This document shows, piece by piece, positions 1-64,000 of a stretch of 64,000 bases of DNA (the stretch's first letter is position 1; each line of letters starts with the position of its first letter). Made by a program: the position numbers and the translations under genes. The stretch spans positions 2,472,738 to 2,536,737 of the forward strand of contig NC_052404.1 of assembly GCF_009389715.1 (NCBI RefSeq). The letters run 5' to 3'. The notes under the pieces are model-generated. The model saw only the letters and a list, made by a program, of their open reading frames with translations. It was not told the DNA's origin and did not search any database. Source of the stretch: Phoenix dactylifera (lineage: Eukaryota > Streptophyta > Magnoliopsida > Arecales > Arecaceae).

Positions 1-655
1 ATACTAGGCTTGTAAAACCCAAAAAAAATAAGCAAAACAACACAATTACTGCGACAACGATGATTGATTTCTTAGGGAAATCAGAACAACATGGACCACC
101 ACAAAGATCCAAAAGACAGAAAATTTGATAAATGTGTTGGTCGAGTATTACCGTAGTATGACGCAAAGACGTGTTCAAAGCATTTCGAGTACCCACAATA
201 CATATTTTCTGATCATGAATCTGAAAGAAGTACATGCAGGAAATTACACAAACTCTTGTAGAATACTGGCATTAGCCAGAGCCGCTTGCAAAGGTGCAGA
301 TATAGGGAACTCATAAGAAATTCAAAACTTCCATTCCGGCATATCTGCAAACTAGTCCTAAATGAAATCTATATGCCAACTATCAAATCCAACTGCTCTG
401 GATACCTAGTAGCAGGTTAATCTAGGAGCCAACAAGATGGACTCATCTCACATGTAATTGGAACATATATGGAGCCAGCCAAAGATTTGCCAATTTAACT
501 ATTCAATATTTTTTCCAATCTAAGGAATTGAGTGGGTAAAGCCCTAACAGGGCAGAATATTCAAGTTGAATTTACCATGTCCAGAATCTTGAATCAAGAA
601 GATCATATGAAAGCCACAAAAATGAAACTGCCAAAAGAAAGGCCTGGCAAAATAC
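1..655. other. Probable first intron of the leftward SANT-like gene
   Basis: I see no convincing exon here on either strand. A GT donor reads leftward out of the exon at 656-790, so this stretch is most simply the 5' part of that gene's first intron. I looked for a second exon continuing the SANT helix (a Val-Pro-Gly-Lys type motif) and did not find one. Confidence 0.35.
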
Positions 656-790
656 CATTTTGGACACCTTCTTCCAGAAATGCGGTGATGGCCTCGCCAA
701 AAGTAAAGCCCTCCGCAACGCCGCCTCCTGCTCTCTCGTCCAAGCCTCGAAGCCGCAACATTCCTCCACCTCGCTTCTTCCTGTCTCCAT
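656..790 (-). CDS. First coding exon of a SANT/Myb-like domain protein (partial gene)
   Basis: The exon encodes 45 residues from an ATG at 790 down to a GT donor at 655-654. It contains the stretch AWTREQEAALRRAL followed by PSPHFWKKVSKM. This matches the first two helices of the SANT/Myb-like domain of plant nuclear proteins: a Trp, an acidic-Gln-Glu-Ala-Leu helix, then Phe-Trp-Lys-Lys-Val. In that family the next exon normally supplies a Val-Pro-Gly-Lys-Thr/Ser-Ala segment and a Cys-Phe pair, which are not visible here, so the gene runs off the left edge. The start is uncertain. The same frame is open further upstream to about position 910, and an acidic, Arg-rich run precedes the chosen Met. 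The role is probably a chromatin or DNA-associated factor, from the domain only. It could also be a gene fragment. Confidence 0.42.
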
Positions 791-957
791 CTCCGCTTCA
801 ACATTCTCCACTCTCTTTCTCCTCTTCTTCTCCCTCTCCCCTCTCTCGATCACTATTCTCGTCCCCCGTCCAATCAACAGCAACCCTTTGGTGCAACCTC
901 GGAGAAGCCATCAATCTCCCAGACCGCTCGGTTTGACAACGAAAGCTCCATCTTTCT

Positions 958-1200
958 TCATAACATCAGCCAGATCAGAGGCAAACCTCGGAGACTCCTC
1001 CGGCTCTGCGAGAAATGGCATCTTTCTTCGTGACTCGCCGAATTGGAGGCAAACCTCGGAGACCTCCTCCGGCTCTGCGAGAATCGGCATCTTCTTCGTG
1101 ACCTCGGCCGAATTGGGAGGCAAACCTCGGAGACCTCCTCCGGCTCTGCGAGAAATCGGCATCTTTCTTCGTGACCTCGGCCGAATTGGAGGCTAATCTC
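958..1200. repeat. GC-rich minisatellite, unit about 65-71 bp
   Basis: Three clear tandem units begin near 991, 1057 and 1128, with a degenerate one before (from about 950) and one after (from about 1200). Each holds a block such as cctccggctctgcgagaa followed by catctttcttcgtgac and gaattggaggcaaacctc. Unit length varies, so the apparent reading frames on either strand shift from unit to unit. I therefore read this as upstream or untranslated sequence of the SANT-like gene, not as coding. Confidence 0.75.
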
Positions 1201-1635
1201 GGGGACCGTCTCCGGCTCTGGGACGCATTCGGCCGTGCCGGCACCGAGATTTGCCGGGACTTGAGCGATCCCGGAGGATTTCTTCTGGGTCTGCTTCGAA
1301 TCCGGCGAGAAAGGAGAAGATTGGAGCTGGGGTTGCTCTTGGAAATTGGATCGTCGTTCTTCTGGGGATGGAATCGGGGAGACCTTCGGAGAGGGGTTTG
1401 GTGGGTTAGGGCGTCGGCCGGCGCTGCCATCGCCGCCGGGTTCGCTTTCTGGTGGGATTTTCTTCTTGGACATTGGAGAATTATTAGGGATTGGGAGTGG
1501 CCGGGGAGGGGGGGGAGGGACGGTGAAGGACTGAAGAGGGAAAGGAGGTTTCAAAAGTTCAAACCATGCACTAAAAATGGAAAGGTGGTTTGGTTCCGGG
1601 CTGAAGCGAGTCAGTCACAAAAGACCACATGATTG

Positions 1636-2040
1636 CCAGGCAAGGTGGTAGCCTAGTGGTTCTTGGGCAGCAATTCTAACCACAAGGTTCCAAGTTCGAA
1701 TCGCTGCGGCGATAATTAAATTGTGGACCGAAGCTCACTACTTTGGGCCACTGCTTGGACTTGTGGTGTAGGACCGCTCTTGAACCGCTCAGTAGCCGGG
1801 GTGGTTGCCGGGTGTGACGTACTCACACGTGGGACTCGAGCCAGAGCTCAGAGGAAGTAGCTGAGCGGGCCTACGGGTGGGGAGGGTTATGAGTAAAACC
1901 GGTCGGGGTGCCCAACACATGGCCATTTCTGCCCGCATCGAACATTCTCCTGGCGGGGCGGGGGCCCAGTGGGTTTGCTACGCGGGGTGGGCTTGTCCCT
2001 TCCTCCCCCCTGCCCCTTTTTCAAAGCAAAAAAAAAAAAA
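1636..2040 (+). mobile_element. tRNA-derived SINE, full length with target site duplication
   Basis: The 405-bp element starts with a pol III promoter. A box-A-like tggtagcctagtgg lies at about 1646 and a box-B-like agttcgaatcgc at about 1694, the spacing of a tRNA-derived head. It ends in an A-run at about 2027-2040. It is flanked by a perfect 12-bp direct repeat, accacatgattg, at 1624-1635 and 2041-2052, which is the target site duplication expected from LINE-driven insertion. The exact duplication suggests a fairly recent insertion. The body is GC-rich compared with its AT-rich surroundings. The SINE family is not identified. Confidence 0.85.
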
Positions 2041-2316
2041 ACCACATGATTGATCTTCAATTTTTAATGAATGTTCCACAAACATGTTTCTGATCATGTT
2101 GTCCTTGATCTGCAAACATCCAATTTTATTGAATATTTCGAAACTAATTATCAAGAAGAGATAAAAAAATTGGCATTTGATCGGCGAAAGATTATAAACT
2201 ACTTTAAGTAGTTTAGTTTGTTGGACGATACACCTATTGTTTTGTTAATAAAAAAACTTAGGTGATACATTTGGTTCTCAATTTAAAAGATGGGACCGGC
2301 TTAGGTTTACATCCGA

Positions 2317-2625
2317 TGCTAGGATCTTATTTTAAAAAGGCTAGCCAAAAGATATTTTTTAAGTTTATTAGTCTTGTATAAGTATCAAAGATCTTCTTGG
2401 CGAATAACCGATGTGAGACTAAACACATGCCCGCACCTAGTCCACATAGGCTATGGGCCAAGTTCGCTCTGATACCATTTTTAACAACCCAGAATCTCAT
2501 CCAAAAAAGATTAGCTGAAAGGTATTATTTAAGTTTCTTGATATATATAAGTATCAAAGATCTGTCCAGTAAATAACTAATGTAAAACTAAACACACGTC
2601 CGTACGAGTTCTCACAAAGAGCGCA
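2317..2625 (+). repeat. Two diverged copies of a dispersed repeat
   Basis: Two related stretches of about 130 bp lie in tandem, at about 2317-2445 and 2474-2620. Both carry a degenerate ggctagccaaaagata-type block, then gtatcaaagatct, then aataaccgatgtgagac and actaaacaca. Related copies occur at 28925-29075 and, as a short inverted fragment, at about 25435-25500. The phrase between the copies (tctgataccatttttaacaaccc) resembles the edge of a common plant interspersed repeat. The superfamily is unassigned. Confidence 0.6.
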
Positions 2626-3494
2626 GCGCACACTCCACTTTCAGCAATCCATTGCGATTCCAACAAATTGTGGTTCGAATTTTTTTTGCTTTAACCGTAT
2701 GAATATTGCAACCATAGCTGTAATGCTTTATTTTAAAACTCCATGAAGCAACTCTGATATGAGCGAAATTTTCGAGAGGGATCAAAGTGGAGTTTAAGCA
2801 CGACCAAATGTGTAGCATTATGTTGCTGTCCTGCTCCAATCAATCCCAGTGCCCTTATGCTGGCTTCAATTACCCATACTTGCTAAATTTAGAAAGCCAG
2901 CTAGAAAACTCTCTCCAATCCATGAAACTATTGCAGGGAACTGATAGGCCGATGCTACTACCAGCTTGGTGTGTTCGATATCAAGGAAAAACAATTCTGG
3001 TTTCAAAGGGGACTCATCTCTGATGAAGAAATGGAAATGTTACCTTGTCAATTTTTGGCAATATTATTTTCACTTTTGGTCTCAACCGTACAGGATCCAT
3101 ATAAACCAATTATCAAACTGTTCTTTCTATTTTCTAGGTTATCTTTCAAGTGTACTAATAAATCCTTCGGCGGTAAGGAATCAAATGCTAGAGAATTCAT
3201 TTCTATAGATACTGTTATTAAAAAATTCGATACCAGAGTCCCTCTTCCTTCAGCAAACTAATACAGTAGAATTGGTGCTTTTTTTCTCAAGATAATGTAT
3301 TACTATCCTTGTCGTGCCCTATGGGAAACTACATAATATATAACCAATTACGAGGTCTTGATAGTAGCTTCATGTAGCTTTGCTTTTTCTCTTTTTTTCA
3401 TCAAATATACGGCAAATCTGGCTACAAGTTATAGCTACAGTAGTTAATTCGAAAATACAAAGGCAAAAGACCTGCATGCTTTGTAAGCAGTATA
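2626..3494. other. Gene-free spacer
   Basis: Overlapping short open frames on both strands show no recognisable domain, splice pattern or codon bias. I see nothing here that I can support as a gene. Confidence 0.5.
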
Positions 3495-4006
3495 TAAGGC
3501 TGCAAATGAGTCGGATTGACCCATGATCCGACTCGAACTATTTTGCAGGACTCGTAAGGTTGGGTCTGGTCCTAAAATTGGATCCATTTTTATTTTTCGA
3601 GTCGGGTCTAAGTTTACTGAATTTAGACCCGATCCGATCCGACTTATTTGAAATTTGAATAATTTTGAATTTTCAATCCTACAACCCAACCCGAATTTGT
3701 AATATTATTTGGACCCGCAGGCCGCAACCCGTAAAGGTACAAACAAATTATGGAGCCAGGGATGGGTTGACCCGAACCAGACCCGACCCAAATCCGAACC
3801 AGACTCAAATTTTTTTGGTTGGGTCAGGGTTATATATGGACCTAACTCGACCCGAATGATCCGTTGAGTCAAAAATTATAGCAGTGGATCCGATCCAATC
3901 TGATCTTCTATTAAGTTGGATATGGGTCCAAAATTAGAACCCGAACAAAGAACTAGATTAGGTCTGGGTCACTCATCTGATCCGACCGACCCATTTGCAC
4001 CTCTAG
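3495..4006. mobile_element. hAT-like non-autonomous element (MITE)
   Basis: The two ends are inverted copies. The left end reads taaggctgcaaatgagtcgg, and the right end, on the other strand, reads tagaggtgcaaatgggtcgg. The interior is full of degenerate gacccgatccgatccgac-type repeats, typical of a common class of plant hAT derivatives. The 8-bp flanks (gcagtata and gctataca) agree at only 5 of 8 positions, so the target duplication is decayed or the ends are slightly misplaced. There is no transposase frame. Confidence 0.55.
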
Positions 4007-4426
4007 CTATACAATAAAATCTAGGACTTGCTATCATGCTTTAAACGACAAAAATGTCATTCAATATTAATATCCTAAAATCTAGTTGGCACTTATACAT
4101 CCTTGAATGCTGATAGCTCGATAACTATTATTGTATACCTGATTGCCAGTCTGCTTACGGAATTAAACAGCGAGCTTTCGCCCACAGCTGAAGACATGAT
4201 AGAGCCATCCATGGATGCTTCTAAGGACTCTATCCAGACTCCGAGGCCCACCTACGTCATGGCAAGCCAAACCCTTAATTTGTCCATATACAAAGGTGGC
4301 TGACAGAAACGTGCACGTAAGTTAGACTTCTAGTTCTTGGAAGGGCAGCTACGAAAAGATTTGGAATGGTAGGTCGGTCATTTGTTTTGCTATGGCTTGT
4401 TAACCAAAAACATTCTCTCTTCCTCC

Positions 4427-4445
4427 TATATATATATCTATATAT
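4427..4445 (+). promoter_or_regulatory. TATA-rich core promoter of the CYSTM-like gene
   Basis: A run of TATA units (tatatatatatctatatatt) lies about 110-130 bp upstream of the start codon at 4555. That leaves room for a short leader ending in the TG/AG microsatellite. It is the best core promoter candidate upstream of this gene. Confidence 0.5.
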
Positions 4446-4522
4446 TAGCATCTTTCCTTGTTGGATTTAGAGATTCTTAGCTCACCGTTCCTTGTTGGAT
4501 TTGGAGGCTCTTAGTCTCATCT

Positions 4523-4523
4523 T

Positions 4524-4554
<31 letters not shown>
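4523..4554. repeat. (TG)n(AG)n microsatellite abutting a start codon
   Basis: A compound dinucleotide repeat, about eight TG then about eight AG units, ends directly at the ATG at 4555. It would lie in the 5' leader of the CYSTM-like mRNA. Confidence 0.9.
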
Positions 4555-5816
4555 ATGGGACCAGGAGGACCTGGGCCTGGACCAGGGCCTGGAGGGCCGC
4601 CCGGTTTCGGGCCAGGGCCTGGTGGTCCGGGTGGTGGTTTTGATGGACCGTGTGGCTGCTTATCTTCATGGTACATTTGCCTTCTCTCTCTTTCTTTTTC
4701 ATTCAATTTAATGTTTTCACAGAATTTATTGTTTGTTACCTTAAAAAAAACAGAAAATTTGTTGTAGTCCTTACAATTTATCAAACATATGAGCATTTCT
4801 CAAACATATTTGGGGTACATCCACAAGGATCATGCTGTAACCTTGAAGACTTTGATCATGAGTTAGGTCTCATTTGGTTGGATGGTTGGAGAGATTTGGT
4901 TAATTGATTCACAGTGACTTTGGTATTCAGCACATCCATGAGGAACCACCATAAAGTATAGTTCTTGGCCTGTGGATCTAAGTAACATTTTTTTATTTTT
5001 GGCACATGATGATTATTTATATGGTCCTAACTCAAAGATTTATCAACATTGTGTTATCCATGGAACAATTTTGATACACATATTTATATAATACCAGAAG
5101 GTTTGTAGTAATGTATCTTAGATATTTGGTGGAAAAATCAGCTAATGCTTCTCTAAACTCTGTCAAAAAGGAGTTAAATACTAAAAAAAAAGTATATTAT
5201 CTATAGATCATTATTCATATTTTTTTTTAAAAAAAAAATAAACTAACATAGGTTAGCTCATATTTTGGGGCATTAAGCATGTAGAATGCTACTTTCTCAA
5301 TTTTGTTTTGATCTAATAGCTAAGTACCACCTGATTCTATATGTTTTGATGGCTTGTTGGTTTACTAAAGGTTGTGAGTTCGACCATGCTCCTAAGATAT
5401 ATGTATCGATCGAGTGGATTATTCTGTTCAGGTAGAGAATTTTGTTGCCATGTTTGCATCTAGCAGACTTATTCTATCGATAGGAAATGCTACCTCTTAT
5501 TATGTAGCTCAAACTAGCGAACAAATTGTTTATTAACTATATTAACCTAATGAAAAATTTTTAATGCTGTTTGAGCGAAGACTGTTCTCATTTGCAATTA
5601 TTTTTCCCCCACCTTTTACTTGAAGATAGATGCCTTCTGCTATTTTATCTGAGAGGGTTAATTCTCTACATAGCAAAATAATCCATAGCCATCGAATATG
5701 ACCTGCTATTTCTTTGTGCTTGCAGCTTGTACTTCTTGTGTTGCTGCGGGTTGCTCCGGGATTGTTGTGGCCCATTATTTGGTGGGCCCCCAGGACCACC
5801 TGGGCCTGCATTTTGA
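4555..5816 (+). CDS. Small Gly/Pro-rich, Cys-rich CYSTM-like protein (two exons)
   Basis: Exon 1 is 4555-4670 (38 codons plus two bases, donor gt at 4671) and exon 2 is 5726-5816 (acceptor tgcttgcag). The join completes a Cys codon and gives a 68-residue protein. Residues 1-31 are an almost pure Gly-Pro repeat with one Phe-Gly and a Phe-Asp. Residues 32-53 are PCGCLSSCLYFLCCC followed by GLLRDCC, and the tail is Gly-Pro-rich again. The pattern Gly-Cys-Leu, Cys-Leu, Leu-Cys-Cys-Cys, Leu-Leu, Cys-Cys is that of the CYSTM module. CYSTM proteins are small tail-anchored membrane proteins linked to stress and metal tolerance in the family as a whole. The intron splits the Cys core and is 1055 bp long. 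A polyadenylation signal follows at 5897. The join is my inference, but phase, acceptor and motif agree. The exact physiological role is unknown. Confidence 0.78.
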
Positions 5817-5896
5817 CGGCCTCTATCAAACCATTTGATGTGATCAGATGTATGATAAATATTGCAGTTGGATGTGTCATGTGTGTGCTTCACAAC

Positions 5897-5902
5897 AATA
5901 AA
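5897..5902 (+). terminator. Polyadenylation signal AATAAA
   Basis: A canonical AATAAA lies 81 bp after the stop codon of the CYSTM-like gene, a normal 3' UTR distance in plants. Confidence 0.5.
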
Positions 5903-6929
5903 GGAGTGCTTAGTGCTCACTTTTCTTGTATAAACCTTTTTTTTATTTCGAATTATTTATGTAATAATTTTGGATTTGGCATCGAATCAACTGGTCTGTA
6001 ACATCTAATGGAGCACAAATTCTCAAACAGCTTACGCAATATCTTATAAATCAACTTGGCCACCATGATGATCTTCCCCCAAGCTACCTATGAGCTCGGC
6101 TAAATACCGGAGCGGCGACATAGCCAGCTTGGTTGATTCTGAACTCGAAAAAAACTGGAGCATGTTACGAGTATAATTTAATGTTATTTGATTAATGTTG
6201 AGCCCAAAAAGATTGTTTCCAATGCCTTAAACTTGTTTGAACATGATTTACTAAATAAAATCCATAAACTGAAATTTTGGAACCACAATGGGAGAATTCG
6301 AATTCAGGAGATAGAATAACAGGCAAGCAAATTTAATCCATAATTTTCTAACTAAGATACGAGGCAAAGCAAATAATTTTATTCCGGTTTCACATTACCC
6401 TAAATTTAGCTATGCTAAGTGGATGTTGGCGGCACCAATTCAAATTTCTTGCTCTTGGATAATCTGCTATTATTCTTTCTAAGATATTTTAATTTCCACT
6501 TGATTTATGGCAAAGCTGGCAAATTTTTGATCCAGCCCAGAAACCTGGCTCAATCCTCTTCGCACTGAGTTAGTTCCAGGTTACGTTGTTTAGGTAAAGC
6601 GTGCATCAAACTTTTTCTCATGAGTTAAACAAATATGGATCAAAGCTTAACCTCGCCCGGGCAGCAAGAGAAGAGTTCTATATCAATCAAGATAATTTAG
6701 GTCTTGTTGATTCATGTCCTTGAATAAGGATCATACGCATGGTTGGTTTTTTCCAATGCTCAAATAGTGGGCCACCATTTCTCAAATTCGATATGTAGCC
6801 ATTGTGGCAACTTATACTACTTACCATATCTAGCTGGCTAAGAATGCCTGAACTGTTGGAAAGAGCAGCCCTACACCTAGATTCATCGTGGAGTGAGCTC
6901 GGGTACAGACAACGAAAATCATCCATGCA
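5903..6929. other. Gene-free spacer, possible hAT-like remnant
   Basis: No gene is supported. The segment starting gctggcaaatttttgatcc near 6510 resembles a decayed hAT-type end. A possible partner, ccattgccacctctag, lies near 7630 beyond the LINE, but the flanks do not match. Confidence 0.35.
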
Positions 6930-7452
6930 GGTCCATCGGACAAGCCTTTGATAGTTTTGGGCATCTATGGCTCTACATCTACTCTTATAGTGCCACAGAC
7001 GGTGTTTTTCACCTAGAAGCCCCCATCTTCAAGTTTTTTCAAGATCAACTTTGATAGATGCGTGCTAGACGATGGCAGAAGGGGTGGCGCAGACTTCGTC
7101 ATCAAAGGCTCAAACTTCAGAGTGGTTGTTGTGGGTGAATGACTCGACTATGATGATCGGCTGGATCCAGGAGGCACCGGTAGAATGGGTGGCTGCCATC
7201 CTTTGCTCCAGAATATTCGAGCCATGGTAGGTGGAGACGTCGTCTTTCCGGCTAAATTTATCTACAAAAAGGCCAATGAAGCTGTGGATTGGGTATCCTC
7301 GTATGTGGCTGCTCATTCTGGAGGAACCGTTTGGGTTGGTGAGAGGGAGTTGCCTATAGCACTTTGAAACTTATTATCTTTTGGCTTTTTTGGATATATT
7401 TATACTAGAAGTGTATGAGTCATCTGTTGTAGCAAAAAAAAAAAAAAAAAAA
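6930..7452 (+). mobile_element. 5'-truncated LINE tail with RNase H remnant
   Basis: The sequence encodes, with interruptions, the 3' RNase H region of an L1-type plant LINE. A Phe-Lys-Ile-Asn-Phe-Asp stretch is near 7040, a Gly-Gly-Ala-Asp-Phe-Val-Ile-Lys stretch follows, and the helix KKANEAVDWVSSYVAAHSGG is near 7270. It ends in a 20-base A tail at about 7433-7452. The same order is seen in the longer copy at 44380-47242. This copy has internal stops, lacks reverse transcriptase and is dead. Confidence 0.75.
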
Positions 7453-9529
7453 CCAGAGATTTAGAATATGTTGCGGTTAAACCCAAACCAGAGGCAATCA
7501 TGGTCAACCCGTTGATTGTTTCCGGGCCTTAGATTTGGAACTCGGTGCTTGGTTGGATCGAAGAGGAGTCAAAGTTTGTATGTTGCCCTAATTTGACCCA
7601 ATCCAAACAAAATATAATATAATCCATTGCCACCTCTAGTTCAAGGTAATTTTCTTTCATGATTGAAGTAATAAACCAATAAACCCACAACTAAAGTGCC
7701 AGTTCAAATCTTTTGTTATTTTATTCTAGAAGTATTTGCTGACCACTTATTTATGCAACAATTTTTTCAACTAATTAAGCAGATAAAGTTAACAAGTTAT
7801 TCTGTTTGACACATTTTAAACTTATGTGCCGACCACTTTTCTTGGTCGTCCGAATGCGCCACGTGGCTTTTTCTAGAAAGGGACATGTCATGCAGAAAAG
7901 GACACAAGAAGTTATTTGTCTTGGAGAAAATCTAGTATCGTAGGAAATCCCTAACTAAAAGATAGCAACTACTCAAATGTAATTTTTTACAAATGAAACT
8001 ATCCTTGTTTCTCTATAAATGATCGAAGGGTCTATTAGATGGTGATCTAGCAAATCACATCAAACTGTAGAAATGGCTAAGTTTTCTACATTGGATGGGC
8101 TTTTATGCCCTCTGCTATATTGTAACTTCTACATTTGCTATGATAACTTGTAGGTTTTAGTTTTTAACTTGTTATCTTTCTTCGAACGTATTTTCAGCTT
8201 ATGCCATTTTAGATGTAATCATCTAATTTCTAATGGATTTCTTCAATAATTGAGATCATCTTGTAGTCATTTAAAATCATGTTTCGATTGTGATGAAGAA
8301 TTCATGAGGAGACGATGACAAATAATGAATCAATTCATGGAAAGGGCCTTGAGAATCAAATTAAAATGACTGCAATCATTTATTACATGGTGAATTCTAA
8401 ATCCTCTTTGATAAGGTAAATTTAAAAAAAAACGATCAACAAGATCTTATTTGATAAGGTAAATTAAAAAACCTATCAAAAAACATACATCAGTGATAGA
8501 AATAAAATTAAATGAGTCAATAGTATTAGAAAGTTCTTAGAGCAAGATAGATCTAGACCAGATAGCGAAAATACCCCAAGTAACCAATTATCAAAGAACC
8601 AAATCTTCCAATGCTAACTTACATCTTCCAGCAAAATCAAGCCACCCGACCTCTAGAGGCTTAGCCTCAATTTTTTAGCAATATAATGTTCATTCTGAAA
8701 AACATTGCTTAGAAATATTATATTGCTGTTGCAATTGTTGATGAAAAAGAAGAACATATGCTGCCATTTTTATGCTACTCTTTGCGCATATAAGGCACGA
8801 GAGAGATTAGGTAGAAGGGACCTTTCTTTCTTTTTTTTAATTGTTACTGGTTAAACTATGTGACATTTTAAATACATATTTAATTCTCTGTAATTTTCAG
8901 GGTCAAGATTTAAATGGAGAACAATAGCTATGTTAGGTAAGAAATACCAAAGCAAGTCGCAATTTATGTCCCTGCTCGCCCATGGAGATAACCCATATAG
9001 TACATATGTTTCATATGTTAATAGGGATGGTAGTACAAAATTATTCTAGAATAACTTGATAGTCTTCATGCCAGATCACCTCAAACATTATCATTCAAGG
9101 CATTTTCTTTCAATTATCTAGTCGAAAAAAAATTAAAGCTCCGCCATTAAAGAATTCAGTAGATCTTTAGCCATTTGTTAGATTCTTTTAGAATTGATGA
9201 TGCTCCTTTGCTGCCCATCACTCCAGAGAAATCTCATGAATATGAATTGATATTGTACCCCATCTTTATGTTACGTATTGTATCTTGACTCAGCCCGTTG
9301 TACCCCCAAAAAAAAATTGATGATGCATTCTTAGGTAAGACAAATTTAAAGAATTGAGGAGCCTCCAAAAAGTTTATATATAGCCAATCAAGAAGATATC
9401 TTATCAATTGCAAGTTTAGCTCATGCATCCTTTCTGAACTTGCAAAGAGTTAACAACTTTACATGAAGTAATAAGTTATAGATTTTTGATAAAAAATTAT
9501 ATTCAACCTAAAGAAGAAAACAAATCTAA
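7453..9529. other. Gene-free AT-rich spacer
   Basis: No exon is supported. A CACGTG near 7860, a tataaat-like box near 8013 and a 26-codon open frame starting MAKFSTL at about 8073 form a promoter-like arrangement. The frame ends quickly and no continuation is visible. Confidence 0.45.
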
Positions 9530-10613
9530 GGCCATGTTTGGGGGAGCTTTTGGAGGGCCAAAAAGTACTTTCTGGCCCTGCAAAAGTACTTTTAGATAAA
9601 AAATAGTGTTTGGTAAAATTTTCGGAAAACTGTTTCAGCTTTTGCGGGAATCTGAAAATAGCTTTTGGAGAGAAGTTTCAATTTGGAGCTTTCCAAAAAC
9701 GCTGTTTTCAGCTTTGTCAAAAAGTTATTTTTTGGACCAAAATATCCCCTTTTAAATCACACTTTTTTTTTCCAAAATCCTCATCCCGCCTTTTCCTCTC
9801 TCACCCATCCTCTCCCTCTCCCTCTCCCTCTCTATCTTCTTCTTCCTCTCAACGTCGTCGCCTCTTTTCCTTCTTCCTCTTCTCTATTTTTTCTTTTTTT
9901 TTGTTTTGGGAGCTCGTGGCTGCCCACGGTGGCAGCCACCATGCCGGCCACCACCCATGGCCGGCGACCCCTCTATATTTCAATGAAATAAAATAATAAA
10001 TAAATAAAATAAATAAATAAAAAAATAATATGTGAGTAGCAAATAATCTGATCTAAATAAATAAAAACAAATATTAGTAATTATTTAACCAATTTTATCA
10101 CCTAGTTAGAAAATTTGTTAGAGAGATAAATAGTCATTAGAAGGATGAAAAATTAATTTACACTAATAATATTTTATATATTTATTATTGTATTATACTA
10201 TAAATATAATATTATATTACATTATATCATAATACATTGATATGTTATGTTAAATAATTTAATATTATATTAAATTATTATTCTATAATACATAATGTTA
10301 TAGTATTATATTATAATAATATTATATTACATTACATTAATATTGTACTATATCATATATTTATGTATTAATACATGTTATATTTTATTATGCTCTGTTA
10401 TATAATACTGATAATGTCCTTTATGGTCATTTTGTCACACAAAAATACTTTCTCAGTTTATTTACCAAACACATATTAAAGTGCCACAGTACTTCAGAAA
10501 TGTAGTTACCAAACAGCAAACAGTTTTTTATAAACGCTCTGCTTCAGAGAGCTCTACTTCCAACAGCTCTATTTTCAAAAGCTCTACTATTAATAGTTCC
10601 TCCAAATAGGGCC
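9530..10613. mobile_element. PIF/Harbinger-like non-autonomous element
   Basis: The 1084-bp element is bounded by imperfect terminal inverted repeats: ggccatgtttgggggagct at the left, and ggccctatttggaggaact at the right when read on the opposite strand (14 of 19 identical). A 3-bp TAA duplication flanks it at 9527-9529 and 10614-10616. TAA or TTA duplications with GG-starting ends are the Tourist/PIF-Harbinger signature. The interior has a pyrimidine-rich stretch (9780-9900), a small GC island (9910-9970) and a long AT-rich tract (9990-10420). No transposase is visible. Confidence 0.7.
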
Positions 10614-10875
10614 TAAGAGCCGAATACATATCTAGCAAATATCTCTTAGCCATCAACACTCGCAACATGTTAGGATGAGGCATGAGATACTTATCCAAAA
10701 CAATTGCCAATGTGTCATTTGTCCAAAGTGGGAAAAATCTTAGCTATCAGCTGCGGGTCCCACTTGCATCAGTGAGAGGGTTATCTTGGGGTTCTAATTT
10801 GAGTAAACATATAAATAAGCTAATAAGGAATGATCAGACGTGTAAGCGAGCACCACCCAGACCACATCCAACGGC

Positions 10876-11621
10876 CACGTGCACGTCCGGACACCGCGTC
10901 TTACGCCCTGTCGGCTCCATCAAGAAAGCGGACGCGGTTTGATGAAGCTTCTCGTCCCCCGGTGGTTGCAACGCGTCTCCCCCCCCAACCACCAGACGCA
11001 TGCCTCCACGTGTTCCATCGATCATTCCCACCCGAAGTTCGTCCCTGACCTATTTTATCTACAGAAGACACGTGTCGATAGAATAGTGCTATTGCATGAG
11101 TGGGTGTACTGTAGCTGATCCATGTCGAATGCTACTCCAGCCCTATCCGACCGGTTGGGGATCTCGATCGGTGGCCCTCGTTCATCTCCGACCACTCAAT
11201 GAACACCTGCCACGTGGCCCACATGCTCGCCCCATGTTATTATCCCCAGGATACCTGCACGGAATCGCTGCTCCGTCTAAATTACGGAAACACCCTCCCC
11301 TATTCCGAAAGGCTCCCGCACCCATTATTTGCAATTAGACCCGATAACTAAGGGCATTTTTGGTAACTAGAGGAAATAGTAGGCAAACGTGGACCAAGAA
11401 AAGAGGCCCATAGAATGATTAAAAAAAGGAATACTTATATCGAGTTTCACTGCAGCCAGAGATGAGCTCGACACGTGGAAGGACTTTTTGCTCTATTGTG
11501 AGCCCTCTTTATAAGCTACTATCCTCCTCCGCTCCAACCACCAAGGCAAAACAAAGAAGCTATCCCCAATAATCTCCTCTCATATCCTTCTCCCTCTTTT
11601 CTCTCTCTCTCACACACAACC
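10876..11621 (+). promoter_or_regulatory. BAM9 promoter with five G-boxes and a TATA box
   Basis: The palindromic G-box CACGTG occurs at 10876, 11007, 11069, 11211 and 11472, five times in about 600 bp. A TATA-like ctttataagc follows at 11507-11516, and a pyrimidine-rich leader leads to the ATG at 11622. The region is GC-rich and non-repetitive compared with its surroundings. G-boxes are bound by bHLH (PIF-type) and bZIP factors, so light, sugar or stress control is a reasonable inference, not something seen. Confidence 0.75.
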
Positions 11622-14529
11622 ATGGAGGTGGCGTTGATGGGCCGGCGGGCCGGCGTGGTGAAGCCGGAGCTCTTCGCGACCAGGAAACTTGGGCTCGTTG
11701 AATCGGGGCGGACAGGGTCCAGAGTGGACCGGATCCGATTCGATCCGGCGACCGGGAGGGGCCGGAAAGGGGCGGTTAAGATGGCTCGCAGTGGCGTCCG
11801 GTCCGAGATGGCCGTCCGGGAGGCAGAATTGAACGCCCCAAAGAAATCGGTAAACTCTTCTCTTTAATGTTTCATGTTAGATTTAAGATAACAGATCTGG
11901 TAGAGCTAAGTACTTTTTTTTATTTTTATTGGGTAATATGGAAATAAATCGTAAGAATTTGAAGTTGTTGTTGTTTGTTTGTTCATCCATCTTGTTCGAG
12001 TAAATCGCCTGTGTAACTCGATACAGAGAACAGCGTACGTATATGGAACCAACTTCTTGGTCACTACCTTCTGCTCTTTTGTACCATGGTTGAGCCCCAA
12101 AGCCTTTTTCCTTGAAATAATAAAAGTGGAAAAAATGACACCCTTTACCATCAAAAGAAAAAAAAGACGCCCTTTGTTCCGCTTCCACCAAAAAAACCAA
12201 AGGGAAAAGAAAAAAAGGCACCCGTTTGAACACGTGCATAGAAGTTTCTATATGGGTCATCCTGACTTTCGGGGTCGTGTCTACCGAAAAAATGGAATCG
12301 GGCTGCCCCGTAGAGATCTCTGTCGTTTTGCAAAAAAAAAAAAAATAAAATAAAAAAATAAAAATATATATGCAAATAATGCTTTACAAAATATTTATAC
12401 AATTCCAGATTTTTAAGAAGATTCATATATAAAAAATTTTAAGTTTATTTTTTTTATTTATGCAATTTCGATATTAATTTAGAAGGTATTCATAAAAAAA
12501 TTCAATATTTAGAAGAATATTTATGTAAAAATTAAAAAGATTTTTTATGTATATACATCTTCCTAAATATATAAAATTGTATGAATATTTTCTAAAATTA
12601 CTATTTATATATACACTCTTATAAGCTTTTTTGTTTTACATGTTTATCAATAATCATATTTTCATTATTTTAATTTTAAATCGCTAACTTCTTAATGATA
12701 TTAGACGGTATGAATATATATGCAATATATATAAGTATTTAATGAGGATATACGTATAAATATCAATTTTGAGGGAGTGTTCATGCAAATGCTAATATTT
12801 AAAAAATATATATACCTAGAAAAACCAAAAAAAAGGCACCCGTTTAAACCCTTGCATAGAAGTTTCTATGCGGACGGCTAATACCTCCCTATGGGTCATC
12901 CTGGCTTTCGGGGTCGTGTCCACCTAAAGGACGGAATCGGGATGCCCCATAGAGATCTCTATGCGTTTTGGTAACATAAACGGTCCAGATCACTTCAATT
13001 TTACCGATTACTGGAATTCTGGGGAAAAAAAATTAATTGTTCTTTTTGTTTCGGTTCAGACCGGTCCGGTTCGGCTATTCGTGGGTCTACCTCTCGACGC
13101 GGTCTCCGACTGCAACGCCGTGAACCACGCCAAGGCCATCGCGGCGGGGCTCCGCGCCCTCAAGCTCCTCGGCGCCCAAGGCGTCGAGCTCCCCGTGTGG
13201 TGGGGCGTCGCCGCTGCCGGCGAATGGTCCGCCTACCTCGCCCTCGCCGACATGGTCCGCGACGCCGGTCTCCGCCTCCGCGTCTCCCTCCACCTCCACG
13301 CCTCCCGCCGCCCGGCCTTCCCCCTCCCCGACTGGGTCTCCCGCCTCGCCGACGCCAACCCCGACCTCCTCTTCACCGACCGCTCCGGCCGCCGCCGCCA
13401 GGACTGCCTCTCCCTCGCCGTCGACAACCTCCCTGTCCTCGACGGCAAGACCCCGTTGCAAGCCTTCGAGGAGTTCTTCCGTAGTTTCCGTTCCGCCTTC
13501 TCCGATTTCATCGGCTCCACCATCACGGTAAGCAAAAAGCTTCCACCTTTGTGCGTCTTTTGATCAAAAGCCTCCACCTTTATACTCTTTCTTCATTCTT
13601 TGATGTAAAATTCGTGCTTCTCTCTCTTTGCCACCCAATTTCTTTTTCAGGACATTTCGGTGAGTCTCGGACCCAATGGCGAGCTCCGGTACCCCTCGTT
13701 CCCCCCCTCCACTGGAAGCCATCTGTTTACAGGCGTCGGAGAATTCCAATGCTACGATAAATACATGCTGGCCGATCTCAAACGGCATGCCGAGGAGTCC
13801 GGAAACCCACTGTGGGGCCTCTCTGGTCCCCATAATGCCCCGGAGTACGACCAGTCGCCGGATTCCGGCAACTTCTTCAGGGAGAATGGCGGCTCGTGGG
13901 AGACCCCCTATGGAAATTTCTTCCTCTCCTGGTACTCAGGGCAGCTCCTATCCCATGGTGATCGGATGCTCTCAACTGCATCGAAAGTGTTTGGTGATTT
14001 GCCGGTGACTCTGTCTGCAAAGGTGCCACTTTTGCCCTGGTGGCACGACACCCGGTCCCGGCCGGCTCAGCTGACTGCTGGATTCTACAACACATATGGA
14101 AGGGACGGGTACGATGCCGTCGGCGAGATGTTCGCAAGGAATTCTTGTGCAATGATCATCCCTGGAATGGACCTCTTGGGCAAGGAGCAACCTCATGGCC
14201 TGAGATCGAGCCCCGAGTCGCTGCTATCTCAGATAATGAAGGCGTGTGAGAAGCATGGGGTGAGGGTTTCCGGGGAGAATTCTTCGCTTGATGGCATCGG
14301 CGTAGAAGGTTTTAGAAGAATTAAGGAAATTCTATCTGCAGAGAATTCAAGTGTCGATTCTTTTACGTATCACAGAATGGGCGCTTTCTTCTTCTCGCCA
14401 GAGCATTGGCCTCTGTTTATGGAGTTCGTAAGGAGCATGGCCCAGTCAGAGATGGATTCTGATGATTTGCCAAGCAACAAGGAGGAGAAGTTATCCCTAT
14501 CGGTGGATCGAGAGATGCAAGCAGCTTAA
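11622..14529 (+). CDS. BAM9: Beta-amylase 9 homologue, non-catalytic type, plastid
   Basis: There are three exons, all in phase 0: 11622-11849, 13060-13527 and 13651-14529 (524 aa). Residues 1-76 are basic and Arg/Ser-rich, like a plastid transit region. The glycosyl hydrolase 14 barrel starts near LFVGLPLDAVSDC and includes VELPVWWGVA, GEFQCYDKYM, FFLSWYSGQLL and AMIIPGMDL. As in Arabidopsis BAM9, the substrate-binding Asp before Val-Trp-Trp-Gly of active enzymes is replaced (Leu-Pro), and the Gly-Gly-Asn-Val-Gly-Asp flexible loop is missing. The first catalytic Glu (243, in GPNGELRYP) is kept, and Glu441 (VSGENSS) falls where the second catalytic Glu is expected. BAM9 is regarded as catalytically inactive, with a probable regulatory role in leaf starch metabolism. 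Exon 2 is strongly GC-rich, a commelinid-like trait. A LINE lies 100 bp after the stop. Confidence 0.93.
12213..12971. repeat. Pair of 115-140 bp direct repeats inside BAM9 intron 1
   Basis: Copy one (about 12213-12331) and copy two (about 12832-12971) share gcatagaagtttctat, then gggtcatcctg, ctttcggggtcgtgt, ggaatcggg and agagatctct. Copy two carries about 20 extra bases in the middle. About 500 bp of AT-rich DNA separates them. Copy two ends about 90 bp before the exon 2 acceptor. The spacing suggests a small element with direct terminal repeats or a local duplication. The ends are not TG...CA. Confidence 0.7.
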
Positions 14530-14629
14530 GGGTACTGCTCTGTGCACTGTTAATATATGTATTGAGTAGTAGGGATATGCGGAATTACTGAAATAGGCTG
14601 ATAATATCATTGGTAGAGATACGTAAGCA

Positions 14630-15030
14630 TAGGCCCGGCCTGAGTCATGCTCGGCGTGTGCTACAGACCTGCTCAGTTATATTGGAGGGTGACTTAGCCA
14701 CTGTGATCAACTGGATCTAGGATGGCCCGAGTGGCGGTGGAGGGGGACACTCCTGCTTTAGAATATTTGGACTATGGTGAGTGATGAAGTGGCCTTTCGG
14801 ACTAAGCATGTATTTAGACAGGCCAACGAAACTGCAGATTGGGTGGCTTTTTACGTGGCTTGTCGTTCCGGAGATACCTTAGGGGCCGAGGAGGAGGAGG
14901 AGTTGTCCAGAACACTTTGAAATTTATTGTTATCTGATTTTATTGGATGTATCCGTGCTAGAACTGTATGAAGCGTCCGTTTTTAGCACCAAAAAAAAGA
15001 AAAAAGAAAGAAAAGAAAAGAAAAAAAAAA
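14630..15030 (+). mobile_element. 5'-truncated LINE in the BAM9 3' flank, with target duplication
   Basis: This 400-bp tail of the window's LINE family keeps the end of the RNase H region (gccaacgaaactgcagattg near 14820) and the typical 3' end, then an A-rich tail with G interruptions (14991-15030). It is flanked by near-identical copies of about 15 bp: tagagatacgtaagca at 14614-14629 and tagagatatgtagca at 15031-15045. Because it begins 100 bp after the BAM9 stop, it probably lies in or next to that gene's 3' UTR. Confidence 0.8.
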
Positions 15031-15886
15031 TAGAGATATGTAGCACAAACTTGTCATCTGCTGCTAAATTTTTGAGGCATCTAGATTTATATCGTGCATC
15101 TAGATATATATGTGAGCTGCCATTTTATGTTGTACAATGAGTTTGAGCTGTTGATTATATAATATTTTGGGAAGTATATGTTATGTTTAAAAAACAAGTT
15201 GCTTCCTTCTTGAAGATGTTGTTTGGTTGCTGCTTAGTTTTATGAAGGAAAACCCATGATGAATTCAACAACCATGAGAAACATGATGGTCTTAGTTCAG
15301 AAAAACTGGCTTATATTTGGCAAAACATTTTTTTTTTATAAGTTACAATAAGAGTTTCAGTCTTAATATGTGATGTTGTAAGTATATTGATGATTATGAT
15401 CGTGTTTATTGGAAGGATCCCTGAGATGAGAGAGAATCTACATAATGATAAATTAGATTAGAAAAGGCCCCAGATTAACTGATGTTGATAGAGCAGCCCA
15501 ATCTTTTGAATTAGATGTGGAATCTACGGATAGACACAGAAGAGAGGTGTACAGCTTCATTTGAAGTTATTTATCTAGTCAGGCTTTCCCTTGTGAATTA
15601 ACATAACTAACAAGGAGATATTTATCAGGCTCAGCAATTCTATGATGGACCACACTACAATAGAAATAGCTTTAAGCTTTATAATAATAACATGGCAATA
15701 ATGATGTTCAAGGAGACAGAGTTGCACCTTGGAGCTTTGTTCTTCAACTTCAACTTTCCCTCCTTTCGGCCGGACAAAGGCCCTGACAAGTTGTCTGCGC
15801 GGGATGACTTGGATCTGAAGAACCATATCACTGGTAATGAATCAAGGCTGCTGAGAGGGAGAATGAGAAATTGGGAACCACTCTTG

Positions 15887-16155
15887 GGTAGTGTTTAGTT
15901 CACGGTTGGAATCAGAATCAGAATCGCAATATAGCCATATCTCCCAACATATTTGATTCATGACCAAATTTAAAATAGAATTTGAATACTATGGAAGGGT
16001 AGGGATTAAGTTTTAAGAAATTGGGCACATTCTCATTCCGCTCTAGAGTCAAAATGAAAATGGGACTCCCTCCAACCAAATGGCCGAAATGAAAGTCACT
16101 CATTCCCATTCACATTCACATTTCAGAGTCTCAACTTTTCCCAACTAAACATGCC
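15887..16155. mobile_element. Probable MITE with GTTTAGTT-type ends
   Basis: The left end (ggtagtgtttagttc) and the right end (read in reverse, ggcatgtttagttggg) are short imperfect inverted repeats bounding about 270 bp. The interior has repeated gaatcagaatcagaatcgc and cattcccattcacattcac motifs. No clean target duplication is visible, so the family is not assigned. Confidence 0.4.
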
Positions 16156-18589
16156 TCTGATTCTATTGCAAAAGTAGAGATAGAGAACATGACATTCTTC
16201 TAGGACCTCTGTTCACTTAACAGAATATGTGCGAGGACGAGCAACCATGCACTATTTAAGTACACTAAATTGCATATAATCCTGTGTACAATACCTTTTG
16301 TTCGTATGAAACAAGATATGAACTCAATCGATGTGCATGAGTGACAGATATCCCCATAATCCCAACAATGTAAAATCTTACCGAGACTACCATTAACTAT
16401 AGAGAGTACACAAGCAGACAATATGAATGCATAAAATTTTGTGTAGATGTTGAAACTGGAATTCAGCAGGTGTAGCTCCTAAATCTTGGAATATGTCGTT
16501 GTGATCCTGTGAATACCATATAAAATGGCATGGAATCCTTAATCAGAAATTTTGTTGATAAAGAATATATGAAATAAGAATAAATTTTGCAGCGGCCAAA
16601 AGGGAAAAGGTATATAAACCTCTTTCAGGGTTCTGTTTGATGCCTCACCATCTTCTGTGGTATATCTTCCACATGAGTGGGAATGGATTGGGAACCAAGT
16701 AAGATGTAAAAGTGGGACAGATTGGGGGAGGTTGTGGATCATGCACATCTAAGATTTCCAATATACTAGAAATCATCTCACCCTTTACTCATATTCCCTC
16801 TTCTCTCTTCCTCCGCTGCTCAAAATTATTACATTTTTGTGGTAAATTCAAAGAAAAATGCCACCTTTCAAAAATGAACTCGGAACCTTTCTTTCGTGCA
16901 TGCACTATAAGTGGTACCAAGAGAGGACTAAAGAGTCAAGCCCTACTGGCAAATGATTACAGTTGAAGGAGTAATACTATACTTAAAATGAAATACGAAG
17001 AACCAATGTCCAAGATAAGAAAATCCTTAGCTAAAGAGGTTCTTTTATCTGCAAGGGCAATGGCCTAACTCCCGCATAAGAAACAATTCTTAGCAAACCC
17101 ATGGAAGGGGAGTTTGCAGGGACTGAAAGAGGATGTAAACACAACAAACTCCAAGAAATTAGGATAATGAATTCGAACAAAAAGATGATTCTGCCTACTT
17201 GTGTAGGAATTATGAGTTCACTCTCTCCTTCCAACCCTTTGCTAATCCCTTCAAATTTTTCTTAATCAACATACATGGTGATAATTTTAAAATTTTCCGC
17301 AGAAAATCTAGTATGTTGGATGACCATGTACATGATACTTCATTTCAGGTACAAAAAGCTGAGACCAAATGGTTTTAAAGCTCTATCGACACAGAATTTT
17401 TTAGTAAACATGTAGAAATATATTATATAACCTAAATATCATAGTTTTGAATAGAAAAGGAAAATTACTAAATAAAGCCTGGTACAAGTGAAATACTCAA
17501 AAGATAATTAAAGTGCAAAACAGAACTAAAATTTTCTCCACCCAAAGCATAATATACTATTAGATGGAAACCATTTCATACTATTTTTCAAATATCATAT
17601 TCAAAAGTAAAATACTGAATCTGAAAATTTCTGCTCCATTTTCTCCCAAAAAAAGAAAGCAATTTGCACCACTTCTAACCTGGCTTAGATGTGGGACCAT
17701 TCTCCCCCAATTAAGCCCAAGCAAGCAAGAAACAGATTTCACCTTTTGGATGTCGTTATAAGCTGGAAGAATTTAAATGCCCCAAAGTGCTCTCTGAATT
17801 TGTGGATATCTGCAATCATCACGTTCCATAACAGCATTCAAATTTCCCAGTTCCACTTTGATAATCCAATCCTTGGCTGGGGGATTCATCAGCCACAGAA
17901 ACAGACTCACTTCCACTACAAGCTGAGCCATCAGTCGTATGTGGCGTCATCATATTCCACTCTGAATGTTAGCATTTTAGAGAACAAGGTATCACCACCA
18001 TCCTAGTCACTCTATATGGATACTGCAATGAGAGCATTTGAGAGCAGAGATCTTTTGGCACTTCATCAGATTGCCCTTCATTTCTCCTGCCTTTGAAACA
18101 GAGTCAGAATTCTAGAAAAGATTCTAACATGGTGAATTGAACCTTCTCAGGCGATAAAGGCCCATTAAAGGCCACCGTGACTGTCAGTTTTACATATCCA
18201 ATAAAAATCATCAAGCCAATTTTCGGTAGTCCAAACTCCAAAGTATAGCTCAAGGTTCAGCAGATTTTTCCTAAACATGGCCAATAAAGTGAGGATGGAA
18301 ACAATCTGATATAAAATTATCAACATGCTTTATTATTATGAAAAAAAAAAAATCAAGGTTAGTCTGCGAGGAGAGAACATCTCAAATTGTCCCTCTATAC
18401 AACGTAAAAACTGTCTTTTGTAACCTAATATATTTTCTCTGGTGCAAAACCATCAGAATAGAGAGATATACATGATGCATTTTATCTTTTATCCTCGGGA
18501 AAGAGTAGTTTTCTATTGCATTTGATATCACAGATTGTAGCATCCAGCTCCAAAGCAGCTGTGCTTGTCTTTGCTTTTCGTTCCGTCTC
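16156..18589. other. Spacer between BAM9 and the VAP gene
   Basis: I find no coding exon here. The right-hand part probably includes the 3' UTR of the leftward VAP gene, whose stop is at 18590. No further repeat structure stands out. Confidence 0.45.
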
Positions 18590-21500
18590 TCATGGGTGCA
18601 ACAGGTATCCAAGGGCCACACCAACTATTGTCATGAAAACCAGAAACAAAAAGGGAAAACCAACCTGAGTCCCTGCCATACACTTCCTTCTGAACAATAT
18701 CTGAAATTAGACACCAAGATATCAGAGACCCATTACATTCTATAAGAGAATGGTTTCCACAAGAAGGTACTGACAAACTGAATAAAGAGGACGAAATCAT
18801 ACTAGGACATAAATAAGAATGCTAGTCTGAGTGAATGACCAGCCACTACATAAATGTTTGATTCTCAAAGGTGCATAAAGATATCAAATATGCAAAGATA
18901 AATTATGTAAGGCAGGAAATCATCAAGCAACTGCACAGCAATGTGTGCACTAATTTATTCATGAGCTACTTGAACTTGATGTAACAAAATGGTTGCTGCT
19001 CATCTAATTGGAAGGTCTAAAGAAATTAGAGGCACAAGAAGCAATTCAAGCATACAAAATAGTCCCCTTTTTTGGGTGGACGTGGGGAGTGCAGAAGAAG
19101 CCTCATGAAGAAAAGGTTCTATTCTTCGTTATTGCAATGCTCTATAGACTACTGCATAAGCAAGGCTTAGAAAAGTGTCAATCAGAGCAGTTATATAGTT
19201 TAAAAGGAATAGAATTAGAGTTTAGAAATTAATTGGTTTTCCCTGATTTCCCAGTCAAATAAGATGCAAATTTCTGAACTAGAAAACAGTAGTGTTACAA
19301 GAGATAAAAATTTGCTTCTAAATAAAATAAGACTCACTATTTCTTGTTGCAACTTTTCCCTCTCTTGAATGGCTGCACCATTCTCTTCTTTCAGCCTTGT
19401 GACTGTATTTTCAGCCTGGAAAATTACCCATTTCTCTTATACTTCAAAGATTATCCTTTGAATAACAAAGTATATTTCAATGAAGAAGTGCGGCAGAATT
19501 TGACAATAGATTTATAAAAGAAAAAACGATAAATCACTTGCACCTACTGTGACCTGCTCCCTCGATTTATGTGCAATACAGCAGTTCTATCAATAACATA
19601 CAGAAAAGCCTATTTTAACTAACAATATGTTCTATGCCATGCTAGATCGTGGAGAAGAATTATATGGACTTGGAAGCAGGTTACGTCTGAAATCTAAACA
19701 AAACCTTTAAGAAAAAGTTTGTATGCTCAAATGGAAGAGCAGACATTACAACATCATTTCCATTTCTCAGTATCACCAGAGAGCAACTGTGTTCACTTAT
19801 TATTATGATACTTGCTACCATATGTTATCTATACCTAAACTTAGAAAGCATAAATCTGGAACCGCAGATCCCCAATTTGAGCAAGAATCCTGATTACAGC
19901 ATGTGATGGGCCAATGATAAAGGTAAGCATGGGGGTGCAGAAAAGATCCAAGAAAGTGGCATTAAGAATAAAAGTATCAAAGACTACAAGCTAGGCCAAA
20001 ACTCAAGTCATATGTATAAAAACTGACCTCATTTAGTTTCACTTCAAGAACGTTCAGCTTCAACTTTAGATCCTCAACATCCTTGGCAACCTGAAAATAA
20101 TATGAATGGACAATTGAAAAGAGATGTTTCACAAAACGAATATAGAGATTATGGTGTCCATATTATCTATGTACAAAAAAATTAAAAAGCACTGTTTCTA
20201 AGACTGATCATTCAAAAACTAATATGGAGAACCAAACTGATTATGTCTTCTCAATAGAATGCATTTCATTATCCAGTAGGCTCTTTATTAATTTCATATA
20301 AATAATGATAAAATTGCAGCAAAATATAAGGTGCAGTACCTTAGGGTCATAGCAAAACATAAAATGACATGATGTGAAGCTGGAACAAAATCTCTTACAT
20401 GAAATGGGTGAAGATTCTCGACACCATTCATTTCTTGATTGGTTGAAACAGGAGTTTCTTTCAAATTAGGTGCTTCGTAAACTGGCTCCTGCTTTAAAGC
20501 TCCATTAATTGGTTGCGGTACTGGAAAATGAGGTGGGCTAACCAGAATGACTCTCATTTTGTTCTCTTCAATATATCTGCCATTTGCTTTAGAAAACTGA
20601 ACCAGGAAAATGAAGAGGATTATAGAAGGAGAAAACAAAAAGTCAACATTCAGGGCAACAATATATACTCACAGAGCTCGGCATAATTTCCTCATCCATG
20701 GTGCCATATGAAACAACTGTACTCTGAACTAGGAACTTATCTCTTAACTGCATATCAGGAGGAGCTGCCTTTTGAGCTTGCATGGTAACTAGATTGAGAT
20801 TGAATCAGCAACACAGAGATCAGCTAAAAAGAAAGTAACTAATACTAATAAGAAATCTAAGAGATAAATTTAAAGCACCAAGCACAGTTGCCATAATATG
20901 ATCCTACACAGTGATATTAACTCCTAGGTTTGTTTCAGTTAGAAACACTGAAGGCCAACAAAAAGAATTCAATAATGAATGCAGAATCTAGGTGATAAAA
21001 CTAAAATGTGATGCACAATAACCATTATTGTGTTCGTATAGCGGCATTGACTTTTAGGTTCATTTTAGTTGGGAATGGTGACAATGAGAATCAAAAGTCG
21101 CATTTCTGGCATCAAATTTGTTCTGAGGAAATTCACATGATGAACTAACATGATCTTCCATACCACAGAAAGAGCCCATTTGCACATTGAGTGCGCTCCT
21201 CTCCTCTCTTAGTCTTCACATTAGCATTCTTTTTTCATACTACTATATATCACTATTCTATCTCCACTGTTCTACCATAATTTCTACTCTTTGGCTTGCA
21301 TATCATATAATTTCAAAGCCAGCTAGTAGATGAGCTCTTTTGCTGATTTTACTTCCACAGAGTGATTTCCAGGGATAAAATATCTATTAAATGAATTAAC
21401 TTAAACAAAAGAAACGGCTCAGAATAGTCCACTAACAAGACTACCTTCATGGTGATACTAAGGAGAGAAGCATCTAAGTTGTCATAGGAGTGCACATGAA

Positions 21501-24500
21501 TATTGATGTATGGTTAATTTAGATGCACAAATCATGACATAGTTTTATGATATAATGAAGCCACGGAATAGCCTTTGAGAAATCAAAGAAGAAGGATGCA
21601 ATAAAAGTGATATATTTAACAAACAAAAATCTGGCTTGAGTTTTTTTTTTGCCTTCGAATGTTTAACAAGGTCTTGCAGAAACTTATGCTGCACTCATGA
21701 AGTACTTGATGGACTGAATCTCTACAAACATTTAACAAGTGATACACACTCAGAGAAATTATATGAAAAGAAATAGACTGGCCACATCCATAGCTTGTTT
21801 GAGGAAGTGCAACCATCTATTCTTACAAGTGATACCTTGAAAGTACAATTATGCTCATGAATGCCACGTCTACCTGTTTTCCCTTACCTATTTGAATACC
21901 TGGTGATAAGTCCGTATAACTCTTGATCATGGTAAGTCATTTAGTAAATGCAGAATTCAGAATTGTCATGGTGATTGTGATTCCAGTGTAGCCAGAGGCC
22001 CAAGTAATATCTGCACAGTTGTAGATGTTTTTTGACACAGTGGAGTCAAATTTCAGGACTACTTTCAAAAGCCAACATGGGCCAGGACTACTTTCGAAAG
22101 CCAACATGGGCCAATCATGATATTGTCGCCTATCTCCCCCGGGCAACGATTGTTTTTTATCTTCTTTTTGTTGAATGCTCACTCCAAGTGTGCTGCTTTT
22201 CCTCAGACAACAAAAGGGTCATAAATGCAACAACCTTTGATATCATCAAAAGTTCATGATTGCTATTGTTACCTTTTTCAAGAAAATTCCTTTTTCATCT
22301 TACAATATTTTAGAAGTTAGTTAACTTTAACACCCTATTAACTACTTAAGACTTAGTAGCTCTCCTGCCATAGCAAGAATAAGGATCTGGAGGGTCCTGT
22401 AGTTCCTACTATAAAATGGAAAACTAAACATGTGTTACTACTCATCCAATCACTAATTTACTTCCTTGAGTAGCTTCAATTCAGGTTATCATTAGTTTGA
22501 TTGTTCCTTGTCCTCCCAACTTTATCCTTAAATCTTTGGTTGAAGCCTTTCTCATGATGGTTGGAAGCATCACAATGCAAGGACAACACAGATTTCTCTC
22601 CATGAAAATAACAATTATCAAGTCATTCCTCTTCCTAAAGGGAAATAATTAATGCATATAGGTAGGTCCATGAAGTATAATGATAACAAAACCCAAACTA
22701 GGCATCACGTAACATGCATATGGACCTAACTGATTTAATACCTCTCCGCTGGATGACTTAACTCCCTTTCCATTACCACATCTCTTGCAGCCATTCTGAA
22801 GGATGAGATCTACCAAGAAGTTAAAAATAACTTTCTTTCCCAAATATATAAAAGAAGATGTATATGCATCAACACAGGATTTACTGCTGAATAGAGAAGA
22901 ACTCAAAACTAAAAAGGGTGCATTTATGGCCTTGAACAGACACTAGGGCCCGATTTCACAAATCCAGCAGAGTTTTGTAGAATATGAACTTATAAGAAAT
23001 TGTATTAACATTGTAAGGAAGAGCTCTCCTTGTTTATTACATTATATGATTGGAAGCAACGCCTTAAGTTGCAGAACTGAAATTCCTGAGACACCATGTT
23101 CATGGAAAAAGACCTTCTTTGATCTGCATATTTCCTTCAAGTAGTAGTAATGTCAATATGAAATAAACCTTTTTGTAACAATTGCTTATCGATCAAGTTC
23201 CACAAGTCTTTGATCTGCATATTTCCTTCAAGTAGTAGTAATGTCAATATGAAATAAACCTTTTTGTAAAGAGTGCTTATCGATCAAGTTCCACAAGCAG
23301 GACTACGTGGAAGTGACCCTGTAAGGGACCAATTCAAATTCACTACTAACCAATTAGAACTGCTGGCAAATCCTAGACCATGCAGCCGAGTAGTTAGCGA
23401 ACTGATTAAACTTAAAGATTAGATGACCTGGTTTTTATTTGAAGCCAATGCCATCTATAATTTATGCCTCGATCTTTTAATTAGGTTCTAAGTACCACCT
23501 TCATTGTTGTTTAGTTCCTCCTTCTCAATCACATTCTCTCCTCTATATAGAAATGCATATAATGAGATTTCTGCAGGGTTTACATGAGATTAGCTACACC
23601 ATTCAAGGCTTCTCATTTGAGTCACCAGAAGCAATATTCTTGCAGCCATTGTGTTGATTCGAAATGAAGAATAGTATTACAAAGTCAATGAGGGAGCTTT
23701 ACTTACAAGATGTAAAAATCATAAAAATATATGACAAGTCAGTAGAATTTGAGGATATAAGATTTCGATGATCAGCATACATGTGAAGCAAAATGACATT
23801 ATATAATTTGAGGATTAGGCAAGTATGCAACTTGATGCCGCATCTCTTTTATTAAACAAACAGCAACGTGCTAATAGCAATTGTATATATGTATAGCTAC
23901 CTGTAAAATCACATGTTGATCTTGGTAGAATGACACCTGTGTTTGGTCGCACACAGTATCTCTTGGGTGATGTAGTTTTGACCTAGTAGATGCATCATAG
24001 TCCAATCAGTCACTATTATGATTCAATCTAATATATAATGACAGAGCCAGAATGGAGGATCAACATTTCATGGTACTAAGTGATTCCCAAATGAAAAATA
24101 AATTGAGACTACATTTTTTTCATGTATATGGTTGGCAGCGAGGGGGAAAATTTGAGTGCAAAAGGCATTTTAGTGATCAATGATAATAGTGAAAAAATGA
24201 ACAGAACTAAGAACAGAAATTTAGGAAGGCATAGGTGACCATGGACAACTAGCATAAGCAATTCAAAAATTAGTTACTCGTGCTACCGAAAGACAGATCC
24301 AGAAATAACACCAGAAACCTGCCCTAATGAATGATCTTAAAAATCCATGGGAATAATCACAAAGCTCTTGTAAGCACATAATTTTTCAAGAGGCAACAAA
24401 GCAGAATTTGCAACCCCTAAACCACTGCTCTTTATAAGCAGCCACATTATGAATAAAACACATGCAAGAAAAAAAAAAAGCAAGAAGCACTAACTTTGAA

Positions 24501-26231
24501 GGCAACGTAATCATCGGTTTTATTGACAAGATGTACCGAACACGAACTCTGCTTCTTCAACTCAACTGACAGAAAGAAAGACATTACAATCTGTAAGACT
24601 CCTGCCCGTATCCAAATCAGAAAAGAGACATATACAAACCTATGACAATGAAACCTATGATAAGGTACAACAATAATAATAAAAGGAGAAATGAGAAATC
24701 ATATATACTGCTATATTTATACAAACAACAGAGGAAGCATATCAAATTAACAAAAATTATGGGAGAAATTTATGCTCTGTAACACAACAAATTATCAGAT
24801 GAAAAATCATAGCAGGCAACCAAAAAATCAAGGCAACAGATTATCAGAAAATGACAAATGATATTGGGATCAGACAGAACTTCTTATCAGAATCACATGG
24901 ACTCAAGTAGCTAGTTGTGGTCTAAAACAAGAGTGGTGGAATATTCTCCAAGCTATGTCAAAGGATCAGAATGCCAGTTCATGTCATACAATATCCTAGG
25001 AGACATATTATGTCAGCAAGCTATGCACACAATAAAAGGATGTGTGCCTTTGTCACATTAATGTTAGCTTGTATCACTGCCTATCAGTCTACACCGGTGC
25101 TTTTCATGTCAAATGTAGCTGATACATGCCAATAGTTACTACTCCATACTTGGTTCCCCCTTTTAAATTCATCCAAAAAACCTTGGTTCTCTTAGTGACA
25201 ATCTACAGTTCTTTTCCTGTCAATTTTTATATTGTTAATCTTGGGGATATAAAAGGTCATCAAAGGCAAAAAATCAAGGTGACCAATTATTCCCCATTTT
25301 CTTTTCTTTCAAAACTTTCTTTTTTGGCTTTAGAATTGAATCAAATGTTAAAATCAGATAACTATCACATAAGAGGAACCATGTTTGATCCTCCCGAAGA
25401 CATTCAAAGAGCATGAGGCTATTAGATAGGGTCTTCAGGTGAGGTATGATCCATCAAAAACTTTTCGGCTAGCCTTTTAGGTGAGGTCCTTGGTTGTTAC
25501 AATTATACCCTTACATTTCCTTCTTACTTGGTGACATTCCGAAAGGTACATCATATATTTCTACATTGTTCATTTACTCATTCTTTCTCATGGTTTGTGC
25601 TGGGAAAATTGCATGTGATCCTAGTCCATTAATCTACTTTTCCCATCAAAAGAACAGAAAAGACCATGCATATATTTGATATTAAGAATTAACTAACTTA
25701 TATGAAATTATTCATCATAGACTTGCTCCATTATTGATTCTGAAACATTTCGATAATCTTAGAAAATGTATATAGTTTTCACCCATTTCCTCTTCTCAAA
25801 CAAAAATCTTGACACCATCCAAGTACCACAATAGGCAAGTAGCATTACAAGCATGTCCATGTTCGGGTCCTCTAATCCCCCGGCGTCCGTTCAGGCGGGT
25901 CACACATCAGTTAGTGGGTCCCAGCGGAGAATCAACAGCGGGACAACACGATCAGATGGTAAGTGTTGGAATATATTCCAGTGTCATCAGATTCAGCTAT
26001 ATATTTCCAAAAAAGACAGAATCAAAGTGGATACTTTTCCGTACGCTACCTATTAAAAACAATAATAAAAAAAAATAGCAGCTATGCGTATCCTTTGGAG
26101 CATCTACGATGTTCCATGTTATAAAAATAAACGATCGGTTTTCAAAGCTCACGAGACTACTTCGATTCTTCTACCAACTTACAGGTGAACTTCAGTTCCG
26201 GTGGTTCGATTTCCAGAAGCACTTGGCCCAT
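18590..26231 (-). CDS. VAP27-type vesicle-associated membrane protein (VAP2-like), eight exons
   Basis: Exons in transcript order are 26183-26231, 24495-24565, 23901-23982, 20673-20788, 20399-20596, 20028-20090, 19338-19415 and 18590-18700. Phases agree throughout and give 255 aa. The N-terminal MSP domain (about residues 5-125) reads LLEIEPPELKFTFELKKQ, then SSCSVHLVNKTDDYVAFK, VKTTSPKRYCVRPNTGV and VTMQAQKAAPPDMQ, which is diagnostic of the VAP27 family. After it come a Pro-rich linker with VILVSPPHFPVPQP, a coiled coil (about 173-220, DLKLKLNVLEVKLNE onward) and a C-terminal membrane anchor (GFPFLFLVFMTIVGVALGYL). VAP27 proteins are tail-anchored in the ER, bind FFAT-motif partners and help form ER-plasma membrane contact sites. 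The linker resembles Arabidopsis VAP2-1/2-2 most, from memory. The leader upstream of 26231 is CT-rich on the coding strand (the GA tract at 26588-26640). Confidence 0.9.
22055..22112. repeat. 29-bp tandem duplication in a VAP intron
   Basis: Two adjacent copies of a 29-bp unit (aggactactttcaaaagcc and so on), at 22055-22083 and 22084-22112, differ by a single base. They lie in the 3-kb intron between VAP exons 3 and 4. Confidence 0.9.
23116..23297. repeat. 91-bp tandem duplication in a VAP intron
   Basis: A 91-bp unit beginning tctttgatctgcatatttcc is repeated head to tail at 23116-23206 and 23207-23297 with only a few differences, which points to a recent duplication. It lies in the intron between VAP exons 3 and 4. 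Confidence 0.92.
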
Positions 26232-27200
26232 CCCTCGTTTTACGTTCTCTCTGCGATCACCAAACTCCTTCGATCTATAAATCCAGAAGACACACACAAA
26301 AAAAAGATAGAAACCAAATCAAACACCAAACTTCTACCAGAAACTAAACAAATCAAGTGGGGTGGGAGATCGACAACAACTTACTTCCGAATGGTAACTA
26401 GACTTCCCTCACGGAACGATGGAAAAAAAGAATCCAACTTCGTCTCCAATAAAATCACCGACCAAGAGAAGGGAATTTTAATTTGGTAGCGAAATAGGAT
26501 GAGACGTGGAACCCTAGGCCTCAGCACAACTGTAACTGAGATGTTGCCGAAAGAATTTATTAAGACAGAGAAGAAAGAAATAATTTCGAGAGAGAGAGAG
26601 AGGGGAGGGGAGGGGGGTGGAGGCTGGGAGGGAGTAAAAGCTAGACCGACTCGGCAGTTCCCCGGATAGCACTTAAATGAAAAAGATCGGCTGTGTGGAA
26701 TAGTATTCCAAACAGCGTCGTAGGGGACTAAACTGCAGGCTGCGATTTGTAGGAGACGAAGAGGTTTACGTGTCAACTGATGGTTGGTTTCTAGAAAGTA
26801 TGGTCATGGAGGTTGAGTAGACGTTTTGTTCCTTTATTTTGACGCGTAAGGATAAAAGTATTTATGACAATGGCTAAAAGTTTTTTTTCTGCTCGCGAAA
26901 GACTTCTGAAAAGATGTCAGAATTATTTTAAATGCTTATATTCTCACCCGTTTATTAATTATTATTGATGAAAGGTTTACAATGGATGGTTTTTTTTTTT
27001 TTTTTTTTTTTTACTGCAAGACGGTCTAGTCTGGTGTGAATCTATTTAAAAATAACAATCAAAACAATGATACCCACCTACACCATTATTGCTTTCTAAA
27101 TCCAGCCAATTATCATAGCCCAATCATTTTAAAATACTGACTGTGTTAGCCTATAAAACAAGCCATATTTGGCACATACCGGCCTAAATTATTTTTAATT

Positions 27201-27506
27201 TTATTCTAAAATAGAAATATCGAAAATCTGATATCTACCGGTAACAATTATTTTAGGGCTCGGCTTCTGATGGTGAAATTTGCACCATCTTTTCTGCCAC
27301 CAAGTAGCACTCATCCTCTGATATGTTTCGGCCCATGATAAGAATTGCTTGCAAATCGACAAAAGAAAACAAATGATGGGCGAAAATATGATCCACTTGT
27401 CTTTTTCCACTGGTGGGACTGGTGGATATGGTTGAGAAGTCGGCGGCAGCGACAGCATGAAACTTGATGTTTTGTTGTCCCTCCCGGCGCCACCGGCACC
27501 ATCCAT
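27201..27506 (-). CDS. Hypothetical ORF, 101 codons, possibly a gene 5' end
   Basis: An ATG at 27506 opens a 101-codon frame starting MDGAGGAGRDNKTSSFML and continuing LPPTSQPYPPVPPVEKDKW, then a hydrophobic patch (IIFSPIICFLLSI). The Gly-rich then Pro-rich start with an adjacent upstream CACGTG (about 27540, reading leftward) looks gene-like. I recognise no family, see no splice partner downstream, and the second half lacks codon bias. It could be a gene fragment or chance. Confidence 0.22.
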   Translation of the reverse strand: MDGAGGAGRDNKTSSFMLSLPPTSQPYPPVPPVEKDKWIIFSPIICFLLSICKQFLSWAETYQRMSATWWQKRWCKFHHQKPSPKIIVTGRYQIFDISILE

Positions 27507-28924
27507 ATCAACAGAATTTTACCAATAAGGCGAGCTAGGGCACGTGTTGAGTGTTGCTAGGTTTTGTCTTTAAGCGTGGGAACATATTAAGCTAAGTTGG
27601 CTTAGGAGGAGCAAAATTTGATGTACGGACTGTTGGGGGTGAGGTGGCGGTGTACGTTGCGCAGGCTGGTGAGCTGTCGCACCGGCCGCGTCGCGTTGCT
27701 CGCCTCCTCGGGAAGCGAAGCAACCGGTTCCAGCGGACGTTATTATTTCCATATGACCGTTATGCCCCTATTTCCATATGACCGGTTTGGATCTCGTATT
27801 TATATCATATATTCCACACTTGCGATTCTCTTCCCATGCGGACAACTATTAATTTTTTTAAAATATATAGAATTTTTTTTAATTTATAATACTAATTTTA
27901 TCCATATGCACATCTAATTATATGTGCCTGATTTTAATTAAAAATAATTTCTAATCTACAAAAGTTTTAATTAAAAAAATAACTTTTTTTTCATGAGCGT
28001 TGGAATTGAGCATGTGGAAAAGAGATTATAGGGTATTTTTTTTTATTCATTTTATTAGAGTCCTTGAGAAGCTCACGTAGCTTTTTAAGCCAGGAGAGGA
28101 GATTTGTGTTAATTATAAAATAATTTTTCCTCAAAATTTTAATAAAAATTTTCAAATCTTTCTCTAAAAGAGTTTTGTCCCACCTAAAGAAATGAGAGTG
28201 CAGGTGGATGGGTTGGACAACTCCATTGGATTTGTGTTCTTGGGATGAGAAGGAATTGAAGATATGTGATTTGATTATATCAAAGACTATGGATAGCATC
28301 CTAAATGGGGCAGGGGAATGTTATAGTTGAACTGTCGCAGTGATTTACTCGGTTCAATGGTGTTGAAATTGGACCAGAACTGCTGGAGAAGCCAAAACTT
28401 ATCAGGAACTGCTTTTGTAGAGCAGAGTGGATAGGAGAGGACATACTAACTAGTGGCAAGGAAGTGGACATCTCGTGCGTTCAAAATGTTCGTACCATGT
28501 CATTAGAAAAAAAAAGGGGGGATATATATAAAATAAAAATAGAATAAAGATCGACTAATAAAAATATGAAAATAAAAAATGAAACTATAAATAATGTCGT
28601 AATAATTAAAGAAAATTAATGGAATTGAATTGCTATTCTATTTCCATGCAATCCTTCTTTTTATATCTAAGCAATGAAATTGGAATCGCAATTTCAATTC
28701 CTTACCTTCTATTTCCATTTTATTTTGATTCTTTTCATTCCTGAAATCTAGATATAACTTTAATGTAGAAAAAGATCATCAACCATTTCAAAATTTTTGG
28801 AAAATATAGATAAATGAAAATTGGATTATGCATGTAAAGTGAAGCATGCCAAGAGGTATATGGTAAAAAGAATTGCTCATGTGCATCAAACCCCGTTTGT
28901 GATAATTTCATAATCAATCAAATT
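27507..28924. other. Gene-free spacer with a GC-rich patch
   Basis: A GC-rich stretch at 27630-27740, followed by two tatttccatatgaccg copies (about 27745-27790), looks promoter-like for the leftward hypothetical ORF. From 27840 to 28920 the DNA is AT-rich. Inverted aattgaattgc and caatttcaattcc-type stretches near 28630-28710 suggest a decayed MITE. No gene is supported. Confidence 0.4.
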
Positions 28925-29075
28925 GTATTATACCATTTGCAACAATTCAGGATCACATCCAAAAAGGCTAGCCGAAAAATATTATTTGTATTTTTTGATT
29001 CTATAAAAGTACCTAAAATCTATCCAACGAATAACCGATATGGGACTAAACATACACCCGCATGGATCCTCATAA
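28925..29075 (+). repeat. Third copy of the dispersed repeat seen at 2317-2625
   Basis: The copy starts accatttgcaacaattcagg and carries aaaaaggctagccgaaaa, then aacgaataaccgatatggg and actaaacataca, the same order as the copies near the left end of the window. All are diverged. Confidence 0.6.
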
Positions 29076-31660
29076 ATAATTTTGTCATTTACCTTATTTA
29101 ATTATTTCACATATCCAAAACTTCTTTGATTAGAACTAAGCATCTATAATTAAACATATGGATGAATATATGTGTTTGTGTGTGTGTATATATATATATA
29201 TTCAAAATTGTTAGTTTAGATTGAGTACTTTTTAATTTTATAATATCTTTGTATTTTTGTAATAGTTGTTGCCTTTATTTTTATTCACATTTTAGTTATT
29301 AATCAATATAATTTATGATATTTTTAAATTTTATCTTATTTTAGTTATTTATTTTAATTAATTTATAGTATTTATCTAATGAACCTTTGTTCTTCCTTAT
29401 CTATCATTTGATTAAGCAAGGTATAGGTGATCTAGGAGTGACAAAATGGATGACAAGAAAGAATTTCCTAACAGATACCTAGAAAACTTTATAAAAAAAT
29501 AGGAACACAAGTTTAAACTTTGTTCTCTCTTGGTTTTGTTTCTCCTCCGCCAATGATCAAATGGGAGCTATGGTCTCTTTCATCTAATTGACAAATGGTT
29601 CGATGAGTATCGACCTCATCTTATTTTCAAGTTTTTTTTTTCCATTTGATCTATAAATAGGACCCACATTAAGTACAATTATATGACAATATGTTAGCTA
29701 GAGAAATATTTGGATTCCATTTCATCACACGATAATAAATGTTCCATTCAATCACTTAAAATAAAAGCAGTGCAAGCAAGCAGAGCAAAACAATATCTAA
29801 CATCGAAATTCATAAAATCATCCTACATCATTGGTGGACTCACAGACAATTAAACAGGACCACACGATTGTCATGAAGTATATAGAGATCAATATACCGT
29901 AATAATGTTTCATTTTTTTGAAAATTTTATTTTTAAATAGTAAAGATGAGTATCGACCTCATCTTATAATTTATCTAACATCTATTTTTTTTTTTAAATA
30001 GTGAATTGCAAATAGGTCATTTTATCCTCTATTTCCTTAGCTGGCTACTCATCCAAGACACGGTTGGTCTTGTGATCCGATGTTCTCTTCTAGCTAAAAC
30101 ATTTCCTTGTTTCCAAATGAACAAGATCGGCACAGGACTGCTGAAGCTTGTGTCTATGTAGTGTCAAGTTTGCACTTCCAAGTGGTAGGGCTGGAAGTAC
30201 ATTTAGCTGAGCTCAACTTCGGATCGGGCTATGAGCCAGGCCCGAGTTAGCTTGGTTCAAGTTTGGACTTAAAATTAAAATACATAAATATTTTTGGTCG
30301 GGCTCTGGTAGATATTTGGCCTAGCCCAAATTCAGTCTGAGCCCAAACCCAAACCAGGCTTGAAAACCAAGCCTAATGTTAGGCCTAAACCCAGTATCTA
30401 GCCCAGGTTTGGCCGAGATCCGGCTCGTATCAAGCCTGAGGTCAATTTCTTAATTTGGTTCGCTGAGTTTGCTCTAAATGAGTTAGGGTTCAATTGAGGT
30501 CGTTGCCGCTAGGTTCGCTAGTCTCTACTTCTCTCGAAGAGTCCGGATTAGCCGATCCATAATCAAATCAGCTGGGGTTCTTGAAGTGACCCAATTGGTT
30601 GCCACCTTTTTCACCCATTTCTTCTCGAAGCTGCTGAGTGCCCGATGGTTGGGTTGTCGAGGTCCCAAAGGCAATCCAAGAGAGCCCAGACGGCCTTGAG
30701 GAGGTCAGTGTGAGAGAGTAGGGCTAGGATGGATGTGGGTCGAGGGTGTGGGTATGATTGTAGTCGACAATGGCATCAGCAAGGTGGTAGGCGGTGCAGT
30801 AGGCAGCAACACAGCCAATGAAGCAGGCTTTTAGGGTCCTCCAAGTCCAAATGGTCTTTCTTTACTTTACCCCTTTCGATGTGAAGCAAAAGGTCTTCCT
30901 TGCTTCTAAGCAAAATGTTTTTCTTTATCCCTTCTTAGTGAAGTTGAGTTCGATACAAAACATCGGGATTCCCATGAGAGGCTCTACTAGCAAGTCTTCT
31001 ATATAGAACCATCCAGGTCAATGTCCTTTTTTTTTTTTTTTGGGTACAAACTATCCAATTTGTTTTAGTTTTTCTCTTTTTTCAGAAACTACTCTTCGGC
31101 TTGAATGGTTGTGAACTTGTGATACTCGGATGGATTTTACATTCAAGACCTAACCCTCAAGTTTATTCATATAAGGCCAAATCCTCAAGTCTCGGATGCG
31201 GATGGAATGAAGCATGCCTGGCCCAAATAGCTATGTCAGTTGGCCCAATAGACTTGGGCCTAATTTTAGAATTTTTCGGCCCTAAATTATTTGTGGGCCC
31301 GGCCCGGCCCGTTTCCTACCAAGTGGTGAGTAGGAATTATGAGAGGAAGTGCGGTAACCTAACCGGTCAATAGTTTGTTGAACAGCCATTTGCCAACAAC
31401 CACGTGGAACACGGCTGACAAAACCCTTCGAATCGATACTTCCAAAGCCTCCCCGCTTTCCTTAACCCGCCGCCCCTTATGAAGCAGAACCCAACTATTT
31501 CCTAATCTACAACAAAACCATTGTAACTTCATCGTTATTTGAGAAAACTTTTGAGGTCAATATAGGTATTTTATATTCTGGCCTATGCTCCCCCGGCCCT
31601 TTCGATACTACCGAGGCCCCGGCAGTGCCATTATGACATAGCGACACCCTAGCCTCGTTC
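29076..31660. other. Repeat-rich spacer upstream of the ACP gene
   Basis: This stretch is AT-rich up to about 30170. At 30187 the phrase tagggctggaagta, followed by ggctcgg/gagccaggcccgag-type repeats, resembles one end of a hAT-like element. More ggcccaa/gcccggcccggccc motifs lie at 31190-31320, but no partner end is visible. No gene is supported. Confidence 0.4.
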
Positions 31661-31764
31661 TCTTTATATATGGGGGACAACGAGAAGCGCCTCCATGTAA
31701 CTCTTCGTGCTCGTCTCTCTCCCAGATCCAATCCTCCTCCCTCGCTCTCACTTTCCCTTTAGAG

Positions 31765-31797
<33 letters not shown>

Positions 31798-31826
31798 CTT
31801 CTCTCTCTCTTTTTTTCAATCGATCC
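31661..31826 (+). promoter_or_regulatory. ACP core promoter: TATA box and CT-rich leader
   Basis: A TATA box (ctttatatatgg, about 31662-31673) is followed, 90-130 bp later, by a (TC)n tract at about 31768-31814 and then the ATG at 31827. A CT-rich leader is common in highly expressed plant housekeeping genes. Confidence 0.65.
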
Positions 31827-34800
31827 ATGGCTTCGATCTCGGGAACGGCGATCGCCACCTCTGCTCGGCCTCTATTTGCCGCGCGGGCTCAGGTATTGAT
31901 CTCTTCGAGCTCCCTTCTCGTTCGAGATCTGCTCTTCGTTTCTTTTCCTCTGCTCGGATCTGTTATTGTGGATGAGATTTAGGTTATTCGTCTTCGATTT
32001 TGAACGATTTGGCATGCTGTAGTGGCGATCTGCTGATGGATTAGGGTTTTTATTGCTCATTTCACTGTTTTTAGTTTGTTAGGCTCTTCTTTCTGGATTT
32101 TGGGGATTTTCCTGTTGTTTATGTTTTAGGAAGCGTTTTTTGTGGTTCAATGGAACTTACTGGCATCGTTCGATCTATCATCTCGATCTCTCTCTCTCTC
32201 TCTCGGGTCGGGGGGTTCTTTTTGATGATCAATCAGCTGGCAAATCTATGATAGATCATGATGGGACGTGAGTTTTTTTCTCCCCGTATCTCCTTTTTTT
32301 TATTTCCGAAATCATGAAACGTATGCGGGGTTTTTTTGGTTTTGATTAGAAAAAAAAAGTGTTAGGTTTTCATAACGGTGCGGCAATTTCAAAATCAGAT
32401 GACAAAAACTCATGCTTGTTTCAAGATAAGGTTTTTACGTATGCAAATATTTGTTCACCTAAAGATGCCCGAGTTCCAGTTTGGATTCGTCATGCCTTGC
32501 ATGAGCCTTGAGGGGATGTTTTGATTATCGGTGATTTCTCTTTGTTTGTTATAAAAAGCCATTGTTTTCAATGGTCTTGTCGGTAAGGATCTGAATTGTG
32601 ACCCTCATGAGACTTCAGCAGCCGCTTGCGAATAGTAATTAGGTTTTCCAGACATACACTATGCAGTTTCAATAAATTAAAAAAAAAAATCTTAGCGAGA
32701 GAGCACTTGTTTAAATTGAATAGTACTCTTCTTTGTGTGTTCGCTATATCTTAGGCCCACATGGTTGAGCAGAGAACATAGATGATGATGCAAGACAACA
32801 AACAGAATTTTTATCTCTCCTGACACTTCCAGATGCACTACTTGGTGGACTCTGGTGTAGTTGATGCGTGCATCTCATGACTTTGGAGAGTTAGATGCAT
32901 ATAAACTGGAGATTTGATCACATTCTTAGATCTTGCCAAAGTTGATTTTAGTTTACACGTGCAAACTGAAGAATACTGTTTATTTCTCTTGAAGGCTACC
33001 ACCTTGGGTTCTTGTTTGATTTATTTTTGGCACTCCCGTGGAGTTGGGAGGCCTCCTATAGGAAGTATACATTAATCTTAGCACATTAATTGCTTGTTTG
33101 TATGGTTTTCAGGATGCCCAAGGAGCTAGGCTATGTTTATTTTCGATGGCTGGGTAGTCTGATTTCCTCCCATGTCCAACCCCATCTGTTCCCTTTCTTT
33201 TAGTGTGTGCCTGTATGCGTGCATGTGTTTGTGTACATCTGTGTGAGGTGATTTGCTCCAATCACAAACCTTTACTTATCAGGAATACCTCCTCTAGGAG
33301 CTATGCATTAAGGCCTATTACCTTGAGTGTTAGTTTGTTTTGTTTTTATCACTCCCAAGGAGCTAATCTAGATTCATCTTAGGTAGCTGGGCAGCATGAT
33401 CTCCTCCCTTGGATTTTTTTTCTTAGGCTATTGAGATCTGCACCTGTATTTAAGTGGTCCGCTCTAATCATAAATTTTGTTATTTCTTCAAAATGTTAAT
33501 TTCTAAATAAGGTTTTTATTTCTTAAGGAAGATAGCAGTTTAAAACAGTGAATAGAAGATGAGGGGAAAAAGACAATCTTTGCAAAAGCTCTACTCAATG
33601 TAAGGAACCAAAGGATTTTGAATTTCATTTCCATCATTCTTGGAAGTTAACTATTCTTCAAAACACAAGTTAACTATTCTTCAAAACACATGGAGACACA
33701 GATTAATATAAAGCCACGACTCTCTTTTTTCAAAAAAACTTATGCAAAATCACTAATTAGCTTGATTGTGATGTACAGTCAAATGTAGCCTAAGTGGTTT
33801 GAACTACTTGATGTAAGAGAAATAGTGGAATGCATGTATCAGCACAACCCTTGATAGCATAGTTGATCAGTTGTCATGGCCATAAACCATTATTTTTTCA
33901 GTAGATACAGTTGTTGCATTTCCATTGAATGTTTCCTATGCTTGAAAGATTCTTGTACATGAGTTGTGGCAGAATACATTTTGTGCCTTTTCTAGCATGA
34001 AATTTGCTGAATTAATGAATTAGTGGTATAATCTAAGTGTGGATTGTCGTTGTACAGGTTGCGAAAGGGTTTTCTGGACTGAAATCTGTTTCCTTTTCCA
34101 TTCAAAGAAAGAGCTTTCCATCAGTTCGGTTGCAAGCAGCCCCACGACGCCTTCAAGTTTCCTGTGCTGTATGTATCTCAATATCAGCAGCTTGTCATTT
34201 TTTCTGTGTTTTGTTGCTTTCAAAATTGGTCTCGACTCTGGTCATCCAGTACCAACCATTATTAGGTGTTTATTTTTTCCAGAGAATACCATTTATCAAA
34301 CTAGGTATATGAACAACAGGTCTTGCCACAAAATCTGTGGATAATATTTGGTTGGATAAATCATTGGATTCTATTCTTGTATCAGATCACCATTATCCAC
34401 TTTTATCAAATATTAAAAAAACTATATCTGATTTAGGCGTGGAACACTTTTCTGCATGCTAACAGACATGCATTTCTAAACACTCAGCCATGTGTCACTG
34501 CCTTATAAAAGTGAACTGACCCCATTCATTACACTCCGATATGTGCAATTGAGACATTCCTGTAATCCAAGGTTTATTGCTAGATGGGCCTTCTATGGTA
34601 CATCTTGGTTTCTGGAGATGAAATCAGCGGCCATAGCTTCTGCCAAGTTTCATATTGTCAAAATCTCAGTTTCCCCGAAATATCAGAAACTAGGGCTTGA
34701 TATATTCTGCTTCTAAATATTTTTACTTTTCTGCTGAAGGCTTATGGAGTAACTGTCACTTTTGTAGTGCACTACCATTTTAACCCACATGCAAAGGGGG

Positions 34801-35476
34801 ACCTTGATACATGAACTCATTAATTGTAGGCCATATGCATATAAAGATGTCAGGTCGCAATAGTAACTTTGTTGGTAATAGGGACCTTTACCTTTGAAAC
34901 AGGCAAAACCAGAGACAGTTCTGAAGGTGTGTGAAATAGTGAAGAAGCAGCTGGCGCTGTCTGATGATACTCCTGTGACTGGTGAATCAAAGTTTTCAGC
35001 GCTCGGGGCCGATTCTCTTGACACGGTATGATTCATTGTATTCAAATTATTAGGTCATTTTGCAGAATTTGTATACTTACGTGGCAAAGTCATCCATACT
35101 TGAAATCTCATGTACATGCCAAAATTTGTGGTGCTTAATGCACATCTTTGATCTTAAAAAAAACACAATGATCTGGCAGTTGACACCTGAAAGCATAATC
35201 CCCCTGCAATTGAGTCACATAACACCTGCATGTCTGTATTTCTCGGACTAGATGCCTGTCAGCATTTTTCTTACACATACATTCTTGGATCATCTAGTAT
35301 GCGTTGTTGCACATCCTTACTTGGAAGTCTTTATTTCCTTCTGGTAGGTTGAGATTGTCATGGGCCTTGAGGAGGCATTTGGGATCACTGTTGAGGAAGA
35401 AAGTGCACAGAGCATCACAACAGTGCAGGATGCTGCTGATCTGATTGAGAAGCTTGTGGAGGGAAAATCTAGTTAG
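31827..35476 (+). CDS. ACP: Plastid acyl carrier protein
   Basis: The four exons are 31827-31892, 34058-34168, 34903-35025 and 35348-35476, all in phase 0, giving 142 aa. Exons 1-2 encode a Ser/Ala/Arg-rich plastid transit peptide ending near LQVSCA. The mature carrier domain begins [19 protein letters not shown]. Ser97 in GADSLDT is the invariant site for the 4'-phosphopantetheine arm, and the helix [18 protein letters not shown] follows. ACP carries the growing acyl chain in type II fatty acid synthesis in the plastid stroma. The four-exon layout, with the first intron in the transit peptide, matches other plant ACP genes. Intron 1 is long (2165 bp) and holds two diverged copies of a segment of about 130 bp (about 33000-33180 and 33280-33420). 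Isoform and tissue specificity cannot be read from the sequence. Confidence 0.95.
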
Positions 35477-37080
35477 ATATATAACATTTTTCGGGGACAA
35501 AAGTTTTTCGATTCGAGCACATTTCCGTCATCCTAGTTTTGCACTCTGTTGGCTCTCTGCCAGTTAGAAGGTTTCATGCTTGGGGTTCTTATTTAATTTG
35601 GTTTTGTTCTATGCAACTGCTAGGGGACCATATCAGATATTCTCTGTTGGGCCTTTATTTTAATCTTCTCTGCATCCATGTAGCCAATCTCAAAGTACCA
35701 ATCACATTTTATCTATTATGAACTCCAAGAATGCGAAATGAGGGGGAAGTATTTCCAATTTGGTACCATTAATTTTAAATCGATTGATCAGGACGTTGGC
35801 AATGCAAATCAGTCCCAATATCCGTTGCTTCAAATCTAAATCTAAATTTAAATGGGGTTCTGTTCTGTTTCATTGGTAGGTTTTCTTACTTTTGTGTGAT
35901 GCAGCCGATGTCAGTTGCGTAGTATTTCTTGAGATTTTCTTGGTAGCTCACAGAGATGTATCATTGGTGGCTCAACTAACTTGAACCTAAGATTTGGGAT
36001 GGCTGAACTAATTTGAACCGAAGATTTTGCTGTTCAACAACGTTCCTAATGTCACATGTTGATCAACTAGAAACCACTTGTGCGTGGGATTCTAATCTTA
36101 CGCTCTATGCCTGCGCGCGTACCCTTCGCTCAGACTGAACCGAGAACTCCGGGTAACGAGCCGCCCGCGAATCCGAGATGCGAGCAGCAAGGGACCAGCG
36201 GGAGGGTCGACGCCCTTCGAAAGCAAACCTTCCTCTCTTGAGAGGGAGGGGCAGTATCATCGAAAGCTACGGAGTAGTTCTAAGAAATAGTGAGATTGAT
36301 CATAATAGGTTGTATCATCCAAACTAGGCTTCGGAGTAGTTCTAAGATATAGTTAATTTGATCAAATCTATGTTGGTTTTAAGTATTCCATATGGAAGTG
36401 TAGATCCCCAGTTCTCGAAGCAGTGCTCGTGATTGGGTTGGAGGCTGAGGATGCGGACTAGGGTTTTGGATGGATAGTTGAGTGGTGCTTTGGAGGCCGA
36501 GGATGTGGAGTAGGGTTTTAGCAGAGGGCAGAGAGGTGCAGTGCTCCCTCCCTAAGATAGCCTGAATGGCTACATGGCAAATATGGATTGATACGGTGTA
36601 TTGTTAAGATAAAACATCAAATGTAGGATGTAATTTTTGAGTTAAATGAGTTCAGTTAATGGGAAATTATTAGTTGAACTAGTTTCACCACTATAGTGGT
36701 GGATCAGTCCAATCAGAAGGTAATATGAACAAATTCAAACAAAGAAGAAAGGAGAGAAAAAAATGAAGCCCCTCTGTGTTGCTTTCTAGTTAGGCCGGTC
36801 CACGGAATGAGGGTCAATTAAGAAGGAATTCAAAATTTTCATTAAAAAAAATTAATTATTAAATGGACCAAGTTCCATATTACTCTCTTATATTTAGATA
36901 ATTTAACATCAAATGATGGGTGCCTATCATCCATCGTACACATGTTTTGGGATTTAGATTTGCCCATGTAATAATTTCTCCATGAAGAGGGTTAGGGATG
37001 GGATTAGGGATCAGGACTAATGAGTGAAGGGGTTTGGGAGAGGGGGATGCTACCTTCATTTATTTTCAAATAAGAACGCC
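35477..37080. other. Gene-free spacer 3' of ACP
   Basis: The first few hundred bases are probably ACP 3' UTR. A GC-rich block of unknown origin sits at about 36080-36250. Short repeated phrases follow: cggagtagttctaaga twice (about 36270 and 36330) and gaggatg(c/t)gga(c/g)tagggtttt twice (about 36448 and 36492). No gene is supported. Confidence 0.45.
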
Positions 37081-37835
37081 TTTTTTTTTTTCTTTTTTTT
37101 TTTTTTGCTAGGACGGATGGGTTATACCTGGTGGGTACGGATACACCCAATAAAGTCAAAAAATAGGATACCTCGGAGTGCCAAGGGCAACTTCCCATCT
37201 TCAGTCCACAAGGTGCCTCCGAAGTGACAGGCTACATACGCAACCACCCAATCCGCAGCACCATTGGCTTCACGGTAAATATGCTTGGCCTGAAAGGCCC
37301 ATCCTTTCCTCACCATAGCCCAAATGTTATGGAGCAAGGGATACTCACTACCGTTACCCCTTGGGCTTCTCTAGATCCAACTGATAACGGTGGCTGAATT
37401 ACCTTACAGGATGATGGACTTGGCCTGTAACATGCACCGAGCATGGCGAAGGCCCGCCCAGGCAGCTCTCAGCTCCGCACTTGAAACCGAAGTGTCAAAT
37501 AACTGACTACACCCAGTAGCCACAATTCTGGCAAACGAGTTCCAAATAATAAAATCCGCACCTTTCCTCGTGCCATCATTCAGGACTGACTCATCAAAAT
37601 TGATCTTGAGGAAATTCGGAGGTTGGGTCTTTCAGGTGAAAAACACCATATGGGATACTGTCGAAGTAGAGTGAAAATCCTAGATGTTCCGAGCTATCAA
37701 GGTTCCTTCAACGGCAATGGTGTGACACAGCTCTGCCGTCTAAATGTGGGTACTCTCGACCATAAATCTCGGGACAAAGGCGACCCGAGAAGAAGACGGA
37801 CTCCAGGGCCAAGACGACTCTCACCAGGTTCTCTT
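37081..37835 (-). mobile_element. 5'-truncated LINE tail, leftward
   Basis: A T-rich tract at 37081-37107 is the A tail on the minus strand. Reading leftward, the copy encodes FLKINFDESVLNDGTRKGA, then SSAELRAAWAGLRHAR and REANGAADWVVAYVA, the RNase H region of the window's LINE family. Similarity continues rightward to about 37800. It has internal stops and no reverse transcriptase. Confidence 0.75.
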
Positions 37836-37844
37836 TTTGATGTT

Positions 37845-38445
37845 TGAATCCCTTCTTGTTCTTTGTGTTCGGAAAAAAAAGATAGGATTTTTTGGTTGTT
37901 TTCGAAGAGAACAGGAGTCGGAGTAGAAAGCAGGAAAGAATGGTTTGTTCTATCCTCTTGATACCTCCTTAAAATTTCTGACCCTCGGCGACTACGGAAG
38001 TAGAGGAAGAAGAAAACAGAGCCCAAAAAAAGTCTGTTTGCTTTTTTTTTTCCCATTTATTTCCCACTCTTGGATTCTGTTTGAGCCTTTCCGGAATGAT
38101 CGGTACCTACAGTCCGTGATATTGTTTTATTTCAATTTAGTCTTTTTGCTTTTATTTAACGTGTTATTGTTTTCCGGGGTATTCGAATCCCTTCTTGTTC
38201 TTTTTGTTCTAAAAAAGATCGGATCTTTTTGTTTGTTTTCTAAAAGAATAGGATTCGGTGGAGGGAGCAGAAAAGAGTGGTTTATTCTATCTACTGCGTA
38301 CCTGCTTAAATTTATTGATCCTAAGCGACTAAGGAGGTAGATGAAGAAGAAAACAGAGCCCAAAAAAGGGGTTTTTGCTGTTTTTTCTTTTCATTTATTT
38401 CCTTCTCTTGGATTCTGTTTGAGGCTTTCTGGAACGATCGGTAGT
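37845..38445. repeat. Diverged direct duplication of about 265 bp, origin unknown
   Basis: Copy one (about 37845-38105) and copy two (about 38180-38444) share, in order, gaatcccttcttgttcttt, a gtggagg/gtcggag block, gaatggtttgttctat, gaagaagaaaacagagccc and cttggattctgtttgag, ending at gatcggta. The copies are about 80% alike by eye and separated by about 75 bp. The composition is unlike the neighbouring LINE. An organelle origin is possible but I could not place it. Confidence 0.75.
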
Positions 38446-39169
38446 GATATACTTTTATTTCATTCAATCTGTGTCTATTTCTCTAAACTTTCTCATCTTT
38501 TACCTTAATGACATTTTATTTCGGGGACAGAAAGGAGGGGAGGGAGAAAAATCCCTTTCTTACGTCTCCAAAATCATGAATTATTAACATCTAAGCCCTC
38601 GGCCATCGCGATTGTTAGTCAGATTCAGTAGCATAAAGCAATCCGGCTCAGGAATTTTCAAACTTAGCTGTCTGAAGCCTAATAATCCATGTTACTGTCC
38701 GATTGATGCTACATCTTAATTTGAATTGAATGATGAAGATGGGGTTGGTGGTGGTGGTGGATGCAGGTATGGTGGTTCGAGAGCCACAGCAGATCAAGGC
38801 AGTCTTCGTGGTTGTTGTCGACTCTTACGTAATTGAATTTAGAAGATTCGTTGACAGTGTTGCAGTAGAATTGTTTGTGTATCATATGATCCTTTTTGCC
38901 TTGGCATTCCTTGATTCTCCATTGCTTGTAAAACTGCATTATCTACATGCTTCGATTCTGCCATTGTTAATGTTAATTTTAGGAGTTGATAAGATATTGG
39001 ATTAAGAAATTCAAAGTTAAATAGTATGATGGTAAAGTTATGCACGTACAATATACTATAGTATACTAGGCTCTAGTATTACATTTATTAATTCATTCAA
39101 TTTATATATTTGCAGATGTGCATCACAATTTATTTGACATACTAATCTTCATGTGAATTTGCAAGGATA

Positions 39170-39173
39170 TATA

Positions 39174-39203
<30 letters not shown>
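39170..39203. repeat. AT-rich (TA)n microsatellite
   Basis: A run of TA units, slightly interrupted, lies in the intron of the NET3-like gene. Confidence 0.9.
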
Positions 39204-39212
<9 letters not shown>

Positions 39213-39257
39213 TTATATATAATAAAGAGCTGGACTTGGCTACACTTGGATAGATTT

Positions 39258-39460
39258 TTACTCAGATTTGGTCAGGTCTACACTATTCATTGGAGGTCTT
39301 ATATCGATGGCCCAAGCCCTTGGATGTAATCTACTAACTTTAACTACTTACACTAACTTTACTCAGATTTGGTCAGGTCTACACTATTCATTGGAGGTCT
39401 TATATCGATGGCCCAAGCCCTTGGATGTAATCTACTAACTTTAAACTACTTACACTAAAA
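39258..39460. repeat. 101-bp tandem duplication
   Basis: A unit of about 101 bp containing actcagatttggtcaggtc and gatggcccaagcccttgg is repeated head to tail, starting at about 39258 and 39359, with almost no differences. It lies in the intron of the NET3-like gene, upstream of the LTR insertion. Confidence 0.92.
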
Positions 39461-39732
39461 CTCATATAATTTGGAGATCCCTAGATTATATATAAAGTGA
39501 TAAAAATATATATGTATATATATATAATTTCAAGTTATTTAGACTATTCAATTTTTTGACCACTTGATGTATAGACTTAGGGTCTCTAAATCACATGTTT
39601 CACATTCAATAGCTCAGATCATCGATATAGGACTCTCGTTGTCCAATATAGAGCTGGCCGGATTTGAATGGAGATCCAATATGCATACATACCTGTTAGC
39701 TACTTGGTACCACTATTCAAGTTGGTACTAAT

Positions 39733-42644
39733 TGTCACGCCCCGGACCCGGATCCGTGACACGGCCGTGCTATTGCCGACTACCGCCCATAATAGCACGC
39801 AGCCTCATACCTGGGTAACAGGGTAGTCAAACCAACCGAATCTTTTCATATGAAAGCATTCTTAGTACAACCTGCTGGTCAGCACCCAAATACAGAGCTT
39901 CTATGTAGTTTATGTACACAATAGTATACTTGCTTCACCCCAAAAGAAAGAAGCCCTGATACCAGATTAACGTGTCTCTGGCAGCTATCAGTGGTAAGGA
40001 TCTGAAAGAAAAAGTAAATGAACGGATATGAGCTACACGGCTCAGTAAGTAATCATACATAATCTTACCGGATCGAACATAATGGTAACCATGTTTATGC
40101 AGGGTTTGAGAAGTTGACATGCGTATTATCTAATAATCATCATGGCATAATATGTATGCAATTTAAACAAGCAGTAGTGCAAATCACAAAAATTTTCATA
40201 AAATATGCATATAAAACCGTGCCCCCGGCATGCCGTGGTCCTTTTTCTCTCGGATGCTACTGCGAAGTCAGACTCGACCACTGGCGGGGCCAGCTCAGTT
40301 ACTATTCAGCCACTGGCGGAGCAGGCTCAGTTACTATTCAGCCACTGGCGGGGCAAGCTCAGTTACTATTCAGCTACTGGCGGGGCAGGCCCAATTACTA
40401 TTCAGCCACTGGCGGGGCAGGCTCAGTTACTATTCAGCCACTGGCGGGGCAGCTCAGTTACTATTCAGCCACTGGCGGGGCAAGCTCAGTTACTATTCAG
40501 CCACTGGCGGCTCAGTCATTCTCAGTAGCATCTTGAGCCCATTATAGTGCCTCTGGGCTAGCTAAGACTTTATAAACTTACATGCATGATTAAAATATCA
40601 GTATCATCATGTCGCATACATAGCCATAGCTTCTAGGATCATGCAAGTTACTTATGCATTGTAACATATCATGCATGAAACATATATTCTTAAAATAAAT
40701 GCTTAGGAAACATTAATAACATGACATGATCCATAACAGGATTAGGACAGGTTACTTACATTCTTCACTAATCATGCATACAATTCAAATTGTATAAAAA
40801 ACACTGGTTCATCTTATAAAACGTAATACAAGATCTACGATAGGATTAAGACAGATTACTTACTTCAATTCGCTTTCCAAATTTCTCAAGTCCAGGTGAC
40901 AAATCCTTAATCACCTAAAACAACACCATAGGGATCACATTATTCCCCATTTATTTATTATAAAATTTCTTAGTTCATCATACTATGAACTTACTTGCTT
41001 GGATCCCATCCAAGGATCTAGCCCAAGTCCAATTTACCCAATTTAGAGCCTTTGGGGCTCGATTTAAAACCAGATTGGGTCCACATGGGTTGATTGAGTT
41101 TTTAATTAAAGAATTGGGCCTCGTTTATAATTGGGTACAACCTTTTCTAGCCAATTGGGTCATCTGATTTGGTCAATGTGGCTCATTTGGGCCTGAGTCA
41201 AGGTTAGCCCAAGGTCAATTCGACCTTCTGTCAATTGAATTGGGCTTGAATTGGGCCTGATTCACAACCAATTAGGTCTGCTGAGACCAACTCAGCTTAA
41301 TTGGGTTCGGACCCATTTCAATTTAACTTAAATTAGCTCGGATTTTAACCAATTTATAGTTTGGGCTCGTCCAGACTTAGCCCAATCTGATTGAGCTCGG
41401 ATTTAGACTTAGCCCAATCTAATTGGGCTTGGATAGTCAAATTTGGCTAAACCCATTTCATTTCTTTTCTTTTTTTTTCCTTTTCTTCTCTTTTCCTTCT
41501 TTTTCTTTTCTTTTTCTTTTTTTTTCTTTTTTTTTTTCCTTTTCTTTTCTCCTCTTCTCCGTTTTCTTTTCTTTTTCTTCTTTTCTTCTCCTTCTTCTTT
41601 TCTTCTCCTTCCCGAAGCTTCCTCTCCTCCCTTCTCTTTCATCCCGATCTCCCCCTTCCTCTCTTCTCCGACGATGGGAGCACGACGAGCGGAAAGGGAG
41701 GACGGCGAGCGGAAGAAGGCCGGGCCACAACCGGTGGCGTCCACGGCTAGGCCCCGCAGCGTCCTCGGCCGAGCCTGTGACGACGGTGCTCGCGGCCGAA
41801 GCCGGCGGCCGCCGCACACGACGAGGAGGATGAGTCCCCTCTTCCTCTCTTCTTTTCCCTCTTCCTTTCTTTCTTTCATTCTTCTTCTTTTCTTCAACCT
41901 CCCTTCACCAACCCCATATTCTCTCTCTCTCACTCCCAAACCCTCTCTCTTCCTCTCTTCATTCTTCCCCTGTGAAGAAAGAAGGGGGGTTTGGGAGGGC
42001 CGAGCCACAGTCGGCGGTGCCACGGCCGGGCTCGCGGCGTCCACAGCCGCGCCTGCGGCTGAGCCCACGGCCGCGCCTGCGGCGGCCTTCTCTTCTCCCA
42101 CGGGGAAGAGAGGCCGGGAGAAGCCGGCGGCACTGTGGGATGCCCGCGGCCGCTCCCTTGGTCTGCCAGCAGCCGACGCCCGCGCCGACGGGATCACGGC
42201 TGAAGCCGATGGCCGTCGCCGGTGGCTCTCGGCCTGCCAACAATCCCCTTCCTCCCTTCTTTCTTTGTTTCTTTGTTGTCTTGCACAAAACAGGGGGAGA
42301 GAAGGCAGGGGGCTTACCTGGCTTCCGAAGGGGATTGCAGTGCTCCAGTGCCTCCACTCCATCGCCTTTGCCGATTTAGGGGTTCCTCAGATTTTTGGAG
42401 AGAGAGCCAGTAGGGTTTAATAGAGGGGGGGGGGGGGGACGAGTGTCACGCCCAGCTTCTTCTTGGTGGGGAGCTTGAACAGCTGGGTCCTCTGATCCCC
42501 ACCTGTCCCTAGTCACATCTATGCATGAGGTGGCAGCCATCAACAATGGGCCCCAGTTAGGTCCATTAGGTATCCTGGCCCAATGCTCGAGTACGGGCCA
42601 AAAAAAGTATTGGGCCCAGTTAATTTTTGGGCCCAGGTATTACA
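39733..42644. mobile_element. Solo-LTR-like fossil, probably Ty3/Gypsy (Tekay/Del type)
   Basis: The 2912-bp element starts TGTCACGCCCCGG, ends GGTATTACA and is flanked by a perfect 5-bp duplication, CTAAT, at 39728-39732 and 42645-42649. TG...CA ends with a 5-bp duplication are the LTR signature. No internal retroviral genes are present, so a solo LTR left by recombination is the simplest reading. Long LTRs of this kind are known in Tekay/Del chromoviruses, but the family call is an inference. The parts are a 32-bp minisatellite (40278-40520), a gggctt/aattgg-rich stretch (41000-41450), a pyrimidine tract of about 200 bp (41455-41660) and GC-rich blocks to 42400. The intact duplication suggests a modest age. 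Confidence 0.65.
40278..40520. repeat. 32-bp minisatellite within the LTR
   Basis: About seven to eight head-to-tail units of about 32 bp carry actggcggggcaggctcag and ttactattcagcc, with small variations. All three forward frames stay open across the array, so the apparent proteins here are a by-product of the repeat, not genes. Confidence 0.92.
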
Positions 42645-43402
42645 CTAATTAAATTTGATTTCTCTAGTCTTTAGATTTGTTTTATCATGGTAGCTAGGGA
42701 GTCAAAGCTTTTTTTTGATGTGCAGATCTGGAAGAGAAGACAAGCAAATTCTGAAACTGATAGAGGAAAATGCTGACTCATTTGCTCAGTGCGCGGCGAT
42801 ATTCTACAAGAAGAGACCGCAGCTTGTAAATATGATTGAGGATTTCTATCAAGCTTATGGTTCGTTGGCTGAAGAATATGACCAGCTCAAGTCAGGATGT
42901 CGAACACGTTGCAGCACATCATTTGGTCCCTCTTTCTTAGAAAAAGGATGGTTGCAGAAGGTACGGAACAGCTCAACAGATGAGTCATCCGAGCTTTCCT
43001 CGGATTTTCTTGATTCTGAGGATTCTGAAGTTGATGATCCTGAACAAGAAGCTAAGTAGAGAGCAAGTTGAGTGAGGTGCCAGTTAATAAGAGTGACTTA
43101 TGGTGTGGTGAAGCAGATAGAGGAAGAACTAGATGGACCTAAACAGGAGAATGCAACTCTGAAGGCTGAGCTAGCAGAGAAAAATGAAGAGAAGAGGGAG
43201 GTCATCAGACAGCTTCCTTTACCCTTGGACATCCTAGAGGAGGAAAAATGCTGATTTGAGGAAGTGCATCAAGGATGCGAAGAATTCGGGAAGCCATTTT
43301 GAATTCAAGAAACTTACCAAGAAAATATTCATGGAAATTATTTACTGGACTCTCAAAGCCTCGGACTACAATTGGGGCCCTCTAATGATTCCTCAAGTGT
43401 GA

Positions 43403-44379
43403 CATAACATCTTTTGAACCTTCATTGTCTCTCTATAACAAATTTATAGGGTTAAGAGTGTGGCCTTTTCCTTGCTAGGCTTGAGTCGAAGCAGTATGAT
43501 TTCATAGAAGATTCATTGTTTTAGCAATTCTTTTTATGTATACTCAAGAAGATTGTGTGCTCTTGTACTGTCAGACCCAACCTTACATGTAATCTTTCCT
43601 TGTGACGCTCTCTTTTAATTACAAAAGTTATAAACCGAGGATGTCTATGTGTAAAAATGACATCAGTAGCTTCCATCAGATCTGGTTTTTAAGCTCTGGC
43701 TGTTCGGTCGCAGTAAATTTTCTACAGATGTATACAAATAGAAATTCACTGTTTACCTATCTTCTTTGAATCGAGCAATTCATTGTCTGACGGCAAAACG
43801 GTCGCGATAGCCAGCTACCTATGAACCTCACCTAATTTGTTCTCTGTTATGTGATGGCCAAATATGGGTCATAGAGCTTTTCACAATTTCACCTTTTCTT
43901 CTGAAGACTTCACGTTCGGACATCATTCTCTTGTTCTTACATACTTCAGTTACAGTTTCTTATTCAGAGCAATGGAAGATGCCGCATCCGAAAGCACTCG
44001 GCGAAGGCATTTTTAGAAGTTCTTGTTTGGGAACAGAAGTGGAGTCCCAATATTGGCTGCTCGGTGCTCACCGATGAGAATTTACACCAACATAGATGGC
44101 TCATATCAAATGTAGTAACGGCTACTTTCCGCTCAGGGTTTTGGTAGTACTATCATCACAATATTCCAAAAGCTAGTAGCCGGCTCTTAACAGCTTACCA
44201 CCTCGTTTCTCAAGTAGGACAATTCATGGCCGTCTCCCGACAACAGTTCCCTTCATCTTGGGCCATGAACAAAGAAGCAGTTCGAGAGACAGATGAGGGT
44301 AGAAAGGATTCAATCAAATTTAGTACGATAGGCTTGTACATGAAAAGAGAGGAACACGATCCGCTCATTGAGGGTTGGG
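43403..44379. other. Gene-free spacer between the NET3-like gene and the LINE
   Basis: The first part is probably the old 3' UTR of the NET3-like gene. Nothing else is recognisable. The left boundary of the following LINE is not sharp. Confidence 0.4.
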
Positions 44380-47242
44380 GCGGGTCACGCCACGGGTGGA
44401 GGAGGACACTGCAGTGAGACGAATATTAGTGGAGTTAGATTCAGGTGGACTGAGGAGGGTGAGATATCTAAGATTGGCCAGCTCCCCAGGCCGGAGACCA
44501 GAATTGCGGAGACCGAAATTGCAGCTTTGATTCGGCCAGTGTCAGAAATGAAGGTGCAGGAGGCGGTATGGGGCCTTGCAGAGGATAAGGCCCCTGGTCC
44601 GGACAGGTTTCCACCCTTCTTCTTCCAGAGGTATTGGTGCATTATTTGGAGAGCAATGGTAGAAGCAATACAGCTTTATTTCAGCCGGATCGTGATGACA
44701 GATGATTGGAAGGCCACTTACATCACATTGATACCAAAGCGTCAGGACGCTTCGGAGCCGAGTCACTGTAGACCCATTAATCTATGCACTACCTTGTATA
44801 AGGTGGTGGCGAGAATCATAGTGGGGAGGATGAGGATCATGTTGCCGAGAGTTATCAGCCAGGAACAGGGAGCTTTTGTCGGGAGGGGGGGCAGAGCATC
44901 TCGGACAATATTCTGCGGGCTCAGGAGATGATGGGGGATTTATAGCGAGCATCGAGGAGATGATGCTTGATGGCAATAAAGCTGGACATGGAGCGTGCTT
45001 ATGACCAGATCCGGTGGGACTTTCTTTAGCGAGCGCTCGAGAGCTTTGGTTTCCATCAGATTTGGATTGATTGGGTTCTAGGATGCGTGCAGGGGCCTAG
45101 CTATTCCATTCTGATGAATGGCACGCCATCGCCATTTTTTCGAGCTACTATAAAGCTCCATAAGGGATGTCCTCTGTTCCCCTATTTATTTATCATTTGC
45201 TCTAATGTTCTTTCCCGTGCTTTGCATGTAGCTTGTGGAAATCGAGAGTTGGTAGCCTATAGCCCAGCCCCTGGCGTCCGCCCCATGTCTCACTTGCTTT
45301 TTGCAGATGATTGCCTCCTACTTGCCAGGGGGAAGGTGACGGATACGAAAGCCCTACAGGGCATGTTGACAGAGTATTGCGTGATGTCCGGGCAGAGAGT
45401 CAATCTCTAGAAGTCAGCCATATACTATAGTCCGAGCACGGAGTGGAGGGCGCGACGGGAGTTCAGGGCGATTCTAGGGATGCGGGAGCAGGAGGGGGCC
45501 CTTGTTTATCTAGGGGTCCCCCTCACAGGGAAGTGGTTGCGGGTGGCGGAGTGTTCTACCTTGGTGGAGAGGGTGCAGAGCAGACTTGAAGGCTAGAGGG
45601 CATTATCACTCTCCATGATGGGCAGATTGACACTGATTAGGTCAATTTTGCGCTCTATGCCTATCTATCTAATGACACATACTGTTGTGTCGAAGACGAT
45701 ATTGGTGGAGATTGAGCGGCTTATGCGGAACTTCCTTTGGGGCTCCCTAAGGGGGCCACGGGGTACATCTGGTGGCCTAGGAGAGAGTATGTATGTCACT
45801 GCGAGGGTGGTTTGGGTATGCAATCACTTATGGAGAGGCGCGAGGCACTCCTGGCATGGCACGCAGTGCAATTGGTCTTAGAGCCGCATGAATTTTGAAG
45901 TCGGGTCATGACGGCTAGATATGGTCGGATGAGATCTGACGGGCAGGTGGCAGGCTGCCGGAGGAGTTCCTTTATGTGGCGAGAGATTGGGAAGTGTGTG
46001 ACCTATTCAGACTAGGGGCGGCGGAGTGGGATGGCGACAGACTGGGCCAGTTGTTTGGGGAGCATTTGGCATAGCAGGTTCAGATGCTCTCTATTTCGGG
46101 ATTAGTCAGTCCGAATGTTAGGATTTGGAGCACTACTTGTGGAGCCAGTGCTGGGATTGGCAATGTCTCTCGGGCTCTTCAGTAAGAGTCAGAGCCGGCC
46201 TTAGACTGTGGTTGGGTGTGGAGGTTTGGGCTACATCAGAGGGTTGCTCTCTTCCTCTGGAAGGTGGCCTGGGAGCGTCTGCCGACGAGTTCAGTGCTGA
46301 GTAGACGAGGAGTGAGCATCTCTCCCTTGTGCTTGATTTGTGGGGTAGACAAGTTGGTGGATCATGTGCTATTCTAGTATATGTGGGTGAAGGGTGCTTG
46401 GAGGTTGTCAGGAATCCCGAAGGATGCTTGGAGCCAGAGAGATAGTTTTCTGCAAAAGGTTCGGCAATGGTCTGGTATCCCCCAGATGCGTTACGTAGCT
46501 ATTAGGGCGACCTGTACAGTTTATCAGGTATGGCTAGTCAGGAACACCCGGATATTTGGCGAGCTCAATTCATCCCCGCGGCTCGTGCACAGGCAACAGA
46601 GATCATCTGTGCAGCTTCAAACTATAGACTTTTGGCAGCTCGGGACATCTGGGGCTCTCATATTGCTTCGGCCACTCCATATAGGGTATTCTTTACCCTG
46701 GAGCCCCCACCTCCGAGTTTTCTCAAAGTCAATTTTGATGGCTCAGTCATTGAGGAAGGTAAGAGGGGGGGAGCTGGATTCATCATCAAGGGGCCGAGCT
46801 CCAGTGCGGTGGCAACAGAGGACTGTCAGATTTTCGATACCTCGGTTTCGAGAGCAGAGCTGCGGGCGGCCTGGATGGGCATGTGCTACACGCGATGAGT
46901 GCTTCAGGCAAGTTCAGTCATTCTAGACGGTGACTCGGCCACAGTTATCAGTTAGGTCCGAAAGGGGCCCGAGCAGTGTCGGCGGAGTTCACCCCTTGCT
47001 CCGTGATATTTGGATGATGGTGACTGAATATGTTACATTTTAGGCTACGCATGTATATCGCGAAGCTAACGGGGCGGCCGATTAGATGGCGGCATATGTA
47101 GCGAGCCACTCTAGAGACACCCTATGGACTAGGAAGGGAGAGATGTCCAGAGCGTTTCAGAACCTTCTGTTTTCTGATTCGATTAGGTGTATTCATACTT
47201 ATATTGTATGAAATGCCCACTTTAGCTATAAAAAAAAAAAAA
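44380..47242 (+). mobile_element. L1-type LINE, 5'-truncated, with reverse transcriptase and RNase H
   Basis: This is the longest copy of the window's LINE family. It starts just before the reverse transcriptase domain: KAPGPDRFPPFFFQRYW near 44590, TLIPKRQDASEPSHCRPINL near 44730, QEQGAFVG near 44860. The catalytic Phe-Ala-Asp-Asp lies in SHLLFADDCLLLARG near 45300. The thumb region (YLGVPLTGKW, then MGRLTLIRSILRSMPIYLM) follows. A C-terminal RNase H domain begins FLKVNFDGSVIEEGKRGGA at about 46730. It ends in an A tail at 47230-47242. ORF1 and the endonuclease are absent, and the frame is broken by several stops and shifts, so it is not active. An added RNase H domain is known in some plant L1 lineages. 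I see no certain target duplication. Confidence 0.88.
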
Positions 47243-47792
47243 AGAAAGAAAGAAAAGAAGTGTTCTCCATCGTACCTCTGGAAACCATCTTCATAAGCTC
47301 GCTATGGAAAGTATAAACCCGAGCAAAAAAAACTCACAACTAAGCATTCTACTTGCACTAATAAACTGCAAATTTTTAAGAAAGATAGTGGCATGATGTG
47401 ACTTTTTAGAATGGATGACACCTCACCGAATCGCATCAGAAAGTTGTTGAATATGGTCATTAGTAGTTTGACATCAGCAAGGAAGCAATCCTATGATACC
47501 AAACAACATTTAACATCTTCCCTCCATGGAAGAAACCTTGTCATGATGAGGTGAGTACTTACCATCAATTTCGACCGTGCAGAGTCATTGGGACCCCACA
47601 AAGCCCACAAACACCCCATGCTGTAGGTTCCCCACATCCTCGTCACCTTGCACCAATGCCAACCTTTGCCCTGCCGCCCATCCCCCAATCACCACACTCC
47701 ACATGTCGACCACTACACACTCCACTAAGCACCCCTGCCCTCCCTTGCCTCCCTTCTTTAAACTCCCACGCACGCTTACAGCACCCCACACA
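47243..47792. other. Upstream region of the AGP gene
   Basis: An A/G-rich stretch (aaagaaagaaag) follows the LINE tail. The last 250 bp are C-rich (ccccac/cacccc motifs) and lead into the AGP start codon, probably promoter and leader. No clear TATA box was fixed. Confidence 0.4.
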
Positions 47793-48221
47793 ATGGCCAC
47801 CACCACCACCACTTCCCTCACTCCCTTCTCTACTCTGACTCACACACAACTCCTCTTCACGCTCTTGGCTGCACTTCTCCTCCTCACCAACCCCGTCTCC
47901 GACGTCTCGGCGGTGCCGGCTTTCCTCCCTGTTGAACCTACAGCTTCCTCCATTCCACCCACATTGGCCCCTGACAAGATGCCTTTGCTCCCCTCACCAG
48001 GAGGCAATGCCGGGGCGGCGCCGGCCGGCGCGTTGCCGACCGTTCCATCGAGCCCGAGCCCGCCGGACCCCGACAAGTTGCAGCCCAATTCTGCCATCGC
48101 TCCATCCGGTTCTGCTGCTGTGACGTCGGTGGCGAGTTCTCTGGGAAATTTGGGTAAGCTGAGTATGGATTTGGTTTGTGGATTGGTGCTCATGTGGTGG
48201 TTAGAGTTTATGGACAAGTGA
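47793..48221 (+). CDS. Classical arabinogalactan protein of the AGP25/26/27 type
   Basis: A single-exon frame of 142 aa starts at an ATG in good context (cacacaATGGCC). A signal peptide with the hydrophobic core LLFTLLAALLLL ends near DVSA (residue 40). The mature part is Pro/Ala/Ser/Thr-rich with spaced Ala-Pro, Ser-Pro and Thr-Pro pairs, the pattern for hydroxyproline O-arabinogalactan. The blocks VPAFLPVEPTAS, DKMPLLPSPGG and LPTVPSSPSPPDPDK match the Arabidopsis AGP25/26/27 group, as I remember it. The C-terminus (MDLVCGLVLMWWLEF) is hydrophobic, like a GPI-anchor signal, but ends in Met-Asp-Lys, which is unusual. The protein would be secreted to the cell surface. Its position between BAM9 and RUNKEL matches the Arabidopsis order and supports the call. 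Confidence 0.85.
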   Translation: MATTTTTSLTPFSTLTHTQLLFTLLAALLLLTNPVSDVSAVPAFLPVEPTASSIPPTLAPDKMPLLPSPGGNAGAAPAGALPTVPSSPSPPDPDKLQPNSAIAPSGSAAVTSVASSLGNLGKLSMDLVCGLVLMWWLEFMDK

Positions 48222-50681
48222 TGCTGTGCAAGTGAGCTTGGTTGAGATGTTTGTGATTTCTTTTTTCTTCTTTTTTTTTTTGTGTGTGCTAGTCTTCTCA
48301 TATTTGTGCGCTGGTTGTTCAAAATATTTTAGACTACGTTGTATTTTACCTCATTGATTAAGGTAATCATGCCATCATAATAATTTTTTTCTCTGTCTCA
48401 AAAGCAATTTTTGTCATGAGTTCCAGTATTCTAAGCCCCCACTTTTTCTCGCTCTCTAAGAAGCTTTAGTTAATTTTTAGCCTTATAGAAGCTGGAAATT
48501 TCAACAAGTTAATCAAGTTATGTGCACAAGTTAGCCGTGTCTAGCAAAAGGAGTGCGCCTTATGGATCCGAACTATTGAACATAATATTTGGGAAGTTGT
48601 GAAATCACGAAGCCATATGTAAATGAGATTATAAATTTTGAAAATTCTCTCGCTCGTTTTTCATACATGGAGCCTCAATTATATGGTGGAAAGACGAAGT
48701 CCGCAAGAAGAAACCAAAGGAAGGTAAGTAGAAAAGGCAGCAGTCACATAAGTGTCATTGCCAGAACAGAGGAAGAGCAATGAGCAGCAAATTTCTACTT
48801 TCACATTAGGTTTAGTACGCTGGGGAGGATCCAAATCATCCACAAAAACTGTTCACCAAGCTAAAATCTGAGTGACCGAGACCGAGACTGAGATGAACTG
48901 AGCTCTTGGTTTCTGTTGACGATATGGTCGATAAAGAAATATAGAGGAAACTGATATTTTCCAATTTCTTGGATAATATTGTAAGAGTAAGATATTAATA
49001 TCTTGGCAGGTATAGTAAATCTAGATTATCAGCCATGGTGAAGCATTAATTTCAAGATATATTGATTAGAAAATCAATTCGAAGAAATAAAAAAATGCAT
49101 GAAAAATATCAGTCAATATGAATTATATAGTATTGGCTGGTATCTTGAATTTTATCAGTTTATATCAGCCAAGATAATAGAGACGAGATTTTTGTGTAAA
49201 TACCATATCAGGATGGGGTACCCAGTATAGATATAAAATCAAGTTCTTGGCTGAAATGAAAACCTTGCTATTCACATGCCCTCAATCCTACTAGAACATG
49301 ATAATTTTTTTTTTTTTGTTCATTTCCTTGGTGTCGTCATCTTGTTGGAACACATAGTGCCAACATGCAACCAAATTGAAAAATGGTAACCTACTGTTTA
49401 TTTCTTTATCATTTTTCCAATCGAGATGCTTAAGTTTAAAGAAAAATTCTCACAGTTTTTGTGAACATTAAATTGATGATAAGCATTTCCCCCCACAACT
49501 TGGTCGTTCTAATGCGATGCCTACAATTTTCCTTTAGGGCAGAGTTAGAAATGTTTGATATCAACACATAAGATAATCTTTAAAAATCCTTATGGATAAT
49601 CACTTATTAATATTTTTTTCCATCATGAAGTGAAACCATGTTTGCGGAATTGCTTTTCCTCTGCAATGCTGTGTAAAGGTGAATGGGTTTGCATGACACC
49701 TATCTTCTCCATCCTACAAGATGCAAGAGACCGTTCAGAACCAGCAATCTACATGCAACACACAGCGACCTCTTTAACTATTGTCAAAATTATATTACTT
49801 TTGCCATAAACAAAAGCACTTGAAAAAACAATATCATTTCGCATCAAATTGAATTCTCCTGACCAGGGAATTTAACCAAAAAAGAAACAAGCATTTATTA
49901 GAAAATAAGATACTGTTTTCGCTCACAGTTTCATTCAAAGTAATCAGTATTTTCCACTCAGGTAGAGCCAAATGGAACATAAGGAGATAACAGCAGAGGT
50001 GAACCTTAATTTGCTGATGTGATCCAATACCAAATTTATGATGGAGGGTGGCTTCCCAATTCGATAGCCAACATACGATTCCATAATGTAACTTTGTCAG
50101 AAAAATCTGGCGAGGTTTCTCAGATATCCTCTCATTAAAGGTGTAACGCTCATATCACCATGGAAAATCTCTCAAGAGGCTCAACATAGACAACAAGGTC
50201 AAGCTGCAGAATCTGGCTATACCTGCAGTTAAATAGAGGTAGTGTCTCGAGATTTTGATCGAGTGAAACTTCCATGCTATTAGAAACAGACAAGGCAAGA
50301 AGTAGATGGAGACATAATGGTTAGCCGAAACAATAAAATCCATAAAACAAGGGGTAATTTGCATGTTAATCATGCCTGAACCCCCAATTTTAAGTAGGGC
50401 ACTAAGCTTATTGTCATAACCTGGGAACTTGAAGACCCTGTAATATGTCAAACAGAAAGGTATGTCATACGACCACTATTGGTCAGCAGCCAACACAAGA
50501 CAATCAATTTCATAGGTAAGTCATTACCAGAGTAACAAATCCTGGTCACAGATCAGGCCAGGAAATGTCCTGATAGGACGAATCAAACACGAAGCACAAG
50601 CTATCAAAATATCAAATAAAGAAACAACAGATTCATAAAACTGTGATATCCCACCAAAAAACATGATCCTATGGTAATGAG
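48222..50681. other. Gene-free AT-rich spacer
   Basis: The start is AGP 3' UTR. At 48960-49260, repeated tattaatatcttgg and ttggctggtatctt-type phrases suggest a decayed repeat. A leftward 98-codon frame near 50155-50451 shows no recognisable domain and was not accepted as a gene. Confidence 0.45.
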
Positions 50682-50892
50682 TAGGGGTGCGCAGGGGTTT
50701 GGGTCAAACTGAGAACCAAACCAAACAGAGTCAGTTTTCTTGGGCCGTTTCGGCTCAAGTTTCTAGGATCAAGCCAATTCTGGTTCCAATTTTTAAGAAA
50801 ATTGATTATATCATTTTGGGTTTGGGTCAAGTGTTCGAGTAAAACGAAACCAACCAACCCAATCCAAAAATACACTAAGGCACACGCACGTA

Positions 50893-50893
<1 letters not shown>

Positions 50894-50938
<45 letters not shown>
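50894..50938. repeat. (TA)n microsatellite
   Basis: An uninterrupted run of about 21 TA units lies inside the outer hAT-like element. Confidence 0.95.
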
Positions 50939-50942
<4 letters not shown>

Positions 50943-51250
50943 TATTTTATAATAATATATTAATTGAAGATAGTATGATATTATATGATATATGATTGAT
51001 TTTCATAGATTCATTGCTCATAGTTTTGGTTAAATATTGCTTTTTTGAATAGTGTATTGATTTATTATGGTTGTAATTTATAATATGTTACATTCTAAAG
51101 TTATAAATCTAATTAATTTTGTTCTTGTAAGATACCTTTGATTATATTATATATTGTTTTTTTGTAATTTAACTTCTATTATTCATTTATATTGTTGAAT
51201 AAAATCAATAGTTTATTTACTATTTTCTGAAAAAGGGATAATCCGAGAAG

Positions 51251-51868
51251 CAGGATATGCTGAACCGGTACCGGAAGTCGTACCGATCGGCGACCAGACT
51301 GGTCCAACTCATTCGGTACCGTCTCAGTACCGGGCCCGTACCGAGAGAGCCCAGCCGAAGCCGGAGAAGTTGAAAAGAAACAGCGAGCGAGCGGGAGAGG
51401 GAGGGAGAAGGAGGGCTGTGGACTCCCACGGAGAGGGCGGCGAAGGCCGCAAGGGCGCAGTGGAGGCCGAGGCCGCGTCTCCTGTTTCTTTCGAAACAGG
51501 GGACGTGGCCGCAAAAAAAAAAATGTGGAGTTTTTTAAGTGAATCGGTAGAGGGTTTGTCGACTTCACTTAAAAATCCCAAAATTTAAAAGTTTAAAAAT
51601 TTTCAAGTGAAGTCGGCCAGTGGTTTGCCGACTTTACTTAAAAAATTTTATTTTTTTCTGCGGCTGCAGCCTCCGCCGGGCCCCCGCGACCCTCCGCAGG
51701 CGTCCGCAGCGGCTGCTTCTCCCTCTCGCCCTCGCTCGCTCGCTATTTCTCCCTTTCTTTTCTGGCTCCGGTGCGTACTAGTTTCTACGGCGGAACCGTA
51801 CCGGTAGGCTACCAGATAGATCCGGTAAGGGCTGAACCGGCCGGTACAATTTGGTTCAGCATACCATG
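51251..51868. mobile_element. Foldback MITE nested in the hAT-like element
   Basis: It is flanked by a perfect 8-bp duplication, ccgagaag, at 51243-51250 and 51869-51876. Its ends, caggatatgctgaacc and (reverse) catggtatgctgaacc, match at 14 of 16 positions. The whole 618 bp is a long imperfect inverted repeat: gcgagcgagcgggagaggg in the left half is mirrored by ccctctcgccctcgctcgc in the right. Near the centre two small hairpins are formed by aagtgaa...cgacttcactt (51535-51570) and aagtgaagtcgg...ccgactttactt (51605-51640). The clean duplication inside a decayed host element shows that it is the younger insertion. The 8-bp duplication suggests the hAT superfamily. Confidence 0.82.
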
Positions 51869-52038
51869 CCGAGAAGTGACCTGAACCAACCAAATTTTGT
51901 TTGGGTAAGGTGGATTATTAGTTCCCACATTGGCTGTTCAATTCCAATTTCAAAATTAAGAACCTATTGAAATTAGACCGATCGTACATTAGCCTATAAC
52001 AAGAACCAACACAATCCATGTGCACCCCTAGTAACAAG

Positions 52039-52944
52039 TGAGCCATTTTGAATGTAAGTTCATCTGAACGTCACACCATGAAATGGTAATGTAGCCCACA
52101 AATAAGGAAAGCAACCACTCTGCTTTCCTCGGATCCAATTGTTCCTTAAATCTCATCAAGTGCTTTTCCATTTATCTTAAACACAAGCAGATAAGAAAAT
52201 TAAAGACGAAGCTAGGGAAATGGATTGTCAAACCAAGGACAACGCAATGATTGCTTCATCATTTAATTTCCAGCATCTATAATGCAGATAATTGATATAG
52301 TCAGTTGATTGATATAGTTAGTTGACATGCGCTAATGCTTTAGAGGAAGATATTAATATCATAACGGTAATAAATAGGGTTCTATGAAATTACAAATATA
52401 TTTCATGGTTCAGAAGAATATGGATTTGGAATTGTTCGAAAAATGAATCAAAAATATAATTTAAAAAGTGAATGGATGAAGATGATATAATGTAGATAAG
52501 AGAGGACAAGCCGATGAAGAAGCCATCCCACAGACATAATAGCAGAAACAATACTCCAACTTCTATATAAAGTACTACAGACTGCACATACAATTTTATC
52601 TGCAACCAGGTTACTGAAACTCAGACACGACAGATTTCAGACTTGAGTCACTGAAAATCAAATATAGGAGTTTAATCTTCCCTAAAGAACATCTCTCTCA
52701 ATAAATCTTTCGTAAGGAACATACATATAAAGTGCTTGAAAGAAGTACTTGGAGGCAGTTGCCAGCCTTCCACAAATGGATATCTGATCTGAAACTCCAT
52801 TTACTAGCTCTATGTTAATGTATTTTCCAGAAGTGAGCAGAGACCCTAGTAAGCCTTAATAATTTCATATTATAGCTTATTTAGGGAGTTCAAGAGACCA
52901 AATATCATCCAAATTCCCGTGTAAAATATGCTGCCAGCACTCAA
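52039..52944. other. Gene-free spacer
   Basis: AT-rich sequence without a supported exon or clear repeat. The left boundary of the Copia fossil that follows is approximate. Confidence 0.4.
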
Positions 52945-55620
52945 AGTCCCACACAGTATGATTGAAAATGAAATACTTCACTGTAGAGTCTATGCTGAAG
53001 AAGTTTCAGTCCTTAGCACAAACGAATATGTTGATAACCATGAACTGTTTATATGTTGATAATATCTTAATTTTTGGTACTAATATGAATATTGTAACTG
53101 ATATCAAGAATTTTTTATCTAATAATTTTGATATGAAAGATTTAGGTCAGGCAGAGGTAATTCTTGGTAACAGGATAACCAGAATACCTAATGGTATAAT
53201 CTTTGATCAATCACAATATATTGAGAAAATTTTGAAAAAATTTGATAAGTACAACTGTAAACCAGTGAGTACACCTTATGAGCATGGTTTGAACTTGAAG
53301 TGCAACAAAGGTGATCCAGTGGCCCAAGAAAAATATGCTCAAATTATTGGGACACTGATGTATGTTGCAAATATAAGTAGGCCTGACATTTTCTATGCTA
53401 TATGAAAGCTCAGTAGGTTTAATAGTTGCCCTAGTCTTAGTCACTGGGAAGCACGGGATAGAGTACTTAGATACTTGAGAGATACCATGTCTTATGGTTT
53501 ACATTACTCAAGATTTCCTGCTGTACTTGAAGGATACAGTGATGCTAGTTGGATCACTGATTCAGTGAACCGAAAAGAAACTAGTGGATACATATTCATG
53601 TTGGGTGATGCAGCTGTTGCTTGGAGATCATCCAAACAAACTGTGATCACCAAATCCACTATGGAGGCTGAGATTGTAGCCTTAGATTCTGCAACTCAGA
53701 AGCAGAATGGTTTAAGAATCTTATGTCAGAAATTCCTATTATGGAAAAGCCTATACCTGCTATCTCTTTGTTATGTGACAATAAAGCTGCAATTAATACT
53801 TGTAGAAATACTGAATATAACAAGAAAAACAGAAAACACATTAGTGTAAGACATAAGACAATTAGATACCTAATTAAAAATGGTATCGTAACTTTGGAAT
53901 TTGTTAGATCTGAAGGTAATCTAGCAGATCCTTTGACAAAAAGGACTAGCTAGAAGCAAAGTTATAGAAACATCAAGGGGGATGGGACTGAAACTCATAA
54001 GGAATCATTGACAATGGCAACCCAACCTATTCTGACTAGAGATCCCAAGACGAAAGGTTCAACGGAAAAAACAAGTTGTTTAATGATTAGTTAGTACTAT
54101 TATTAAATGACTTTATGTCATTTGGTCTCTTCCTATGATGTAAGTGCTAAACACAGCAGAGGTATACGGAAGAGTTTAAAACTCTGAATGAGTCCGAGTC
54201 TATGGTAAGGTGCTGTGCTGCAAGCACCCTTGGAGGATTCACCTATGTGAGTGTGACTGTGTGACCGCAGTCTATGGGGATAAGGGTTTAACCCCTAGAA
54301 CGCTCATGAAACTAAGATATTGGTGCATGAGGCCGAAAAGCACCACCTATGATGAACCCAGTATTTACATTTGTCATGGGTGAAGTATATGGAAATATGA
54401 ACCAAAGGATTTGGTTCAAAGCTTTTTAGCTACCACTATTCCTTTCAGATATAAGTATATTTTCATTAGGTAAAGGTTCAAAGCCACAAGCTACCTTTAT
54501 TGAAATCGTGACATGAAAAGCCCGGTATGACTATTTTTTATAAAATCTTGAAAACATTTTAATCAGGTTGGGGATTGTTGGATTAATTAATGATTAAATG
54601 TTTTATTTTGTCACCATCCTTTGGTGGTACGGTTGGTTTGTGTGTGGGGTTGTTCTCACAAGGATGTGAGTTCGAGTCCTTCCCGCAGTTTTTGTGTCAC
54701 CCCTCTTCCCGCATTTTTCCTAAAAGCCTTTGCTGCTTTTACGTCCGTGCAAGGAAGCTTGCACAAACGTAAAAGCAAGTGCTTCCTTTGCTGCTTTTAC
54801 GTCCGTGCAAGGAAGCTTGCACGAACGTAAAAGCACTTCGCATCCCTCAAGAACGCACCCCACGAGCGCGAATCCTGGGCCTTGCGCGCCTGCACGAACG
54901 TAAAAGCGAAGGATCGCGACCGTGGTATCGCGCCTCACGCGACGTCCGTGCAAGGAAGCTTGCACGAACGTAAAAGCAAGTGCTTCCTTTGCTGCTTTTA
55001 CGTCCGTGCAAGGAAGCTTGCACGAACGTAAAAGCACTTCGCGTCCCTCAAGAACACGCCCCACGAGCGCGAATCCTGGGCCTTGTGCGCCTGCACAAAC
55101 GTAAAGCGAAGGATCGCGACCGTGGTATCGCGCCTCACGCGAAGAGTCGCGCCCCACAGGCACCCCTTGTGATACGTCTCGTAGAGGTCTATAAATAGAC
55201 GACCTCTACAGATTAGTAAAATATAAAAACATCAGAAGCAGAGGATTCCTAAACTCTCTTCTTTCTCTACTCTCTCTTCCTACCAGTTAAAATATTTCTT
55301 CCAAATTTTTTTAAACGGGCTTGCTGCGTATTGATTCTGGGTTCGAAGCCTTCTTTGATCCGTGCAAATCATCGAGGCAGAAGGAGCGAGAGGCTGTTGT
55401 ATCTCAGGAGTAGAACGCCATCCAAGCCTAGTGCACTGTAAGGCGGCGAAATCTACTTCAAGGAAAGTGACCAACATACCACGCCTCAGCATCTCGAGTT
55501 CCAATTTTCTACTTTTTCTTTTTAATTTTTTGTTTTAGCCTATTACTGCCTATTATTTATTGAAGTAGAATAGTTTAGTTTTATTTCTGCTTCAAATTTA
55601 TTTGCAACATCTACAACCAC
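52945..55620 (+). mobile_element. Ty1/Copia fossil, 3' part with one LTR, broken
   Basis: The fossil retains the second half of the reverse transcriptase (Tyr-Val-Asp-Asn near 53050, DMKDLGQAEVILGNRI near 53140), the Copia RNase H region (LEGYSDASWITDS near 53530 and SSKQTVITKSTMEAE near 53630) and the C-terminal HISVRHKTIRYLI near 53840. A purine-rich stretch ends at about 54566, and a 3' LTR of roughly 1.05 kb starts TGTTGGATTAATTAATG at 54567 and ends near 55620. Gag, protease, integrase and the 5' LTR are absent. The coding part has a few breaks and is not functional. Without a second LTR its age cannot be estimated. The LTR carries a TATA box (ctataaatag near 55190) and the hairpin array described separately. 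Confidence 0.8.
54728..55110. repeat. Tandem hairpin array in the Copia LTR
   Basis: A roughly 201-bp unit begins at about 54785 and again at about 54986, preceded by a partial copy at 54728. Each copy holds a near-perfect 42-base inverted repeat, gcttttacgtccgtgcaag facing cttgcacgaacgtaaaagc with a 4-base loop. A half copy of the palindrome recurs near 54890 and 54935. The units also share ccacgagcgcgaatcctggg. All of it lies upstream of the LTR TATA box. Confidence 0.9.
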
Positions 55621-58600
55621 ACAGCAATACTAATTGGGTTTTCCATAACAGGGAAGGGAAAAAGAGAAGGATAAAAAAAAAGAGGGTGACCAAGATGGCA
55701 AAACTCCAAGGAGTTGTCTGATGTACATTAATATACTCAAAGTGGAGTCCCACATGAGAAAGTTGTAATCAATTTAGATAGTGAGTGCTTAGGAAGGACC
55801 TATGATATTGATAACAAATTTTGTGAAGAAAATCTAATAAAAAACCTTTTGGGAAGGAAATAATTTCCCTCTGACATGTCAAGACCACCACAGATGTGAT
55901 GTTTGTTTCCAAATGGGAGAGTTTTGACATTGGTTTTCACAGAGTTTCTCATCATAGTCAAATTCATTATAAGTTTTGCTATAAATAGAAATTGTTTTGG
56001 TTGCTTCAGCTGCACGAGACTCAAATTTTGATTCTTAAGCTGATTTGCCTCACTTTTTAAAGTATAACTGCATCTAAGTAGTGTTATGAATTAGATATAA
56101 GAACTTTAGGGTATATTGTAATTGCTTTAATAAATACTTTCAAAATTCATAGTTCAAATTGATTCTAGGATTGACATAATCTCTATCCTATAAACTCTAT
56201 ATAGACCATTGTCCAGGTTTTAGACGAATAGAATGAAGAACATTTTTTTAAAGAATTATATGAGTTTTACTAAATATCTCATTTTTTTCTTGAACCCAAC
56301 TGATCACTAGATGGCTTAACATTGCCTACACTCTTGCATGCATCCAAAAATGACAAAAATTGGCATGTATCCACATGTCAAGCCATTGAAAAAAATTCAA
56401 GTAGTTTATTTAACAAAATGTAAGCAATGAAAGATATATACCTCTAAAGCACACTTTAAAACATATAAGGTAGAGATTTGAAAAATGAAAAACTAAGGAA
56501 GTTTTTCATGCTTGGGGAATTTTTCATTTTAACTGGAAAAAACCACATCTTGTATAAAAAAAGTCCTCAAATACTAGTTTCTTGTTCTTGCCAAGTCATT
56601 TTTGGTCACTTGTTAGAATCTGACTTGGGCGTTCAAGAAACCCTGGTTGGAGTTCACCCAAGGCACTGCTCAAGACCAGGCAATTATTTCCCATTCTTCA
56701 AAAAGTGATGTCAGTTCTTCTGTTTACTAGAGCATTATTCTTTGTTTGTCATCTATATGCTTGTTAGATTAAAAATGTTTTCATATACTTCAATAAGAAT
56801 ATAATGGAACCTGTACAGAAGTCAGATTACTCATAGATTATCGTGTATCATCAATGCTCTCACTTATCATTGCCACCACCTCCATCATCATCTCAATCTC
56901 CTTATTTTCCATTTTCATCTTCAATTCCCTCCTCTAAATTATCACCCAATCCCACCACCTAGTTTCTTTGTGAGCCTGTTGCACCTATTAACTTCTCCAC
57001 CTTCCCATTTTGTATATATGACATGGCTACAAATTCCACAACAATTTTTACCACTCTTATTGTCTTTCGAGGGCATACCTCATATAACTATACACACTTA
57101 CTTTGTATTACAAAGTTAGCTCTATTTTCTCCTTGGATGGCCCTATCAGACCTAAGTTGGCACATATAAATTGCAAACTTACTTTGCCGCAACCATTGAA
57201 CAATACAAAGTGTTTTTTGTAGCCCAAAATCTTCTCCAGAAAAATGGCATTGAGTGAGACATTAGCCCTAGATAAATACCACAGATAGAAGGTATGACAC
57301 TCATAGAAGTTATGCAGAAGAGATTAATGCATAAGTATAGAGGTGTATAACCTCATATTCAGCAAATCAATGCAAAATATCAGCAGTCCTACATCAAAAG
57401 AACTTATCATGGTTAAATCATGAGCATATACATTTGTGAAAGGTAGGCATACAATATGATGCAATGGCATGCCCAAGCAAGGTGGTTTGCTGGCTTTTAC
57501 AAAGTGGCGCTCAAAAACACAAGTACACATAGAAAATGGTGAGTACTCATTCTTATCACTTCATCTGCACTAGGAGACTAAAAACAAAGAGGATTTCTAC
57601 TACAATATAGGGAGGATGACTATGTTTGATTCACAGGGCACTGTCAATTTTTGTTTACTTCTTCAAATCCATAACTCCATGAGATATTATAGGGTCCATA
57701 ACTTCCTTATTGCTTGTCTCGCATCCACCAAATTTTCTGGTGAAACAAAAATCAAATGAACTATCACTACCTTCTTCCAAATCCATTAATGAACGCTTTT
57801 AAATTCCCAATCCCTGACTTCACACTCAAAATATGTGAACTTTCACACGCAATTTTAATCTCATCAGAAGTGTATCTGAATCACAGAGATAGGGATGCTA
57901 AGTGCATAATTTGCTCACACAATGAAGGGGTGTTTCAGAAGAGAGAGAAATCACTTGTCAAGATAGGAATATCAGATACTATGTAAATTTTCCATTCAGT
58001 TAAGATTGTGATTTGCAGGGAAGAGAGTTGGCACTAGGGCATCACCTTGGCATTAAGTAGGGTTCCCTGTAAATAATGGATATTTGTATGCTCAGAATAA
58101 TCTGAGACAGTTGTATAAAATAAGGAAAGTTTTCAAGAGGGTGATATAAAATAGTTCTAAATGATAAAAAACCTACTTAAAATTATATTGAAAAACTTTG
58201 CAAAGGACACTATACATCCAAATGAGTAGGTGAACAAAGACATTAATATCTAAAACTTGTCTCTACAAGTTGTGCAAAATCTATATAACTCATATCCATT
58301 CTCAGCCATCACCTACAAGAACATGAACACTGTTGGGACCATCAAATTTTGCTGTACTTGAACCCCATTGCATATATACTACAGCACAATCTGAGATAGA
58401 CAGGATGTAGACATAACCGTCACATTTACGCAAATAGTTCAAGCACAAATTAAGAGATAGCTGAAACAATTTCATGAAGGATAGGGCCTCATATAAGTGG
58501 AAAATATTGATAAATATTTAATTTTATTTGACAAACCTGCTGGGAACTTGGACTAACAAAGCTTTCACATGCATGGAAAAAAAGTACAGCATCTAGAGGA

Positions 58601-59226
58601 ATTATTAAAACCTGTCACTTTATTTACCTGTCTACTTCACCACCACTGGGGCATTTTTACAGCACAGAACATAGCATCAGGTCAGTCTTCTAATTATATT
58701 AGTAAAAAAGATATATAGATTGCACATTGCCTCTCATGAAACAGCCACATTGTTTCTTTCAATTCCATTACATATGTATTCAGAAAAATTAGGGCAACAA
58801 TGCAGTGATAGTGGCAAATATATGTTGCTCGATAATACAAAATTACATGCAAACACAGATAATATCAACTAACATCTCCAGATCAACAGTACATTGAACC
58901 CAATCTGATTTCCAAACATTATCAGGGCCAGTGCACGGAACTCATTGATAACATTGACACTGTACAATTATAATATAATTAAAGACCGAAAACAGTGTTG
59001 CTTGATTAACCAATCAACAAAGAACATAATAGCCATCTGATACATCCATGAGCTTGTTGAACTCACCTGAAACAATGGCCAGGAAGCCAGAAAAGCTCGA
59101 TAAGAGCAAGATCATTTTTTGTCAAATCTTCCCTGAATTCTGTAAAAGTGGTTACAAATATTAGATTGAACAGTTCATGTATAAAGACAAATCAAAATGT
59201 CAGCGACCTTACCAAGATGTATAAGC
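55621..59226. other. Gene-free AT-rich spacer downstream of RUNKEL
   Basis: No exon with a supported splice pattern was found. The right-hand few hundred bases include the RUNKEL 3' UTR and perhaps an untranslated 3' exon. Short open frames on both strands show no recognisable family. Confidence 0.45.
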
Positions 59227-62200
59227 TCAAACACACCGAGGCAGTCTTTGCAACTCTAAGCCTAAATTTAAAGCAGCCTCTGCAACACCATGAATACTGG
59301 AGCTCTTGAGTTTCAAGACAATAGCTTCCATTCGCATGACTGCTGGAATAGATATTGACAGAATCATTGCCTGAGACAGGTATTGTCTACAAGAAAAGGC
59401 AAGACCGTACAGAAGACGCAGCAACTGCAAGACAGAGGAATCATAGTGCAATGATTCCAGAAGACTGCAGATTTTGGGAAGGTTTGTTAAAAGGCCCATT
59501 GTGGCTTCTCTAGGGGATGCCTTGAGTAGCAAAACCACGCACTCTGATGCCAAATCCATAATTTGTGCATCAGAATTCGCAATTAAATCTAGAAACACAC
59601 CAATGTTGCTAGCAAAGTCACTGACATCCTTGATGCAGTGCTGCTGATCAACAGCAATACTCATGTCAAAGGCATTGTTGCCTAAGAGAGCTGGTTCTTT
59701 ACAAAGAGCTATGGCCTTATTGCTACCAATGCCACGTAAAATGAATGCCTTGCAAAGACCCAAGGTGGGTTCAAGAAAATCCTCCATTTCCTTTGCATTC
59801 ACAAACTCAAGAAGATTTCCAATTTTTCTGACCACTCGCAGATGAGATAGAATTTTAGTCTCCATTTCAGGAGCAGATGCTAGAGCCAGACAGAGCTTCA
59901 CATTGTTCACATTTGCATTAGAAAGATCACCAAGCAAGAACTCAAAGCACTGCGATACTGTTTTCAAATGCAGAATATCTGAGACTTTAACATAACTAAA
60001 TTCAATGAGCATGACTAACAGCTTCTGAGCATACATTGGAATGGGATCTTCATCTTCAATCAGTGTTGGGTAAAGAGGAAGAAAGTAGATTCGTGATATT
60101 GACCTCAGATCCTCCACTATATGCTCATGATCAGTTACTGTAGTATCACTGAAGATCACAACCATCACATCAAATAATATTTTCAAACATAAGAATCTGG
60201 CATCTCCATCTTTATTGCCCTTGTACATAATTGCTAGGCTTCGAAGAATTCGACTAGTAAATACCTTAGGATCATCAAGAATAACATAAGGCTCCTCTGT
60301 GACTGATTCAAGCACTCGAAGCAACGTAATTTGGAAATCATCTCTTCCCTGCATTACATTTAAAACATAAGTGAAATTCTGGTGGGCATTTGAAAAATTC
60401 TTGGGATTAGAAGCTCATCATAGCTTTTACTGTAATAGGTGCAGAAAAGATGTGATACAAAAATTAATGATAATAATTTGGAATATTGCCTGACAAAATA
60501 TAGGCTTAAGAAACTGCAAAATCTGCAAGCTTAGTATGATTTGTACCTGAAAAGGTGCCTCTAAAAGTTTGATGATATTTGCCAACTGGAGCAAGACATG
60601 ACTGCTCACCACCTTATGCTTGAAAGAAGAGCTTCCGAGAAGATGAAGAATAACCGGAAATAGATGAGCACTGTTCTTTGTGCTACCACGTCCAGTGAGA
60701 GCAGCAATCGGTCCATGGCGTTTACCTCCCATCATCTGTTGTATGTCTCCAGAAACAGTTTCAAGAATAGATGGTACAGTATTGGCAACTACTTGCACAG
60801 AAGCCAAGACACATTTCTGAATGAACCCGCCCTTCTCCTTCCCCAACCTATCAACCGCAGATAGTACCTTAGCATTGCAAAAGAAATGGGGAAGCCATCT
60901 ACGGCTGTTCTTACATAGAAGTGCCCCAAAGATAAGTGCTTTCCCACGTAAAATTTCACTTCCCTGCTCAATAAGTGATACAAGACCTGGGACCAAGTGC
61001 TTTTCTTCCATTAATGATAGTAGATGACGGCCCATGTTTGTTAACGAATGGCTGCTTAGAATTGACATGTTAAGTAGATTTAAGCTAATCTGCTGCTCAC
61101 GTGGGTTGCCCTTGATGAGCGCAGATGCAGTGTCCTTAAATGACAACCTCTCAAACACTAACTGTATGCACTGTGGGCTGAATCGAGCTAGACGGACTAA
61201 ACAAGATCCAGCAATAAGCCTTGTGCTCTCCTGTTTCCCTGTTGCTTTATATATATAACAGAGATTTCCAATCACATCCTGGCTAACAAAACGTGATGTC
61301 CAGTCCCCTCCTTGACTACATATGTTCTCAATTGTTCTTAAAGCATACAACTGGGCAACATCATCTTCTCCTCTGCGCAAAATTGATGAAACCAAAGTAA
61401 TCACAGAATTTGGGACCTGTTTAAGCAGCCAGTCTATTAGAGGTAGCCAAAATAATCATCATTCATCATACAAGAACTGGAACTGATAGACAGAGAGTAA
61501 TCAAAACCCAAAAGCCTAAAGCCTACTAGACATGCATTCTTATTGTCCAAGATGTGAGCTCACAATTAATCTGCAAAGAAAGCGAGGCCCCTATAGCAAG
61601 CTGTTACTAGATGATGCAGGAAAGTAAAATTTAAAATATATAATCAATTAAATTAAGATCTAAATGACAATCCTCATCTCCCACAAGACTATTGTTGGAT
61701 ACCTCAGAAGTTCCAAAGCAACCATTTTCAATATGCAGATCATGAACCCAAAAAATCATACATCGAAAAGATAAAATATAAACAACAAGTATTCATTATT
61801 GCATGCTTCAGAAAATCTAATTAAAAATCACATAGATCTACAAACTAGACTGGAAATGAAAAAAGGCATTGTCAAAAGATTAGATGACAAGATTAACGAT
61901 AAATTGCCTCAGCATCAGACATTTCTAACCTGCCAACTGGATGTAGACCGGTTGTCCTTCGACGGAGATTCAAGGGTATTGCTATCTTTCGCATTATTAT
62001 CAGCCTGAGTAGATATGTAAAAAAGCAGTTCCCCTAAAGCAGCCATGGAGAACCTCCTTATTTTGTCATGTTTGTCCCTTAAGCCATCTGTTAATACATT
62101 TACAATTCCAGAATTGGCAAGATCAGCTTCAATAAAAGTGGAATGGCGAATCAACAAACCCATCACTGAAGCAATCTGAACACGCAATGCAGGTAACTTT

Positions 62201-64000
62201 GAAAGCCGTAGCATTTTTACAAGCAACGACATCACTGGCCCATTGGTTATGATATTCGCAGCATCAGTGTTTCCGCTTAAAATTTCTAAGTATCTGACGG
62301 CATTCTGTTTCTCTGAAACCTGAGAGCTTCCACTCAAACTATGAATTATGCGAGAGTTAAGTGCATTCATTTGCTCCGGAGGCAACTTAACATAATCTGC
62401 AGCAGGAACAGCTTCAAATGGCAAGGAGGGGATACCATCCAAAGCTTTATCACCTTTTCTACTGGGCATTACAGGTTTGACTGAGAGATCTGATGGATGC
62501 CAAAACACTTCTGATAAATCATTGGATGACCTAGATGCCTCTGAATCAGGGGCACTCCCAGAAGCCACTTTCACACGTTGAGCTTTCCTAAGGTTGGCAC
62601 TGGGTGGGGTAGCAACCACTTCAAGCGGTTCTGAGCATGCATCCTGCTCAACTTTCTTCAGGTCATCAGACCCAACAATAATATTGTCAGGAAGATCATC
62701 CAGCAGTTGACTCATTTTTTGCTCTACCTCTTCAACTCTTTCATCAGCATTTTGAGTTCGCAGTTTCTCTGTAGGTGTACAAGCAGGATTCTCAGATGCA
62801 TCAGATTCATCAGGTGTATCATCTTCAGGATTCTCACTAAAATCTAGTTCCATGTCATTGTTTTCAATTTTCACTTCAGCTTCATTCTCACATGTCTCGG
62901 GCAGCGGTCGCCTGTAGTTTTCCTTCTCATTCTCTCTCTGCAAATTCAACTTAGCCATCCTTGACAGCCTAAGAAGATTTACACCTTTTGCAGCATCGAC
63001 TCTCCGAGAAGCTTTTGTAATTTTTCTGCCACCATGTGCATTCTTGGCTGGTGTCTCGAAAACCCCATTCCCTTTAGTAGAATTTTCGTCATGCTTCAAA
63101 ACTCCATTTGTATTACTTTCACGGCGTTTGGGAGGAGTTCTCTGTTGGGAAGGTCTATCACCGTTTCGCTCTGAGAGGTATGGTTTAGAAGAAAGTTGAA
63201 GCATGTTACTAAAAGCTGGCTGAGAAGGAAGTGGCACTGAAGTGAACTTCGTTCTCCAAAAACTATGCTCACAAAGTTCAGGCCACTGTAACCTTTCAGC
63301 TGGATCTTTTATTAGGAGGCATTTAATAAGATTTTCAAAAGATTTGGAAGGGTTATCAGGGAGGGGTGGTGTAGGATCTGAAATTATAGATTTCACCAAT
63401 TGGGTAAATTCATTTCCTACAAAAGGTGGCCTGCCAGCATAGCATTCATATAAGACACAACCCAGAGCCCAAAAATCAGAAGCATAAGAGTGGACTCCGC
63501 CATCCTGAAACAGCTCAGGAGCCATATAGCATGGTGTTCCTCGCTTTGACTGAGGCAACTGATGGACGCAACATTTAGAAAAAACAAAATAAAGATCATT
63601 TTCAATTCAGAAAATGTTATTTTGCAAAAGTTGTGTATGCAAGAATAGGTGGTTAAACGAAGGAGTTGAGAAACCAACCATGGCAACAGAGCTCTTCTCT
63701 ATGTCACTTAATCGCCTTGCTAATCCAAAATCACAAAGCTGAGAATGAAATATATGAAAGAAATGTATGAATATATTAAAAAATAAGTATCTAACATAGA
63801 ATAATATCATTAGCAAATCAAATTTTAATACCTTCATACGTCCATACTCATCTAGTAAGATGTTTGATGGCTTAACATCACAATAAATGATCCCTTTCGA
63901 ATGCAAGAACCTAAAAAGTATCAAGATTTAAAATGTTATCGCACAACTAAATTTATAAGTAGCAAAACATGTGTGTAGCATTTACTGAAGAGCTTTGACA
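59227..64000 (-). CDS. RUK: RUNKEL, FUSED-like kinase of cytokinesis (N-terminus cut by window edge)
   Basis: Exons in transcript order are 63986-64000 (partial), 63832-63910, 63679-63738, 61930-63558, 60547-61416 and 59227-60348, giving about 1257 residues. The first roughly 100 lie outside the window. The kinase domain shows GIIYCDVKPSNILLDEYG (Tyr-Cys-Asp replaces His-Arg-Asp), LCDFGLARRL, GTPCYMAPELF and SDFWALGCVLYECYAGRPPF. Then come an acidic linker with ENEKENYRRPLPE and DVFWH/EVFWHPSDLSVKPVMPS-type blocks, and a long ARM/HEAT-like region (VQIASVMGLLIRHS, DKHDKIRRFSMAALGELL, ANVNNVKLCLALASAPEME) ending LELQRLPRCV. This matches Arabidopsis RUNKEL/EMB3013 (At5g18700) throughout. RUNKEL is a microtubule-associated protein needed for phragmoplast organisation in cytokinesis. 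All in-window exons are intact. Confidence 0.95.

Follow-up and report, generated by a model that had tools for sequence, protein, structure and literature searches.

A conserved ancestral neighbourhood, duplicated in palms and thinned differently in each copy, very probably underlies the linkage of BAM9, an AGP25-type arabinogalactan protein gene and RUNKEL (RUK) in date palm, with no functional cassette involved. The window, a 64,000-nucleotide stretch of contig C13 in a 773-Mb genome, carries these genes in the order BAM9 (+), AGP25-type (+) and RUNKEL (-), and a collinear block lies on C3. The case is a clean, yet ordinary, one of conserved microsynteny. The original prediction had proposed an ancestral block that survived expansion, and this is the best reading, supported by the C3 duplicate block and by the Arabidopsis locus codes.

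Gene content of the window

Gene models, profile matches and exon reading gave the following features:

11622-14529 (+): BAM9, probably a non-catalytic beta-amylase; exons 11622-11849, 13060-13527 and 13651-14529
20676-23982 (-): VAP27-type gene (PF00635 and exon reading), of which MSP exons were seen at 20676-20792 and at 23902-23982
34900-35476 (+): plastid-type acyl carrier protein (ACP) gene; last two exons, 34900-35028 and 35348-35476 (exon reading)
42733-43330 (+): NET3-type (KIP1/NAB) remnant, pseudogene (PF07765, 1e-16)
44204-47250 (+), edges approximate: LINE-like insert of ~3 kb with RVT_1 and zf-RVT profile matches
47793-48221 (+): AGP25-type classical arabinogalactan protein gene; single exon, 142 aa
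52962-53849 (+): copia-type retrotransposon fragment; RVT_2 covers 52962-53405, and the adjoining open part up to 53849 was assigned only by reading
59227-64000 (-): 3' part of RUNKEL with PF24970, PF23606 and PF00069; the gene extends beyond the window edge

The trio was found where it had been predicted, by gene models and Pfam, with BAM9 and the AGP gene on the plus strand and RUNKEL on the minus strand. Its stated spread over more than 50 kb, with VAP, ACP and transposons between, corresponds to ~55 kb with VAP, ACP, and LINE-like and copia-type pieces. The VAP and the plastid-type ACP are named from their motifs. The KIP1/NET3-type remnant was absent from the original prediction. A profile search (E 0.001) of window positions 1-11.7 and 14.5-59.3 kb found no tubby domain, and no intact LTR pair was reported for the whole window or, again, for three intergenic parts. 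A MatK_N match came from a frame in window positions 1-11.7 or 14.5-21 kb, and 9 of the 18 frames are excluded as its source.

The BAM9 model has three exons with GT..AG introns and encodes 524 aa. Its second and third exons match GH14 (PF01373) at 2e-18 and 1.8e-46, NCBIfam gave no match for the protein, and among solved structures "Beta-amylase 1, chloroplastic" (8j5d; 5.1e-103) is the closest relative. In the alignment with this relative a five-residue gap falls at the GGNVGD loop, so that the flexible loop is missing, and FTCIE aligns with IPGMD, which replaces Thr342 by Pro. According to a passage of PMC8774843, the missing loop separates BAM9 from BAM4, in which the loop is present but not conserved, while the Thr342 to Pro change is common to both and hence not specific. 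The second catalytic residue, Glu380, is kept in the palm protein, a mark against its identity as BAM9. It was not treated as clade-defining because the same passage gives Gln at this position in Arabidopsis BAM9 and describes the active site of its orthologues as poorly conserved. In BAM10, Glu380 is mostly retained, but the loop carries substitutions and Thr342 is often Ser (PMC6394054), unlike in the palm protein; on the loop and Thr342, BAM10 and BAM4 were set aside as less plausible identities. The loop trait and the alignment suggest that the window gene is BAM9 of clade V, and that its product is probably non-catalytic. Among 47 GH14 matches in the whole genome, the two-exon BAM9 pattern (profile 1-145 plus 147-402) occurs once, at the window locus.

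RUNKEL matches span 59227-63927 (-) in the window, with further exons past its end and a start near 67.3 kb. The Pfam "RUNKEL ARM-repeat domain" (PF24970) scores 1.6e-121 and is accompanied by a ULK4-type HEAT (PF23606) and a kinase (PF00069) domain. A genome search with PF24970 gave one match from one candidate and found no second gene.

The AGP gene has a signal-like start and a hydrophobic tail, as judged by eye, and matches no Pfam family at E 0.1. Pro, Ala, Ser and Thr make up 48.6% of all 142 aa and 61.5% without the ends; by our own reading of a published table, Brassica rapa AGP25-27 have 50-55% over 126-140 aa. A genome search, with 30 candidates scored, returned two places, the window itself and C3 (69%). 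The neighbouring NET3, as the AGP26 locus code implies, supports an assignment of the palm gene to the AGP25/26/27 clade.

A second, collinear block on C3

C3 holds VAP (-), ACP (+), NET3 (+) and AGP (+), in the same order and on the same strands as C13. Alignment of 30 kb of C3 base by base gave additional matches in order across window 31.8-49.6 kb, and outside the three genes the stretches are ~66-72% alike over at least 200 bases. The ACP exons are 95% and 93% identical to those of C3. The LINE-like insert has no counterpart at the matching C3 site. The C13 NET3 differs from the open C3 copy by five frame-breaking length differences and is a pseudogene. The first NET3 exon, marked by a WWWDSH motif, was found neither in the window nor in the 30 kb of C3, and the C3 NET3 is therefore shown to be open only from the KIP1 exon onward.

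Genome-wide profile searches showed no copy of BAM9 or RUK on C3. The tubby search gave 33 matches, four of which form one tubby-like (TLP) gene at C3:11214959-11221771 and none of which is listed on C13. This gene lies to the left of the C3 block, ~39 kb from VAP, and a Cu/Zn-SOD (CSD) gene lies to the right, ~81 kb from AGP, both assigned by their search matches. The CSD search gave 10 matches, two at C3:11375859-11376181 (+) and two at C13:2546270-2546588 (+), where the gene lies just beyond RUK, ~25 kb from AGP.

Synonymous divergence (Ks) between C3 and C13 is 0.439 for AGP, over 141 aligned codons with the C3 gene taken to start at a Met further upstream within the open frame, and 0.168 for ACP. 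These values differ, that for ACP coming from 85 codons, and the pooled value of ~0.33 is arithmetic from the two. A passage of PMC10787024 places the date palm duplication peak at Ks ~0.32. Four genes in the same order and on the same strands on two chromosomes, with a pooled Ks near this peak, are what is expected of paralogues from the palm duplication. Since VAP and ACP occur on both copies, their place in the block is older than that duplication; the palm data cover these two genes in this block within palms.

Origin of the neighbourhood

That the trio was assembled independently in palms and in Arabidopsis is hardly credible. The whole-genome search covered one plant genome only, which leaves this reading some room, but under uniform placement the probability that one of the two AGP copies falls within 40 kb of BAM9, and the sole RUK within 55 kb, is ~3e-8. 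The C3 block moreover has four genes in common order and strand, and the TLP and CSD beside it equal Arabidopsis or rice neighbours by locus number. An unlikely but somewhat better reading is that C3 and C13 derive from a local segmental duplication, or from an older, monocot-wide one, and not from the palm duplication. The spread between the AGP and ACP values leans that way, as does the 30-kb extent of the base-by-base comparison; against it, the pooled Ks sits on the palm peak given in the passage of PMC10787024, and the similarity that persists in non-genic stretches is a misfit with an event ~150 million years old.

Selection could also hold the genes together through shared regulation or joint action. 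VAP27 and NET3 proteins interact, and on C3 a distance of ~31 kb separates the VAP27-type gene from NET3; joint work at contact sites between ER and plasma membrane may be imagined. A passage of PMC5100027 deals with VAP27-1 at such contacts and has NET3C among the genes given. We nevertheless regard this explanation as very improbable: the C13 NET3 is dead while its neighbours are open, Arabidopsis NET3C (At2g47920) and VAP27-1 (At3g60600) are unlinked, and the losses differ between the two copies, as they would if linkage were not under selection. Equally improbable is the fuller version, by which BAM9, TLP, VAP, ACP, NET3, AGP25, RUK and CSD formed one block in the monocot/eudicot ancestor with linkage selected via VAP27-NET3 contact-site work.

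An old block, duplicated and unequally thinned, is preferred because of the collinear C3 block, the neighbouring TLP and CSD and the pooled Ks near the palm peak. Before monocots and eudicots diverged, BAM9 and RUK would already have been close neighbours of a tubby-like and an AGP25-type gene, an age beyond the palms that we infer. By the palm ancestor, NET3 (beside AGP), VAP, ACP and Cu/Zn-SOD would have joined or already belonged. The palm-wide genome duplication would then have placed copies of this neighbourhood, in an order that can be reconstructed only by inference, on C13 and C3. C13 would have retained BAM9 and RUK while TLP was lost and NET3 decayed; C3 would have retained TLP and an open NET3, with no BAM9 or RUK seen, and VAP, ACP, AGP and CSD would have stayed on both. 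The C3 TLP would be the gene lost from C13. Insertions such as the LINE-like element probably widened the gaps and left the order unbroken.

Such blocks aid orthologue assignment for short, fast-changing genes such as AGPs, for which sequence alone is weak, and this one can anchor BAM9, which regulates the use of starch, in a fruit crop.

Comparison with Arabidopsis, rice and other palm blocks

Adjacency in Arabidopsis and rice was taken from locus numbers, not maps. The published codes are At5g18670 for BAM9, At5g18680 for a TLP, At5g18690 for AGP25 and At5g18700 for RUK, so that the predicted Arabidopsis order agrees with them and BAM9, AGP25-type and RUK are ordered as on palm C13. The RUK paper gives this code yet places a RUK mutation on chromosome III, against its own code. 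Open-licence PubMed Central texts yielded neither BAM9 and RUNKEL together nor at least two of the four codes. A paper on cotton BAM genes does not contain At5g18670, and one on rice NHX1 offered, for the terms used, nothing on neighbouring genes. Arabidopsis has a TLP number between BAM9 and AGP25, whereas no TLP was found on C13; conversely, four consecutive numbers leave no space for NET3, VAP or ACP, while C13 has VAP, ACP and a NET3 remnant over ~55 kb.

Two further Arabidopsis regions, both without a BAM9 or RUK code, resemble palm C3. At2g47900 (TLP), At2g47920 (NET3C) and At2g47930 (AGP26) repeat its TLP-NET3-AGP25-type linkage, and At3g06360 (AGP27) and At3g06380 (TLP) its TLP-AGP25-type linkage, with NHX3 within.

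Rice has consecutive numbers for a BAM (Os03g22790), a TLP (Os03g22800) and CSD1 (Os03g22810), although one passage runs the CSD1 upstream region to Os03g22790, a misfit with a TLP between. Its chromosome 7 block has Os07g46990 (CSD4), Os07g47100 (NHX1) and Os07g47120 (BAM). In these duplicated chromosome 3 and 7 blocks a BAM with a poor active site lies near CSD by number, with a TLP in the chromosome 3 block, and CSD flanks both palm blocks. The likeness bears only on the BAM-type, TLP, CSD and NHX genes, and the rice BAM genes may be BAM9 or BAM10; the literature consulted by locus code gave no rice locus for AGP25-type or RUK.

The C13 and C3 blocks behave like the palm duplication blocks in the passage of PMC10787024: both are collinear pairs with Ks near 0.32, no difference was seen, and differential loss is ordinary. 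The old neighbourhood is split over two duplicated copies, and neither palm copy by itself resembles Arabidopsis. Combined, the copies give BAM9, TLP, AGP and RUK as in At5g18670-At5g18700, and TLP, NET3 and AGP as in At2g47900-At2g47930.

Identity of the three genes

Three genes frame the region on date palm contig C13, which carries the window:

11622-14529, plus strand: BAM9, three exons with correct splice sites, 524 residues
47793-48221, plus strand: AGP25-type gene, a single exon of 142 residues, with a composition that reads as the classical AGP type
59227-64000, minus strand: 3' part of RUNKEL (RUK), cut by the window edge, with the RUK-specific Pfam domain (1.6e-121)

RUNKEL starts at about 67.3 kb in window coordinates, beyond the window. 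Between the three lie a VAP27-type gene (VAP, minus strand), a plastid-type acyl carrier protein gene (ACP, plus), a remnant of a KIP1/NAB-type gene (NET3, plus), a LINE-like insert, and a copia fragment. The window also contains a tandem array of ∼32-bp units (40248-40546), a reverse transcriptase-like RVT_3 Pfam match in one frame (7.4e-12, somewhere in 20900-42700), and a MatK N-terminal Pfam match (7.3e-15) in 1-11700 or 14500-21000, with 9 of the 18 frames excluded as its place; this match is probably plastid DNA in the nucleus.

Alignment of the palm beta-amylase shows that the flexible loop is missing and that proline occupies the Thr342 position. According to PMC8774843, loss of the loop is a feature of BAM9 and not of BAM4, while Thr342→Pro is common to both and so is not BAM9 specific. 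The second catalytic glutamate, Glu380, is retained in the palm protein (window 13651-14529), whereas this position is reported as Gln in Arabidopsis BAM9 and as Arg in BAM4. BAM10, as described in PMC6394054, mostly keeps Glu380, but its loop carries substitutions and Ser is often found at position 342. On these residues, BAM9 is the best fit. Intron 1 of the gene carries two 71-bp direct repeats that are 89% alike (12251-12321 and 12890-12960).

Searches covered 773,078,369 bases in 2391 contigs, and all match counts from them (beta-amylase [GH14], RUK, AGP, VAP, tubby, and Cu/Zn-SOD) are lower bounds. Among at least 47 GH14 matches, the two-exon BAM9 pattern occurs once in those listed, at the window gene. 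A GH14 fragment with two stops lies at C13:4706034-4706315, 2.2 Mb from BAM9. The RUK domain gave at least one match, the window gene, and AGP has one relative among the matches listed, on contig C3 (69% identity).

A second block on C3

Searching C3 by tblastn with the proteins of the window recovered two ACP exons (95% and 93%), NET3 as three pieces (71, 76, and 86%), and AGP (68%), all on the plus strand and in window order. The VAP domain has at least 11 matches, including C13:2496639 and C3:11260817, both on the minus strand. Thus, four genes share order and strand on the two contigs. Further in-order alignments join window 31.8-49.6 kb to about 21 kb of C3, with pieces above 200 bases at ∼66 to 72%; these leave out collinear but repeat-like matches at 37.1-39.0 kb of the window, inverted LINE matches at 45.4-47.3 kb, and five out-of-order matches in 3.5-15 kb.

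The VAP-ACP gap is ∼11 kb on C13 versus ∼18 kb on C3, and the ACP-NET3 gap ∼7 kb versus ∼13 kb, so that the C13 gaps are not simply longer. On C3, the VAP27-type gene (11260817) and NET3 (11291947) are ∼31 kb apart. In Arabidopsis, VAP27 and NET3 products cooperate at endoplasmic reticulum-plasma membrane contacts; nothing in the data calls for selection on linkage.

Tubby domains gave at least 33 matches genome-wide (10 places with a strong match and 4 with fragments only), with none on C13 among those listed and a gene at C3:11214959-11221771. Cu/Zn-SOD gave at least 10, of which two lie shortly past RUK on C13 (gene at 2546270-2549957, ∼73.5 to 77.2 kb in window coordinates) and two more mark its C3 counterpart at 11.376 Mb. 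Neither GH14 nor the RUK domain appears on C3 among the matches listed. Outside the window, C13 also carries a Sec63-type exon (2444149-2445099; 1.4e-05, slightly below the curated cutoff) and a polyubiquitin gene (2555198-2556118).

Age and decay of the copies

Between C13 and C3, AGP gives a Ks of 0.439 over 141 codons and ACP one of 0.168 over 85 codons; pooled, (37.8 + 9.0)/(113.8 + 59.8) = 0.27, or 0.33 when corrected. PMC10787024 assigns a date palm Ks peak near 0.32 to a palm duplication ∼75 million years ago.

The C3 NET3 copy (11291947-11292537) is open from the KIP1 exon to the stop. Relative to it, the C13 sequence adjoining AGP (window 42733-43330) has five frame-breaking insertions or deletions, which mark it as a pseudogene. 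About 3 kb with LINE domains (44204-47250) has no counterpart at the collinear C3 site, so either the insert postdates the duplication or C3 has since lost it. The simplest reading is that a single ancient neighborhood was doubled in palms and that gene loss then thinned each copy differently.

Comparison with rice and Arabidopsis

The comparison uses locus codes published in the sources cited. Rice BAM genes with poor active sites are Os03g22790 and Os07g47120 (PMC9695277). By number, the former adjoins a tubby-like gene (TLP), Os03g22800 (PMC10228137), and CSD1, Os03g22810 (PMC9191229); the latter is near NHX1 (Os07g47100) and CSD4 (Os07g46990). A duplicated block shared by chromosomes 3 and 7 gave rise to CSD1 and CSD4 (PMC9191229). 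One passage of that source conflicts with a TLP between BAM and CSD1.

In Arabidopsis, BAM9 is At5g18670 (PMC6394054, PMC8774843), a TLP is At5g18680 (PMC7106719), AGP25 is At5g18690 (PMC9755587, PMC5372829), and RUK is At5g18700 (PMC4712874, whose methods also map a RUK mutation to chromosome III, at odds with its own table). The original prediction, that the trio in Arabidopsis order is an ancestral block that survived expansion, is supported by this order and by the four genes shared with C3. VAP and ACP do lie between the three, as it stated, but both belong to the palm form of the block; it mentioned neither the lack of a tubby gene nor the remains of NET3.

NET3C (At2g47920; PMC5100027) and AGP26 (At2g47930; PMC5372829) share a number range with TLP At2g47900 (PMC7106719), and a third set comprises AGP27 (At3g06360; PMC5372829), NHX3 (At3g06370; PMC3726471), and TLP At3g06380 (PMC7106719). 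TLP and AGP25-type genes are therefore close in number at three Arabidopsis places, and palm C3 resembles these in holding both together.
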